DNA of 64,000 nucleotides from Sanghuangporus weigelae. Lineage: Eukaryota > Basidiomycota > Agaricomycetes > Hymenochaetales > Hymenochaetaceae. The position numbers were made by a program, and so were the translations under genes. Under the pieces are notes generated by a model. The model saw nothing but the letters and a program-made list of their open reading frames with translations, did no database searches and was not told where the DNA came from. The stretch is from NCBI GenBank assembly GCA_033182465.1, contig CP137318.1, positions 4,216,001 through 4,280,000 on the forward strand, in the 5' to 3' direction. Positions 1 through 64,000 of the stretch are shown here, piece by piece (positions within the stretch are counted from its first letter, which is position 1; every line of letters starts with the position of its first letter).

Positions 1-3000
1 AGCAAGTTGAAGCTGCGGAATCTGCTCTTGCTCCGCTAGCGGCGACAAGTCGGCTGATGAAGCGTGATATTTCCTGGGGTCGATTTGGTTCGAAGGATTT
101 CTCACGCTTACACGAACTTCTAAGGCGGATGTCTGTGCGAGCGAACGGAATGGCGTTTTATTTCAAGATTATGGACTCATCTGCGAATAAGCAACCTGGA
201 ACTCCCGCATTTTCCTTATTCAACACGCCTGCGCACACGCCTCCATCTTCACGCCCTCATTCGCCAACCCATTCGACCCCTTCCTCACGGTCGTTAAGTG
301 ACCTGAACTTCAGCGCGAATGCTTCGGTTGCTTCTGTGAATTCTGCCCCTGCGAGGAGAAGGAGGAGGCAACAACGACACTCTGCGCATAATTCCCTTTA
401 TCAAGCGGCAATACAGTTTTATCACCATACTCATCATCGGAATTCTCACCAATCTCGCCACCACCACAATCACCATCATCCCAGCAAATACCATGCATCG
501 TCGTTATTCCATGACGTACTAGACAGAGCATCAGAGGGTGTTGTGGGCGTGTTCGAGTCGCAGCGATACCTCAATCTCGAGACTCGGCTAATGCATCCGA
601 AAGCGGAGGAAGTCATCCCACAGATAGTACATCAACTTGGTGAAAGCTCTGCAGACCTGGCGCAATGCGCTGGAGATGCGTTGGAGCACCTCACGCGCAG
701 GTTTGGGAGGATGAACGAGGATCGCTTCTATAAATTGTTTCGTCGAGAGCGGGCTATGTCATGGGAGGAGGGCATACGCGACGATGAGAGCATGCTGAGG
801 AAGTTAAAGAGCGTGTTAGAGGAGTTCAGGACGAAGAGCAGGTTCGCGAGATTCTTAGCACATAACTTATATCTGCTAAATAATTTGATTTCTCGTTTAG
901 GCATCGCGTTCTGGATCTGTACAGACCACATGTTGACGCATCCTTGTCTGCCCAGACAAACCAGGAGCCACCACCGCATCGCTATCTTTTTCAATGCTAC
1001 CTGTATCAATACCACCTCATGTTCTTTGCGGAACACCTGTGTCAGATGGTAAGCACTTCTGCGCATCGTGTCGTAATCCGTACGAATAAAACTGATTGAG
1101 AACTTTCTTAATGTGTCTAGTTCGAGGAGCTGATAGACTTGGAAAAGACACGTACTCATTCGAGGCTTTGGTTGCCCATCCTTCCGTTCAATCAGATTAT
1201 CATGCGGACCAAGTGGGAGCCGCCGGACGCGGGGTTGCAGCATAATGAAGACGAAGATCCCGGTATGTCTGTGTTCTTCTGAGACTTTTCCCCGACAAAC
1301 TAAAGTGTTCTATTCCCAATTCCCAGACATCATCCAAGGCATTGAGCCCGAGAAAGCAGAACTGCTCGGTCATGCGGAGAGAAGAGATCCTGATGCCTTG
1401 CCGCCGACTAACATGATTGAAGCCATTGGAACTCTTATCTATTCCTCGGTAAATGCGCTTGGACGCGGGAATGCGGTGTTTGGCTTCAAGGCAGGATTCC
1501 TTTCTGGTGCGTCCAAAGAACTTTGATTGGTCCGAAGCATGTAAGGGCTGATATTTGATGTTCGTTTAATCAAGTACTGTTGAGTCTGCCGAACTTTTTA
1601 CCGAGCTCGGCGGAGTTTGCGTTCGGTAAGTCATTGCTTGAAGTCCTAATGAAGGTGTCCTGATTACTGATTTTGGTCGTTTGATCTAAGTGAACCGGTC
1701 GATCTGGGCTTTGTGGGCAATCTACTTTCGGAGAGAAAGCGTTGTCCTCTAACCTCAAGATCGATATTTCGTAGGGTGGTCGGCCAACTTGCGTTGAGCC
1801 GCTTCCGTGGAGATACAATCTTCGGCTGGTTCTCGCGAGAAGTAGCAACCTTTTGCGGAGGAATCGTCGGAACCATAATGTGGTACGTAGATCATCCCAT
1901 TCTTAATGCTGGTTTCCAACCACTCTTTTTCATCATACAGGTACATCTCGACAGGCCTTGGAAATGGCAATTCATACGGTCTGGCAGCTGTCTGCGCTGT
2001 GGTGTTCCCATTCTTGTTCTTCATCCGGCTTTATTACCCTGCGGCACCAGTGACACTGACTCTTTTTGTCGTTACTATTAGCTTGGTGGTTGGGTATAGT
2101 TGGCAGGATGCGAAGTTTCCGAATTTGTCGAATGCTGGTGGGTTCGTAGTATCCTATAATCTTGATGAGTGTTAACATTGTTTATCGGTCTTGATAGGGC
2201 TGGGCATTGAAGTTGCTTGGGTGCGTTCGTGTTACTTCTATGTGTCAATTATGCTGACGCCTCGGTAGATACGATTCGTCCTAGTTACTATTGGTGTTAG
2301 CGTTGCTTTGTAAGCCCTTGAGTATTCTACATAATGTAGCGCATTTAACGGCCTCATTCCACTTAGCATCTTCTCTTACTTCCCACCTTCGACGACTCTT
2401 CGCCGATACCTCCGTACGACATACGCAACAACGACGCAACAGCTCGGTCAAGCGTACTGCGATGTTGTCTCGAACGTAACCGTGCACGGTGGGCCCGAGA
2501 CGGAGGCGATCGTGAAAGAGCTGATTGCGAGTCGGTTGAAGTTGAGGAGGAGCAAAGCGTTGATGGCGAATGTCGTGTATGAGTTCTCGTTGAGGGGAAA
2601 GTGGCCGAAAGAGAGGTATGTGGGGATTTGTGAGATTCAGCTGTAAGTCATCCCTCTTATCGCGAGAGGTGAAAGACTGGTGACTGATTTTATCGATGTG
2701 GATAGGGAGATTGCGTATTTGCTGTCGCATCTTCGTTCTGTGACGGAGCATCTGGAGCTTTCGTGGGCCCGTGCGTTCCTCAAACGGACGCGTTTCCTCG
2801 AGCCGGAGTTCCAAGGAGACGTCCTCGCAGTCATCAGTCCGTCGAGTGTTTTGACTCATTCTGCTCCCTCGCTAATATGCTATTCCAACAGACATGATCT
2901 CCACCGCCCTGCGCACGGGCACACCCCTCCCACAGGTCACGCCCTGCCCTCTACTCGACCGGTTCATCGCGCCGAAAATGGGGCTCAACTTCGTCAAGGG

Positions 3001-3383
3001 TGAAGATAGCGCGAGCCCTGGTACTAATAATGAAGGTGACGATACCGGAGAGGAAAGCGATGTGTATGGAGAGGAGAGCGAGCATGCGGGGCTGCCGAGG
3101 AGGCTGACGGCGGAGACGCTGGAGGATGAGCAGTATCTGTAAGCCCTCTTCGCAGTGTCTACGAGTCTACTCCTGATTGATGGATTTTGACCTCGATATG
3201 CACAGGTACTTCAGCGTCGGCGTCGCTACGGCCTTTGGGATCGTCACGCGGCTTGACAGGCTGATGGTAGCGACGAAAGAGCTCGTCGGCGAGCAGTTCC
3301 ATATCACGGGCTTGCCTGTGTACGTGCGAAGTCCGAGTACGCCCTCGGGTCCTAGCGCATTGAGAAGGAGCGGCGGGCGATAG
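1..3383 (+). CDS. ArAE_2 / DUF2421 (Bre4-like) membrane transporter, 5' end cut by window
   Basis: The reading frame is already open at base 3, so the start codon and the N-terminal membrane part lie outside the window. About ten exons follow; introns clear by eye include 842-900, 1049-1120 and 1263-1326. The visible protein has a low-complexity Ser/Pro and His-rich stretch (around 200-500), a long soluble helical region, then a hydrophobic block at about 1.78-2.3 kb (GYSWQDAKFPNL, GLAAVCAVVFPFLFFI) that forms the second membrane half, and the C-terminal block ERYVGICEIQLEIAYLLSHL to TGLPVYV typical of the fungal DUF2421/ArAE_2 family. Members are described as putative ER or plasma-membrane aromatic-acid exporters and include brefeldin A sensitivity proteins; the substrate is unknown. 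The acidic stretch at 3000-3140 looks disordered. The stop codon is at 3381-3383. The family call is confident, the function is not. Confidence 0.85.
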
Positions 3384-3824
3384 AATTGGGGTTATTTGGG
3401 ATCGGCAGAGACGCATGACGTTTTTGGGAGATTATGGACCGCTTCATCATAGACAATGCTGCATATTGCAGAGATAAATAAGGATGAGCTGCAAATGCAT
3501 GTACATACGCACGTTTGTAGCAATTAATAGCAAGAGATAGATATAGAAACTGATGCGTATATTGTATGTATTGTATATAATTGTAACACAACCGCCATAC
3601 TGCCATAAAAAAGTAAGACCTAAACGATTAGAAGGAGAAAAGAAATAGGAGTGGGTTAGGTGAGAAAGGGGACTTGTGTGTGTGAAGGGAAGAAAGTGAT
3701 GAGAAGACGGAAGAGATTGGAAGTCCAGCCCGGTTGGACGGCGTGGTGTGTGTGGTATCCTGGTAGCATAACATAAATATACACAAAACTTCTGCGTTGC
3801 AGGGGGGAGGTGTTGAGGAGAGGA
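3384..3824. other. Intergenic region between convergent genes
   Basis: No coding sequence is evident here. The DNA lies between the stop codons of the transporter (+) and Vti1 (-), so it should hold both 3' UTRs and poly(A) sites. The AT-rich part at about 3460-3620 is the likeliest site for polyadenylation signals. Confidence 0.5.
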
Positions 3825-4792
3825 TTAAGAGAGCTTCTCCCAGAGGATGACGCCGATGAGGATGAGGAGGACGGCGATGATGAGCGCTGTGACGACGCGT
3901 TGTTGGTACATTCTATAGCGGACAGAGTCAGAGGAATCTTGGATTGGTGGAGATGAGAGGAAGTTGGGAAGATGGGGAGGAGGGAGGATGAAGGGAAAGG
4001 CAGACCTACCGTCGGATCATCCTCTTCAACGTCCCAGAGGCACGGTCGATCGCTCTATCCGCCGTTTGGAGCTACAGGAAAGGCGTCCAAGTCAGTTCAC
4101 AGCCAGAAGTAACAAATGCCAGTATCGACAAAACGCACCGTATTCCTCGAGTTCTCGATCTGTTCCCGTTGGCGCCTCAAGTCCGTCAAGATATCCGCAC
4201 CCTGCTCCTCCGTCTCAAGCGCCACGCGCTGCGCGTCAACGAGCCTCCTCGACCCATCTTCGAGCACCTGCGTCCCCTTCAGCAGCCTCGTCCTGTCCCC
4301 GTTCCTTGCTCCGGCGCCATCGCCGAGTTCGTCAGAGGAGTCGCGGAATGGCGAGCCGGCGGTGTCGGAGGCGGAGGAGAGCAGCGACGCGCGCTGTGCT
4401 GCGGCGTGCAGGGAGCGCGCGCGCGATTTGAGAGAGGCGAGCGTGGATTTGCAGGATTTGGCGCGTTGGGCGTAGGGAGGCTTTATGCTCTGCGGCATTC
4501 CTTGGAGTTCGATTTCCATTTGGGCGACCTTAAGGAGGAAGGAGGGGGATTCGTTAGCGGCACGTACTTTGACCAGATACCACAAACAATATGAATAGAC
4601 AGGAGAAGAAGAAGAAATGCCCACCATCTCGTCGGCCTCATCCAGCTCCATCTCGACGCGCCGCAGGGCGGCCTTGCGCTGCTCGCCCGGCTGAGTTGGG
4701 CTGTCTGCATCGAGCTTGTCGCGTATGCTCGCTACGATCTGCTCAAAGTCCTGTTCGTACGAGTCGAAGAGCGACGTCGGGGACGTGTCCAT
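3825..4792 (-). CDS. VTI1: v-SNARE Vti1
   Basis: Four exons on the minus strand (4792-4625, 4528-4139, 4071-4010, 3912-3825) total 236 codons including stop, giving 235 residues, close to the family's usual 210-230. The N-terminus LFDSYEQDFEQIVASI begins the Habc-type helical domain (about residues 1-100). A disordered Ser/Asp linker follows. The Qb-SNARE helix runs from about residue 150 (LLKGTQVLEDGSRRL) to DRASGTLKRMIRR, and the protein ends in one tail-anchor membrane helix (ALIIAVLLILIGVIL) and a short KLS tail. Vti1 acts in fusion at Golgi, endosome and vacuole membranes. The first ATG (4790-4792) is chosen because it opens the Habc helix directly. The gene is divergent from uS17m with only 155 bp between start codons. 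Confidence 0.93.
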
Positions 4793-4947
4793 CTTCAACG
4801 TTGCGTGCTGTGAGAGTTGAGTTGGAAGAAGAGAGAGGTGAAGTGACGTGCGCAGTATTACATGTGAATTGTATTCGTGGGAAAATAATTCTGCTCTTTC
4901 TTTTACGGCTCTTTAAATCGACCTCAGCTGCACCAGCGACGCCGACG
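4793..4947. promoter_or_regulatory. Shared divergent promoter of VTI1 and uS17m
   Basis: Only 155 bp separate the two divergent start codons, so this stretch must hold both 5' UTRs and core promoters. It has a pyrimidine-rich run on the plus strand near 4890-4915 (ctgctctttcttttacggct), as is common just upstream of fungal transcription starts. The assignment rests on gene layout, not on a recognised binding site. Confidence 0.5.
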
Positions 4948-5389
4948 ATGGCTCCGCTCCTGTTACAAGGCATCGTCACAAAAGTAGGATTCATGAACAA
5001 GACGGCTACAGTCACCGTATCCCGCTGGATCACTCATCCACGAACGAAGAAACGGCTGGAGAGGTCGAAGAAGTACCTCACGCACGATCCCAACAACGGT
5101 GCGTTCATTTCGTGTCTAGCAGGGAGCAATGCTTATTTGACTTGTCGTCGACTGTATAGAACTCCGGATGGCGGACGAAGTGACGATCCAAAATTGCCCG
5201 CCCGTCTCGGCGAGGAAGCGGTTCAGGCTGTACAAGGTGCTTTATAGTCCCGATAAGGCGCGCGAGGAGAGGCATCGGGTGGAGGCTCTAGCTGCGAAAG
5301 CTGCCGCCACTAGTACTGCGTCTGCGCGTCAACAACCACTTCTACCACCATCGCACTCGTCATCAACGGAGCAGACGGTACGAGCGTGA
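4948..5389 (+). CDS. Mitochondrial small-subunit ribosomal protein uS17m
   Basis: Two exons (4948-5098 and 5160-5389, intron of 61 bp) encode 126 residues. The N-terminal OB-fold signature LLQGIVTKVGFMNKTATVTV and the following basic segment THPRTKKRLERSKKYLTHDP match bacterial-type S17 (uS17), and the second exon supplies DEVTIQNCPPVSARKRFRLY, the usual end of the domain. The tail after residue 95 is Ala/Ser-rich and probably disordered. The protein would bind 12S/15S rRNA in the mitochondrial small subunit. No separate cleavable presequence is evident before the OB fold, as is common for this family. Splicing at 5098/5160 restores one continuous frame, which supports the gene model. Confidence 0.92.
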
Positions 5390-6009
5390 ACCCGTCGCTG
5401 CGCCCACCCTGTTTTCATGCAAGGGTTCGTCGCGCCGCATCGCAATTCGTTTGTCTTGCTACAAACGACAGCAACACTACCGTTCGCATGTGCCCATCTT
5501 AAACTAATGAGAGAGATGGGGAACACTGGCTGGTGGGTATGGGGAGGTGAAGCGATTGTCAGACGAAAGATGTTTCTTTTTTTTTACCTTATTGGCAAGC
5601 ATTTATAGAACCTATCATCAAATCCATCCTTGTCTTTTGCATTATCTTTATTCTCAGAGGCTGGCGAGTACCAATGTTTCAGGATTTCCGGGAGTGTGCG
5701 TTATCAGTTTGCGCTACGATGTAGTACCTCCGGATGGCACAGATACTCAGAAGCTCCTGCTTCCCGTTGAATCTCGGCCGTCGTACATACGCGTATCTTC
5801 CATCATCCATCTGATTCTAGTACTGCATAGTGTTGGTCCATTACTGGCTCCACCCGAAAGCAATCTGTTAACAGTATTGTGTATCTTTGGAGACCGGAAC
5901 CTCATACAAATACTTGCTAACACTTGGTAGTCGCACCATAATGGCACGCTGCCCACCCACCCTCCTGCCATATAACCCACGAAAGCCTTTCCGAGCAAGT
6001 ACTAAGTAG
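5390..6009. other. Intergenic, nothing recognised
   Basis: No protein-like reading frame stands out in this 620 bp. It contains the 3' flank of uS17m and the upstream flank of the tRNA-like gene. A T-rich run at about 5573-5586 could be part of a 3' end signal. Confidence 0.4.
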
Positions 6010-6139
6010 TCTCTGGTGGTACATCGGTTAGTACGCGCACCTGTCAGACCATCGGCAACATGCCGTGTCGTAGTCTCGATTCAAATCGGACAAAGCATAA
6101 TCAGGTTGCGAGGACGAGGTTCGACTCCTTGCCAGAGAA
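6010..6139 (+). tRNA. Probable tRNA-Asp (GTC) with a long intron
   Basis: The ends form a perfect 7 bp acceptor stem: TCTCTGG (6010-6016) with CCAGAGA (6132-6138), followed by discriminator A. A D-arm GTAC/GTAC closes an 8-base loop. The T-arm CGAGG-TTCGACT-CCTTG (6115-6131) contains an exact B box, GGTTCGACTCC. The 5' half ends in anticodon-loop bases CTGTCA (6041-6046), giving anticodon GTC. The 3' anticodon strand TTGCG (6106-6110) pairs with CGCAC except at the loop-closing pair. About 58 bases between 6047 and 6104 would be an intron at the canonical place after base 37; that is long for a nuclear tRNA intron, and it contains its own small hairpin. It could be a tRNA pseudogene or a tRNA-derived repeat. 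There is no T-run immediately downstream; the first is at about 6211-6221. Confidence 0.6.
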
Positions 6140-7189
6140 TTACATGAGGACGTCGATATTAGGTGCACACGATATCGATGGCCTCGTGTAAAAACAGGCC
6201 TCTCGGCCGCCATTTTTTTTTAAATGTTTATATTGAAAGTGTATGTACGTACTTACATAGTTGCTTAGTAGCTAATAACATAGAACGAGACTTGGACCTG
6301 GACTTGCTGCGTGGATCTGGTGTGCATACGCATGTACGAAACCTGAATGATATCGTATATATGTTGTTCTACTACGAAGAATAAATGAATGTTTTTACTG
6401 GTAAGTGAATGACTATGCATATGCGTATACGTTTGTTGCATGGTAAGTACGTAGTGCAAGTCTTGGTAACTAACTAAGTGATGCTACACCAGATAGAAAT
6501 AGCTCTTCCGTCAATAGTAATGACCATTCCTTCCGAAGTGTCCTTTGAAAAAAGCAAACGATAACTACTTGCATGTGAGGCTAATGGAGAAAACGGGTTC
6601 GGGACTATGATAGCGTCGCTTGAAGCTCCTTGAAGCTCCTCAACGAAGTCTCCAGTTCATGACTTATCTGGCTCGACGAAGTGCGCCATTCACCGCGTGT
6701 CGGGTCCATCTAGAAGGGGGGTATACAGGTGCAAACAGATAACCTATTTTAACCTATAACGGCATGTACTAGGTTATGTAGATGTATCCGAGCACAGACA
6801 GACGAACGCTCTCGAAAATTACCTTGTCAAGGTCTCATGAAGATAATCTAGCATACCCATAGGAAAGGTGTGAGTATATCATATAGGGACATCTATTGAA
6901 TGACTCGAATATACCGTCTGTTCAGATCTCTTTGAGGTTGTTCAGGCTTATGTAAAAGAGTTCAAGGTCCGAAATTTATGTAAGAAGAGAATTATTCACG
7001 GTCAGGCTAGGATTGCAATTAAATATTGTATTTATTGTATACAGATAAAACAAAAATGATATGATATTAATATTAATACTAGTCCTTCTCCGAGACCCGT
7101 ATTAGGCATGTCGCTGGTCCAGACTGAGCGGAAAGGAAACTCGACCTCGAGAGTCGCGTGAGGGTATGAGGTTGAGCACGCATAGCCGG
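6140..7189. other. Intergenic, no gene recognised
   Basis: This stretch of about 1 kb is AT-rich and has no protein-like frame. A short tandem duplication of TTGAAGCTCC occurs at about 6619-6638. Nothing else could be supported. Confidence 0.4.
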
Positions 7190-7970
7190 CGGCACTTCAT
7201 AAACGTGGAGCATAGAATTCTGCTCGAGATTGAAGAGTCAGCGACAACGAAACGGAAGTCCGAACGCGAAATTTACACACCTGTATCTCGCCGCCAGCAG
7301 TCGAGAAATCGGGTACCTCCCCTTGCATACCAAAGGCATTCGGTTGCTGCGGTTGCGCATGTGAACTCAGGAACTGGAACGTATTCATCACGTTGAATTC
7401 GCCTTCTCTTTGCTGTGCCGCAACCTGTCCCGTTCACTTGCTCCTGCTGTCCACCAGCTGAACTGGCATTCATTGTAGGAGTAGTCGTTATTCGAGCTCG
7501 TGTTTGTCTCCAGGAGCTGCGGAAGCTTGATTGCAGGAGGCGCTGGTTGGTAGAGGTCCGTTTGCTGCGCTGGAGCTCCCGGGGCGCTTGTCGAGCGACG
7601 GCTCTACTGGAGTACAAAGCTAAGAGGTCCCGGAACAATGCTCTGGACAGTCTGAGCTGAAATTTGCGCAGACAGTGAATGACCATGATCATGCCCATGT
7701 CCTCCAATGACGAGATGGGACCCGACTCCAGCGAAAAGCTTGCGAGCGCATTTCGGGTATCAATTGCGAGACTCCCGCCTGATCCAGCGATGGAAAGCTC
7801 AGCGGAAGCGAAAGCGGCAGCGCCTGACCTTGTCCTTCGGATTCGCTCATATCGAAGTCCGTAAGATCCGCAACCTCCACTTCAAGCACACTTCTGCAAG
7901 CCCCGTTCACATACCCGTCAGCGCCGTAAGGCGATCCATCGCCGGACATCGAATCGAGTTCGCTGAAGTA
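7190..7970 (-). pseudogene. Degenerate Ser/Pro/Gln-rich tail, probably of an HMG-box factor
   Basis: Several minus-strand segments look like protein but fall in different frames: YFSELDSMSGDGSPYGADGY near 7970-7900, then DLTDFDMSESEGQGQALPLS, then LSAQISAQTVQSIV followed by an in-frame stop, then QQTDLYQPAPPAIKLPQLLE and NTSSNNDYSYNECQF, and finally HAQPQQPNAFGMQGEVPDFS near 7330-7280. The composition is that of a transcription-factor activation region. At least two frame changes and one stop separate the pieces, so this is read as a decayed gene. It abuts, head to head, the HMG-box piece on the plus strand at 7972. That the two once formed one gene is inference. Confidence 0.4.
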
Positions 7971-7971
7971 G

Positions 7972-8442
7972 TTCCGTCGCGAGTGCTGCCTGCGAAAGAA
8001 CAAGGCGAAGGCAGCGGCAGCACAGGAGGGAGACCCGATAACGCGACGACAGCGCCAAGCGGGCCTTTCAAAGACGATTAAGCATCAGTGGTGTGCGTTA
8101 TCTGCGGAAGAGCGCAAATACTGGGATGACCTAGCGAAGCAAAGAAAGAAGGAGCACAAGGAGATGTACCCGTGGTGCGTCTATCAACCTAGCCGCTCCG
8201 ATAAGAAAAACAGGAAGGATCAGTCGGCAGCGAGTGGGAAGGCGAAGAAGGAGGAGGAGGGCAAGAAGGACAAGCGAGATCGCACAACGTCGATGAGTCG
8301 CATTCGCGGTACCGATGTATGAGCACGGAACAGCTCTGCATGTTCAGCAAATAGCACAGTTAGTACGACGAGCATATCTTCGTCTGCGTCGACCGTGGAC
8401 TCGGAGGTCAAGATGAACGCATTCTCCGGTCACTTGATATAG
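7972..8442 (+). pseudogene. Broken HMG-box transcription factor (HMG box and Ser/Thr tail)
   Basis: After a possible splice acceptor (TAG at 7969-7971) the frame reads FRRECCLRKNKAKAAAAQEG, then GLSKTIKHQWCALSAEERKY and WDDLAKQRKKEHKEMYP, which is the second two-thirds of an HMG box (helix 2 with the W of KHQW, and helix 3 with EERKYW and a YP end). A basic KKEEEGKKDKRDR stretch follows, then an in-frame TGA at 8320-8322. The same frame then continues as a Ser/Thr-rich segment (NSSACSANSTVSTTSISSSA) to TAG at 8440-8442. The first strand of the box (the RPxNAF part) is not found upstream on this strand. Missing start and premature stop mark it as a pseudogene. It differs from the intact HMG factor at 31-34 kb. 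Confidence 0.65.
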
Positions 8443-9211
8443 TCCTCGTCTCCACGCTTTGGCCGTCACTCAGTACCAGGGAACTGGAGAGTGTGTGCAT
8501 GCGGGTTTGGAGGAAGTGCGTGGGCAGAGCAAGAGGAGATGGAAGATTTTTATTGATGGAAAGAAGAGCTTCTGCAGTCTGCAACTGACCTACTTTGCTC
8601 CTGACGCAGTCAACAATAGCAGTGGCACATATGTGCTCAACCCATCCATTGACTGCGACATAGCAAGTAGAAAGGTTATCAGGTGTGCATAACCATTATA
8701 TCTTATTATAAAAATCAATGCAGCCGGTGCTTGGACCACAAAGAGGCAAGGTGGACGACGACGACACGACATGGTGGTTCAGGGTTAAGGAGGAACCAGG
8801 AATGTGGGGATCTGTGAAAACACGAAGTCCATTTCTTCATTCACATCTAGTACAGATGACTGTAGATCACCTGGAGTGCATTGCATAGATCAAATTAGAT
8901 TATCTAGTTCTACGTTTTTGAATGTTCTGAACAGATGATCTATGAGTAAGACCTTATAGGTATACAAAGAACTTCTGATTTTGTCTTTCAAGATAATAGA
9001 CTAAGAGAATCTGGAACAAGACTTTCATAGGTAATAAAAAGATTATATATTTTCGTCTATGCACTGACTTATCTAGGTCATCTACTGCCATACTAGGAAA
9101 TATACTTCCAGTTGATCTGCATCTATCTAGACAGGTACGAATAGATAGGCCCGACACGCAGTGATTGCACCCCGATGTACATGTCCGGAACCTCATCAGG
9201 GTCGAACGGGA
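8443..9211. other. Intergenic between HMG remnant and copia element
   Basis: No convincing gene is present. A 77-codon open frame at 8459-8692 has no recognisable motif. From 8880 onward the sequence is AT-rich. Confidence 0.35.
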
Positions 9212-9216
9212 CTAGC

Positions 9217-9502
9217 TGTTGTGAGGGAGCGAACACGAATATCCGAGAGGAAAACTCTCTATTATTTTGTTATACAGTTTTTACAGCGGTTTTATAATAC
9301 TGAAGGGATCTGAGACATAAGTCGGGATAGAACGGTAAAGAAATAGAATGGTAATACAATTCAAAAAGCGAAAGAGAATTGACAAACAAGAATGACAAGC
9401 ACAAAACCGAAAGAATGCAAATGATTAATAAATACCATATATTCATTCCAAACGGCAAGTGAAACAACTCGATCGGAACTTCGACAGTTTGATAATCCAA
9501 CA
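9217..9502 (-). repeat. 3' LTR of the copia element
   Basis: This 286 bp repeat matches 14148-14433 over its full length by eye. It has TGTTG...CAACA ends and is preceded by the target duplication CTAGC at 9212-9216. The purine tract (minus strand GAGGGGGAG) sits just inside it at about 9503-9511. Confidence 0.95.
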
Positions 9503-12500
9503 CTCCCCCTCAAAGTGTGCGAAGTCCGAGTTCCAAAGCAAAATGTTTGACTTTGAAAGATGGCAGAGGTTTTGTAAATATGTCGGCTGTCATGTCCTCG
9601 GTAGGACAAAACACGAGTCGAATTTTCTTTTCCTCGATGAGCCATCGAATGAAGTGATATCGAACATCGATATGTTTTGTTCGAGCGTTGAACTGACGTT
9701 CTTTGGTAATGGAAATCGTGGATTTGTTGTCAGAAAAGATGGTTGTTGGTTGAAGAGACGTCTTGAATAATTGATAAACAAGTTGGCGAAGCCAAATTGC
9801 CTCTTTGGCTGCATGGGTGGCGGCAATGTATTCGGATTCGGCTGTAGAAAGCGAGACGATTTCTTGTGTTTTCGAATACCACGATATGGCTCCTCCATTC
9901 AGAATAAATACATTACCAGAAATTGCTCGACGTTCTTCCTGCATGCTTCCATCTGCGTCCGTAAAGCCTTTCAATTCACGTCCTTGAACTCCTCCGTAGG
10001 TCAACCAAAGATTTCTGGAACCTTTTAAGTACGCGAATACACGTTTGATGGCCTTCCAATGATCTGGCCCAGGGTTCACGGAAAACTTGGATAATAGCGT
10101 TACAGTAAACGCTATGTCGGGCCGAGTTGCTAAAGCCGCGTACATTAGGGACCCAATCGCCTCTCGATATGGTACGTCCCGCATGGTGCCAAGTTCTTCG
10201 GCTGAGTGTGGAGATTGCGAAGAGGTTAAATGAACATTTGGGTCCATGGGACTGGACAGCGGTTTTAGCTCGTCAAAGTTAAATCGACGCAAGATAGCAT
10301 CAATGTAGGCCCGTTGAGAAAGAGAAAGGCTTCGATTTTCGCGATTCCGAATGATTTCAATTCCGAGCAGCCAGTGAAGTGATCCAAGGTCAGTAATGTC
10401 GACATATTCTTGAAAGCGTTGCTTGAACCAAGCTATCTGGCTAGTTTCGCCACGTGTTCCAGCAATAGTAAAGTCGTCGACATGAATCACCACAATAAGA
10501 ATTTTGTCTTTGTTGTGGAGGAAGAAAGCCCTGAGGTCGGCATCCGAGCAGGTAAATCCCAATTTATTACAAAGGATCCACGTGACTTTTTGATACCATT
10601 TTCGTCCAGACTGCTTAAGGCCATATATGGGTTTCTTCAGCTCGTATACCTCGGTTTTGCTCCTCGCATATCCTGGTGGCGGCCTCATGAATATGTCCTC
10701 TCCGTCATCAAAGTGGCCATTTAGGTAAGCACTTTTAACATCAATTTGTTCCAATTCAAGGTCGTAAAGTGCTGCCATGGCCAGGACGGCTCGGATAGTA
10801 GAAAGTTTCGCGACAGGTGCGTATGTTTCAAAAAAGTCGACTCCTGGGACTTGACTGAAACCCTGTGCCACTAACCTTGCTTTATATCGTATAGGCTTCC
10901 CAGCAGCGTCCTTCTTCACCTTGAAGACCCACTTGGAACCTACGATGTTGGTTCCTTTAGGTACGTGGTCGCGTTTCTCCCATGTACCAGCTGATTCTAA
11001 TGCGTGTATTTCTTCTTTCATAGCTTGCTCCCACAGTCTCCATTCGGGGAGTCTTTTCGCTTCTGATAGGGAGTGTGGTTCAACAACGTCCACGTCGTCT
11101 ATAGCGGCCATGAATGCATACTCCTCGTCGTAGTCGTCCACCCTCTCATCAATCACATCCGCAGCCGCAGCTACTGCTGCGTGCATGCCCCGCGGCAGAC
11201 TCCTATCGGATCCCTCGCCGGCCAATACTCTCCTAACGTATGGAGAGGGTTTCTTAATGCGTTTAGAAGAGTTCTTGTTGTCCTCATCGACGATCGTCTT
11301 GGATTTGTAAGTCTCTTTTTCTTCATTTTTGTTTTTCTCGCTAGGGGTCTCCTTTTCTTCCTCCCTCTCAAGACGAATCGATTTGATGTCGCTCGGCGAA
11401 AAGTATACGCTTCGTTCCACGGTGAGTGATTTGTTTTCTGGCCAATATATGCGTGATCTGTTCGATGCTGAATCATATCCAACCCATCTGCCCTCACGGA
11501 CTCTTTTGTCCAATTTAGATCCACTAGTGTCGTGTACCCAGACTCGAGAGCCCCATTCGGGCAATCCCTTCAAGAAGGGTTTCTTTCCGTAAAGCGCCTC
11601 GTATGGCGTTTTATTTCCTAATGGTCTGGTAACGACATGATTCTTCAACCATGCTGCATGCTTGCAGCATTCAGACCACAAGTTCTTCGGCAAAACGCTG
11701 CTATGCAGCATTGAATGCATTTTCTCGCCAATTGTCCTATTGACTCGTTCAGCAACTCCATTGTGTTCGGGAGTATCATGAACGGTGAGCTTCTGTTCTG
11801 TCCCCTGAGATTTGAGAAACTCAACAAAGTCTTTCCCAGTGAATTCTCCCCCTCGATCGGAATGAAGTCTTTTTATTTTAACGCCATGTTGTGTTTCAGC
11901 CCACTTAGCAAACGTTTTGTACGAGTCGAAAGTGTCTCGTTTCGATCGTATGATTGCCAGGTATGTAAATCTTGTGGCATCATCTGTAAATGACACATAG
12001 TAATGTTTGCCTCCAATCGATTGGACAGGTGAGGGTCCCCAAAGATCGGTATGAATTTCATCACCGAAATTTTCTGCTAACTTGCTAGATCGAGCTTTTG
12101 TTATCGGGAATCGAGTAGCACGGCCATATAAACATGAATCACATGTTTTGGGCGCAGGTACTGACTGGTCTAGCTGGATTCCTTCAACAAGACCCTTCGT
12201 AATCAACTGGGTGGCAGATTTGGGCGATATATGGCCCAATCTCGCGTGCAACTGATCGACAGTAAGTTTCTGCCTCTCATCTTCATCATTGATCAAGTAT
12301 GTAGCAGAATCGACGTTGAAACGGTATAGACCACGTTCAGTACGAGGTATGTCTGCGATTCTCCTTCCTTCTGGATCGATAATGATGCATTTTGCATTTC
12401 CAAAAGTCGATTCATGTCCCATTGAATCGAGACAGCCCACTGAAATTAGGGTAGATGTCACTCGAGGTGAGTACCACGCATCCTTCAATTGTATCTTTGA

Positions 12501-14147
12501 CGCTGAATCTCCATTCGGTAGTTCTATCTCGATAGTTCCTTCTCCAACAGCGTGGAACGGCTGTCTATTCGCTGCGCGAAGTAACTTCGGCGGAACGGTA
12601 CGAAACGAGATAAAATCAGATTTATTTGGAGAAAGGTGACATGTACTTCCAGAATCAATGATAACTTGACTAATTCTTTCTTCTTCCTCGGGTGTATCCT
12701 CTGTCACTTTGGCTGAGAGCTCGACCATGGGATAGTCGTTTTCGTCTTCGTCAAACCAGTCTTCGAAACCAGGTGGGCACTTGACACCTTCTTTCACATC
12801 CTCATCTACTGCAGCACACCAATCCGATTCGTCCTCAGAGTCCACAGTTACGTTGGCAGACTCTTTCATGTTTCCATCCTTCGATTTAGGCTTTTCTTTC
12901 TCCGGTGGTGAGTTCTTCGTTTCGCGTTTTGGTCCACTGTAAGACTGATCTTTTCTTTCTTTGAGCTTCTTACAGTTCTTGACAATATGCCCTGGTTTGT
13001 GGCAATAACGACACGTCCTCATTTCCTTTCGAGGTCGTTCCTCAGCAATGAGGGATACTTCCTTGCCTTTGGTATCTTGTTTTTGGTCAGTTTTTCATCT
13101 TTCACGTTCTTTCGACTCTCGTTCGGATTCGACTGATATGAGATGGATTAGAGCGTCTGGATCGATGGCTCGGATTTTTCGAATGGTTTCCTGGGAAATT
13201 TGGCCACCATAAAACGAAATTGCATGACTTGCTGCTACTTCAGCGGCCGAAACTTGGGTCGAAGCGTACTTGGCCAATCCAGGAGGAATGGAGTTGATGA
13301 TAGTCGACCTGTAAGCATCATCGTTGATTGTTACGCCGCATGCTGCTAATGTTTGCTTTTTGAGGCGTAATTCATTCAGGAATTGCTTCACATTCGCTCC
13401 TTTGGGGCATTTCGACTCCATGAATTCGTTTTTCAACGAGGTTTGTGCAAACATCGATTTGTCGGTATATTCCTGAACTACTAATCTCCATTTCTCAGCG
13501 ACTGTACGACATGTCAAGATTCGGACAATGGTCGTATCAGGGAGCTTCGAGGTAAGCAAATAATTTGCTGTATCTTCGTCTTTGTCCCATGCATCCTGAC
13601 GAATTGACAATGTTAGATCGTCATCGTCATCGTCATCAGCTGGAGGAACCCCCGGGGATGGTGGAAGAGGCGGTAGGCTTTCTATAGGCGGTTCAGGCTG
13701 GGGCGGCGGAGCAGTCGCTGCTCCTCTGCCTCTGCCCCTACCTCAACCAGAACGCGTTTGGATTCCCTCAGGAGCGACAGGAGGCGGTTGAGGGGCTGGT
13801 GCAGAGCCCGTCAAACCCAAATTCGGCCAACCCAAGGGGCCGAATGACTGAGCTGAAGGCTGAATAGGTGGGGGAACAACTCCAGCCGCTTCAGGACGAG
13901 TGGACGACCCATCAAAGTGGTCCCAAACTCGTTTGGCACGTACAGCGGCCTCAAGATGTATAGCGAATATCGTCCAATTCTCCCCACTAGGCTGTAAAGA
14001 CGGCACGGACTTCAGTTCGTCCAATGACAAGGACATATCGGTGAGTTTCTCCTTTTCTCTGTAGCGGTCTCAGGCGCTAACACTCGGAATATTGCTTTGA
14101 TTGAAAAATAGCGGACTCTGGCGCACGATCAAGCAAGGCTCATAACC

Positions 14148-14433
14148 TGTTGTGAGGGAGCGAACACGAATATCCGAGAGGAAAACTCTCTATTATTTTG
14201 TTATACAGTTTTTACAGCGGTTTTATAATACTGAAGGGATCTGAGACATAAGTCGGGATAGAACGGTAAAGAAATAGAATGGTAATACAATTCAAAAAGC
14301 GAAAGAGAATTGACAAACAAGAATGACAAGCACAAAACCGAAAGAATGCAAATGATTAATAAATACCATATATTCATTCCAAACGGCAAGTGAAACAACT
14401 CGATCGGAACTTCGACAGTTTGATAATCCAACA
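14148..14433 (-). repeat. 5' LTR of the copia element
   Basis: This 286 bp copy is the promoter-side LTR for the minus-strand element and should drive its transcription. It is followed by the second copy of the target duplication, CTAGC at 14434-14438. Confidence 0.95.
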
Positions 14434-14634
14434 CTAGCTCCGCCTTCGAATTCTTCAAGTTGCCGCCAGAGTCGGTTTATAACTCGTTTAGGTTGTCAAG
14501 TGACTTGGTATTGGTGTTGATGATACTGAACTCTCGTCGAAAATGAGAATGAGAATGCTATGATAAAGTTGACGATGACGAGTCCTTCATCGAGTTTATA
14601 GGAGGCTTGGATTTGGAATTTGTTGGGTTGGGAG

Positions 14635-14775
14635 TCGACGGCTAGTGGAACCGGAACCGGTTCTGCTGACGGAACTGCACAGCACAAACATCTGGAGCTC
14701 AGCAGTTTGTAGCCGGTGTTCTCAGAGCGCATTGTCGGCTGTGGTAGCTGCCTAGTACGCGATGGCTTGAAAGAA
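14635..14775 (+). pseudogene. 3' remnant of a GPI-type secreted protein gene
   Basis: The plus strand here matches the last 140 bp of the intact gene at 50644-51458, including the stretch TCTGGAGCTCAGCAGTTTG and the codons for the hydrophobic C-terminus. Frame shifts and stops break the reading frame (for example TAG and TGA within the first 30 bases), and no upstream exons are found. It is the mirror-image counterpart of the right-arm gene, decayed in this arm. Confidence 0.75.
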
Positions 14776-14802
14776 ATGGACTTTGGGGTTTCTGCACCAT
14801 CT

Positions 14803-14905
14803 AGGGTTCCGCAGCGTATCGTATATAGCGTATACAATACAGCGTATACGCGTATGCGTATCAGCTCAAGCAACTGAACCATACGCGCGTATGCGTATAT
14901 TTTTG
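14803..14905. repeat. GTATACG-type palindrome cluster A
   Basis: Starting at GGTTCCG, the sequence repeats GCGTATAC, TATACGCG and GCGTATGCG motifs that are self-complementary. The same vocabulary recurs at 15226-15291, 45749-45904 and 46201-46355 and I did not see it elsewhere in the window. Confidence 0.6.
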
Positions 14906-15225
14906 AGGGCTGAAAACGGTAAGAAATTCTCGACTTGAATAAGAGTTTGCTCCCCTTTGTTTCGAAGTGGAACAAACATTACTCTCCGAAATCTTACTTA
15001 CTGTCATGACCTCAGTACCGTCCGTCTTCGGCATGATATTCAGATTCAGGGTGGACTCGCTTATAACGAAAAAAAATATGTAATTTCATACTACCTTATC
15101 TCGTTGTTTTGCTGCACAAATTAATATTGGGTTTGCGTTAGGCGTCCTCAACTCGAGGAACACAATGAAAGTATTTTCTAGGCCCAAATATGTGTGCAAT
15201 GGTCAAAATATTATATTGTTGATAT

Positions 15226-15291
15226 GGTTCCGTATACGCCGTATAATATACGCGCGTATTTTATATGAGCGTATGTGTATAAGCCTGAACC
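15226..15291. repeat. GTATACG-type palindrome cluster B
   Basis: This short cluster begins GGTTCCGTATACGCCGTATA and ends near TAAGCCTGAACC, so its ends (GGTTC...GAACC) are inverted repeats. The inside holds repeated CGTAT/ATACG units. Confidence 0.6.
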
Positions 15292-15926
15292 TGAAAATAT
15301 ACACGATGAACCCTAGCAGCATCCTTGCCCATTGACGACTCGACGTTTGGCACACGACCTGAATAATACTATTGATGGTCTTTAATATTTTTACTTGACC
15401 TCTGCCATATATCTTGTTATTTGACGTGGACACTCCCACAGAAGTACAGTATTTGCTAGATGTCTGAAAGCATGCCCCTTCTCGCCGAAGTGTGTTTGGA
15501 CTACCTATTGAAAGTAACTTTGTTTCATATTTCTGTTGTGCGTCGCTTTTACAAATAGCGAGCTCGCCGTACGATTTTGGACAAGTGAGGCATACAATGG
15601 CGGTGGAAAGACGCACTATCCATCCTCGATTTCTCTGTATACATGTAATAGCATTGGCGAGGATACTGGAGGATACTAAGGGAAATAGTGTAGACTGTGA
15701 AGAGGCTGATCATGTACTGTGAGTTATTTGGATCCTTCCGGTTATGGAATAGCAGGTCAGACGATAGACGGTGAAACCTCAACTGGTAAATCTTGAAGAG
15801 AGTTTTATTTCCTGTTCCTGCACTCGCTCATGATATTTATCAATCAGAATATAATCTTTTCATAATAGTTCTTCATCTGTCGTAGCGTGTGTCCGATCCA
15901 GAAGCATCATCACAGGAAGTGTATGC

Positions 15927-17998
15927 CTAGATTCCAGACTTGATAATATCTGCCGCCTTTTCCGCAACTCCGTATATTGTACTTTGCAGATGGGAGCTCA
16001 TATGAATGGGCAGCACACTCGCATCAGTGACGCGCAAGTTGACCGTATCGTAAACACGGAGCTTTCCATCAACAACTCCACCTAGCTCCCTTCGCATCAT
16101 CGCAGCCGTGCCAATAGGATGGAAAACGGCCGAGAAAGCGTCTTGAATCCAGGCTTTCCAAGAGTCATCGGCACCGCCATGTCCATCCTCTGGAACCGTT
16201 CCTGTCCCCGGTATGGTTTCTCCGGATGAAATATCATTGAAAGCAGAGTTATTCAGTACTCGGCGTGAGAGTCGGGCACCTGCTATTTGTACCACGAGAT
16301 CGAAATCGACGCTAAACCAATTTACGTTCACTTCGGGCTTGGTGAAAATACTGGTGTCTGTAATCGTGACGTTTCCGCGACTGAACGGTGATAAATACCA
16401 CATGTTGATGTCGATATCGCTATTTCGATACAAGATTAAGGTGACCTGAAATATGATCAAAATGGGACTCACCCTGGCGAGCCCATGTCGAAGAACAGTT
16501 CCATTACGGGAGCTTCATAAATTTGATCAGCATGAGTGAATGCACCAAAGACATTGTCTTACCGTCATCATTGACTATCAGTCCTGCCTGGATACCGAAA
16601 ATCGTAGTAAGAGCCTCAGAATTAAGCCCATTGACCACTTGACTCTCAGCCCAGCTCGGGTACATCGCCATAATGTAATCGGCTATGTCATCCGCCGTTA
16701 CGCTTCCATTTGAGCCACCATTCTCGGAGAAGAGCTCATGTAGTGACGGGAACGCGATACAATCAGCGGGTCCTATACCATCTGGATTAAATGAAGGTTG
16801 GACGAAATGTTCGAAATGGTTCTGCGCATGTTCTTGCAAGTTCCTCCCTACGGTCGAGAGGCTGACTTTCACGTCGATCCCTAAAGGTTCCAGGACAGCC
16901 GGATCTCCAATCCCTGAGACTTGAAGGATCTGCGGAGTTCCAATCGCACCAGCAGACACAATGACTTCTCGGCGTGCACTCGCATTGAACGACTCTCCAG
17001 TACTATCTGATTTCTTGAACTCTACCCCAGTAGCTCGGACTGACGGAGCCGAACCCACGAAAAGTACCTTCGTGACCTGGTGATTAACAAGAGTAATCCA
17101 GTTCGTACGCTCACGCTCGACAGGGGAGAGATACGCTGTCGCAGACGAAGATCGAGTGTCATTGTCACTCGGATTGATTGTAAGTGGAGTGAAGCTGACA
17201 CAGTTCGCATCGCCTCCATTCAAATCTTGGCACAATGCGATCCCAGTAATGTTCTGAACGGCGTTTGCAAATGCTGGCTGCTGGGGACCTCCATACATGC
17301 CTTGAGGATATGCAACGTGGACAGGGCCTGAAAATCCATGAAAATCCGGATTATAATTAGCTCCTTTCGCACGCTGAACCTGGTCCGGAGGTGTGAACTT
17401 CTCTGCCTAGAGGAATTTTATTTGAGGACAATGTATTAATCCGTATTATAGGTATTCCGTACCTTCTTCATATAGGAAAATAATGAATCGAAATTCCAAT
17501 TCATATCCGAACCTTCCTCACCCAGGAGTTGTGAGAGTGCATCGTACTGCGCCTTCATCGCCCTAGTCCAGTCTGCACCATTAATGGAACTGGTTCCTCC
17601 GAGAGTCCTTCCACTGGAAGGATAAATCACATAAATATGGAGTCGATTCACTACGAAGAAAACAAGATGACGAACCCATGAATTGTTCCATTCAGATCGG
17701 TAGACCATGCCCAGTCCAGGCTCGTCCCAAAGACGGCACCGAAATTATAGACATCAAAAACATCAGGATTTGTACGGTCGTCGTCCCCGGCTTCGACAAG
17801 AAGCACGGTCTTCGAAGGGTCCTCTGAAAGTCGAGAGGCGATTGTGATTCCAGCGGTACCCCCACCTACGACAATGTAATCAAAGATTTTCCCGTTCGCA
17901 CTATTTGGATCTGTAGTGACACCGGACACGCGTCTGTGTAGACCTGGCGCGGCTGATGCGAGTAGAGGAAGGAGAGGAAGGAGTCCCAGACAACGCAT
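15927..17998 (-). CDS. Secreted GMC oxidoreductase (AA3-type), left copy
   Basis: Five exons (17998-17676, 17613-17463, 17406-16563, 16512-16473, 16419-15927) total 617 codons, giving 616 residues. A signal peptide ([14 protein letters not shown]) precedes the FAD-binding motif [18 protein letters not shown]. The two GMC signatures are present ([12 protein letters not shown] and [17 protein letters not shown]). Near the C-terminus HPIGTAAMM and [18 protein letters not shown] carry the His residues expected for the catalytic pair, so the enzyme should be active as an FAD-dependent alcohol or sugar oxidase of the aryl-alcohol/glucose oxidase group, releasing hydrogen peroxide outside the cell; the substrate cannot be told. 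Several N-glycosylation sequons (NIT, NGT, NGS) support secretion. It follows the dienoyl-CoA reductase on the same strand, 682 bp downstream, and has a twin at 47999-50069. Confidence 0.92.
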
Positions 17999-18680
17999 AA
18001 CTTTTCCTGACGCATCAAGTAGAAGATACTGGCCATACGATTCGTCTTTTATGCAGTTTTATTTCCGGAAAAGGCGCATTTTGAACGAAGTCTTTTGCGA
18101 CTTATAGTAGGCGATAAGGAACCACGGACGCCGTCAATTGAGCCCGATTTTCCAACTCTCATTTCGTTTGTGCTTCGCCAAACGCGTGATCTTTTTAGTT
18201 TACTTCTAGAACCCCTCAGCACGCGCCACGATGACTCTCACAGCATAATCCAGAGGAGACAGAAATAGCGAGCAATGTATTGCCGGCGAACTGACAAGCC
18301 TTCGTTTCATTGAGTCCGACCTTCCATTTTCTCAAACATCCACTTCCCGTACGAAGATCGGGGGCCTGCGGCGAAGCAAAGTGTGATCCAGCAAACATTG
18401 GTCAATCGCTTTTTGAAGTGTAATTCGACATTAGCTTCGGATAGCTCTGCTGGATTTCCCGGATCCAACCAAAGACACTGACGTGGATGATGGATGATGT
18501 TGAAGAAAAGACCCTCGTAACTCGCTCAATACGTGTGGTCACTAACGTGACGTCACGCGATTTCATCTAGCAAACAATTACAGCAAACACGAACGGAAAG
18601 TACCATACAATCGGAAGTATCAGGACAGAAGTTTCAATAGATTTATATTCCTCAGTGCCCATCCACGACTAATTTCAGAA
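17999..18680. other. Intergenic between reductase and GMC gene (GMC promoter)
   Basis: This 682 bp holds the GMC promoter and the 3' end of the reductase gene. It is homologous to 47253-47998 in the right arm, although small gaps are visible. No gene is seen. Confidence 0.5.
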
Positions 18681-19824
18681 TCAAAGTTTCGGCTTGATTA
18701 GTTCCCTGACTGCCGCAGGGTCCAATACACTCAAAGGGTACGGCAATTGAGGGGAGCGAACATGCTCACTTGCACCATCAATAACGAGGACAGCGCCACT
18801 CACAAAGGATGCTGCAGGGCTGAATAAGAAAACGGCCGCGTTTGCGATGTCGCGCTTGTCGCCCAATCGAGCGACGGGAATCCCAGAGGAATGGTCTGCC
18901 GACCAAGATGTAGAACCGACAGAGGATGACGAGCCAACTTTTAGCTGAGCAGAAAGCCGTTCCATGCCTTCCGTGCCACCTATCGGGCCAGGAGCAATGA
19001 CATTTGAACGAATACCGTGCGGACCTTCTTCAACCGCAATGACTTGAGAAAGCGCGTCAACGGCGGCCTTCGCTGCTGATACGTGGGCCTGATATGGAGT
19101 GCCTGAAGTAGTTTGATGAGGTAAGATGCTCGGCGAGCGGGAGCAAGAATCACATACCACGGTAGTGAAGCGTCGCGCTCACATGTATATACGATCCGTG
19201 TGTAGATCGAACGTGTGGAAGTGTAGCTTTCACAGTGTTGTAGGTCCCGAGCTACATTAATACTTCAACGGACGGTTAAGGAGCTATCGACAATAAGATT
19301 CGTACAGTGTCAATCTCAATCACGGTCCTGAACGCATTCTCCGAGAGACCGGAAATGGGAGCGAGGAAATTGCCCGCCGCACCTACGTGCAAATGTAGAT
19401 TCAGCCATTCCGTGATTTCAACGACTACCGAATCTTACATACCACAGATGACAAAATCAATTCTACCGAATGTCGCAATGGTCTTCTCAACCGCCTCTTT
19501 CAGCTGAGCCGGCTTGCGAACATCAGCTGGTGCAGGGATGCAATGACGACCTGTCAGCTTTTGCAGTTCCTGAGAAGCAGTTGCAAGACGCTCCGCGTTT
19601 CTCCCGACTATCACAGCGTCTGCGCCGTGTTTCATCTACACATGAGGATAAATCTAGCAGCATGGATCGGAAAAGAAGAAACTCACGATGACTTCCGTCA
19701 TAGTACGACATATTCCTGAGCCACCACCCGTGCAAAAGAGGACCTTTCCTACAAAAAGATTGGGCTGGAAGACCGTCGTCGAATCTACGGCAGGTGTGCC
19801 CTTGAAGTTGCTGGTCGGGGACAT
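18681..19824 (-). CDS. 2,4-dienoyl-CoA reductase, peroxisomal type (SDR), intact copy
   Basis: Five exons (19824-19687, 19635-19443, 19382-19306, 19251-19158, 19102-18681) give 307 residues. The N-terminus FVGKVLFCTGGGSGICRTM is the SDR cofactor motif (TGGGSGI), as in 2,4-dienoyl-CoA reductases. Later come ADVRKPAQLKEAVEKTIATF, the family's AAGNFLAPI (with N) and a C-terminal half with the GPIGGTEGM motif. The protein ends PKL, a variant of the peroxisomal PTS1 signal. The family reduces 2,4-dienoyl-CoA with NADPH during beta-oxidation of polyunsaturated fatty acids (Sps19 in yeast). The classic SDR Tyr is replaced in this subfamily; here the region reads YQAHVSAAKAAVDAL with the Lys kept. 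It is divergent from the decayed GMC gene and has a broken twin at 46356-47252. Confidence 0.9.
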
Positions 19825-20693
19825 ATTTGCTCGTTTTCCACACAGCTAAGTTATGGACTTATTTTGACGGTGTTTTCGCCTTCTTCAGGAAAACCTGAGT
19901 GATCGATCCGTTTGTTAGTGAGTGAGTGGTAATGTGGAAAGTTGAGGTGAAAGCGGGATCCATGAATGAATGATCAGATCACAGACGCCGGCAAATAAAA
20001 TCATGTGCTTCGAGCTCGTTAAAATTATGTAAACCTCAGGTCTTTCTCACATTATCTAATACTTTGAGCTGGAAGGCTTTTCAAACACATTCTCTTCAAA
20101 TTGTCGGTTCTACATTGACCTCACTCATGCTGTCCGTTGATCGTCTTGCGCAACTCAGACCTTCTTCAAATCCTCTGTGGTCGTACAAGGATATGAGACA
20201 CGGAGATCGAATATGCATTCACGTCGTGACTTCGAAATACGAGTTGTAATTGTAAGTATGAATCGCGGCATTCTCGCCTCCATGAAGGCGCACATGAACC
20301 CGTAATTGTTTCCATCGTCTTGGAGAGCTCTCATTAGAATGTTGGAGAGGCCGGCACGTTGTTAAACCTTGTAGAAACAACCGAACATGTAGATTATCTC
20401 CACGCACTCTCCAGGCTCTTGACTTTCTTATGGGTCACGTTCCAGACAGTACTCCCTCCCCAGCGTGGCGCTCAAAAAACGGTACCGTATTCTTCGACTA
20501 ATATTGGGAGAATGCCTGAGTAAGGCGTACATCGTAATCGCGTTGTCGTCGTTCCACGGCGAATTTTGTGTGGTATACCTGATCTTGTGCCTTCTTAAAC
20601 ATACTTTTTCTTTCGGACACTAAAGTGTATATGAGGTGTAGGTTTTCCTTCATCGCATCTCGTCCTGTCCGTCTTACAGTACCCTCGCAGGAT
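19825..20693. other. Divergent intergenic region, nothing recognised
   Basis: This 870 bp separates the reductase (-) from the decayed GMC gene (+) and presumably holds the reductase promoter. No gene-like frame is visible. In the right arm this interval is replaced by other DNA and palindromic repeats. Confidence 0.4.
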
Positions 20694-21540
20694 GCGGCTA
20701 TGCTAGAAGGAATTTTACTGTCGTTACCACTTCTTGTCTCGATTTCATGAAGAATTCATAAATATGCCTTTGGTGTCACTCCGGACGCCAGTGCAGCGCA
20801 CAATCTGACTTTCGATTACATGATCGTTAGAGGAGGTCAAATGGGAACTACCGTTGCCGCGCGCCTGTTTGAAGATTCTTCTAAGACCGTCTTACTGATC
20901 GAGACTGGCCGAACGAACCCAAATATCACTGACATTTATAACTACGGCAAGCCACTTAGAACGCCTATGGAATGGCAATGTGTCACGGATATCGACAGAG
21001 GTATGAGAGGGTGAGCGCCATATCTTTGAACATCAGTAATGTGCTTACTGATTTCTGTTTTAGTGGAAGGACACTTGACGGAAGTACCATTGGACCAGGA
21101 GGCAATGGGGATAATTCGATGCTTTCTCACGACTTTTCTGAGGAAGATGCAGACGTGGATTGCGATTTCGATTCTCTGCAATCTTGTTTGAAGAAGGTAG
21201 GACACAGTTCAATGCTTCGAGGATGCACCGGCATTGAATTTGTCCTTCATGTTCAGTCGGAAAGCTTGTACCCTTCGGACGACGTTGCGCGTGCTAAAGG
21301 AGCCGACTATGTCCCGAATATCACGACTTTTCAGGACCCACCCATGCTACTTTCTCTAAGAATTGCATGGTCGACCACAACGACTCGCATATGTGAGTGC
21401 CGTGCACAACGTTACTGGGATCGATCTCTGTCCAGGTATCGGTGGTGGCGAAGCGAACTGCGTAGCTTTCACAACTCACTCGGTGTCGGAGGCGTAGGCC
21501 TTCACTTCTGGTGTTTACTATTAACCATGCCTTGAGTGAA
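20694..21540 (+). pseudogene. Decayed second GMC oxidoreductase, left copy
   Basis: The plus strand shows FDYMIVRGGQMGTTVAARLF, LLIETGRTNPNITDIYNYGK, GRTLDGSTIGPGGNGDN and GIDLCPGIGGGEANCVAFTT, all alignable to the intact GMC protein up to about its residue 260, then a stop. The start region has an early in-frame stop (ATGCGGCTATGCTAG at 20694). The FAD motif GGGTAG has become RGGQMG and the GMC signature GGTSSING has become DGSTIGPG, so even a repaired frame would lack cofactor-binding residues. The last 350 residues are absent. It lies in the opposite orientation to the intact GMC gene, and its twin is at 44855-45729. Confidence 0.85.
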
Positions 21541-22517
21541 GTGAGAACTAACGGAAGTATATAGAGATGGCGCTTCTGAGTTCTGACGCCTGCCACACTG
21601 CCATCCACCACCAGCACCGCTACTGTCTTACAGCGTATGAACCATCTTACTTCCAGTGATTGCAAAAGGGGCATGATCATGCAGCATAAACCTTTTCGTT
21701 CGCTTGCACCGTCCCTCAGAGAAGCAGAGAATGGACCGGGTCGACTAAACTTGTGAAGTGACGGTCCTCCGTGCCTATGCAAACTTCTTCGTCTAGACTG
21801 ATTTCTTCCGTTACCTGCGTCATCATTCCGAATGAACAGTATGTGGATTAAGGTTATTATACTGCGAGTCCAAGTCTGAAGGTCAGCTCGTTTATCATTA
21901 GCTGATTCACAGTCTGAGCTGAGAGCGCGATCTTAAGTTTGGAAGATCTTAGGAGCCGTATCCTCTCCTCTCTTCGACTCGCTGGTATTCAAGGATTTTG
22001 TATCCGAGTCTCCGTCGATCTCAATCGTGTATATGTCCGCGAGCAACCTTCGTACTGTGAGGTCAGTACTGGTAAGCATACGTGGAGCTTTTGTCCCGAG
22101 AGAACTGGGAGCTTCTTATGGAAAACCATTATGCGGTAGTTTATTCACTCAATTCTTGTCCCGAATCAATCTATCGGTCCTTAATATCAAACATAGAGTG
22201 TGCTCCAATGAAGACACCATTCCAGCCTGTAGCATGATGAATCTAAAGTATCGAATAATACAAGATTGCCCTCCCTAAAGATCGAAACGAACTGCTAAAG
22301 TAGGACAGGAATAACGTACGAAAGATACAGAACGAAATACGAACTACATACATACGCACACTGCAGCCACGCGCGCAAAAGGATAAGAAAACGAAACAAA
22401 CGAATCCGAGTATAGTACATAAGCAATCTCGGAACGATCGGGACATAACCAAAGTCAAATCAAGAGACCGATCATCCAAATCCACTTCCCGTACTTACAT
22501 AGATATACATACAACGA
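21541..22517. other. Intergenic DNA shared by both arms
   Basis: No gene is recognised. Segments at 21.56-21.79 and 21.94-22.2 kb reappear in reverse complement at 44.6-44.85 and 44.24-44.5 kb. One shared stretch keeps an open frame in both arms (CMIMPLLQSLEVRWF) but has no known family. Confidence 0.45.
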
Positions 22518-24669
22518 TCACTTATGAGCATGTCGCTCATTATGTCCGCCATGTAAGCCTAACCTGCGGAACAGATTCATCCAATGATGTTCGGGGTGGT
22601 GTCCTCCTTCAGAACCTCTCTCATTGCGTTGCTCACCGCCATCTTGGCGTCGCGGTCCACCAGAAGAATCGAAGGATCCGGGGATACGGAGGATTTCGGA
22701 GTCGCCTGAAGGCCGAGGCTCATCCGTTTGGCGTACTTTGCTGATATGGTCTTTCGCGACCTCTGGCTCCGCTTCAGGTGAAGATGAGGAACCGACTTCG
22801 ACATTGTCATGTTTAGGCTCCTCCTTCGACAATGGGACTGCATCCAAGTTGGAGGTAGTAAAATCGCGTTTCGATGAGTCTGCTTCACGAGGAAGGGGCC
22901 AGGGCTGACCGTCTTTATCCCCGTCAGGCGGATGTATTCGAACATTATCATTTTCCTCATTCTTCAAATCGACCGACAGCCTCCTGACAGATCCTCCCGC
23001 CTGCTCATTCAACACATCTACACCGAGGCTCTTCCGACTCTCGGAAGTTCTGGGTAACGGCGTCGACGGCCTCTCAGGTGTCCTCCACCCAGAGCTCGAA
23101 CTTTCACTACGTTCACTGGTATCTGTACTTGCCCTTTCCAGTCGATTCGAACCTGCGCGTTGCAAGCGGCCCATCGCGATAGCGCTGTTGATGGCAGAGC
23201 GCCAGCGAGCTTTCGGGTTGAAGTTCTCCCGCAACCCGATAAGATCGTGTAACTCATCCGGCATTTCCTCAGTTAGCCACTGACCCATTCAATTTGCCAA
23301 ACGTCAGTGATCTATATATGAGGACCGCGTAAAACATTCAAAACGTACGGGATGGCGCAAAGCTTCTGCAGCCGGAAGTCGCTTGACAGGATCTGGATTG
23401 ACAAGTGCCTTGATGAAGTCCTTTGCGAGCGCAGAGACGTTCTTCCAATAACGATCGTGGAATAGAAGCCTGCACTCCTCCGTCTCACGGATGAGCTCTT
23501 GGGGATCATTCGAGCGGAAAGGAGAATAGCCGCATAGCATGACGTAGGTGATAATCCTGGCCTCAGATTAAGCCTCTCTCCTTCTCCTGTATTCAAAATA
23601 AACGAAAATAGTACCGACCCAGTTGACCAAGTGTCCACTTTCTTTGAGTGGCCTGTTTTTGTAAGGACTTCAGGAGCAACGTAACCAAACGACCCTGCGA
23701 CCGAGAAAAGCTGCTCATCCGGTCCGTGTAAGTGTTTGGCACTAATAAAAGTTTGTGAGACAAGGGCATCAGAAGAAAATGCCATACATACATCCCAAAG
23801 TCTACGATCACAATATCGGAATCAGTCGCCTTGGTGCGATAAAGGATGTTCTCCGGTCTTGAATACGCTCATCAATGCCAATTTATCGAACAGATAGCAT
23901 CACCAGTTACTCACTTTAAGTCCCGGTGGACGATATCATGATCGTGCAAGTATTTCACACCACTCAGGATTGATCTGGATATTAAGTTTAGCTTTCGCAC
24001 CAGCTTGAAATACATTCGAGATAAATCACCGTACGACATGTATGGCGTCCGCTTCTGTGAACTTACCCCTATTGGCGATGCGCTCGAAAAGCTCCCCGCC
24101 TGTAGCGAGTTCGAACGATAAGTAATACTTTTGGCGTGACTCGAACCATTCGTAAAACTTTACCTGATATCCCAGGACATCAGTACATGCAGAAGTCATT
24201 CAAACTCAGACACACACAATATTGGGGTGGTCAAGTCCTCTAAGCACGTTCATTTCTGCCCATACAGCCTCCTCGTTGCCCTTGACTTTCTTCTTGGGTA
24301 TCACCTTAAGTGCGACATCTTTGGTAATATCGCTTAATTTGCGAGAAGGCGGCCGACCAGATGATCTGCCGCTGCGCATTGACAGAGATGAGGCGGATGA
24401 GGACCTAGCGCTGCTATCCAAAGGCTTTTCTTCTGCAGCCGCGCCATGGTCTGCGACAAGGACCTGTTGCGGAGGTACGTGCCATGTTGCTCGCTAATAG
24501 CAAGTCTTAGCCCAATATAGCTTAGATTATGGTGTTCTCGACTCACGATGACCTTCCCGAACGTACCATGACCCAAGACTTCGTGAAACTCATAGTTCTT
24601 CTTCTTCGCGAACGACGGTGGCTGAGGCAGAATTGCCGACTCGCCTATGGTATTTCTTAAGCTCTTCAT
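22518..24669 (-). CDS. CaMK1-like Ser/Thr protein kinase
   Basis: A multi-exon minus-strand gene starts at ATG 24667-24669. The Gly-rich loop GHGTFGKVI is followed by a Ser/Arg-rich insert of about 65 residues before the ATP lysine in [20 protein letters not shown]. Then come [20 protein letters not shown], the catalytic loop [31 protein letters not shown] with the activation segment, [15 protein letters not shown], and [20 protein letters not shown]. The subdomain XI arginine is in [19 protein letters not shown]. The region [20 protein letters not shown] is the usual calmodulin-binding/autoregulatory helix. A long Ser/Glu/Pro-rich tail ends HNERHAHK. The family responds to calcium-calmodulin; the target is unknown. 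Only its tail is duplicated in the right arm, and a paralogue begins at the right window edge. Confidence 0.88.
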
Positions 24670-25271
24670 TCAATTCACTTATTGAAGTAGACCCAGAGGG
24701 CGAACTTCATGTACACGTTATTAGCAAATTGTTCAAAACGGTGTGAAATGTGACCGCGTACAGATTTATAAAGCAAGCAATCGAAGGCGATTTGTGTCGG
24801 AGTGGCGGTCAGGAGAAAGCACCGCTGACGGCGGAACGGGAAAGATGCCCGCAGTGACGCGCACTGTAAACTCGCTCACGTGATATTATTTTCGTTCGTT
24901 CAAGTTTGTGCGAGTGCGATCAAACCTCCGAGCTCGTCCCTCTTCTTCCGCCTACTATCCGTCACTCGGACTCATTAATATGCTGACTATTGCTAGATGT
25001 CCAATAGTAACACTGCAGCGCAGCGGAAATAAATCATGTTCCGACGGCTCATGGATTCAATTGCACAAACCTCGGCAGCGAGAACAGGAAGGCCACTTGC
25101 ATGATTGAACGTTGCAAGGCTGGTCGTGTCTACTCTGGATACTACCTGTGAGACGGAAGTGCTAGTCTTCTTCGTCTCTGCGTTAATTAGCCGCTGCGAA
25201 ATATCTATTGGTGCTTCACTGTATTTTGCGAATCGCAAATGTATCGACGCTTGCACGCACGAAACCGATTA
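24670..25271. other. Upstream region of the kinase
   Basis: This should hold the kinase promoter and 5' UTR. No gene-like frame is evident in the remainder. Confidence 0.35.
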
Positions 25272-25497
25272 CACAATGGGCAAAGAAGTATATATATAAT
25301 TGATGATGATAGGTGATCAGAAATGGATTTTGGTAAGCAAAATATCGGTATGCATATCTCCATCTAGGATATATATAAGGGTAGAAACTTATAGTTCATA
25401 CATATTCTTTATATCCTAGATATGATGTTTTGCTTATCAAATTTCATTTCTGCTGATCATTCATCATCATCAATTATATACTTATTTGCCCGTTGTG
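25272..25497. mobile_element. Foldback MITE, 226 bp, TTA target duplication
   Basis: Left end CACAATGGGCAAAGAAGTAT and right end (reverse complement CACAACGGGCAAATAAGTAT) are inverted repeats that continue for about 95 bp on each side, with only a short unique centre near 25370-25405. TTA flanks both ends (25269-25271 and 25498-25500). It has no coding capacity. A 3 bp TTA duplication fits PIF/Harbinger-type non-autonomous elements, though Tc1/mariner-like TA insertion cannot be fully excluded. Confidence 0.8.
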
Positions 25498-28400
25498 TTA
25501 CTAATAGCAGGCTTACGCAAGCAGCAAAATGCACAGTATACAGCAGTGCTTGACTGTGTAAGGGTAATTATGGCTCCTACACTTTCTCGTTTTCACGAAC
25601 TTGCGATGACCATGGCGTACTAATTTCAGCAGTACTTTCTAATATGTCATACGAGAGATTTTGTATTGACACGGCCTCAATCATAGGCTTCACTAGTATG
25701 TCTACGAAGCGGACAGACTCGGATTTACTATCTTGTTACTTCCGTGTTTCTAGCATCCTTGACTTGACTTGCAAAGCTTGGGTGCCAAGAGCCGAAGCTG
25801 GATGCCCAAGCTGGATGTCCAAGACTCCCTCCATATTGCATACAATATGGAGCCGGAACCAAGTCTCGCTTTGTCATTGCTAAAGGCCGTAAGATCGGGC
25901 GTATAGGCGGTGGGCTTACGCGGTTATGTATATCTTAGCTCGGAAAGCACTCCTTTCGGTCCTTTTACCTTCCTGCATTATCTTTGACACGTCGAACGAA
26001 CTTGTCCTCGACACGGACCCGTTTCGGCTTCAGAATCAGCCGAATCCATCTCATAACTTGACTATCTCACATCCATCTTGAAGATATGTCCCGTTCCTTC
26101 CTAACATCCGCCTGACCAGCCACGCCATCTGAGAGCCGATGGACCGCGCGAGCGAAGCAGAGTTTCAGAAAATCCGTTCGCTTCTTACGGTGCACCACGC
26201 ATGACGCCCCACCTGCGAACTGAGCGGAAATTTGGGTATCCTGCGTTAAATTTAGCGTTACGTGGAGTCGAAGATATGTGCCATTGTTGCATACTCAGGT
26301 TTGGGCATGCGTTATCAGCGTTGATTGTGAAATGCTCTGACTTCTTTTCGACGGATGCCTTAGTATACCTTGAGGAAGCAGACACACCCTTACCTTACCT
26401 CTCTCGGTATGAATTCCAAGGTCAGTGTCATGAGCCGATGTAGCATGCACATCGGCATGTTTACTTACTTTGTTATGATCGTAGTTCTTTACACCAGTGC
26501 AATCCAAAGAAGAAACTATCCCCAAGCATTCACGCTCGCTTCCTCCAGGTCTTCTAACCCTAACTGGTTTTCCCTTCTCGTCGGTCCGGTCCGCTTCCTT
26601 TCAGAAGTGGTGTTCCGTTGGTCAGTACTAGCAAAGTGGTCCCTTTATCTTTACTATCCACTGCATTCTCGGGGTCCTGCGATGAGACTTCACAGACCAG
26701 TTTCCAGAATGTAAGCATCGGCATGATGGCACCTTTCGCATCCCGAGTTCTTCAAGCATCTTGGGCGGTGATGCGTGACAAATTGCATACCTTCTATGTA
26801 TGATAACTGTCGTTATCGTCATCTGACTACTTTCCGAAACGAGAAATCTGGTGCCGCTAGCCATGTACCTGTCACCAGCCGCTTATAAACTATTCCTGCT
26901 GTCATGACTGCTGGATATGCGATTTCCATGAATGTAAAGGATTTCTTACTACGCCCATTCCCGTGACATGAGTCGAATCTCTGCCTCCCAAGTGGGTCAG
27001 TCATTTTGATTATCTATAACCTGGACGCTTGCTAGCTTGATCACACAGTGTTCGAATGCACCAATCTCCAGGCTAAATCTAGGCGCTGGCCTCTGGAGGT
27101 GCTTCCTACTTCTCAAACTCCGCCAGACTGCCCCCAAACCTTTTCTGGGCGCGGAGGAAGGATGAAGCCCGTGACCCGGGTTCAAAGGTAAGGTTCTGAT
27201 TTTTCCCGTCATGCGAAGCTGGGAACACCCATCCGTTGCATCTAGATTTGCCTGTAATCCCCCGCAGACCTTGGTCTCTGTGTCCTTGGGGTGCGTCTTG
27301 TTTGATCCCCTTTTCAGTAGAAGCCTTCCTCTTGCTGGTTCTGCGCTTGACACCTAGCCCCGGCATTGCAGTAGTCGATGGCGAACTCTCGGACGACCGT
27401 GCAACATAGTTGTTGTTGGGCTGGCGGGTAGGTGATCGACAGTTCACGGATTCTATCCATCATGAATGACGTCTAGCATCTTTATCATAATGTTCAGCCC
27501 TTCTCACGCCTCGCTGCATGCAGAATAATATTATAGTGAGAACTGCGACACAAAGTCGTTGAAATAGAAGGAGAAGATGCTAGAGAGATGCCGGGAACAT
27601 TGCTCAGTCTTACGAGTCTGTCTCGGCTTCAGTTCTTCTCGCTTCTCGCCAAGCTTGTGATTGTTCTCGTCTTGCAGGTAGAACGGATAACCCTTATCCA
27701 TCTATACCAGCCGAGTTTTGTGTATACTACTAATTAAGGCCACTATTCGATACACAAGGCTCTGATCCTTTCATAATAACGTCTGTAGATGATAACACCG
27801 TTGCGAAAGTCTTGTGAGTCCTGCTTTACATGGCAACGGTAAATGCTCGCGGGACATACCAATCTCTCGGTGCGATGCCCAAGCTACCGTGTTGTGGTGA
27901 ATCATGGATGTCCAAATCAAATATTAGTCAGAAACCAGAAAAACACCGGAGTACTAGTGGCGCTAACATGTGGCTCACGAGGCGTGTGCTTCCAAGTAAT
28001 TTGAAATCGATATTCTAACAGTAGCTTCTCTTAGTCGAACTTTTGCTAAGTGTCTACTCATCAGGGTCTCGAGGTTTCCATCAAAATGTCCAGCGGCAAT
28101 CCGTGACAAATCCGCTATAAATCCGCTATTATCCACCTAACTCCTCATGCCCTTCAGCAATTAAGACCGATCACGATCGAATCTTGTATCCTGACAGAGA
28201 AGCATCTGCCTGTATCATCAGACTAGTTTACCCTTTCTAGCAGAGTTACTGCGATAGCGGAGTCGAGAAAAGCGCTCGCGACACTCTGCACACCCCAGAT
28301 TCACGTTAGATTTGGCGCCTTTATTTCACACAGCACTAGATAGGTATCCAGAAATCCAGGTCAGATTCTCCTTTTTCACTACGGGCAACATTTCATCTTG

Positions 28401-31213
28401 ACTTTTTAGTAGAGCACCCGGCTGCGTGTTTTCCGCAGGAATCGACCATCGCCCCTAAGTCAAATTACTGCTCCATCGTCACTATCCCATAATAATTTCG
28501 CCGTTCTTGAAATGCCGGGAATACATTTCGTTCACTAGCACTATGCTTCGACCTTACTCTACCAGGAAATTCACTTCCATAGGATCCGGGAACAAGTATA
28601 ATAAGGTACGAAGCTTATTCATTTGAATTACTGTTCTCGTTCGTATCCAACCCGAAAATGGATTTGCTTTTGACTACAACGTGGGAAGTCCACAATCGAA
28701 GGGAAGGATCGGTGGGAGGGAAAAGGAAGCTCCCGCTATCGGTCTATGCCGAATCTAACTTCGGGTTCCTGTGATCTTCTGACGTGAGCGTGTCTGTGCT
28801 GATACTCTTCTTGGCATGATTCTCTTTCTCATACTCTCAGTTGCTCTACTCCTGAGTCCTGACGAGGTCTGAAAGTCCAGTCATAAGTACAGCATACCCA
28901 GGAAGCAGCGTGTCTACACGCATTGTGACTATACTTGGGTTACCCTTTGTCCCCCCAAACGCAATCGTGATTCTCGTGATGTCTAGTGCGACCCACATTT
29001 TTGAGGTCAGCTCCGAATCCAGAGCTGTACAAAAAATTTCATCTCATCCTCTAACCATACTGAACATTTCACAAACCTCATATCCAAATTCATGAGTTCT
29101 ATGTTGAATATCAATCATTGTGGGTTCATTGTCTATTTTTGAAAATCTGAACAGCCTCCGGATCTTCACGTCCTGGTTTCTTTTAAGCTGAATGAACATG
29201 AATTAACCTCTTCGTCGATATTAGATTCTCATTATTATGTGTGAGTGAGCTGTTTCGCGAGCCATGCAAGCGGATATCATGGTGATTCACGAAAGTAAAT
29301 GCAATGAGGATCCAATAGCACACTCTTTTCTCACAGCATCTAGTGAATAGACTTCGGTGACAGGCCAAATTCAGAATTTATCCAGACCCCACATTTGATA
29401 TTTAAAAATAAGACCTGCATTATCGATTTCCCTCGCCGACGCTAATCAGCATCGATCCGAAGTCGATCAGGAACGATTTGAATGAAAAGCACTCGACTTA
29501 CTCGCTCGATTCATATCCAGTGTGCAAGGCATGCCAAACGACGTGCCCTCAGTGTTCTGGTCGGAAGCAACCGATCTTTCAAACTCAGCGGGCCCACGGA
29601 TTCAAGCTATCCTTATCTTATCCTTTGAAAGTCATGGATTCTAAGGAGCGTATGTTATTGGCAGTAACCACCAGCATCTCTTCTCGAGCCCGCTTACGCT
29701 TGTTGATATGAATCACGTAAGAAAAGGTGAGAAGAAACACTCCCAAGTCCCGGGATTCTTGCCGCCCAAACAAGTCAGCCCGCACAGTCGGTGCCAGACA
29801 AACACCGTTCGAGGCCTTCGTCTCACTTTCTGCCACGTCGTTGGCGCCGGCATCAATGAAGCTGATATTGGTCTGGCATTTTTACTCGGACAAGTACTGC
29901 CACCAGAGGAATTTGTAGTAGGGCATCGGTCTGCAACTACATACAGTAATACTCTAAAGTCTAGACTGCATAATATCATCAGCGACCGGAAACAAATTTC
30001 AGAAGCGAGTAAAAGTACATAGTAGTAGGATGCAACTAATAATAATGATGAGTAGTCAGAACTTTACTTATCTGCTTGCTTGCTGGCCTTGCCTTTCACC
30101 CCTTGGGCTGGTTCTTTTTTGCTTCTCACTCACACTCCTCGCATCGCCCAATTACTGGTCCGGGGTCAGCACGAATTTTATTATATCCAGAAGTATACAC
30201 TTCACTTCTTCGTCTTCTGATGGATTCATGGGCAATATTATTCTTTTTTCCCTGTGTCTTCTGGACCTGTCAGCTTCAAAGGACTGACCGGCTGACTCTC
30301 TGAGTCACAATCCTGAATCAGCTCTGTAGCGATAGACGGAGGTAGACAGGGGTCACAGCTAATGATCTCGTGAGCATGCATTCTAACACTAGTAGTGTCA
30401 TTGTGATCAAATGCCTCGCAGTGCTTAACTCCGCATTTCTTTCTTTTCGCTTGCACGACAAAGCGGGATATCCAAGATATCCACCATGAACTACATTAAC
30501 ACCCTAGCATGGGATTCTTAGTCCAGATCCAGGAATGTTGATGAAGAACACGAAGACTTCCAAAACACTTAGTCTAGTCTATGAAATATATATTAAGCAA
30601 GACCAATGTAAATTAAATTCGCAATGGACTGAGAGCACACAGAAGTACGACTAACGGAAGGTGGGTATTAGATGACAGAAGAGAGAGGCCCGAAACACAA
30701 ACACACAGGCACAGACACAGACACAGACACAGACGAAGCAGAAGAACAGACTCTGAAAGGAGCTAGAGAAGACAGACAGAAAGACACACAAACACAGGGG
30801 GGAAACAAAATCGCAAGAGGTTAAAATATAGTAAAGTGGTGCAGAAAACATACAGTATGAACGAACGAATTGGGAGAACGCGAATTCAAAGTACAATAGT
30901 ATGTAAAGGACGAAGAGGCCGCTAGAAAGGAAGAGGAGATATACAAAATATATGTACACAGAGCAATCGCAACGCGGAACGTAAGGTAAGATAGAAGGGT
31001 CGAACAAGCCCGTATGATTACTGTGGACCGACGTAAGTCAGGAATATGAGCGTAAGATAGACGGGTGAGGCAACGCGCAGAAGGGATCAGAATATCAGGA
31101 CAACACGACACGAATCGTCCAAAGAAAAAGAAGTTAATGAACAAATAACCCGACAAAAAGTAGCGTACATTTTGTGGCTGGTGGATCAGCCAGCTCTCGC
31201 TCATTTGCCTCAT
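25498..31213. other. Gene-poor spacer, 5.7 kb
   Basis: Open frames here are short, lie on both strands and show no domain I recognise. The longest is 118 codons (30651-31007, minus), an antisense reading of a CA/GA-rich tract. A frame at 27106-27447 (minus) is rich in Ser/Lys/Arg but has no family motif. The last 600 bp likely include the 3' UTR of the HMG-box gene. Confidence 0.4.
30694..30735. repeat. CA/CAGACA short tandem repeat
   Basis: ACACA units run into three to four copies of CAGACA. It lies 3' of the HMG-box gene in non-coding DNA. Confidence 0.7.
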
Positions 31214-34084
31214 TCATCGGTCTGACAAGCGATCGCCCCAGTACGCTCCGCCTCCACCTCCACCGCCTGTCGGATGGGCAGAATGGGGGCTGACAGCGCT
31301 CAACGGCGACACGTCCCGTGGGCTCACGTTTCCTGCACCTCCTGCTCCAAAAGTCGCAATTGGGTGGAGAAGACTCGGGCGGTTGTGTCCTTGGCTCTGA
31401 TTTTGACTCTGGCTCGAATGGTGCTGCGAATGCGCACCAGGATACGGACTGATAGGAGAGATAGGATAGGCACTATGCGACTGCGGGGCATCATAAATAT
31501 CCGTTATCTCTCCACCCGCTGAGCGTGCAAAACCAACAGAGGGACTCGACCCACTGGATGAGCCGCCCGCTCGATTGTGTGCGCTCGTGCCGCCAGGGTG
31601 GAAAGGCTCTGTGAGAGTGGGGAACTGCGGACCACCTCCTTGTCCGCCCGCGCCAGCACCACCAGCACTCGGCGAAGCACTCGCATTGCTCGGCGTAGTC
31701 GACCACGCACGCTCCCTTCGCGCAGCCGACACCGAGTTCCCGAGCCCCTGACCTGGAGTCGAAGCACATCCACCCCCACCAGTCGGAGGAGGTGGAAGCG
31801 GGTTAAACAGCTCCTTGTACTCTCTCGGCCGTCCCTGGGCCTGATTTTGGTTTTGCCCGCCCTGACCGAGAGAAGCAGATGACGTCCCGAGGCTAAGGTT
31901 GAGTCCCAGGCCGCCGCTGCCGGCACTACCAGGGCCACCCCCTGATCCAAGGCGTGAGCGTGCACCTCCGCCTGATCCACCTGGTGGAGGAAGTCCTGTA
32001 GGTGGCAGGCCGGAAAGTGACCATGCAGAGGTCGCAGGGACCGATCCAGAACCAGAGCGCGACGAGCCCCAAAGGCCTGCGTGAGGCGATGGATCTGCTG
32101 GTGAGTGTGGGTATCCTGAGTGCGGGCCGGCTGAATGATGGGGAGATTCAGACGACCAATCGAGCGATAAGCGTGGGGGAGCACTTCCTGGTGGGTTACC
32201 AGCCGTGCCGTTCGCCACAGAATGTCCAAAATCACTGTCCGGATACGAAGAATGCGTTGAGCTAGATGCTCCATAGGATCCCGGCGCAAAACTCGAACCA
32301 GTGCTTGTTGCAGGTGTAACGGGGGAATAAGGCGAGTATCGCGCGTATGGAGAAAGCGGAGAGACAGGACCGTGTTCACTTGTCCCTGTTCCCGAGCTCG
32401 TAGACGCCGAAAGCGGAGTGAACGGGGCACGAGGATACGCACTCGGAGGGGCCAATCCTCCACCGGGACCACCTCCACCCGAACCCGTCCCACCCAGCGG
32501 ATTTAGAGAGGAAAGTCCGCTAAGCGACAGCGCAGCGTGCGCACCGCTCGTCGGGCCAGTCGTCGTCGCAGGATGGACTACAATATCCGAATACCCCAAA
32601 TGTCCAAACCCGCCTCCGGAACCCACCTGGCCGCCCGACCCAGAACCAGATCGGTAATCCACAGGCGAGCCTGCGTCAAACGACGAGTGCTCATCGCGGT
32701 CGTGCATATCCAGCTCCTGCTCTGACTGATCGGACGCCGAGAGTGGGCCACCCGAGCCCGTCGCGCGTATGGCACCAGGCACAGAACCCGACGTCGACCC
32801 TGAGTCCGCGCGCCTTCGCCTCCTCGAGTTATTCGGTCGTCGACGGTATACGTAATCCGGGTACTTGCTGTTGAACGCATCCTTCAGCTTTTTTGCCTGG
32901 TCGAGGTAGAATTGCTTTTCGCTCTGTACAAACACGAGGAGAAAGATAGATTGAGTATGATTAAAAAAATCCCGATTAAACCGGGTTTTAACGGAATGGA
33001 AGGAAAGAATATCGTCAGGACCGTCTCACGTCGCCGCAGCTTTTTACTTTCCTCTTCGAAAACTCCATTCCACTCTTTCCGCCGTTTGTCGCATGTGAAA
33101 CTGTGCGCTCCGATCGCAAGTCGAGAAGACGTAACAAATTTTCGTCCGCATAACCCAATCCCGAAATTCCAACTCGAAGAAGGACAAATTGAAATCGAAG
33201 GGAGATGAATCACTCACTGTTGGCATTCCGCTCCATTCACGACTGAGAATCTTGCTGATTTCTCCCGTACGCATCATTTGATTCGCGGCGCTCACCTGAG
33301 GGCGTCTTCTGCGAGCGAAAATCATGAAAGCGTTCATTGGCCGTTTGGGTGTCCCATCTGCGTTAAGTGTTTGTGCAATTAGAGACGAGTTGCCGTCGTC
33401 TGTATACGCATTGTCACCATAAGTACGAAATTGTAGAAAACAACCATTAGAATTAGCTTTTGGAAAAAGACAGAAAATGAAATAAAAATACGCACCCATA
33501 TCAGCATCCTCCGGGTCATCAATGTCAATATCATGCTGGTCATCGTCGTGTGTATGACCCTGTCCACGTGCAGACCCAAGCTCGCTCTCCTGTCCATGAC
33601 CTCTTCCCGCTCCTCCTCCCGCTACAGCAGCAGAGGACTCACTCCCCGCTCCTGGCCTACTCTCGCGAAACCCATACGAAGCAGATCCCATCTGTTGATG
33701 TTGATGATGCGAACTGTTGTTGTTGTTGTTACTGCTGCTGTTGTTATTATTATTTCCACCGGTCCCGGTGCCGTGCCGTGCGGCGCGGATGGGCGAAGTG
33801 GTCATGTGCGTTGTACTGGTAGTACTGTGATGATGTCCTCCTGCCTGAGCCTGAGGTCCTTGTGCCAGCGCTGCTCCTATTCCGATCCCGTCTAATGTGT
33901 CCGTGCCGAAGCGCTGCTGCTGATGGTGGTGGTGATGGTGCGAATCAGGCGAGAACGGGGAGGAAGAAGAAAGCGGCGAGATGCTTGAGAGGGGATTTAA
34001 ATTGAGCGAATTGATGGAAGCGAGGGGTGTGAGGGGAGGGTGTGTATGAGGATGCGGAGGGGCGCGTTCAAGAGGGAAAGGCAA
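31214..34084 (-). CDS. HMG-box transcription factor, Rox1/SOX-like
   Basis: Three exons (34084-33496, 33399-33218, 32923-31214) give 826 residues. The single HMG box lies at about residues 213-290: PKRPMNAFMIFARRRRPQVS, TGEISKILSREWSGMPT, then SEKQFYLDQAKKLKDAF and YPDYVYRRRP, with a basic NNSRRRRR end. The RPMNAFM core and YPDY end are those of sequence-specific (SOX/MATA/Rox1) boxes, so it should bend DNA at specific sites in the nucleus. The N-terminal 200 residues are low complexity (His, Asn, Ser runs) and the C-terminal 500 are Gly/Ser/Pro-rich, as in fungal repressors such as Rox1. One intron cuts the box between helices 2 and 3. The first ATG of the open frame is used; a later start is possible. 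It is the only clear gene in the spacer between the arms. Confidence 0.9.
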
Positions 34085-36340
34085 GTGGAGCGCCAGGGTG
34101 TTTGAGCGCGGAGCCGCAGGGGAGTATCAAGGTTGAGACTGGGAGCTGGATGTATGCTCCGTTTATGACTTTGTTTCGTTAAAGACGTTGCACGCGTCCC
34201 AACAAACTGCAGCAAGAAAAAATTCTGAGAGATTGATTGAAGTGCGAGCTGTCACGAGGCAAATCTGCGCCCAGGAAGAAAATAAGTCGAAGCGAAGCGA
34301 AGTTATGCGATGCAAGAGGGGGGAACTCGGGAAGCTGCGGAGAGAACTCACGGCGTAAGGGCGCAAGGTGGAAAGACGCGCGAGGAAAATTCGTCAAGTC
34401 GAAATCAGCAGCCCAAACCTAAACAAGTGATATTGATCCACGCGGATACCTGCGACAAGGTCACAGTGCCCGGCTCAAGGTAAGGGGCCAGAGAGAATGC
34501 GGGGACGCGGAACGATAGATGTAGAGATGCACGCGTGACCCTACGCGAGCCAGGGGTCAGTGAGACACCACCTTTGCTATATGCAAAATGGTCTGGTCTG
34601 GCTTTCAAGCTCGGGTTGGTTAGCTGTACACCCAGTCCCAACCAGACTTGATCAAGAGAATGAACAGGAGTGAACAGGGGATATATGAACGAACGCGGAG
34701 TTACGACTGCTTTGAGAGTATTTGAAGATTTGCGTATTTGGGTTAATGAATGAGACAGGAGGTCGATACGGAGGTGAGATTGTACCAAATGGAGGATGTC
34801 GCGCCCAGAAATAACAAATAACAAAATACTGTGAACGCGTTCGCCGTTTGCCTATAAATAACGTGCAGTCAGAGACAGAACATAGAGGTGGGAAAGAAGG
34901 GGATGCTGGCGAGTATCAAGAGTAATCGCGCACGAGCGTGGAGCCGAGGGCAAGTGGGATGCTTCGTCTGCCTACTTTTCTTTATTTTTCTTCGAGTTCT
35001 CTTCAGTATTCAAGTTCGCGTTCGCGTTCCAAAAGTCTGATGTCAGTCAGGGGGGAGTCTTCCGTTTCCGAGCCGTCGGAGCACTTCGTCCGTGAGCGCG
35101 CGCGTAACGTACCACGAATTCCTTCTTGCGCGTACAGGTGAGAGACCGCGGCAGGAAAGAAACAGGAGTGATGGATGCGCGGAGGCAGAGAAGAAATAGA
35201 AGAGACGCGGTAGGCTGGCTGGTTGGCTGGACGGGGAGTGAAATCAGAAAGAAACTCCGAAGTGCTTAGCAATAGCAGTTTTGAATGCAGATGTATAAGA
35301 GGGATGCCATAAGCGGGAACGGACGCGTCCTAGCCTGGGGCAGAGCTACGTTACGTCGTAGTGCTTGCTAAGAGAGGAAGGAGCAGGTGATGTGTATTTT
35401 GATCTGAGGAACAGACATAGCAACAAGAGAACGAGACGAGAGAAGCACGAGACAGGGATTGTTTTCTTTCCGGAATAAACTCGCTTCCTGATCTCTGCTC
35501 TGCCTCTGAGCTAGAGCCGAGCCATGATCTATCATTTCCCAGCGCTGCTTGTCCCTCAATCCGGTGCATGTCCCAGAGAGGCAAGAGCGTGACGATGCTT
35601 CTCTTCTGCTGCTGGCTGCTGGCCCTGCATCGCATCGCATGTCACTGTCAAACACCTCCGATCAGGGACAAAATGGCGTACTGTAAGAAGCATGCGTGAC
35701 CATCACATCCTATTTCCATTATCTCAAATTGCCTTTCTCGGGGTTTCCCAGGTTTTCCCTCCTTTTCCTCCCAATCGCTAAAGCTCCCGAAACGGATTTT
35801 CGCACGACCCCACGGGGATCTCCCTCGCCGCACACCCATCGTCTCCATCACTCGCTCGTCTCAAAACGGTAGCATTAAATTCATATCGAGACTGATTGTC
35901 CATATTCAGAAAACAGACTCAGAATCAGAATCGATTGATGCGATGCCATAACACTTCGCCCAGCCCAAGCTTTGCCTTCAGCAACGCGATCCCCGACGCG
36001 ACGACAACCTCCGTGCTTCTTCTCCCGCGCGCTCGCGCACGAAACTCACCAACACGGCAAGATGCTCGATCGCCTGGACTGCGGCAATGCACGGCACTAT
36101 AATGTTTTCGTCTTCTTTCTTCATCGTCTCTTCTCCCGTCAGCCTCCAGCCTCCTTTGCACCCCAAACCCCTTTCTCGTCACCTTTACTTACACCTATTT
36201 CTTTCAAAAAAAATCCCTTTATTTTCGTTCGCGTTTCGTTAACTCACCTCCCTCGCTGTTTTTTATTCGCTGGCTTTTTCTTTCCGATCTTCTCGTTCGT
36301 TCGTCGTTCTTAGCCTTTCCCTAGCTCCATCTCTATACTC
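34085..36340. other. Long upstream region of the HMG-box gene
   Basis: There is no supported gene. The length (over 2 kb) fits a long promoter and 5' leader for the minus-strand HMG factor. From about 36.1 to 36.36 kb the plus strand is strongly pyrimidine-rich, as seen ahead of fungal transcription starts. Confidence 0.4.
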
Positions 36341-37633
36341 TTGTCTTTCTCATGCAGCTTTTACGTCCTTTCCTCCATTCGTCCATGGGAAGAAGGAAAA
36401 AACAGAAATCGAAACGAAGTCTGGTATGGATCAATCACATACCAGACGGGAGAGGGAGAACAACTCTCGCTGGGTGGGCTTCTGGTGGAATATGCCGAGA
36501 AATACAAAGGTAGTATCTTAGGCGTGTATGCAGAGACAAGTTCCCCGTCGCTTTCCGCCAACTTCGCGGAAACTTGAGTCTGTTAAGGAGCCCGTCCTAA
36601 CGGGTATTGATACAGCAGCGCGTGGTGCATGGACCATAGTTGTTCGTGTCTGCAAGGAGTCGCCGCGACAACGACTCTCACGCCCACTACAAGCCCAGAC
36701 GCCATACTCGAAACTGAGGCTTCTCCCTGATTTTGACGAGTTCGAGTCTAGGGATTGGATCAGTTTCTTTGAGTATTGGATCGCTGCGAATTGCTGAGCT
36801 GGACTGGACGAGCTGGACTGGACTCAGGACTGATGTGGACCCCGTGCCCTGCTTCTCCCTGCTGCTTCTTCACCCCCCTTATCCCTTCCCTTGCCCTACT
36901 GTCTTGCTCCCCTCACTTCTTTCTTTGAATCTTTCCTTCTTTCTCTCTTCCTTTCTTTCTACGGCACGTGCGCGACGAGCGGCGAATTTGCGAAGCTACT
37001 TGCCTTGATGTTAGGGTACTACCACTGATCGTGGTGTGAGGTGGGGTGATTCGTAAATTCGTTGATGCTGCTGTTTATTCCCACTCAATCCTCCTTCTCA
37101 CCGTCATTTTGATTAGTAGGTGGGGTATTAGGAAATCTAGACGCCCCGAAGTAAGACAATTCAGATATCATATATGCGCATCATGTCTTCTTGATATGAT
37201 ATGAACCATTCCGTTGGCTCCAATCCACTTCAATGACTTTGTGTATATGAATTTAGCGAAGACGGAGACGGACTGCTAACGTTTCGTTTGAGTGTCGTGA
37301 GTTTGTCCATTGTTCTAATACTAGTACAAATGCAAATGCAAATACAAATACATGCCGATCGTGACTGAAGTAAGTACTAATCTTCCCTGCGAGCGGTGCG
37401 AGTACTTATAAATAGGAATAGTAGTGATGCACCTCACAAATTGCACAGGCGCTTGGTCTATACCGTGAAACGTGGCATGCGATGTGTTACCTTTGTCCGC
37501 CCTCTTAAATAAATTTTTTTAACGGGAGTGAATATGTCATCTTTCTGATTCTGATTTTGCTGAGCGACCTTGAATCAACAAACCACAAAAGCGGAGACAC
37601 GGTAACGATAATCGGCGACAAAAGCAAGTCAGC

Positions 37634-37676
37634 AAATAAATAAATAAATAAATAAGTAAGTAAGTAAGTAAAATAA
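37634..37676. repeat. (AAAT)n-(AAGT)n microsatellite
   Basis: AAAT units change to AAGT (TAAG) units within one tract of about 43 bp in non-coding DNA. Confidence 0.9.
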
Positions 37677-39602
37677 GATAAAACACAGTAAACGTCTCAG
37701 CATCGCGCCGAATCGCCTTTCCCAGATCCCATTAAGCGCTGCCAGCGGGGACGGAAATATTAATGGATGCTTGGTTCGAGTTCGGTTGAGTTCTTATGTA
37801 GCGGGGCCGTGAGATACCGGACGAGCCGATCGAATTCGGACAGACGTCGATCATTCCAATCCAATAATATGTAAGTTACGTACGACTCCCGAGACTCTTT
37901 CAACTTTGACACCAGCGAGAACGCTGGAACACCACTACAATCGGTCAGTCAAAGGGATGCCCAATTTCAAAATTCGCCCAAGGAGCCACTTGTACTTGGC
38001 TTGGACAGGCGCGGCGTGATCCTTCAAGGTTCGATTAAGCCTAACCCCTGAGTCCTGATTGTGGCGTTAGGCTGTCTGGTAACTCGCGCGCACGAGATCA
38101 GTGTCGATATAATCCTATCCTGTGTGATTGATTCATTTCATTGCGTGCGTGATGTATCCGGCTCAGGGCAGAATTACTTGCTTTATCGATTCGATTTCGG
38201 GTATTTCAAATTATGGAACATGATAGAGTTTTTTTATTATAGTACAGATGAGGAAATAGAGTGGTCGAAATCGGGGATGTGAGGCGGCATGGCGAGTTCA
38301 GCTGTCAGTTGGCGGATTGAAGAAGGGGGAGGCGGGCAGAAAGAGATTTGCCGGCTGTGGCACCTTGACTGAGCTAGCAGCACAACTTACCTTGCGCCTT
38401 CTGCGTCTGCGGGCTTCTCGCTCGCTCAACGGGTAAGCCAAGTCTCCGCGCGCGCCATAACTCCCAAAGCTGCCATATACAGTGATATACATATACATCT
38501 ACCTCGCGCATGAAGACGTAAAGAGACTCGATATAATTATGATCATGAACAATTTTGCTTGATAGACCTGGGTCTCGAACGTCAATACAATTACTGAAAT
38601 AAAGTATTGATCAAGTGCGTATGTTTGAATAACACAAAGTTCCGCCATGTTGACAACCTTAAATCGCGTCTAAAATGAATATAGTTCTATTGTATACGTT
38701 GCTATTCAATACTCAATAAATAGCCATAATTACCTATTACATGCAGTTTAAATATTATTTGAATATTAATTGGCTAAAGCCTTTCAAGCGCAAGAGAATT
38801 GTATACCTCTATTATCAATGCACCACATTCATTATTCTTTTATTTATTCTTAGACGATTATGTGAAAAGACAAAGGGAAATGTATTGACATTCAAAAAGT
38901 CTATATTCCGCAAGTGGAAGGTCAACACATTTGGGTGGGCGATCGATCCGACGGAGTGGACTTTAGCAGCCCACCGATTGAATGGATGTAGCGCCCCAGA
39001 ATCGTGGCTATTTGACGTGACAGACGTATTGAGACGTCAATGATGACGGACTTTGACGCTGGTAAGGAGCGAAGCGAAGAATGTTTTGGACAAATGGTAT
39101 GAGTACACGAAGAAAGGGACCCCCGAGCACGAGAGGCGGACGCGACATGAGGCACGAAACTTATTTCTCGCCTCGAATATGGTAATGTCAACCCCCATCG
39201 AAGTCCGACTAGGAGTCGAAGCCCTGGGCCCCTTGCATAGACGGTCGGACTTGATCATCCATTCAATTTGACAATCAGACGCCGAAGAAATGTCCAATAT
39301 TAAAATTGAGGTTTAGGCTGGATAAATGAGAACAAAGGGACAGTCGCACAGGACCGTCGACGCGTGGGCTATGACGTCCAAGGAACTGATCGTCAGGTTG
39401 GCTGGAGTGGGAAATAGGGAAGGAGAAAGAAGCTTAAGCTGCGTTAGAAGAGAGTTCATGAGAGCCTGTCCCCGGGCCTGAGGTACATACATCAGAACCC
39501 GACAGGTCTGGTAGTGGCGTGCACGCGAAGCGGAGCGTGGAGTATCCAATCCCACCCCCAAGAGGTTTTGAAATATAGATTGGAGAACTAGTAGCCAAGG
39601 AA

Positions 39603-39617
39603 GGGGGGGGGGGGGGG
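39603..39617. repeat. Run of 15 G
   Basis: An uninterrupted G15 homopolymer lies in non-coding DNA. Its length is likely to vary between strains and reads. Confidence 0.95.
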
Positions 39618-42414
39618 TATGGCGTTTTGCTGCATTGTTATCATGTTGATTAGAAAAATGAAGAAGTTTCGAAGCGTTTATGCTTTTTCTCTCACCTCTG
39701 GCCGAAAGGAAGATAGAGCTGTCTCGTAACGTGAAGACAGGAGGAACAGTGTTTAGTGTGTGAGCAACTCCAACTCCTGCTTTGCGCCATCGTATTCCCA
39801 GTGTTCGCCCGGCTTTCGTCCTGAGATCCTTGTGTCTACCGAGATTGATTCAGTGCACGGATCGTCTAAGAAATATAAAAGGAAATTTCACCCAAAATAG
39901 CGCTTTGGAAAATTTAATGCTCCAACGCACCCGTAAACATTTGAAGAAACAAACGTCCCTTGATGCATCCTCATCCTTGAAACGCATTATTCTCCATTCG
40001 TTTCTAGCCGTCCGGCATGTAATTTCGAAATGAGGCATGCGAAAATCAGCTAGACGGGCTTCAACGGTGCGTCACCAGAGCAGACGATGAAATTGAATTG
40101 GAAGATAACCATCGGGACCGGGCGCGTTTGCAGAGATTTCACAAAATAGGTGAAACATAACCCCGTCGTAGGTCCATGATTGCCATCACTGGTTCAGCAC
40201 AGATTAGACATCTCACAAGAAGCCAAGCTCGGGAATCCGAGCCGGTGTCAAAGCAGATCAAAGCCCGACGAGGCGGACGGAAATGACGGCGGAGGAAGCT
40301 GAATACACACGGTTGGACGGAAGCAATAGTCCTACTGTTAGATAGACGGCGATGCTGCACTGCGTTCCTGGACTGAGATGATACCTTCGTGTTTCGCGCC
40401 AGAAACCCCTTGCCATCGTCAAGCGAAATGAAATGACATCAGATTATATCGAAGACGCTGATAGAATTGGGAAGGCCGACAATGCTACCGACATCGACGT
40501 TGACGGCGAACAGCGAAAGAAATTAACGGGAAAAGCGAGAAAATAGACGCCTTGAACATTGCCCCGTCTCGTCAGGCGTTGCATTACGGGTAAATGTTCA
40601 GATCTAGGGTTTAGGTTTCGCAAAAAGATGCGAGGGTGGCATATGACAGCACCAGCATGTTGAACCAGATTCCACAGTTGCCCGTCTGCCTCACACGCAA
40701 CGTTCTTGGCAAAAAGGCGGAGAACGAAATCCCGAAGCCAGAGGACCAGAGGGAAAGTAGGTAAGCAAAGTTGAGCCGGCGAAGTATGATCTGAAATCGT
40801 GCGAAGCATTGCGAGAGAGCACGGAAACCCGAGAAGTAAGGGTATCATTCTGGCATCATACGCTCTTGGCCCCCGGCGTTTTCTCGTGATGTCTTTCGCT
40901 CGTGATATTCCGAACCAGATGGCCAGTAAGGTATCCCCAGCGCATAGTGGGAAGATGCAGAAGATTGCAGGAAGATAGATTACATGCGAACACAGACCAC
41001 GCCTTTGCCTTTCCTTGCCTGTTATTTGTGCGGGTACACCGGCGATCTCTGAAGCGGTTGACGACTGCCGAGTGAAATCTGGAGCCAAAAGGCACACATC
41101 TGCGCGAAGGGACCTTCTAACCGCAGGGGCATTCGCGGATGTGTGGTCACGATGGTGGTAATGGTGGCTGCTGGTGGCAAACCCAGAATTTCTCTAGCTT
41201 CCGATATGAGAGAAGGAAATTTTCCTTTCAAACACCGCCGAATGGTGGTGAAAACTTTGAGTCTGAGTGAGGATGGCTTGCAAGATATGCGAGACATCGC
41301 ACGTACCCGGGGGTCTCTTACGTGCTGTTCATCTGCTCACCCCGGAAACAACTCTCCGAAAGCGTAACGCAATCAGAAACCTTGCATCAACTGATCTCGA
41401 CAAATCGAGGTAGAATGCATCACGCTCCTCAGCGCCCGTTTTGACGAGGAATTTTCCTTTACTTTCCTTTTTGATCGTTCTTTGGGTCATGTTTACGCCA
41501 ACCTGTGCATGCTAACCTGATATAGGCAGTATCGACTGGAACAAAGATGTAGTGATTTGGAAGGAGGAGAGCTGCAGAGGGAATGGAGCCCATGTCACGT
41601 TGCGCAAACGGCGGAGAGGGCTTCCATCCGTTATCGTAACTCGAGACGTATACAACAAAATGGAAATAAATTGCGTTGTGTAAACTGGCATCCAAGGATT
41701 CCATATTTGACGTTCCGTAGTTGTCATCCAGAAAGGCCATACACAGAACCCTACAAAACCCAATTCAAATGTCGAAGGCCTATTCAGTTTGTTCCTGATC
41801 GACCTCAATAGTGATTAACATCGGAGTCGAGGAGCTGTGATTGGGTCAATATCTGTCGATATATGTGTAAAGATAAATGAAGGCTGCGAGGAATATCATG
41901 GAGCATTTGGCCTATGTTATCGCCTCAAAGTTCTCTGCTTCCCAAAATAATGTGTTTCTAGAAATACACCTTCCAAGTAAATCCATGAGGACTAGCACTC
42001 AAGAAGACAAAGAATGGTGTGCTTACGAGCTGGAATCCCGCGGAGGTGACCGTTTAAGCAGTTAGTAATCCAGGCGGGGTTGCTGAGCGAGAGGTAGAAG
42101 TCGCATCTGTAATCGGTGACTTACGGAACCGCGCTTCGCGAAGGTGAACGAGCGATATTGAAGAAGACGAAATGAACATCGAGATCTTCTCTATTAGACC
42201 AAGGCAGCAAATGACTTGTCTATCAGAGTCATTGGATTTAGCTGCGTTCACGGCGAGAAACGCGTTTCCCGCATGTCAGAGGCGACTTTAGCGTACAACA
42301 GAGTTTGCTCCAGACTTCTGAGGCTGCAGGCGAAGAGACCCTGTGGACGATTCGGGGAAATTCTACGGCGCGAAGAAAAGGACACGAGGCATGAGCTTTA
42401 ATAGTGACGCATAG

Positions 42415-43033
42415 ATGGTCAAGCACAGAAATCTAGACATTCCAGGAATAGTCGCAATTCGAGCACTTGGTAGTGATGCTGCAAAAGTAGGTATGGGGGA
42501 CTTTCCTACTGCACTAGAAGCACCAAGCCGAGTTGCTCTGGCCTGCCTGCTCTCGGCTATTTCGAAAAAGGATGAGGGCATCTATAACTCATTTCGTGAT
42601 AGCTTCCGGTTTGATGTTCGTCGAGTCTAGTATCAAAGTAGGTTAATCTGATTCTGCTTCTAGCAAGGTATCTGTAACCCTAAAAATAGATGAGGTCAAG
42701 ACTGCGCGAAGTAATAACTCAGTAAGGCTACAGTGCTCACCATTCCGTCGGGTATCGCACAACTGTGCGAGAGCAGAGCCCGGACTGAAACTGGATATCG
42801 CCGTAACTCTTCTTATCGGGTCCCTGTATCGGAGAAACGGGAAAACTGGAATATTGACGAGGCTTGAAGATTTGGAAGGCGACAAGATTCAATCAGCACT
42901 GATGAACTTCCTATCCTCGATAAAGTATGAATGTGTGCACAACTCTATTCACAAGGGTCAAAAGTTGATATACTTCCTGTTTTCGACCAAAATGTGGATG
43001 AACTATCCCGGAGTCAATGCGGAACTCACATAG
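42415..43033 (+). CDS. Putative two-exon gene, 187 residues, no family recognised
   Basis: An open frame from ATG 42415 (MVKHRNLDIPGIVAIRALGS) runs to 42608. A 55 bp intron with GT...TTCTAG borders (42609-42663) joins it in phase to a second open stretch of 122 codons ending at TAG 43031-43033. The joined protein has a normal composition, with segments such as LDIAVTLLIGSLYRRNGKTG and LTRLEDLEGDKIQSALMNFL. The intron size and phase match neighbouring real introns, which is the main support. I recognise no domain, the antisense strand is also partly open, and chance cannot be excluded. It may be a remnant, with more exons upstream or downstream. Confidence 0.3.
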
Positions 43034-43505
43034 TTTAGTTGATGCGATTCGTTCACTGCATGATGGCGCGTGCGAGCGAAAACGTTTACACGACTGTACT
43101 ATTCTTCGGCCGATTCCATACATATGAGATTACACTGCACTCAGAGAAGTTGGTCTGATGAACCTTTACCTTTGACATGGTATCCTGATCTATTTGGTTA
43201 GTTGTCAATCGTCGGCCTATGAACGTTTTGATCATTGAGCGGAATGGTCCACAGAGACAGTTTCGAAGTTCGACAGACAGAGAAGCCTGCCTTCCCTAAC
43301 TGTGAGGTCTGTCCACTGCGTCATTAATGTTGGGCGTTGCGCGGCGGAGCAGACGATAGTTGGAATATGAGATGGGAAAATATCCAAACATGTCCAAACA
43401 TTCACACCGTGGAATATCACACGTGATCCGAGTCGTTCCTCTCGACGAAGACACTTTGTTCTTTTCATGGCTATGAACCTTTCAGAGGCGCAACTTAGCT
43501 GCTGA

Positions 43506-43916
43506 GTGGTAACTAAGAGGCCTACAAAGAGCTTGTTAAGTGATATGAAAATTGAGGAAAATGATAATGTTCAAGCCGATAGGGCTCAGGCTGAAGGCGA
43601 CGCGACCCTCTTGCCTGTGAAGCAAACGCACCGAGACGTGATGTTATTATCTTCACTTGAAGCGGAGCCAGAGGTCGCGAAAGACCATATCAGCGAAGTT
43701 CACCAAATGGATAAGTCGCAGCCTTCAAGCGACTCCGAAATCCTCCATATCCCCGAATCCTTCGATTCTTCCGGTGGATCGCAACGTAAAGATAGCGGTG
43801 AGCATCGTAATGAGAGAGGTTGTGAAGGAAGACATCGCCACGAACACCATTGGATGAATCTGTTCCGCAGGTTAGACTTACATGGCGGACATACTGGGCG
43901 ACATGCTCATAAGTGA
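43506..43916 (+). pseudogene. Kinase C-terminal tail fragment
   Basis: A 136-codon open frame matches the C-terminal tail of the kinase at 22518-24669: [37 protein letters not shown] and [16 protein letters not shown], ending HAHK at the same place. The kinase domain and everything before the tail are missing, so it cannot act as a kinase. It has its own ATG and no internal stop, so a short product is conceivable, but a truncated duplicate is the simpler reading. Confidence 0.8.
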
Positions 43917-44854
43917 TCATTGTATGTACGGAAAGTGGATTTGGATGGCCCGTCTCTTGGGTTGACTTTGGTTATGTCCCGATCGTACCGAGATTACTCA
44001 GGTATCTGTACATGGGTTCGTTGTTTCGCTTTCTTATCCTTCCTCGCGCATGGCCGCGGTGTACGTATGTACGTAGTCCATATTTCGTTCTGTACCATTT
44101 TCGTACGCCACGCCTGTCCTACTTTTAACACTACGCTTCGATTCCCGTATGTCGCATGCAATCTTGTATTATTCAGTACTTTAGATTCATCACGCCACTA
44201 GCTGGAATGGTGTCTTAATTAGAGCACAATCTATGATTCATATTATGGACTGGTAGATCGACTCGGGAATGGAACAATCTATTGCATAACTGTCTTCATC
44301 GGGACAAAAGCTTTGCGTATGGCTCACTAGTACTAACTTCACAGCACGAAGGTTGTTCGCGGACGTATGCATGGCTGAGATCAACGCAGACTCGAATGCG
44401 GACTCCTTGAATACCAGTGATTTGAAGAGAGGAGAAGAGAGGATACAATTCCTGAGATCTTCCAAGCTTAGGATCGCATTCTCAGCTCAGACGTTAATTA
44501 GCTGTTGGCAGGCGAGCTGGCCTGCCGACTCGGACTTGCAGTATGATAATATTAATCCACACACTCACTGATATTAATTAATATTAATGACGGAGGTCAA
44601 TGGGAGAAGCCAGATCTAGACGAAGTTTGCATGGGCACGGAGGACCGTCACTTCACAAGTTTAGTCGACCCGGTCCATTCTCTGCTTCTCTGAGGGACGG
44701 TGCAAGCGAACGAAAAGGTTTATGCTGCATGATCATGCCCCTTTTGCAATCACTGGAAGTAAGATGGTTCATACTCTGTAAGACGGTGGCGGTGTTCGTG
44801 GTGGATGGTAGTGGTGGTAGGTATCAGAAGTACCATTTCTATATACCTCCGTCA
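43917..44854. other. Intergenic DNA shared by both arms
   Basis: This is the mirror of 21.54-22.5 kb. No gene is recognised. An AT palindrome (ATTAATATTAAT, near 44578-44590) is present here but not at the matching place in the left arm. Confidence 0.45.
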
Positions 44855-45729
44855 CTTCTCACTCAAGGCATGATCAATAGTAAACACCAGAAGTGAAGAC
44901 CTACGCCTCCGACACCGAGTGAGTTGTAAAAGCTGCGCAGTTCGCTTCGCCACCACCGATATCTGGACAGAGATTGATCCTAGTAACGTTGCGCACGGCA
45001 CTCACGTATGCGAGTTGCTGTGGTCGACCATACATTTCTTGGAGAAAGTAGCACGGATGAGTCCCGAAAAGCTCTGATATTCGGGGACATTATACATAGT
45101 CGGCTTCTTTAGCGCGTGCAAGGTCGTCCAAAGGATTGAAGCTTTCCGACTGGGTAAGAAAGACGAATTCAGTGCCGGTGCATCCTCGAAGCATTGAACT
45201 GTGTCCTACCTTCTTCAAATAAGATTGCAGAGAATCGAAATTGCAATCCACGTCTGCATCTTCCTCAGAAAAGTCGTGAGAAAGCATCGAATTGTCCCCA
45301 TTGCCTCCTGGTCCAATGGTACTTCCGTCAAGTGTCCTTCCACTAAAACAGAAATCAGTAAGCACATTACTGATGTTCAAAGATATGGCGCTCACCCTCT
45401 CATACCTCTGTCGATATCCGTGACACATTGCCATTCCATAGGCGTTCTAAGTGGCTTGCCGTAGTTATAAATGTCAGTGATATTTGGGTTCGTTCGGTTA
45501 TCGCTGCCAGTCTCGATCATCAGTAAGACGGTCTTAGAAGAATCTTCAAACAGGCGCGCGGCAACGGTAGTTCCCATTTGACCTCCTCTAACGATCATGT
45601 AATCAAAAATCAGATCGTTCGTTGCACTGGCGTCTGAAGTGACATCAAAGGTACCTTTATGAATTCTTCGCCAAGCCGAGACAAGAAGTGGTAAAGAGAG
45701 AGTAAAACTGCTTTTAGCCTGAGAGGCAT
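44855..45729 (-). pseudogene. Decayed second GMC oxidoreductase, right copy
   Basis: Starting at ATG 45727-45729 the frame gives a signal-like MPLRLKAVLLSLPLLVSAW, then TSDASATNDLIFDYMIVRGG and LMIETGSDNRTNPNITDIYN. After an intron it continues with GRTLDGSTIGPGGNG and LSHDFSEEDADVDCNFDSLQ, then stops and changes frame. It stops at the same point as the left copy, so the truncation predates the duplication. It keeps a cleaner 5' end than the left copy. The cofactor motif is altered (RGGQMG), as in the left copy. Confidence 0.85.
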
Positions 45730-45748
45730 AGCTGGATCCTGTGAGTAG

Positions 45749-45904
45749 TGTTCCAACTGTATGCGTATAATGCGTATACGGTTTTCCGTATACGGGATGC
45801 GGCCGTATCGTATAAGAGAAAAATAAGAAAATATACGGCCGTATCCCGTATAGAGTTAGGAAAGAAATGCCGTATACGGCATATGCGCCATATACGGAAC
45901 TCCA
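45749..45904. repeat. GTATACG-type palindrome cluster C
   Basis: The stretch opens with GTTCCAACTGTATGCGTATA, contains ATACGGCCGTAT and CGTATACGG palindromes several times, and ends TATACGGAACTCC. It lies directly upstream of the decayed GMC gene, where similarity to the left arm ends. Confidence 0.65.
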
Positions 45905-46200
45905 CCACGCATGCCCTTTGGAAGGGTATTTGTCCCTGCCTTCCAGATTTTTTTCTTTGGAAATCATAATTTGAGTGTTACCAAGCACGGCAGGACTGGT
46001 GTCAGCGAAAATTTTGGCAATATGCAACCAGGTAAGCGATTATTCGCACACATCCGGTGATCACATATACGCTGATCTGCTCGGACAGCTATGAAAATCA
46101 TCCCTAAGCACTATTATCAGTGAACAGAACCTTCATTGCATCGGGATAGACTTTGAACACTTTGAAAAAATGTTTGTTAGTATGTCCTGATGTGGTAGAG

Positions 46201-46355
46201 TTACGGAACCTCCGTATACGCCGTATTCCCGTATACGGGTGTTCCGTATCCGTATGAGAACCTGACCACCAAATATACGGCCGTATTTCATACGGTCGTA
46301 TCCGTATAAGACTCGAGTTATACGGCCGTATCCGTATACGATATGGTCGGAACCC
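46201..46355. repeat. GTATACG-type palindrome cluster D at a rearrangement edge
   Basis: ACGGAACCTCCGTATACG opens the cluster and CGATATGGTCGGAACCCT closes it, with nested CCGTATACGG and TATACGGCCGTAT units between. Similarity to the reductase gene begins at 46356, right at its right edge, so the cluster sits at the point where the reductase lost its 5' part. Confidence 0.7.
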
Positions 46356-47252
46356 TACTTCTCAGGAATTGCAAAAGCTGACAGGTCGTCATTGCATCCC
46401 TGCACCAGCTGATGTTCGCAAGCCCGCTCAGCTGAAAGAGGCGGTTGAGAAGACCATTGCGACATTCGGTAGAATTGATTTTGTCATCTGTGGTATGTAA
46501 AATTCGGTAGTCGTTGAAAACACGGAATGGCTGAATCTACATTTGCACGTAGGTGCGGCGGGCAATTTCCTCGCTCCCATTTCCGGTCTCTCGGAGAATG
46601 CGTTCAGGACCGTGATTGAGATTGACACTGTGCGCAATCTTATGGTCAATAGCTCCTTAACCGTCCGTTGAAGTATTAATGTAGCTCGGGACCTACAACA
46701 CTGTGAAAGCTACACTTCCACACGTTCGATCTACACACGGATCGTATATACATGTGAGCGCGACGCTTCACTACCGTGGTATGTGATTCTTGCTCCCGCT
46801 CGCCGAGCATCTTACCTCATCAAACTACTTCAGGCACTCCATATCAGGCCCACGTATCAGCAGCGTAGGCCGCCGTTGCGCTTTCTCAGGTCATCGCGGT
46901 TGAAGAAGGTCCGCACGGTATTCGTTCAAATGTCATTGCTCCTGGCCCGATAGGTGGCACGGAAGGCATGGAACGGCTTTCTGCTCAGCTAAAAGTTGGC
47001 TCGTCATCCTCTGTCGGTTCTACATCTTGGTCGGCAGACCATTCCTCTGGGATTCCCGTCGCTCGATTGGGCGACAAGCGCGACATCGCAAATGCGGCCG
47101 TTTTCTTACTCAGCCCAGCAGCATCCTTTGTGAGTGGCTCTGTGATCGTCATTGATGGCGCAAGCGAACATGTTCGCTCGCCTCAACTGCCGTATCCTTT
47201 GAGTGTATTGGACCCTGCGGCAGTCAGAGAACTAATCAAGCCGAGACTTTGA
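46356..47252 (+). pseudogene. Broken 2,4-dienoyl-CoA reductase copy
   Basis: The sequence matches the intact reductase from QELQKLTGRHCIPAPADVRK to the C-terminus (ending PRL, where the intact copy ends PKL). The first exon with the TGGGSGI cofactor motif is missing and replaced by palindromic repeat DNA. An in-frame TAG falls in the conserved HVSAAKAAV segment (Lys codon AAG became TAG near 46865), removing the catalytic-site lysine. Exon borders are otherwise kept. It points the same way as the right GMC gene. Confidence 0.88.
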
Positions 47253-47998
47253 TTCTGAAGTGGGTTGTATATGGATGGGCACTGAGTAATATATACCTGT
47301 TCAAAAATTTGTCCCGATACTTTCGATTGCACGATACGGGAGTCGCGTGACGTCACGTTAGTGACCACACGTATTGAGCGAGTTACGTCTTTTCCTTTTC
47401 TACTACATCATCCATCATCCATGTAGCGTTAGTGTCTTTGGTCGAATCCACGAAATGCGGCAGAGCTACCCGAAGCTAGCGTCGAATTACAACTCAAATA
47501 CGATCGACCAATACTCCTGGATCACACTTTGCTTCGCGGCAGGCCCGCGATCTCGTCCGACAGGAAATGGATATTTGAGAAAATGGAACACACTGTGTGT
47601 ACCTAACTCAAATCCGGATAAAGTCACTGACCTTTACCATGCCTCCTAGGCATCTTGGAAGGTCGGACTGGATGAAACGGAGCTTGCCAGTTCGCCGTCA
47701 ATACATTGCTCGCTATTTTTGTCCATTCTAGATGATTCTGTGCCCGGCACGGAGTGCTGAGGTTTTATGAGCAAGCTCAAAAAGATCACGCGTTTGGCCT
47801 TGAATCATGAACGAAATGAGGCTTGGAAAATCGATTTCAATTATCCGCGTCTCGTGGTTGTTTATCGCCTACTCAAAGCCGCAAAGAACTTCGTTCAAAA
47901 TGAGCCTTTCCGGGAAATAAGACTACATAAAAGGCGAATCGTATGGCACTCATGCTGCAACCATCCCAGTATCTTCTACTTGATGCATCAAGAAAGTT
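47253..47998. other. Intergenic, promoter of the right GMC gene
   Basis: This stretch is homologous to 17999-18680 with several small gaps. It should hold the right GMC promoter. No gene is seen. Confidence 0.5.
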
Positions 47999-50069
47999 AT
48001 GCGTTATCTGAGACTCCTGCCCCTCCTTCCTCTACTCGCATCAGCTGCACCAGGTCTACACAGACGCGTGTCCGGTGTCACTACAGATCCAAATAGTGCG
48101 AACGGGAAAATCTTTGATTACATTGTCGTAGGTGGGGGCACCGCAGGAACCACAATCGCCTCACGTCTTTCGGAGGACCCTTCGAAGGCTGTGCTTCTTA
48201 TTGAAGCTGGGGACGACGACCGCGCAAACCCTGATGTTTTTGATATCTACAAATATAGCGCCGCCTTTGGGACGAGCCTGGACTGGGCGTGGTCTACGGA
48301 TCTGGATAGAACAATTCGTGGGTTCGTCACCTTGTTTTCTGCGTAGTGAATCGACTCCGTATTTATGTGACTTATCCTTCCAGTGGAAGGACTCTCGGAG
48401 GAAGCAGTTCCATCAATGGGCTACTTTGGACTAGGGCGATGAAGGCACAGTACGATGCATTCTCACAACTCCTGGGTGAGGAAGATTCGGATATGAATTG
48501 GAATTTCGATTCATTATTTTCCTATATGAAGAAGGTACGGAATACCTATGATACGGATTACTACATCGTCCTCAGATAATGTTCTTCCAGGCAGAGATGT
48601 TCACACCTCCAGATCGGGATCAGCGTGCGAAAGGAGCTAATTATAATCCAGATTATCACGGATTTTCAGGTCCTGTCCACGTTGCATATCCTCAGGGCAT
48701 GTACGGAGGTCCCCAGCAGCTAGCATTCCCTAATGCCGTCCAGAACATTACTGGGATCGCATTGTGCCAAGATTTGAATGGAGGCGATGCCAACTGTGTC
48801 AGCTTCACTCCACATACAATCAATCCGAGTGACAATGACACTCGGTCTTCGTCTGCGACGGCGTATCTCTCCCCTGTCGAGGATGAACGTACGAACTGGA
48901 TTACTCTTGTTAATCACCAGGTAATGAGGGTACTTCTCGTGGGTTCGGCTCCGTCAGTCCGAGCAACTGGGGTAGAATTCAAGAAATCGGACAGTACTGG
49001 AGAGTCGTTCAATGCGAGTGCACACCAAGAAATCATTATCTCTGCTGGTGCGATCGGAACTCCGCAGATCCTTCAAGTCTCAGGGATTGGAGATCCGGTT
49101 GTCTTGGAACCTTTGGGGATCGACGTGAAAGCCAACATTTCGACTGTGGGGAGGAACTTGCAAGAACAAGCGATGAACAATCTCGGACATTCCACTCGAC
49201 CTCAGTTTAGTCCAGATGGTATAGGACCCTCTAATTGTATGGCGCTCCCGTCGCTAAAGGAGCTCTTCTCCGAGAATGGTGGCTCAAATGGGAGTGTAGC
49301 AGTGGATGACATAGCCGATTACATTATGGCGATGTACCCGAGTTGGGCTGAAAGTCAAGTGGTCAACGGGCTTGATTCTGAGGCTCTTACTACGATATTC
49401 GGTATCCAGGCAGGACTGATAGTCAATGATGACGGTAAGACAATCTCTTGGTGCATTCACTCATGCTGATCAAATTTATGAAGCTCCCGTAATGGAACTG
49501 TTCTTCGATATTGGTTTCCTAGAGTGAGTCCCAATTTGATCATATTTCAGGTCGCCTTAACCTTGTGTTGAACTAGAGATATCGGTATCGACATGTGGTA
49601 TTTACTACCATTCAGTCGCGGAAACGTCACGATTACAGATACCAGTATTTTCACCAAGCCCGAAGTGAACGTAAATTGGTTCAGCATCGATTTCGACCTC
49701 GCGGTACAAATAGCAGGTGCCCGACTCTCACGCCGAGTACTGAATAACGCAGCTTTCGATCCTATTTCATCTGGAGAAACCATACCAGGAACAGGAATAG
49801 TGCCAGAGGATGGACATGGTGGTACTGATGATTCTTGGAAAGCTTGGATTCAAGACGTTTTCTCGCCTGTTTCGCATCCTATTGGCACGGCTGCGATGAT
49901 GCGAAGGGAGCTGGGTGGAGTTGTTGATGGAAAGCTCCGTGTTTACGATACGGTTAACTTGCGCGTCGCTGATGCGAGTGTACTGCCCATTCATCTGAGC
50001 GCCCATCTGCAAAGTACAATATACGGAGTTGCGGAAAAGGCGGCAGATATTATCAAGTCTGGGATCTAG
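47999..50069 (+). CDS. Secreted GMC oxidoreductase (AA3-type), right copy
   Basis: Five exons (47999-48321, 48384-48534, 48591-49434, 49484-49523, 49577-50069) have exactly the lengths of the left copy (323, 151, 844, 40 and 493 bp) and give 616 residues without stops. Signal peptide, [44 protein letters not shown] and the final [19 protein letters not shown] are all kept. Differences from the left copy are scattered substitutions, about one residue in nine by eye. They are denser around residues 390-420, where the left copy reads [16 protein letters not shown] and this copy [16 protein letters not shown]; that stretch could affect substrate access. Both copies look functional, unlike the other duplicated genes. 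Confidence 0.92.
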
Positions 50070-50643
50070 GCATACACTTCCTGTGATGATGGTTCTGGAT
50101 TGGACACACGCTACGACAGATGAAGAACGATTATGAAAGGATTATATTCTGATTGATAAGTATCATGAGCGAGTGCAGGAACAGGAAATAAAATTTACCT
50201 TCAAGATTTACCAGAAGCCACGATATACGTAAAGCAGTCGTTTATCGAGCAGCATTTAATCGTCTTCCATCAATCGTCTAGTTGAGGTTTTACCATCTAT
50301 CGTCTGACCTGCTACTATTCCATGACCGGAAGGATCCAAATAATTCATAGTGCATGAACATGCACGCAATTTCAGGATCGACCTTCTCACAATTACTTCT
50401 CTTGGTATCCTTAAGTGTCTTCGCCAATGCTATTATGCGGAACAAATCGAGGACAAATAGTGCACCTTTTCATTGTCATTTTATGCCTGACTTGTCAAAA
50501 ATCGTACGGCAATCTCACGCACAACCATAGTTACTTTATGTGTCAATCCAAACGCACTTCATCAATAGCAATATTCATGTCGGGTGCCAAATGTCAAATC
50601 GTTAATGGGCAAGGGTGGTGCAGAAGGTATAAAGTCCATTTCC
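50070..50643. other. Intergenic between GMC gene and GPI-type gene
   Basis: The two genes converge here. Sequence is shared with 14.78-15.92 kb of the left arm, minus the palindrome clusters. No gene is seen. Confidence 0.45.
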
Positions 50644-51458
50644 TCAAGCCATTGCGTAGGCAGCAACCACGGCCAACAATGCGCTCGTTAGAATACCGAC
50701 TGCAAACTGCTGAGCTCCAGACGTTTGCGCTACTCCATCAGCAGAAACAGTTCCACTACCCGTCGAGCCAGCTCCCGATGCCGTACCGGTTCCCGTGGTC
50801 GACGTCTGAGTCTGAGCGGGGGCAGAGCCAGTCGATGCGATGAGCGTGACCCTGTCAGCCGGAGCCGTGCGCGTTGTGAGGAACGTAGTCGATGTTGAAC
50901 TACCGATTACGGTGCCGCGGGCATACGTGCATACCGCATTGTCACTTTGGATACCGCAGCCAATGGAACGGAACCCATCGTCGTCATCGTCGTCGTCGTC
51001 GTCGCCGCCATCATCATCATCCTCGTCATACGCCGCGACAACTTTAGCTCCAGAGGCGTCTGCCACAAGCGTTGCTGTCGCGAAAAGGTGAGAGTGGTGA
51101 GCTAACCTTGGGTGAATTGGATGCAGAGGAGGACGCTAACCAGTGATAGGCCTGTTGTTGTTGTTGTCGTCGTCGTCGTCCGTCATTGTCAGGATATACG
51201 TTGTCTCTCCCGCGGATCCAGTTCCAATGATTACACCAGACGCGATATGATCATCGCCATTGAAGTCGTCCAAATCATCTGGGCCATCGTCGGGAACAAA
51301 GGGTAGCGTAGCTGTTATTTGTGGCCTAGAAGCTACCTCTGCATAAGTAGAACAAAGATCAGTATACAATCAGGGTCGAGTAAGTAGTAACAGAATGACA
51401 TACTGCCGACGTATACGAGAGCAACGAGTGTTGGGAGGATAGTCATGAAAAGCATCAT
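50644..51458 (-). CDS. Secreted, probably GPI-anchored Asp-rich protein, unknown function
   Basis: Three exons (51458-51404, 51338-51141, 51074-50644) total 228 codons, giving 227 residues. The N-terminus LFMTILPTLVALVYVG is a signal peptide. The body has Asp/Asn runs (DDDDDNNNN at the end of exon 2, and an almost pure Asp stretch of about 17 residues early in exon 3). A Cys-containing segment (SIGCGIQSDNAVCTYARG) follows, then a Ser/Thr/Gly-rich linker and a hydrophobic C-terminus (FAVGILTSALLAVVAAYAMA), the pattern of GPI-anchored fungal cell-wall proteins. A Ser-Gly pair before the hydrophobic end could be the anchor site. The acidic runs could bind cations, which is inference. The first of two adjacent ATGs is used. 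Only a remnant remains in the left arm. Confidence 0.75.
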
Positions 51459-53085
51459 AGCAGGATAGTACTATTAGTTTGAGAAGTACACGTGGGGTGA
51501 TGTTTGAACGTTAAGTGCGAAACAGACAGAAAAAAAGCTCGGTTTTATACTCAATACTCGGAAGCCATTAGCGTCATGGATCTCGGCCGTCTTGCCACTC
51601 CATCTCCTTACGCTTTCGCTACTTGACTGCATTCTAGCCTATAGTGAAATATGCTGCGGAATCCAGTGCGAACCAAGCGTAAGCATCGTTGGACGAGACT
51701 CCGAGTCAACTTCTTTGAGTTCGTCAAGTTCAAGTTAAGTAGGGTAGGAGTTCAGCACTGGATTACTACGTAAATCATTTCGCAGCATACGCGATCTGCA
51801 AATGATTCTCAAACACATCACCAGAAAGGCCAACTTCCCACCTGGAAGCATCAGTATCACGTTGGTTGCACAGCAGGAAGCTGAGACGACTGCGGATTTG
51901 GCACGAACAAGCTCCAGGTGAAATAGCATGCCAAGTCTAGGTCACCACATTCACCATCATGATATGGTGCCATTGGAGCCGCTGTGCAATTATATCCGTT
52001 CAGCATTGCATTACTCTCTTTCGCGAGGACGAGCCATTTTACGTAAGCCCATTGATTGATATCTTCAATATTTCGGACGACGGTTACACACCGGGCAAAA
52101 ACTCATTCCAAGCCCTTAGAAATTTTGATCGGAACGGGTGAGCTCTTATCCGATTGGCTCTTTTTCCATTCTGGGTAACATTTTCACGGTTCGGAAATGA
52201 GTTTTTGCTCGGTGTGTTAGCAATCGTCAATCTTCGAGACTCGTAGCATTAAGGCTTCCGCAAGCCCAGTGTTATGAGTAGATTTTGTGAGTGAGTAGCA
52301 AACAGCGTGACTACGTTGTTGATCACTGAGTAAGCGAATTCGCAGTCTTATTCGAACCCGTCCGTTGACTGATGTCGAACGATGCGGGGTTTCGCTGGAG
52401 AAGAGGTAGATATACACGTCGGTCCAATGAACGTCTTCTCCATCACGTGCACTCCAAAGTCATGCCAAGCTTTCATGGCTGACCGGGATCTACGCATTGA
52501 ACATTCCGCTCATGAGGACAGTTACAATAGCGGATAAGAGGGGAACGGAAGGCATTGGGCTTCCCGTCGAACAAGCCAGATCTGGCGCTCAACTTCGAGG
52601 GTAAGGAGAATACCCGTCTATTCATAGCCTGCTACTGCTTAGTAGTACTCATACTTAGCCCTTTCTAGTTCGCAACTCGCGGATTCGAATTTCTTTAGAA
52701 GAGGAAGAGAGCGCTCGATGCTTCGCAGATTACGTTCTGACTTGGTATGGCTTTGACGATCCACCGATTCTTGTTCTCAGCCATCGTGCAATTATTACCG
52801 CTCAGACATCTACACCGATCAATCAGCACCCATCAACTTCCATATCCTTCTGATGCACGCGAAAACAGCGGAAGCTTTGCTCTGAACGTCTTTTGCGAAA
52901 GGCGAAGAAGCCCGTGCTCCGCGCTGAGAGACGGTCACGAGGACAGCAAACGTGATGTACGCGGTTCGAATTACAGAACATTAGGACATTTGCTCCGCGA
53001 TGATCAACTAGCCGTGACATATAAATGGAGATATATCGGCTTCGCACCCTTTCGCAGAGGCTGGTGCAGTTGGCCTTGAACGGTC
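51459..53085. other. Intergenic, contains a TIR element
   Basis: No gene is supported in this 1.6 kb except the 130 bp element at 52087-52216. The first part is the promoter of the GPI-type gene and the last part that of the alpha-glucosidase. A frame of 110 codons at 52747-53079 has no recognisable motif. Confidence 0.4.
52087..52216. mobile_element. Small TIR element (MITE), 130 bp, TTA target duplication
   Basis: Left end CACACCGGGCAAAAACTCAT and right end, reverse complemented CACACCGAGCAAAAACTCAT, form inverted repeats of about 23 bp. TTA flanks both sides (52084-52086 and 52217-52219). There is no coding capacity. The first 13 bases resemble those of the foldback element at 25272 (CACA, two variable bases, then GGGCAAA), suggesting the same transposase. 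Confidence 0.75.
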
Positions 53086-56000
53086 ATGTTGCTACTCACC
53101 TCGACTGCTCTGGCACTGCTCGTCGGATCCTCGATCATCGCCTCCGCGCAACAGATTAACGAGACTGTGCATTCTCTGAATGTCTCGACATGTCCAGGTG
53201 TGTTGCATTATGCTGTGCTAGTGATGGAGGCCCACAGACTGAACATACTGCTGGGACACAGGCTATATTCTGCAAAGTCTTCAGAACACGTCCACGGGAT
53301 TTGTTGCCGGTCTTACGCTAGCCGGCCCGGCTTGCAATGCCTTCGGGAACGACGTCGCGAACCTTACAGTTGAGGTCTCCTACGAGTCGCAGTCAAGGTG
53401 CCGTCTTCATTTGGTTGTTTGCGCGTCGGATTTAACGCGTTAACTGGACAGATTGCATGTTCATATTTTCGACACGGCAAATCAACAATTCCAGATCCCG
53501 GAATCTGTCATATCTCGTTCAGTCGCATCATCATCGAATTCGGCAGAGCCAGACCTAGAATTCCATTACAACCCATCTCCATTTGAGTTTTGGATCACTC
53601 GCCAAGAGGACGGAGAAAATGGCACGCCTCTGTTTGATACCCGAAAATCAAGCCTGCCGGCCACTCCGATTCCATCACTGAATTCCAGTGATCCCAGTAC
53701 TGCACTGGACGGTTTTGCGCTTGTATTTGAGGATCAATATTTACAGGTACGATTCGCTTCGATTTTCTTCAGTGTCATGTCTTGAGGTAGATCTTCGCGT
53801 TGTCGTTTAGTTGACTAGCTCGCTCCCACTTGACGCGAATATCTATGGTCTAGGTGAAGCCGTCTCAAGTAGTGGGTTCCGTCGCGATGTTGGCACAGGG
53901 AACAGCTCGAAAGGAGGCGTAGGCACGATTCAGACCATGTGGGCGCGCGATGTCGCCGATCCCATAGATGGGAACATGTATGGCATGCATGCGCTGTATA
54001 TGGACCATCGATTCGACGAGACAACTGGAAGCTCGAAGACACATGGCGTGTTTATGTTGAAGTCAGCGTGACCTCATTTTCCTTAAGTTGCAATCTGACA
54101 TTGTTTCGCAACTATTAGCTCTGCTGGAGCGGATGTCCTTCTTCTAACTCCTCCAGGTTCTAATACTTCCTTGGTCCAATACCGATACATTGGCGGAACA
54201 CTCGACCTTTACTTCCTGTCTGGGCCCACACCGCAGAAAGTAGTTGAGCAATATGCTGAGGTAGTTGGCTTGCCGACATGGCAGCCATATTGGGGCTTTG
54301 GATTTCATCTTTGCCGGTCAGTTTTTCAAGCACTAAGAAACGAATCGTCTTTGACACAGTGCTTCTCAGTTGGGGTTACACAAACGTTAGCGTAACACGA
54401 GAACAGGTTCAGAGGATGCGAGAAGCGAACATTCCGCTTGAAGGTGAGCAATCAACGTATTACTTCACCGTGTTGATCATTCGCCAATCCCTGCTAATCT
54501 TCAGTCATGTGGAATGATATCGACCTGTACCACGCTTTCCGAGACTTCACGACTGATCCTGTTAGTTTTCCGACGGAAGAAGTCAGGAGCTTTATCCACG
54601 AGTTGGCTTCTAATAACCAACATTGTAAGCTTACACACATTTACGACTCAGCAAACCCAGAGTCTCTGAACAGGCACCTTCTGGCTTGGTTACAGATATT
54701 CCGATTGTTGATGCAGCGCTTGCGAAGACGGTCAACGAAACAGATGTCGTACGTATCTCATCTATCCGTATGTTCCGTAAACAACTGAGATCAATACTAC
54801 CAGTATGATCCATACACATCCGGTACCTCCCAAAGCGTTTTCATCACAAATTCCGATGGAAGTGAATACGTCGGTCAAGTCTGGCCCGGCTTCACGGTCT
54901 TTCCGGATTGGTTCGCGAATGGCACCCGGGCCTGGTGGACAGAGGCATTCAAAAATTGGTTCACGACTGGAGGTGTCGAGTTCTCGGGGATTTGGCTGGA
55001 TATGAATGAGCCCAGTTCGTTCTGTGAGGGCTCTTGGTAAGCATCATGTCAGTTTTCTCGTACATCGGGACGGCTGATGTCGAGAGTATCCAGTGGTTCA
55101 AATACAAGTATCGCAAGTATCGCGAATACCTCCATCCCGGTCGCCCTTCCTGGAGAACCGGGCAATGAGGTCACGGATTATCCTGAAGGGTATGTTCTTT
55201 CGAATTACTGGCCAGACTATTCACAATTGACTCCTGCTTTTCACCCTGGTTCAGATACGACCAAGCAGTTTCAGGACCTAGTGGGAACATCACAACCAAT
55301 GGGACGCTGACGTTCAAAGTTGAACAGATCGGAAGCGAGACGCAAGTCGGACTTCAAAAGCGAGGCATAGGGGCGGCGGACCAGGTCGACGCGAATCTGA
55401 ATAGTCCACCCTACGCAATTCATAACGGTAAATCTTCCTCCTCCTTATGACCACAGTATCAATGCAAGTTCTTGACAATCGCTCGTACTTCCGTATATGC
55501 AGGCGCCGGGCGTCTACCCATCAGCACTGTCGCCACGAATGCTTCAAGTGCACCAGGATATGCGCAGCTCGACATACACAATCTGTTTGGGCTGATGGAG
55601 GAGAGGACGACGCATCTTGCCGTGCAGGATGTCATCCCTGGGAAGAGACCTTTCTTAATCAGCCGGTCGACGTTCCCTAGCTCTGGAAAGTGGACTGGGC
55701 ACTGGGTGAGTGATGGCTGGTTGTCTTTTCATCGTTATGTGGAGCTCATGTGTTTGTACTGCTTTCAGCTCGGTGATAATTTCAGCAAGTGGCAATACAT
55801 GGTTTTCAACATCCAGGGAATCCTCCAGTTCCAGTTGTTCCAGATCCCGATGGTTGGCGCTGATACGTGTGGATTCAGTACGCTCTTATTGTTTAGGAAA
55901 CGTAGGTCAAAGGTTAACCCTCTGCTATCTGTTCAGGTGGGAACACAGACGAAGAACTGTGCAACCGCTGGATGCAGCTTTCGGCATTTGCTCCTTTTTA

Positions 56001-56942
56001 TAGAAATCACAATCAATTGAGTGCGATATCTCAGGAGCCGTATAGATGGGATAGTGTTGCGAATACGTCGAGAACTGCTATTGCTATACGATATTCTCTG
56101 CTTCCGTACTGGGTAAGTCGACTTCCATTATTCTACAGGACCTATCATGACCGATTTTCTCTTTGTGTTATACGCCTTAGTATACACTGTTCGCAAATGC
56201 TTCGACACAGGGAACACCGCCTGTCCGTGCATTGTTCTGGGAGTTCCCGGACGAACCGGAGCTATTTGCAGTAGATAGGCAGTTCATGGTTGGAAGAGAT
56301 ATCCTGGTCACGCCAGTTCTAGAGCCAAATACTTCTACTGTTGCCGGTACGAATCCCGGCCTTTCTCCATAATGGCCCATAAAACTGAAGTTGAATGCAG
56401 GAATTTTCCCGGGACGTGGAAATGTAACATGGCACGACTGGTATACTCACGAAGTGGTGAATGCTACAGCAGGTGGAAACACAACGCTAGACGCTCCACT
56501 TGGACATATCAACGTTCACATCCGAGATGGAGCTGTGTTGCTATTGCATTCCCAGCCTGCGTATACGACGACCGAGACGAGAGCTGGACCATTCGGGTTG
56601 CTCGTCACGCTACCTTCTTCGGAGAATGCAAGTGCGTTCGGATCAGCGTACATAGATGACGGCGTGTCCTTCCCACCTGGCCCGAACACGACACTCGTTT
56701 TCCAAGCCAGTCCTGGACGACTCACGTCCGAGCCTGCGACCGGATCTGCCTTTAACATCACGTCCAAGCTCGCGCAAGTGACTGTCCTTGGAGTTCCAAA
56801 GCAGCCTTCGAACGTTACGTTGCAGGGGACTAGTCTTGCAAATGAGAGCTGGACGTTCGACGCTTCGAAGGGAGAGCTGGTTATTGCAGGAGACAGTGTT
56901 GAGGTCGACTTGAACGGGAGAGTGTCGTTTGAGTGGGCTTGA
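53086..56942 (+). CDS. Secreted alpha-glucosidase, glycoside hydrolase family 31
   Basis: A multi-exon gene with more than ten short introns. The N-terminus [20 protein letters not shown] is a signal peptide. An N-terminal beta domain includes [20 protein letters not shown]. The catalytic barrel has [32 protein letters not shown], and the family signature [16 protein letters not shown] with the nucleophile Asp; [10 protein letters not shown] carries the expected acid/base Asp, and MVGADTCGF follows. A C-terminal beta domain holds [20 protein letters not shown] and the stop after [10 protein letters not shown]31 enzymes of this layout split alpha-1,4 (and 1,6) links at the non-reducing end of maltose, starch fragments and similar sugars, outside the cell. 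Many N-glycosylation sequons are present. All frames checked by eye join in phase, so it appears intact. It lies outside the duplication. Confidence 0.93.
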
Positions 56943-57107
56943 GATGATGAACTCTGTTGATGAATGTATAAAAAAGATAGTTATTGGCTTTGAAAAGAAC
57001 GGACGTGTGCATCATGCAGTTTGGATAAACAAGTGTAAATAACGCGTAGATCTCAATCGTGATTTCACGTGTGTTTCAGAGAGCGTACTGGACCTGACTT
57101 GAACACC

Positions 57108-58220
57108 ATGACTGACTTCACCTACGAAACCACTCCATTCTTAAAAGTGACCTCGCCCTCTAAACATGTATTACTAGTCGAGCTTCAACGGTACCTGAAC
57201 TTGAAATAATCCTTGCCGTTACTTGAGACTAATGAGAGTTTGTCAGGAAGCCGGTGAATGCTTTTCACGAACCGTGAGCAATGTTACAAGCAATGGAATG
57301 CTATCACAAACCCTAGGTGGACTTATGGCTAGGTTCTGGACGGAGCTAGGACAGCTATTTGACAAGATCAGTAAAGATGGAGCAGTCCGAGCTGTCGTAC
57401 TCGCATCCGCGTTTCCGAAGGTATTCACCGCCGGACTCGACTGTACGTGTATCCCTCTCACATGTCGCACTTCTCAAGCAACGACTGATGTAATGCTTTT
57501 GTTCTTCCCAACTATAAGTAACAGACGCAGGAATCCTACAAGATTCCGAAAGGACAGAGCCCGCACGCAAAGCATTTCTTCTGCGAGACCACATCCTCAA
57601 AATCCAATCTGCAATCACATCCATCGAGAGGTGTCGACATCCCGTCATACTCGCCGCACACGGCTTCGTCTTCGGCATTGGAGTAGATATCGCTTGTGCA
57701 TGTGATATCAGGTTTGCCGCTTCGGATTCTGAAGAAGCTGCGACGTTTAGCATTAAAGAGGTGGAGGTCGGGTTGGCTGCTGATGTCGGTACACTCGCGC
57801 GCTTGCCAAAGATATCAGGGAACGCTTCTCATGTGGCCGAGCTCGCGCTTACTGCTCGACCGTTCGGTGCTGCGGAAGCCCGTGACCTAGGGCTGGTGTC
57901 GAAGGTAGTTAAAGGAGGGAGGAAAGAGGTTGTCGAAGCTGCGCTAGAGACTGCGCGGACGATTGCGGAGAAGTCGCCTGTTGCGATCGTAGGTACGAAG
58001 CAATTCTTGAGGCATGCGAGAGATCATGCTGTGGAGGATACATTGGAGTATGAGGCGACGTGGAATGCGTTTGCGCTGCAGACCACGGTAAAGCATCATG
58101 TATTGGCTGATTCATGATGTACTAATGGAGATATTCTTGTTAATGTAGGACACGGGAAATGCATTTGCGGCGTTCAAGTCGAAGAAACCGCCAAAATTCG
58201 GGAATTTACCGAAGCTCTAA
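57108..58220 (+). CDS. Delta(3,5)-Delta(2,4)-dienoyl-CoA isomerase (ECH1/Dci1 type)
   Basis: Five exons (57108-57190, 57247-57273, 57333-57442, 57525-58087, 58149-58220) total 285 codons, giving 284 residues, normal for the crotonase family. KPVNAFHEPFWTELGQLFDK opens the fold. Then come VVLASAFPKVFTAGLDY (CoA-binding, first oxyanion strand), ILAAHGFVFGIGVDIACACD (second oxyanion Gly) and SIKEVEVGLAADVGTLARLP, which keeps the Glu and Asp expected of dienoyl-CoA isomerases. The C-terminus NLPKL ends in PKL, a variant PTS1, so a peroxisomal location is likely. The enzyme moves conjugated double bonds during beta-oxidation of unsaturated fatty acids and works in the same pathway as the reductase at 18681-19824. 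The second exon is only 27 bp. Confidence 0.9.
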
Positions 58221-58903
58221 TCAAAGTTGAAGACTTCGTGCGCATTCAGCAGTACCTTTTCGACAGGCCTTGACGATAATGCAGAAACGACGATGTCTTT
58301 TTCTAGATATCTATGTGTGGGAAGAAGCTGTTAATCCACGTATCAATGAAAACCACGTATCCATTGACATTCTTGTAAAAATACATCCTGGTAACAGGTG
58401 AGAGTCAAAGCCGAAGCGTGATAAACGAACGAACGGATGTCCAGACAAATGAAAGCATCTACAGAAAAATAATTGGGAACAATATTATATACGACAGCAA
58501 GAATTCCAAAGCGAAGCGATGGGAAAAAGAAGTTGCAGTGAATGGCATGAGTGAGGAATGCACACACGAGCGTAAATGACAGTGAAAGCGAAGAGAGTGT
58601 GAATGCAGATGGTATATATGTGTATGTACATATGCATGCATTGGGTGTGTGCAGCGCCAGGCTGGCTTGTGAGTTGGACAAACGAATGAAAATGTATGTA
58701 TCCTGAACGAAAGTAGGGTGGGAGTGGGAGGGGAATCGCAAAGAGGCCGACGAAGATGGTGGAAGATGGAATGTCAAATAAATCCAAACAAAGTTGTCCC
58801 TTAAAGAGAAAGGCGAATATACACAGAAGAGGGCAGAATTCCGAGCCCAATCATGAGCAACGCGTACTGTACAAGATAGAGGCACGCGATCACTTTACAT
58901 GAA
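58221..58903. other. Intergenic between convergent genes
   Basis: The DNA is AT-rich with alternating purine/pyrimidine stretches (TATATGTGTATGTACATATG near 58614-58633). It should hold the 3' UTRs of the isomerase (+) and the membrane protein (-). No gene is supported. Confidence 0.4.
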
Positions 58904-60104
58904 TCAGCGTTTCTCGTTCTCGCCGGACATCTCAAAAGACGTGGCCTGTCCTTTCGTTCTCCCAGCGCGTTCTAGGTCCAAATCGACGCATTCCCATTCA
59001 TCGAGCCTTTCCCTCGGAGCCTCTCCATGCTGTGCACCAACAGGGCTCTTCTCGAGCCTGAGGCGTCGAACGAGTCGTTCTCGTAAGACACAAAGCATGC
59101 GCGTGATAGAGAAGATGACGATGCCTGATGCTGCAATACCAACTATCCATCCTGCGAGAGAGGCGCCTTCTTTGGAGGGGTTTAGGAACGAATAGACTGA
59201 GAGAAAAGTTTACTATTAGACAAATGTCTCAAATAGAAATGAAGAAAAGCTGACCATAAAACCCTTCTGTTGCTCGGGTAATATAAGCAACCCCTAAGTA
59301 GCACGCAAGTAGGATGATGATGAAAGGAATGTGCGTCCATGGCGCTGGTCCGGCGTGGGTAAATAAGATCTCGAAGAGCGCGAAAGCAGAGTTTAACGCA
59401 TGCATGGATACGTTTGACCAAACTGTGAGAAGATTCAGTCTAGACGGAAAGGCGAGCAAGTCAAGTATAAGGTGCTGACCATCAAACTTGTCTTCAAATG
59501 GGTTATCTGGGAACAACACTGCCCAGAAAACAATCGTAACAATAATAGCTTAGGAGGTGAAAAAAAAGGAATGTTAGCACATTTGTCTCGGAAGCGGGAG
59601 ACGAACTTACGAAAAGTAGCGATGGTCGAAAACAAAAGGACATGCAAGAACTGCAGTATACGAGGCCACCTCTCGAGAGGGTATGACTTTCCGTTACTAA
59701 CTGCGTATACAAGCGTCTGAACACTACAGGCAAAGAAGTAGGCACACAAGCCTATGTACGAAAGGTGGGTGAAATACGAGAAGAAGCTTTAGGCATTCGA
59801 AGTATTGCCCAGGATTGAAGCACGAAGAGAAGAAGCAAAGGAAGGTAAAACAGCACCAAAGTTAGCATGAAACGAAGCAGCTTCTAGTGAGGATCGACCG
59901 TACGAACCTATTTGCATCGTCCTCTCTAACGACATCCCACACCAAACTGAAGATCAGGGTAAAGAGCGTGTAAAACGCGAATATGAGGCGGATCGATGCG
60001 AGAGCGTAGGGTGATAGAAAAGGAGAAGTAGCGTATGTCGCGCTTGTGTCGAACGGCTCCTTGACGCCCAGTTTCTCGTAAATTCTCACAGAGAGGTTTG
60101 TCAT
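58904..60104 (-). CDS. Multi-pass membrane protein, FAR-17a/AIG1-like
   Basis: A minus-strand gene of about five or six exons starts at ATG 60102-60104. Successive hydrophobic segments suggest about six membrane helices: LIFAFYTLFTLIFSLVWDV, FSYFTHLSYIGLCAYFFACS, LQFLHVLLFSTIATF, AIIVTIVFWAVLFP, then WTHIPFIIILLACYLGVAYI and GWIVGIAASGIVIFSITRML. The order (YFTHLSYIGL, later ITRATEGFYVYSFLNP) resembles fungal members of the FAR-17a/AIG1 family, whose animal relatives hydrolyse fatty-acid esters of hydroxy fatty acids. The cytosolic tail is Arg/Glu-rich and has no motif. The family call is by pattern memory, and an unrelated fungal-specific membrane family is possible. Confidence 0.6.
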
Positions 60105-63100
60105 GACATCTACGTTAGTCGTAATGGCCTTAGTCGAAAAAGCACTACATGCAAGAAAGAATCACGTACGAAGGTGCGAAAGGGTAAGCAAAGAGGAGGG
60201 GAAGGATAAGACGGCGAGAGGAGTTCGACGTAGAAGAGAGAGACGCGGGTTTTGTAGTGAAACTGGAGAACTGAAATATTAATAGGTCGCGTGACGGAAA
60301 AGGCAAGTCAGTGAATCCCGGAACCGCTTCTTCAGCCTGAGATTCCCTGATTTGGCATCAATTCCATCAGATCTAAAGCACGTGGTGCGTTTTTTAATAT
60401 TTTTAGGGCCCGTTCTCTTGGCCCGATTCCTCTTTTTAGTTCATCCACGTCGACTCGCTTTGGCCAATATTAGCAGCGATACTCTGCCTCACTTTCACCC
60501 AACTCGTCCAGCTCATCTGCTTTGCTTGCGCTTATACGTGTAATAGCCAAATTGGGGCACTCGCCAGAACTGAGATAGCCGGTTTACTCGTTCACTGCAA
60601 CTGTCAAATCCAGAGAACAGTCACGATGACGACAAACAACAGCTCTCCCATCGGATGGACAGACCTTACGAGTTTGAAACTCATCTGACCCGTGTTCTCA
60701 ATTTTATCCAATTAGCGCTTGTTTGTTCAGATGTTAGCGATGAAGTGTCCGTCGGTCTATTCGGAACGCAAAAACTTGACAGCGCAGCGTTCTTCTATGC
60801 AGGATCTGCTGATTGTTTCCATGCTCTTGTTTTTTAAAATATGGAGATTTTCTTGGATCGACCCGTCTTTATGCAGCGTCTAGAGTCCTCTCTGAGGACC
60901 AGTATGACATTTCTCGGGTTCGGTGATTCTTTGTGATTCTTCCTTGCCTTGCCTTGCGAAGCTTCCGAACGAGTATTTCCATATCTACTACTATTTCGGC
61001 GACCTCGATCTACATGTGAAGCGCCCTCATTCAGCATTCGGTAACCGTTGGCATTATTATTACGCTTACTCAAGTGCCTTTTTCAACCATCTTCTGAGCA
61101 TCAGAATCCGAAAGCGATAGCAACACAAACTCTCAGTTACGATTTTCAAATTATCAGGCCTGATACTGCGAGTGCCATCTACCACCACCATCATTCATCT
61201 AGCCGACCTTATGATAATTCCATCTCCTCTAAATTTAAACTTCCGTGTTGGCATCGAACACTCATCTCTATCTCGGACATATCAAGTCTATTACAACACG
61301 CTCTGTGAAATTGTGTCTACGGATCCTGGAACAGCATAACAGCATTCTTGTACCAGTCAATACTCACCGCCGTTTCCATCAACCATCGTCCTTCCTAACG
61401 ACTGGATTGAAATCTCCCTTCTTATGTATCTTTTTGACTGAACTTGGTCAATGACTTTCCGGACAGAGTGATAAATAAAAAAATCCGTTACTTTGATGAT
61501 ATCGTGATTCTGATGTAAATACCACGTTGCGCCTCCACACTGCGGGCGAAATCTGGCAGGTATGGACGACTTACATAGTGCTTGGTTCACTCCAGTCCAC
61601 AGCCGTACGTACAGCGTTCAATCTCAAAAGTCTGATTAATAGGTAATCGTGGGTACTGATTATATAACCTAACCAGCAACTCGCGTTTTCGGCTTCGCAA
61701 AACCCTGCTGGCCATAAATTCTAGTCTACTGGTTATTCTGTCTATCCAACTTGATATAAATCCAACACATCAGTTGTACACCTGAAGTCAGGTGCACTGA
61801 TTTGTGCATGTACAGACATAAGAAAATAAAAGGAACTCCATTGAGCTTATCTGGTCTGTTCATATGTAGCAGAAACTTTCACACCTTTACTCAAATTAAT
61901 CAATTCAATGGGACACACTGAATTGGATTGGATTGTGCAAGGAGGAACAGAGTTTTTGGATGCTGATCACATTTGTTCATTGCATACATGTCCGAAAATT
62001 TCCTAGTTTTTTCCTTTTTTCCAGCAAGGCTTGAATAGTGCTTTGGCTTATGAGCACCTTCATGTAATGCATACATGCTTTGAGTTTCCCTGCTTTTTTT
62101 TCTGGTTTTTTTCCCTCAAAGAATGAATTAATGTGTTGATGAAGTGGTGTGGAGGCAGATTGACCCGCAGATCACCGGCGATCAAACTCCTTAATGTACA
62201 GTCATTTACCAGTCCTTTAAACAGTACCATTCCTTTGAACACTTGAATTTCCTCCCTCAACTCTTCTTCCCTTGTCACGAAAAAAATCACACAGATGCAG
62301 AGAATATGTACCAATGATAATACCAAATTTCAGAAAATTTGAGTGAGGCGTTCAGTGTAGAGAAATTGTGCACTGGCTAATTTGGTTGTATTTGGTTGAG
62401 TTTAATTTGCAACAATTGCTCTTGAGCTTGTTCTGGCCGATTTACATAGAAGACAGCTGTACATATCACTAAAGTATTGTCATGGGTGCATCTGTGCAAA
62501 GTTTGAAGAGAAAAAAGTTACTCTACGAATTAATGCAGGGGAAACAAACAGAAAGTGTGACAGATGGGAGGAGAGATTTTTACATGCTAAGATCGGTGGT
62601 TGTATTGCCGTACTCGCCGTACCCGAGAACTAGCGCCGTGACGGCAAACTCTAATGTCACACGGTGTTCAAAGGAGTGGTTTTTGTGACATTCTTGCATC
62701 TTTTTTCTTTCACCGATAATAATTTTTCCTGTACAATTTACAGCTTGAAAAAAATGTCAAATGTTGCCCTTGTCAAGGGCTATCAGAATATGTACTTGAA
62801 ATTTATAAATCGGCTGTGTGGTGAGCTGGGCGAGTGCATCTGTATTGGGTGTTCAAAGGACCGGTAAATGACTGTAGTAAGTAAGATTACCTCGGCATCA
62901 CGCGGGAAATGAGAAAAGAAGCGCTCAAATTCAAGGTCCGAATTTAGTCAGCGGTGGCTGTGTAGAAAAGTACGGTCCTGTTTTTAATATTAAGATATTA
63001 AGATCATATGTATTCCTATTGACATATACAGTGCAGTGTATAAGTGAATTACAAGATACCGATGATCTATAATACATGCCCATGCGATGCAAAAAAGATA

Positions 63101-63434
63101 AAAAAAGAACATATGATCACGAAGTATCTAATTCGTGTAAATTAGAGAGCTGATATCAATATGAATATTAGCGGGTATTCTTGGTATTTTGGTATTGGTG
63201 AATAATAAACTAATGGGAAAGTTCGATAAGTTACAATGCAGGATAAGAATCTAGGCAAAAACGTTAATCGGTGAAGGGAATGGGTTCGTTCTTCGGATGG
63301 GACAAGACTGGCGGAAATGTGTACAATGCAAGGGCTAGCAAGAGGTACGTGGAAGTGCACGCTCTGCACGTGTGAGGTCCAGCTGGATTGGCGGATGAGG
63401 CGAGTCTCAGATAGGCGGCGAGTACACGCGGACA
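60105..63434. other. Gene-poor, AT-rich intergenic region, 3.3 kb
   Basis: No coding sequence is supported; open frames are under 90 codons and lack motifs. The 61.6-62.9 kb part is distinctly AT-rich with T-runs (62092-62115) and a perfect 7 bp-arm hairpin GCCCTTGTCAAGGGC (62766-62780). The final 400 bp probably hold the 3' UTR of the kinase at the window edge. Confidence 0.4.
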
Positions 63435-64000
63435 TCATCCATCATTCCTCTCTGCATTCTGACTCCCATTCTCCATCGATAGTCTCTTCGCTTGCGCCGC
63501 CGCCCATCGCGTTTCCAAGCCGTTCAGGCCCTCGACGTTGAAATTGTGCCTCCGGCTCTCGTAGGAGGGCCTTTCAGGTGTGCACCACCCGCCACTGTCC
63601 GTTAAGCTGTGGTACCCATCACTACCACTCATCGCACCGTCTGTACTCGCTCTTCTAAGTTCCTCTGAGCGGAACGAGCGTTCCAAACCTGCATGGCGGA
63701 AACGGTTCACCGCGATTGCACCCTTGATAGCTGAGTGCCAGCGTGCTTTGGGGTCGAAATTCTCTCGAAGACCAACGAGGTCGTGTAGCTGCTGTGGTGC
63801 CTTTTCAATTTCGGTTAGCCACTAAACCAGGAAAGCGAATAAACATCAGTAAAGATTATTTGGGACAACTACGAGACATGAACTTACAGCATGTTGAAGT
63901 GCATCTGCAGCTGATAATCTTGTAACAGGATTCGGATCCATGAGCGACTTGATGAAGTCCTTTGAGAGAGGAGAAACATTCTTCCAATATCGGTCATCGA
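63435..64000 (-). CDS. CaMK1-like kinase paralogue, 3' part only (cut by window)
   Basis: Reading inward from the window edge on the minus strand: [20 protein letters not shown] and PNPVTRLSA match subdomains X-XI of the kinase at 22518-24669. After one intron, WLTEIEKAPQQLHDLVGLRE and ARWHSAIKGAIAV supply the autoregulatory/calmodulin-binding helix. The tail is Ser/Arg-rich and far shorter than in the other kinase, ending ENGSQNAERNDG. Catalytic residues lie outside the window. It is a paralogue rather than part of the inverted duplication, because the tails differ and the sequences are clearly diverged. Confidence 0.85.

What the first reader, a model, noticed from the sequence alone, without database searches (positions are those of the whole stretch)
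14635..50830. Large inverted duplication of a five-gene block around a 20 kb spacer
Gene order, exon structure and intergenic DNA of 14.63-22.99 kb reappear in reverse complement at 43.5-50.83 kb. Arms of 7-8 kb with a 20 kb spacer form a large imperfect palindrome around the HMG-box factor. Such a structure can expand, contract or convert, and could flip its spacer by recombination.
Basis: seen in the sequence. Interest (0 to 1): 0.85.

Follow-up and report, generated by a model that had tools for sequence, protein, structure and literature searches.

The report
Inverted gene-block duplication around spacer
In what is probably a medicinal bracket fungus, a block of about 8 kb occurs twice in opposite orientation around a 20-kb stretch, most likely the scar of an old small chromosome inversion whose two copies have since copied sequence from each other; this is a known kind of structure.

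Summary
Window 14635-~22990 matches ~43515-50770 in reverse complement around a ~20.5-kb spacer carrying an HMG-box gene. The "five genes" are one gene intact in both arms (GMC oxidoreductase, dN/dS 0.30), one intact only on the left (an SDR), a GMC pseudogene, and cut-off ends of two border genes. Each border gene is complete in only one arm: a kinase on the left, a GPI-type protein on the right. One inversion with ~8-kb staggered breaks, as described in Drosophila, gives this in one step. Duplication followed by a spacer flip, or by loss of one gene end, remain rivals. Arm divergence is mosaic: three tracts (725, 420, 141 bp) differ by 0-1.3% within a 13% background and cross introns, pseudogene and intergenic DNA, which indicates gene conversion between the arms. 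No flip is shown: no related strain could be searched, and the orphan kinase tail looks neutral. Wrongly joined haplotypes are unlikely: the assembly statistics match a published monokaryon (Sanghuangporus weigelae), and homology stops inside genes at both borders. New member of a known kind.

The parts
14635..22990 (+). left arm
43515..50770 (-). right arm (reverse complement of the left)
22991..43514 (.). spacer, ~20.5 kb
14635..14764 (+). decayed 3' remnant of the GPI-type gene in the left arm (indels, in-frame TAG)
14802..15315 (.). 514-bp MITE-like insertion, TIR TAGGGTTC/GAACCCTA, 8-bp flanks alike at 7 of 8; uninterrupted site in the right arm
15927..17998 (-). GMC oxidoreductase, left copy
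47999..50069 (+). GMC oxidoreductase, right copy
18681..19824 (-). SDR, complete
46358..47252 (+). SDR, right copy, 5' exons lost
45746..46357 (.). MITE-like repeat (39 other places by my count of the scored list) standing where the left arm has ~1.1 kb with the SDR 5' exons
20773..21800 (+). GMC pseudogene, left (approximate limits)
44610..45645 (-). GMC pseudogene, right (approximate limits)
22518..24663 (-). CaMK-like protein kinase; 3' part in the left arm, 5' part in the spacer (exon model approximate, start codon not found)
43515..43916 (+). orphan 3' tail of the kinase in the right arm
50644..51446 (-). GPI-type secreted protein gene, complete (label by eye; no Pfam match); its 3' end lies in the right arm
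18841..19565 (.). gene-conversion tract (9 mismatches in 722 aligned columns) with 47092-46370
20814..21233 (.). gene-conversion tract (3 in 420) with 45604-45173
21635..21775 (.). gene-conversion tract (0 in 141) with 44774-44634
31214..34126 (-). HMG-box gene in the spacer (open frames 31214-33025 and 33044-34126; HMG box in the second)

Best explanation
An old small inversion with staggered breaks. The ancestral order, read from the right, was GPI-type gene / GMC / SDR / GMC pseudogene / kinase / HMG spacer. Breaks about 8 kb apart on the two strands at one end, one inside the kinase gene and one inside the GPI-type gene, left the block on both broken ends. The spacer, carrying the kinase's 5' part and one copy of the block, was rejoined in inverted orientation. 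That one event gives two inverted copies with one border gene complete in each. The arms then diverged (background ~13%), were patched by gene conversion between arms, received different mobile elements, and one SDR was lost. SHOWN: inverted arms, complementary border genes, mosaic identity, arm-specific insertions. INFERRED: the staggered-break origin, the order of events, and that crossing over between the arms could still flip the spacer at a low rate.
For: Kinase complete only on the left and GPI-type gene complete only on the right, with homology ending inside both genes. The only two other GPI-type matches found (C1:4320712 and 4323430), the closest kinase paralog (C1:4279471-4281042) and the closest further GMC outside the arms (C1:4292091-4294101) lie to the right, so the right side looks like the block's home. 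No clear duplication at the second breakpoint, as for O8 and five earlier inversions of D. subobscura (PMC5080602, passages). Precedent of the same scale: D. mojavensis inversion 2h, a 7.1-kb copy and an eroded 2.7-kb copy, and 2q, with a gene copied without its first exon (PMC3355041, passages). Conversion: longest mismatch-free stretch 298 aligned columns against at most 97 (all sites) or 80 (non-coding) in 5000 shuffles each; segment rates 0.010 and 0.131.
Against: No outgroup genome could be searched, so the ancestral order is inferred from one genome. The left outer flank is a nest of mobile elements (6690-9165, 9217-14433), so a later deletion of the GPI-type gene's 5' part there is quite possible. 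The kinase and its closest paralog lie in the same orientation today, which alone would fit the present orientation as the older one, and a more distant kinase match (42-54% aa) lies left of the window at C1:4202187-4203351. The conversion test assumes even mutation, and tract edges depend on one pairwise alignment. Not all non-coding DNA outside the tracts is strongly diverged: GMC introns 8.6% (19 of 220), GMC 3' flank 5.6% (8 of 144). Confidence was put at 0.5 in a draft and lowered to 0.45 after the left-hand kinase match was seen on rechecking.
Confidence: 0.45

Rival explanations
1. Duplication plus deletion: the left block is the original with both border genes; a copy reaching from the kinase tail to the whole GPI-type gene was inserted inverted ~20 kb away; later the left GPI-type gene lost its 5' part near the mobile elements.
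For: Left arm holds the intact SDR and kinase; mobile elements lie within ~200 bp of the left outer border; same orientation of the kinase and its closest paralog.
Against: Needs two events; no remnant of the GPI-type 5' part found left of the Copia element (best tblastx match in that gene's region E 0.41); the other GPI-type matches are on the right.
Confidence: 0.27
2. Duplication, then a flip: the right block is the original; a copy with both ends cut was inserted inverted on the left; later a crossover between the arms inverted the spacer and moved the kinase's 5' part to the left arm. The locus could still toggle.
For: Arms demonstrably exchange sequence; a yeast region of similar size toggles this way (PMC9731477, passages).
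Against: Needs two events; only one orientation known; orphan kinase tail looks neutral; most of the arm length is ~13% diverged, which should make crossovers rare.
Confidence: 0.22
3. Assembly artefact: two haplotypes or a read chimera joined head to head.
For: No reads were available to check; two spacer-less palindromes occur in 20 randomly chosen 10-kb stretches of the same assembly.
Against: Arms ~13% diverged in the background; different insertions and gene losses in each arm; homology stops inside genes on both sides with unrelated flanks; statistics match a monokaryon assembled from long reads.
Confidence: 0.03
4. The near-identical tracts reflect strong constraint, not conversion.
For: Part of the first tract is SDR coding sequence.
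Against: Tracts include introns (pseudogene intron 0 of 53, SDR introns 5 of 169 mismatches), a pseudogene and intergenic DNA; no Rfam family at gathering threshold in 14000-51500 and no tRNA in the window.
Confidence: 0.05

Closest known systems
Staggered-break inversions with inverted duplications (D. mojavensis 2h and 2q, PMC3355041; D. subobscura O4 and O8, PMC5080602; passages read)
   Same: Kilobase-scale non-repetitive DNA duplicated in inverted orientation at both ends of an inverted segment; genes partly duplicated; in 2h one copy eroded by deletions
   Different: Here a fungus, a spacer of only ~20 kb, no non-inverted relative examined, and gene conversion between the copies (the term does not occur in the PMC5080602 text)
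Saccharomyces chromosome XIV flip/flop region (PMC9731477, passages read)
   Same: 24-kb region between inverted repeats (4.2 kb) homogenised by gene conversion; similar size and layout
   Different: There the repeats are almost identical and both orientations are known; here only three long tracts are near-identical, the rest ~13% diverged, and one orientation is known
Ogataea polymorpha flip/flop mating-type switching (PMC5720833, search listing with start of abstract only)
   Same: A 19-kb region that inverts
   Different: Environmentally induced switching of MAT genes; nothing here shows regulation or mating-type function, and an HMG box alone is no such evidence (19 HMG-box matches in the assembly)
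Human inversions between inverted repeats (PMC3961182, passages read)
   Same: Inverted repeats around a spacer, with recombination between repeats
   Different: Recurrent inversion is supported by genotypes there; untested here

Membership tests
Inverted segmental duplication | long antiparallel similarity including intergenic DNA | tested here: met
Staggered-break inversion scar | originally single-copy DNA duplicated in inverted orientation on both sides of a segment | tested here: met
   duplicated and inverted; no further block-scale copy:
Staggered-break inversion scar | the two genes cut by the block's ends are each complete in one, opposite copy | tested here: met
   gene models approximate
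Staggered-break inversion scar | non-inverted relative with single block and the other spacer orientation | not testable with these tools
   states that this genome has no relatives in the collection
Flip/flop inversion region | both orientations present within or between strains | not testable with these tools
   one assembly only
Flip/flop inversion region | arms homogenised by gene conversion | tested here: inconclusive
   three long tracts, together about 1.3 kb of ~5.8 kb segmented, are near-identical; the rest is not
Mating-type switching cassette | mating-type genes in spacer or arms | tested here: inconclusive
   37 ORFs or models given to Pfam showed no homeodomain or pheromone-receptor domain; one HMG-box gene; short ORFs were not scanned

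The most novel reading that the evidence does not exclude
A naturally toggling ~20-kb inversion in an Agaricomycete: the arms keep converting each other, crossovers now and then flip the HMG-box/kinase segment, and the gene arrangement (one complete copy of each broken gene whichever way it lies) makes flips harmless.
Probability: 0.15. Interest if true: 0.6.

Novelty: new member of a known kind. Interest (0 to 1): 0.36.

Why it matters
It looks like a readable case of how a small inversion can leave an inverted gene-block duplication in a mushroom genome, with gene conversion still coupling the copies. If sibling species show both orientations, it would extend the yeast flip/flop phenomenon to basidiomycetes. 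One literature search (staggered breaks + inversion + duplicated + breakpoint + fungi, all required) listed no paper; that is weak evidence only, since the library lacks most subscription papers.

Tried and rejected
Haplotype misjoin: rejected as unlikely (see rivals). Constraint as the cause of identical tracts: rejected. Test for flips through selection on the orphan kinase tail: negative, dN/dS 0.87 over 88 ungapped codons; 22 amino-acid changes against 19.6 (sd 2.3) expected neutrally; chance of no stop codon 0.36, so its open frame means little. Search for a duplicated second breakpoint (left outer versus right inner flank): only short matches, best 19 bp with E 0.005. Search left of the Copia element for the missing 5' part of the GPI-type gene: three tblastx rows, best E 0.012 in another gene's region, E 0.41 in the GPI-type region. 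Relative-rate test of the two GMC genes with the third GMC as outgroup: 43 changes left, 31 right, 27 unresolved, chi2 1.9, no difference; that outgroup looks frame-broken and is only 52% identical in its best stretch, so the test is weak. CpG transitions as a mark of repeat-induced mutation: 175 of 572 transitions at CpG-type sites, 572 transitions to 366 transversions, no baseline computed, left open. Rfam (14000-51500, gathering threshold) and tRNA scans (bacterial code): empty. The home-made gene finder was first mis-tuned (fused genes) and then retuned. Background rate of inverted repeats: 3 of 20 fetched 10-kb stretches had an inverted self-match of 300 bp or more, but 10-kb pieces cannot show a 20-kb spacer, so this is no matched control. 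The search with the spacer (24000-43400) listed only 8 short rows at two places and did not even list the window's own copy, so it is poor evidence that the spacer is unique.

Species: inferred from assembly statistics only (13 contigs, longest 4.49 Mb, N50 2.77 Mb by my own sum from the contig lengths, window GC 47.85% from the counts; PMC10803629 gives 13, 4.49, 2.77 and 47.93%, passages read); the total differs, 33.87 versus 33.96 Mb. No ITS or other marker was compared.
Full report
OBSERVATION. Self-comparison of the window shows a strong antiparallel diagonal: 15783-18326 with 50214-47656 (89%), 18322-19580 with 47588-46355 (90%), 20692-22785 with 45729-43649 (84%), and weaker outer pieces down to 14653 and up to 50754 (one search lists 21 inverted pairs). 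The arms run from about 14635 to 22990 and from about 43515 to 50770, with a spacer of about 20.5 kb. A genome-wide DNA search with the left arm found the right arm as its only block-scale match; its other rows are a ~514-bp inserted repeat and short internal GMC matches (only the best candidates are scored). A search with 24000-43400 listed 8 short rows, at two places, all to window ~25.27-25.50 kb; it did not list the window's own copy, so it says little about uniqueness.

WHERE IT IS. The window is C1:4216001-4280000 of a 33.87-Mb, 13-contig assembly. The longest contig is 4,491,666 bases and the N50, by my sum of the lengths, is contig 5 with 2,774,212; window GC is 47.85%. PMC10803629 (passages) reports for a monokaryon of Sanghuangporus weigelae 13 contigs, 33.96 Mb, maximum 4.49 Mb, N50 2.77 Mb, GC 47.93% and k-mer heterozygosity 0.58%. 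I take the species as probable, not shown; the totals differ by 0.09 Mb. Taxonomy: Hymenochaetales, Agaricomycetes.

ANATOMY. Gene models come from a small gene finder trained on 20 x 10 kb of the same assembly plus the window and are approximate. GMC oxidoreductase: both copies have 5 exons, with 541 of 616 residues identical; the left copy has both Pfam GMC domains, and pieces of it match solved structure 6xut best. dS 0.217, dN 0.064, ratio 0.30. If one copy had drifted freely over half or all of the differences, the chance of no stop codon would be 0.08 (85 changes) to 0.007 (170 changes). Both therefore look functional. SDR: complete on the left, with the broken right copy as its only close relative in the assembly. 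The right copy loses its 5' exons at a MITE-like repeat, 45746-46357, which stands where the left arm has about 1.1 kb and which has 39 other places by my count of the scored list. GMC pseudogene: present in both arms, opposite in orientation to the GMC gene, so an older, smaller inverted duplication seems to lie inside each arm. Kinase: the left copy has a kinase domain (Pfam E 5e-47, two stretches) and continues into the spacer; the right arm has only the 3' tail. GPI-type gene: modelled complete at 50644-51446; the left arm keeps a decayed 3' remnant with indels and an in-frame TAG. The GPI-type label is by eye; Pfam found nothing.

INSERTIONS. A repeat at 14802-15315 with ends TAGGGTTC/GAACCCTA and 8-bp flanks alike at 7 of 8 positions sits only in the left arm; the right arm shows the uninterrupted site. 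A Copia-type LTR element with identical LTRs and 5-bp flanks CTAGC lies ~200 bp outside the left arm, next to a 2.5-kb repeat at 6690-9165.

MOSAIC IDENTITY. A two-state segmentation of 15783-19580 and 20705-22800 gives a background of 13.1% mismatches and three long low-divergence tracts: 18841-19565 (9 of 722), 20814-21233 (3 of 420) and 21635-21775 (0 of 141). Two short ones inside the GMC gene (2 of 134; 0 of 89) may be chance or constraint. Neighbouring non-coding DNA differs by 14-20% (17999-18680, 20705-20813, 21236-21634, 21790-22517), but GMC introns differ by only 8.6% and the GMC 3' flank by 5.6%. The tracts cross introns (pseudogene intron 0 of 53; SDR introns 5 of 169), pseudogene and intergenic DNA. 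The longest mismatch-free stretch, 298 aligned columns with gaps ignored, was not reached in 5000 shuffles of all sites (maximum 97) or of non-coding sites (maximum 80). The first two tracts flank the place where the right arm lost sequence, so they may be one ~2.4-kb conversion event older than that loss (inference). This is good evidence that the arms exchange sequence, though not that crossovers occur.

HOW IT AROSE. A simple copied-and-inserted block would leave one arm with both border genes complete and the other with both cut. Here the kinase is complete on the left and the GPI-type gene on the right. One staggered-break inversion predicts this split. The two other GPI-type matches, the closest kinase paralog and the closest further GMC all lie to the right, the farthest about 57 kb beyond the right arm, which suggests that the right side is the old home of the block. 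Against this, the kinase and its closest paralog are in the same orientation today, and a more distant kinase match (42-54% aa) lies left of the window at C1:4202187-4203351. In D. mojavensis inversion 2h has a 7.1-kb copy with an eroded 2.7-kb partner, and 2q copied a gene without its first exon (PMC3355041, passages). In D. subobscura O8 and five earlier inversions the duplicate stems from one breakpoint only (PMC5080602, passages); I found no clear duplication at the second breakpoint here. The rivals, duplication plus deletion and duplication plus flip, each need two events and are not excluded; I give the inversion 0.45 (0.5 in the draft, lowered on rechecking because of the left-hand kinase match).

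DOES IT FLIP? The closest parallel is the Saccharomyces 24-kb flip/flop region between 4.2-kb repeats (PMC9731477, passages), whose authors attribute flips to crossovers that accompany conversion (they cite about 4% of events). From the anatomy, a crossover in the SDR tract would still leave one complete SDR, kinase and GPI-type gene, so a flip need not be harmful (inference). But a test that could have favoured frequent switching failed: the orphan kinase tail shows dN/dS 0.87, with 22 amino-acid changes against 19.6 expected neutrally. PMC10803629 states 90 < ANI < 95 between close Sanghuangporus species, against ~87% background identity of the arms; the duplication may therefore predate these species (a comparison of unlike measures) and should be findable in them. 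No related assembly could be searched here.

VERDICT. A real, large inverted duplication, best read as the scar of an old small inversion with gene conversion between its ends; current flipping is possible but unshown. New member of a known kind.

Noticed in passing
window 6690-9165: 2.5-kb repeat with inverted ends (CGCGTGTCGGG / CTGCGTGTCGGG), 100% identical to C5:2755330-2757807 and with diverged relatives elsewhere; it holds an HMG-box-like open frame (model 7707-8322, resemblance by eye), and HMG-box matches at C8:209179 and C6:1051183 fall in or beside its relatives.
   Followed up: partly
window 9217-14433: Copia-type LTR element with identical LTRs and 5-bp flanks CTAGC; four other near full-length copies at 98% in the assembly, so a recent insertion.
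   Followed up: partly
L021:5731-8791 and L029:6104-7183: Palindromes with next to no spacer, arms about 1.5 kb (96%) and 0.5 kb (95%), in stretches picked without regard to content; foldback elements or sequencing hairpins.
   Followed up: partly
window 18516-18560 and 47343-47387: 45 bp identical in both arms within diverged intergenic DNA between GMC and SDR, containing the palindrome CGTGACGTCACG; a possible regulatory site.
   Followed up: no
L044 (C1:4291500-4294700): A further GMC copy, 52% aa identity in its best stretch, with apparent frame breaks: GMC genes at this locus have duplicated several times.
   Followed up: partly
window 24700-31200 and 34200-43500: Long stretches on both sides of the HMG-box gene without convincing gene models; two open frames there (39313-39849 and 40444-41193, minus strand) have no Pfam match.
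   Followed up: no
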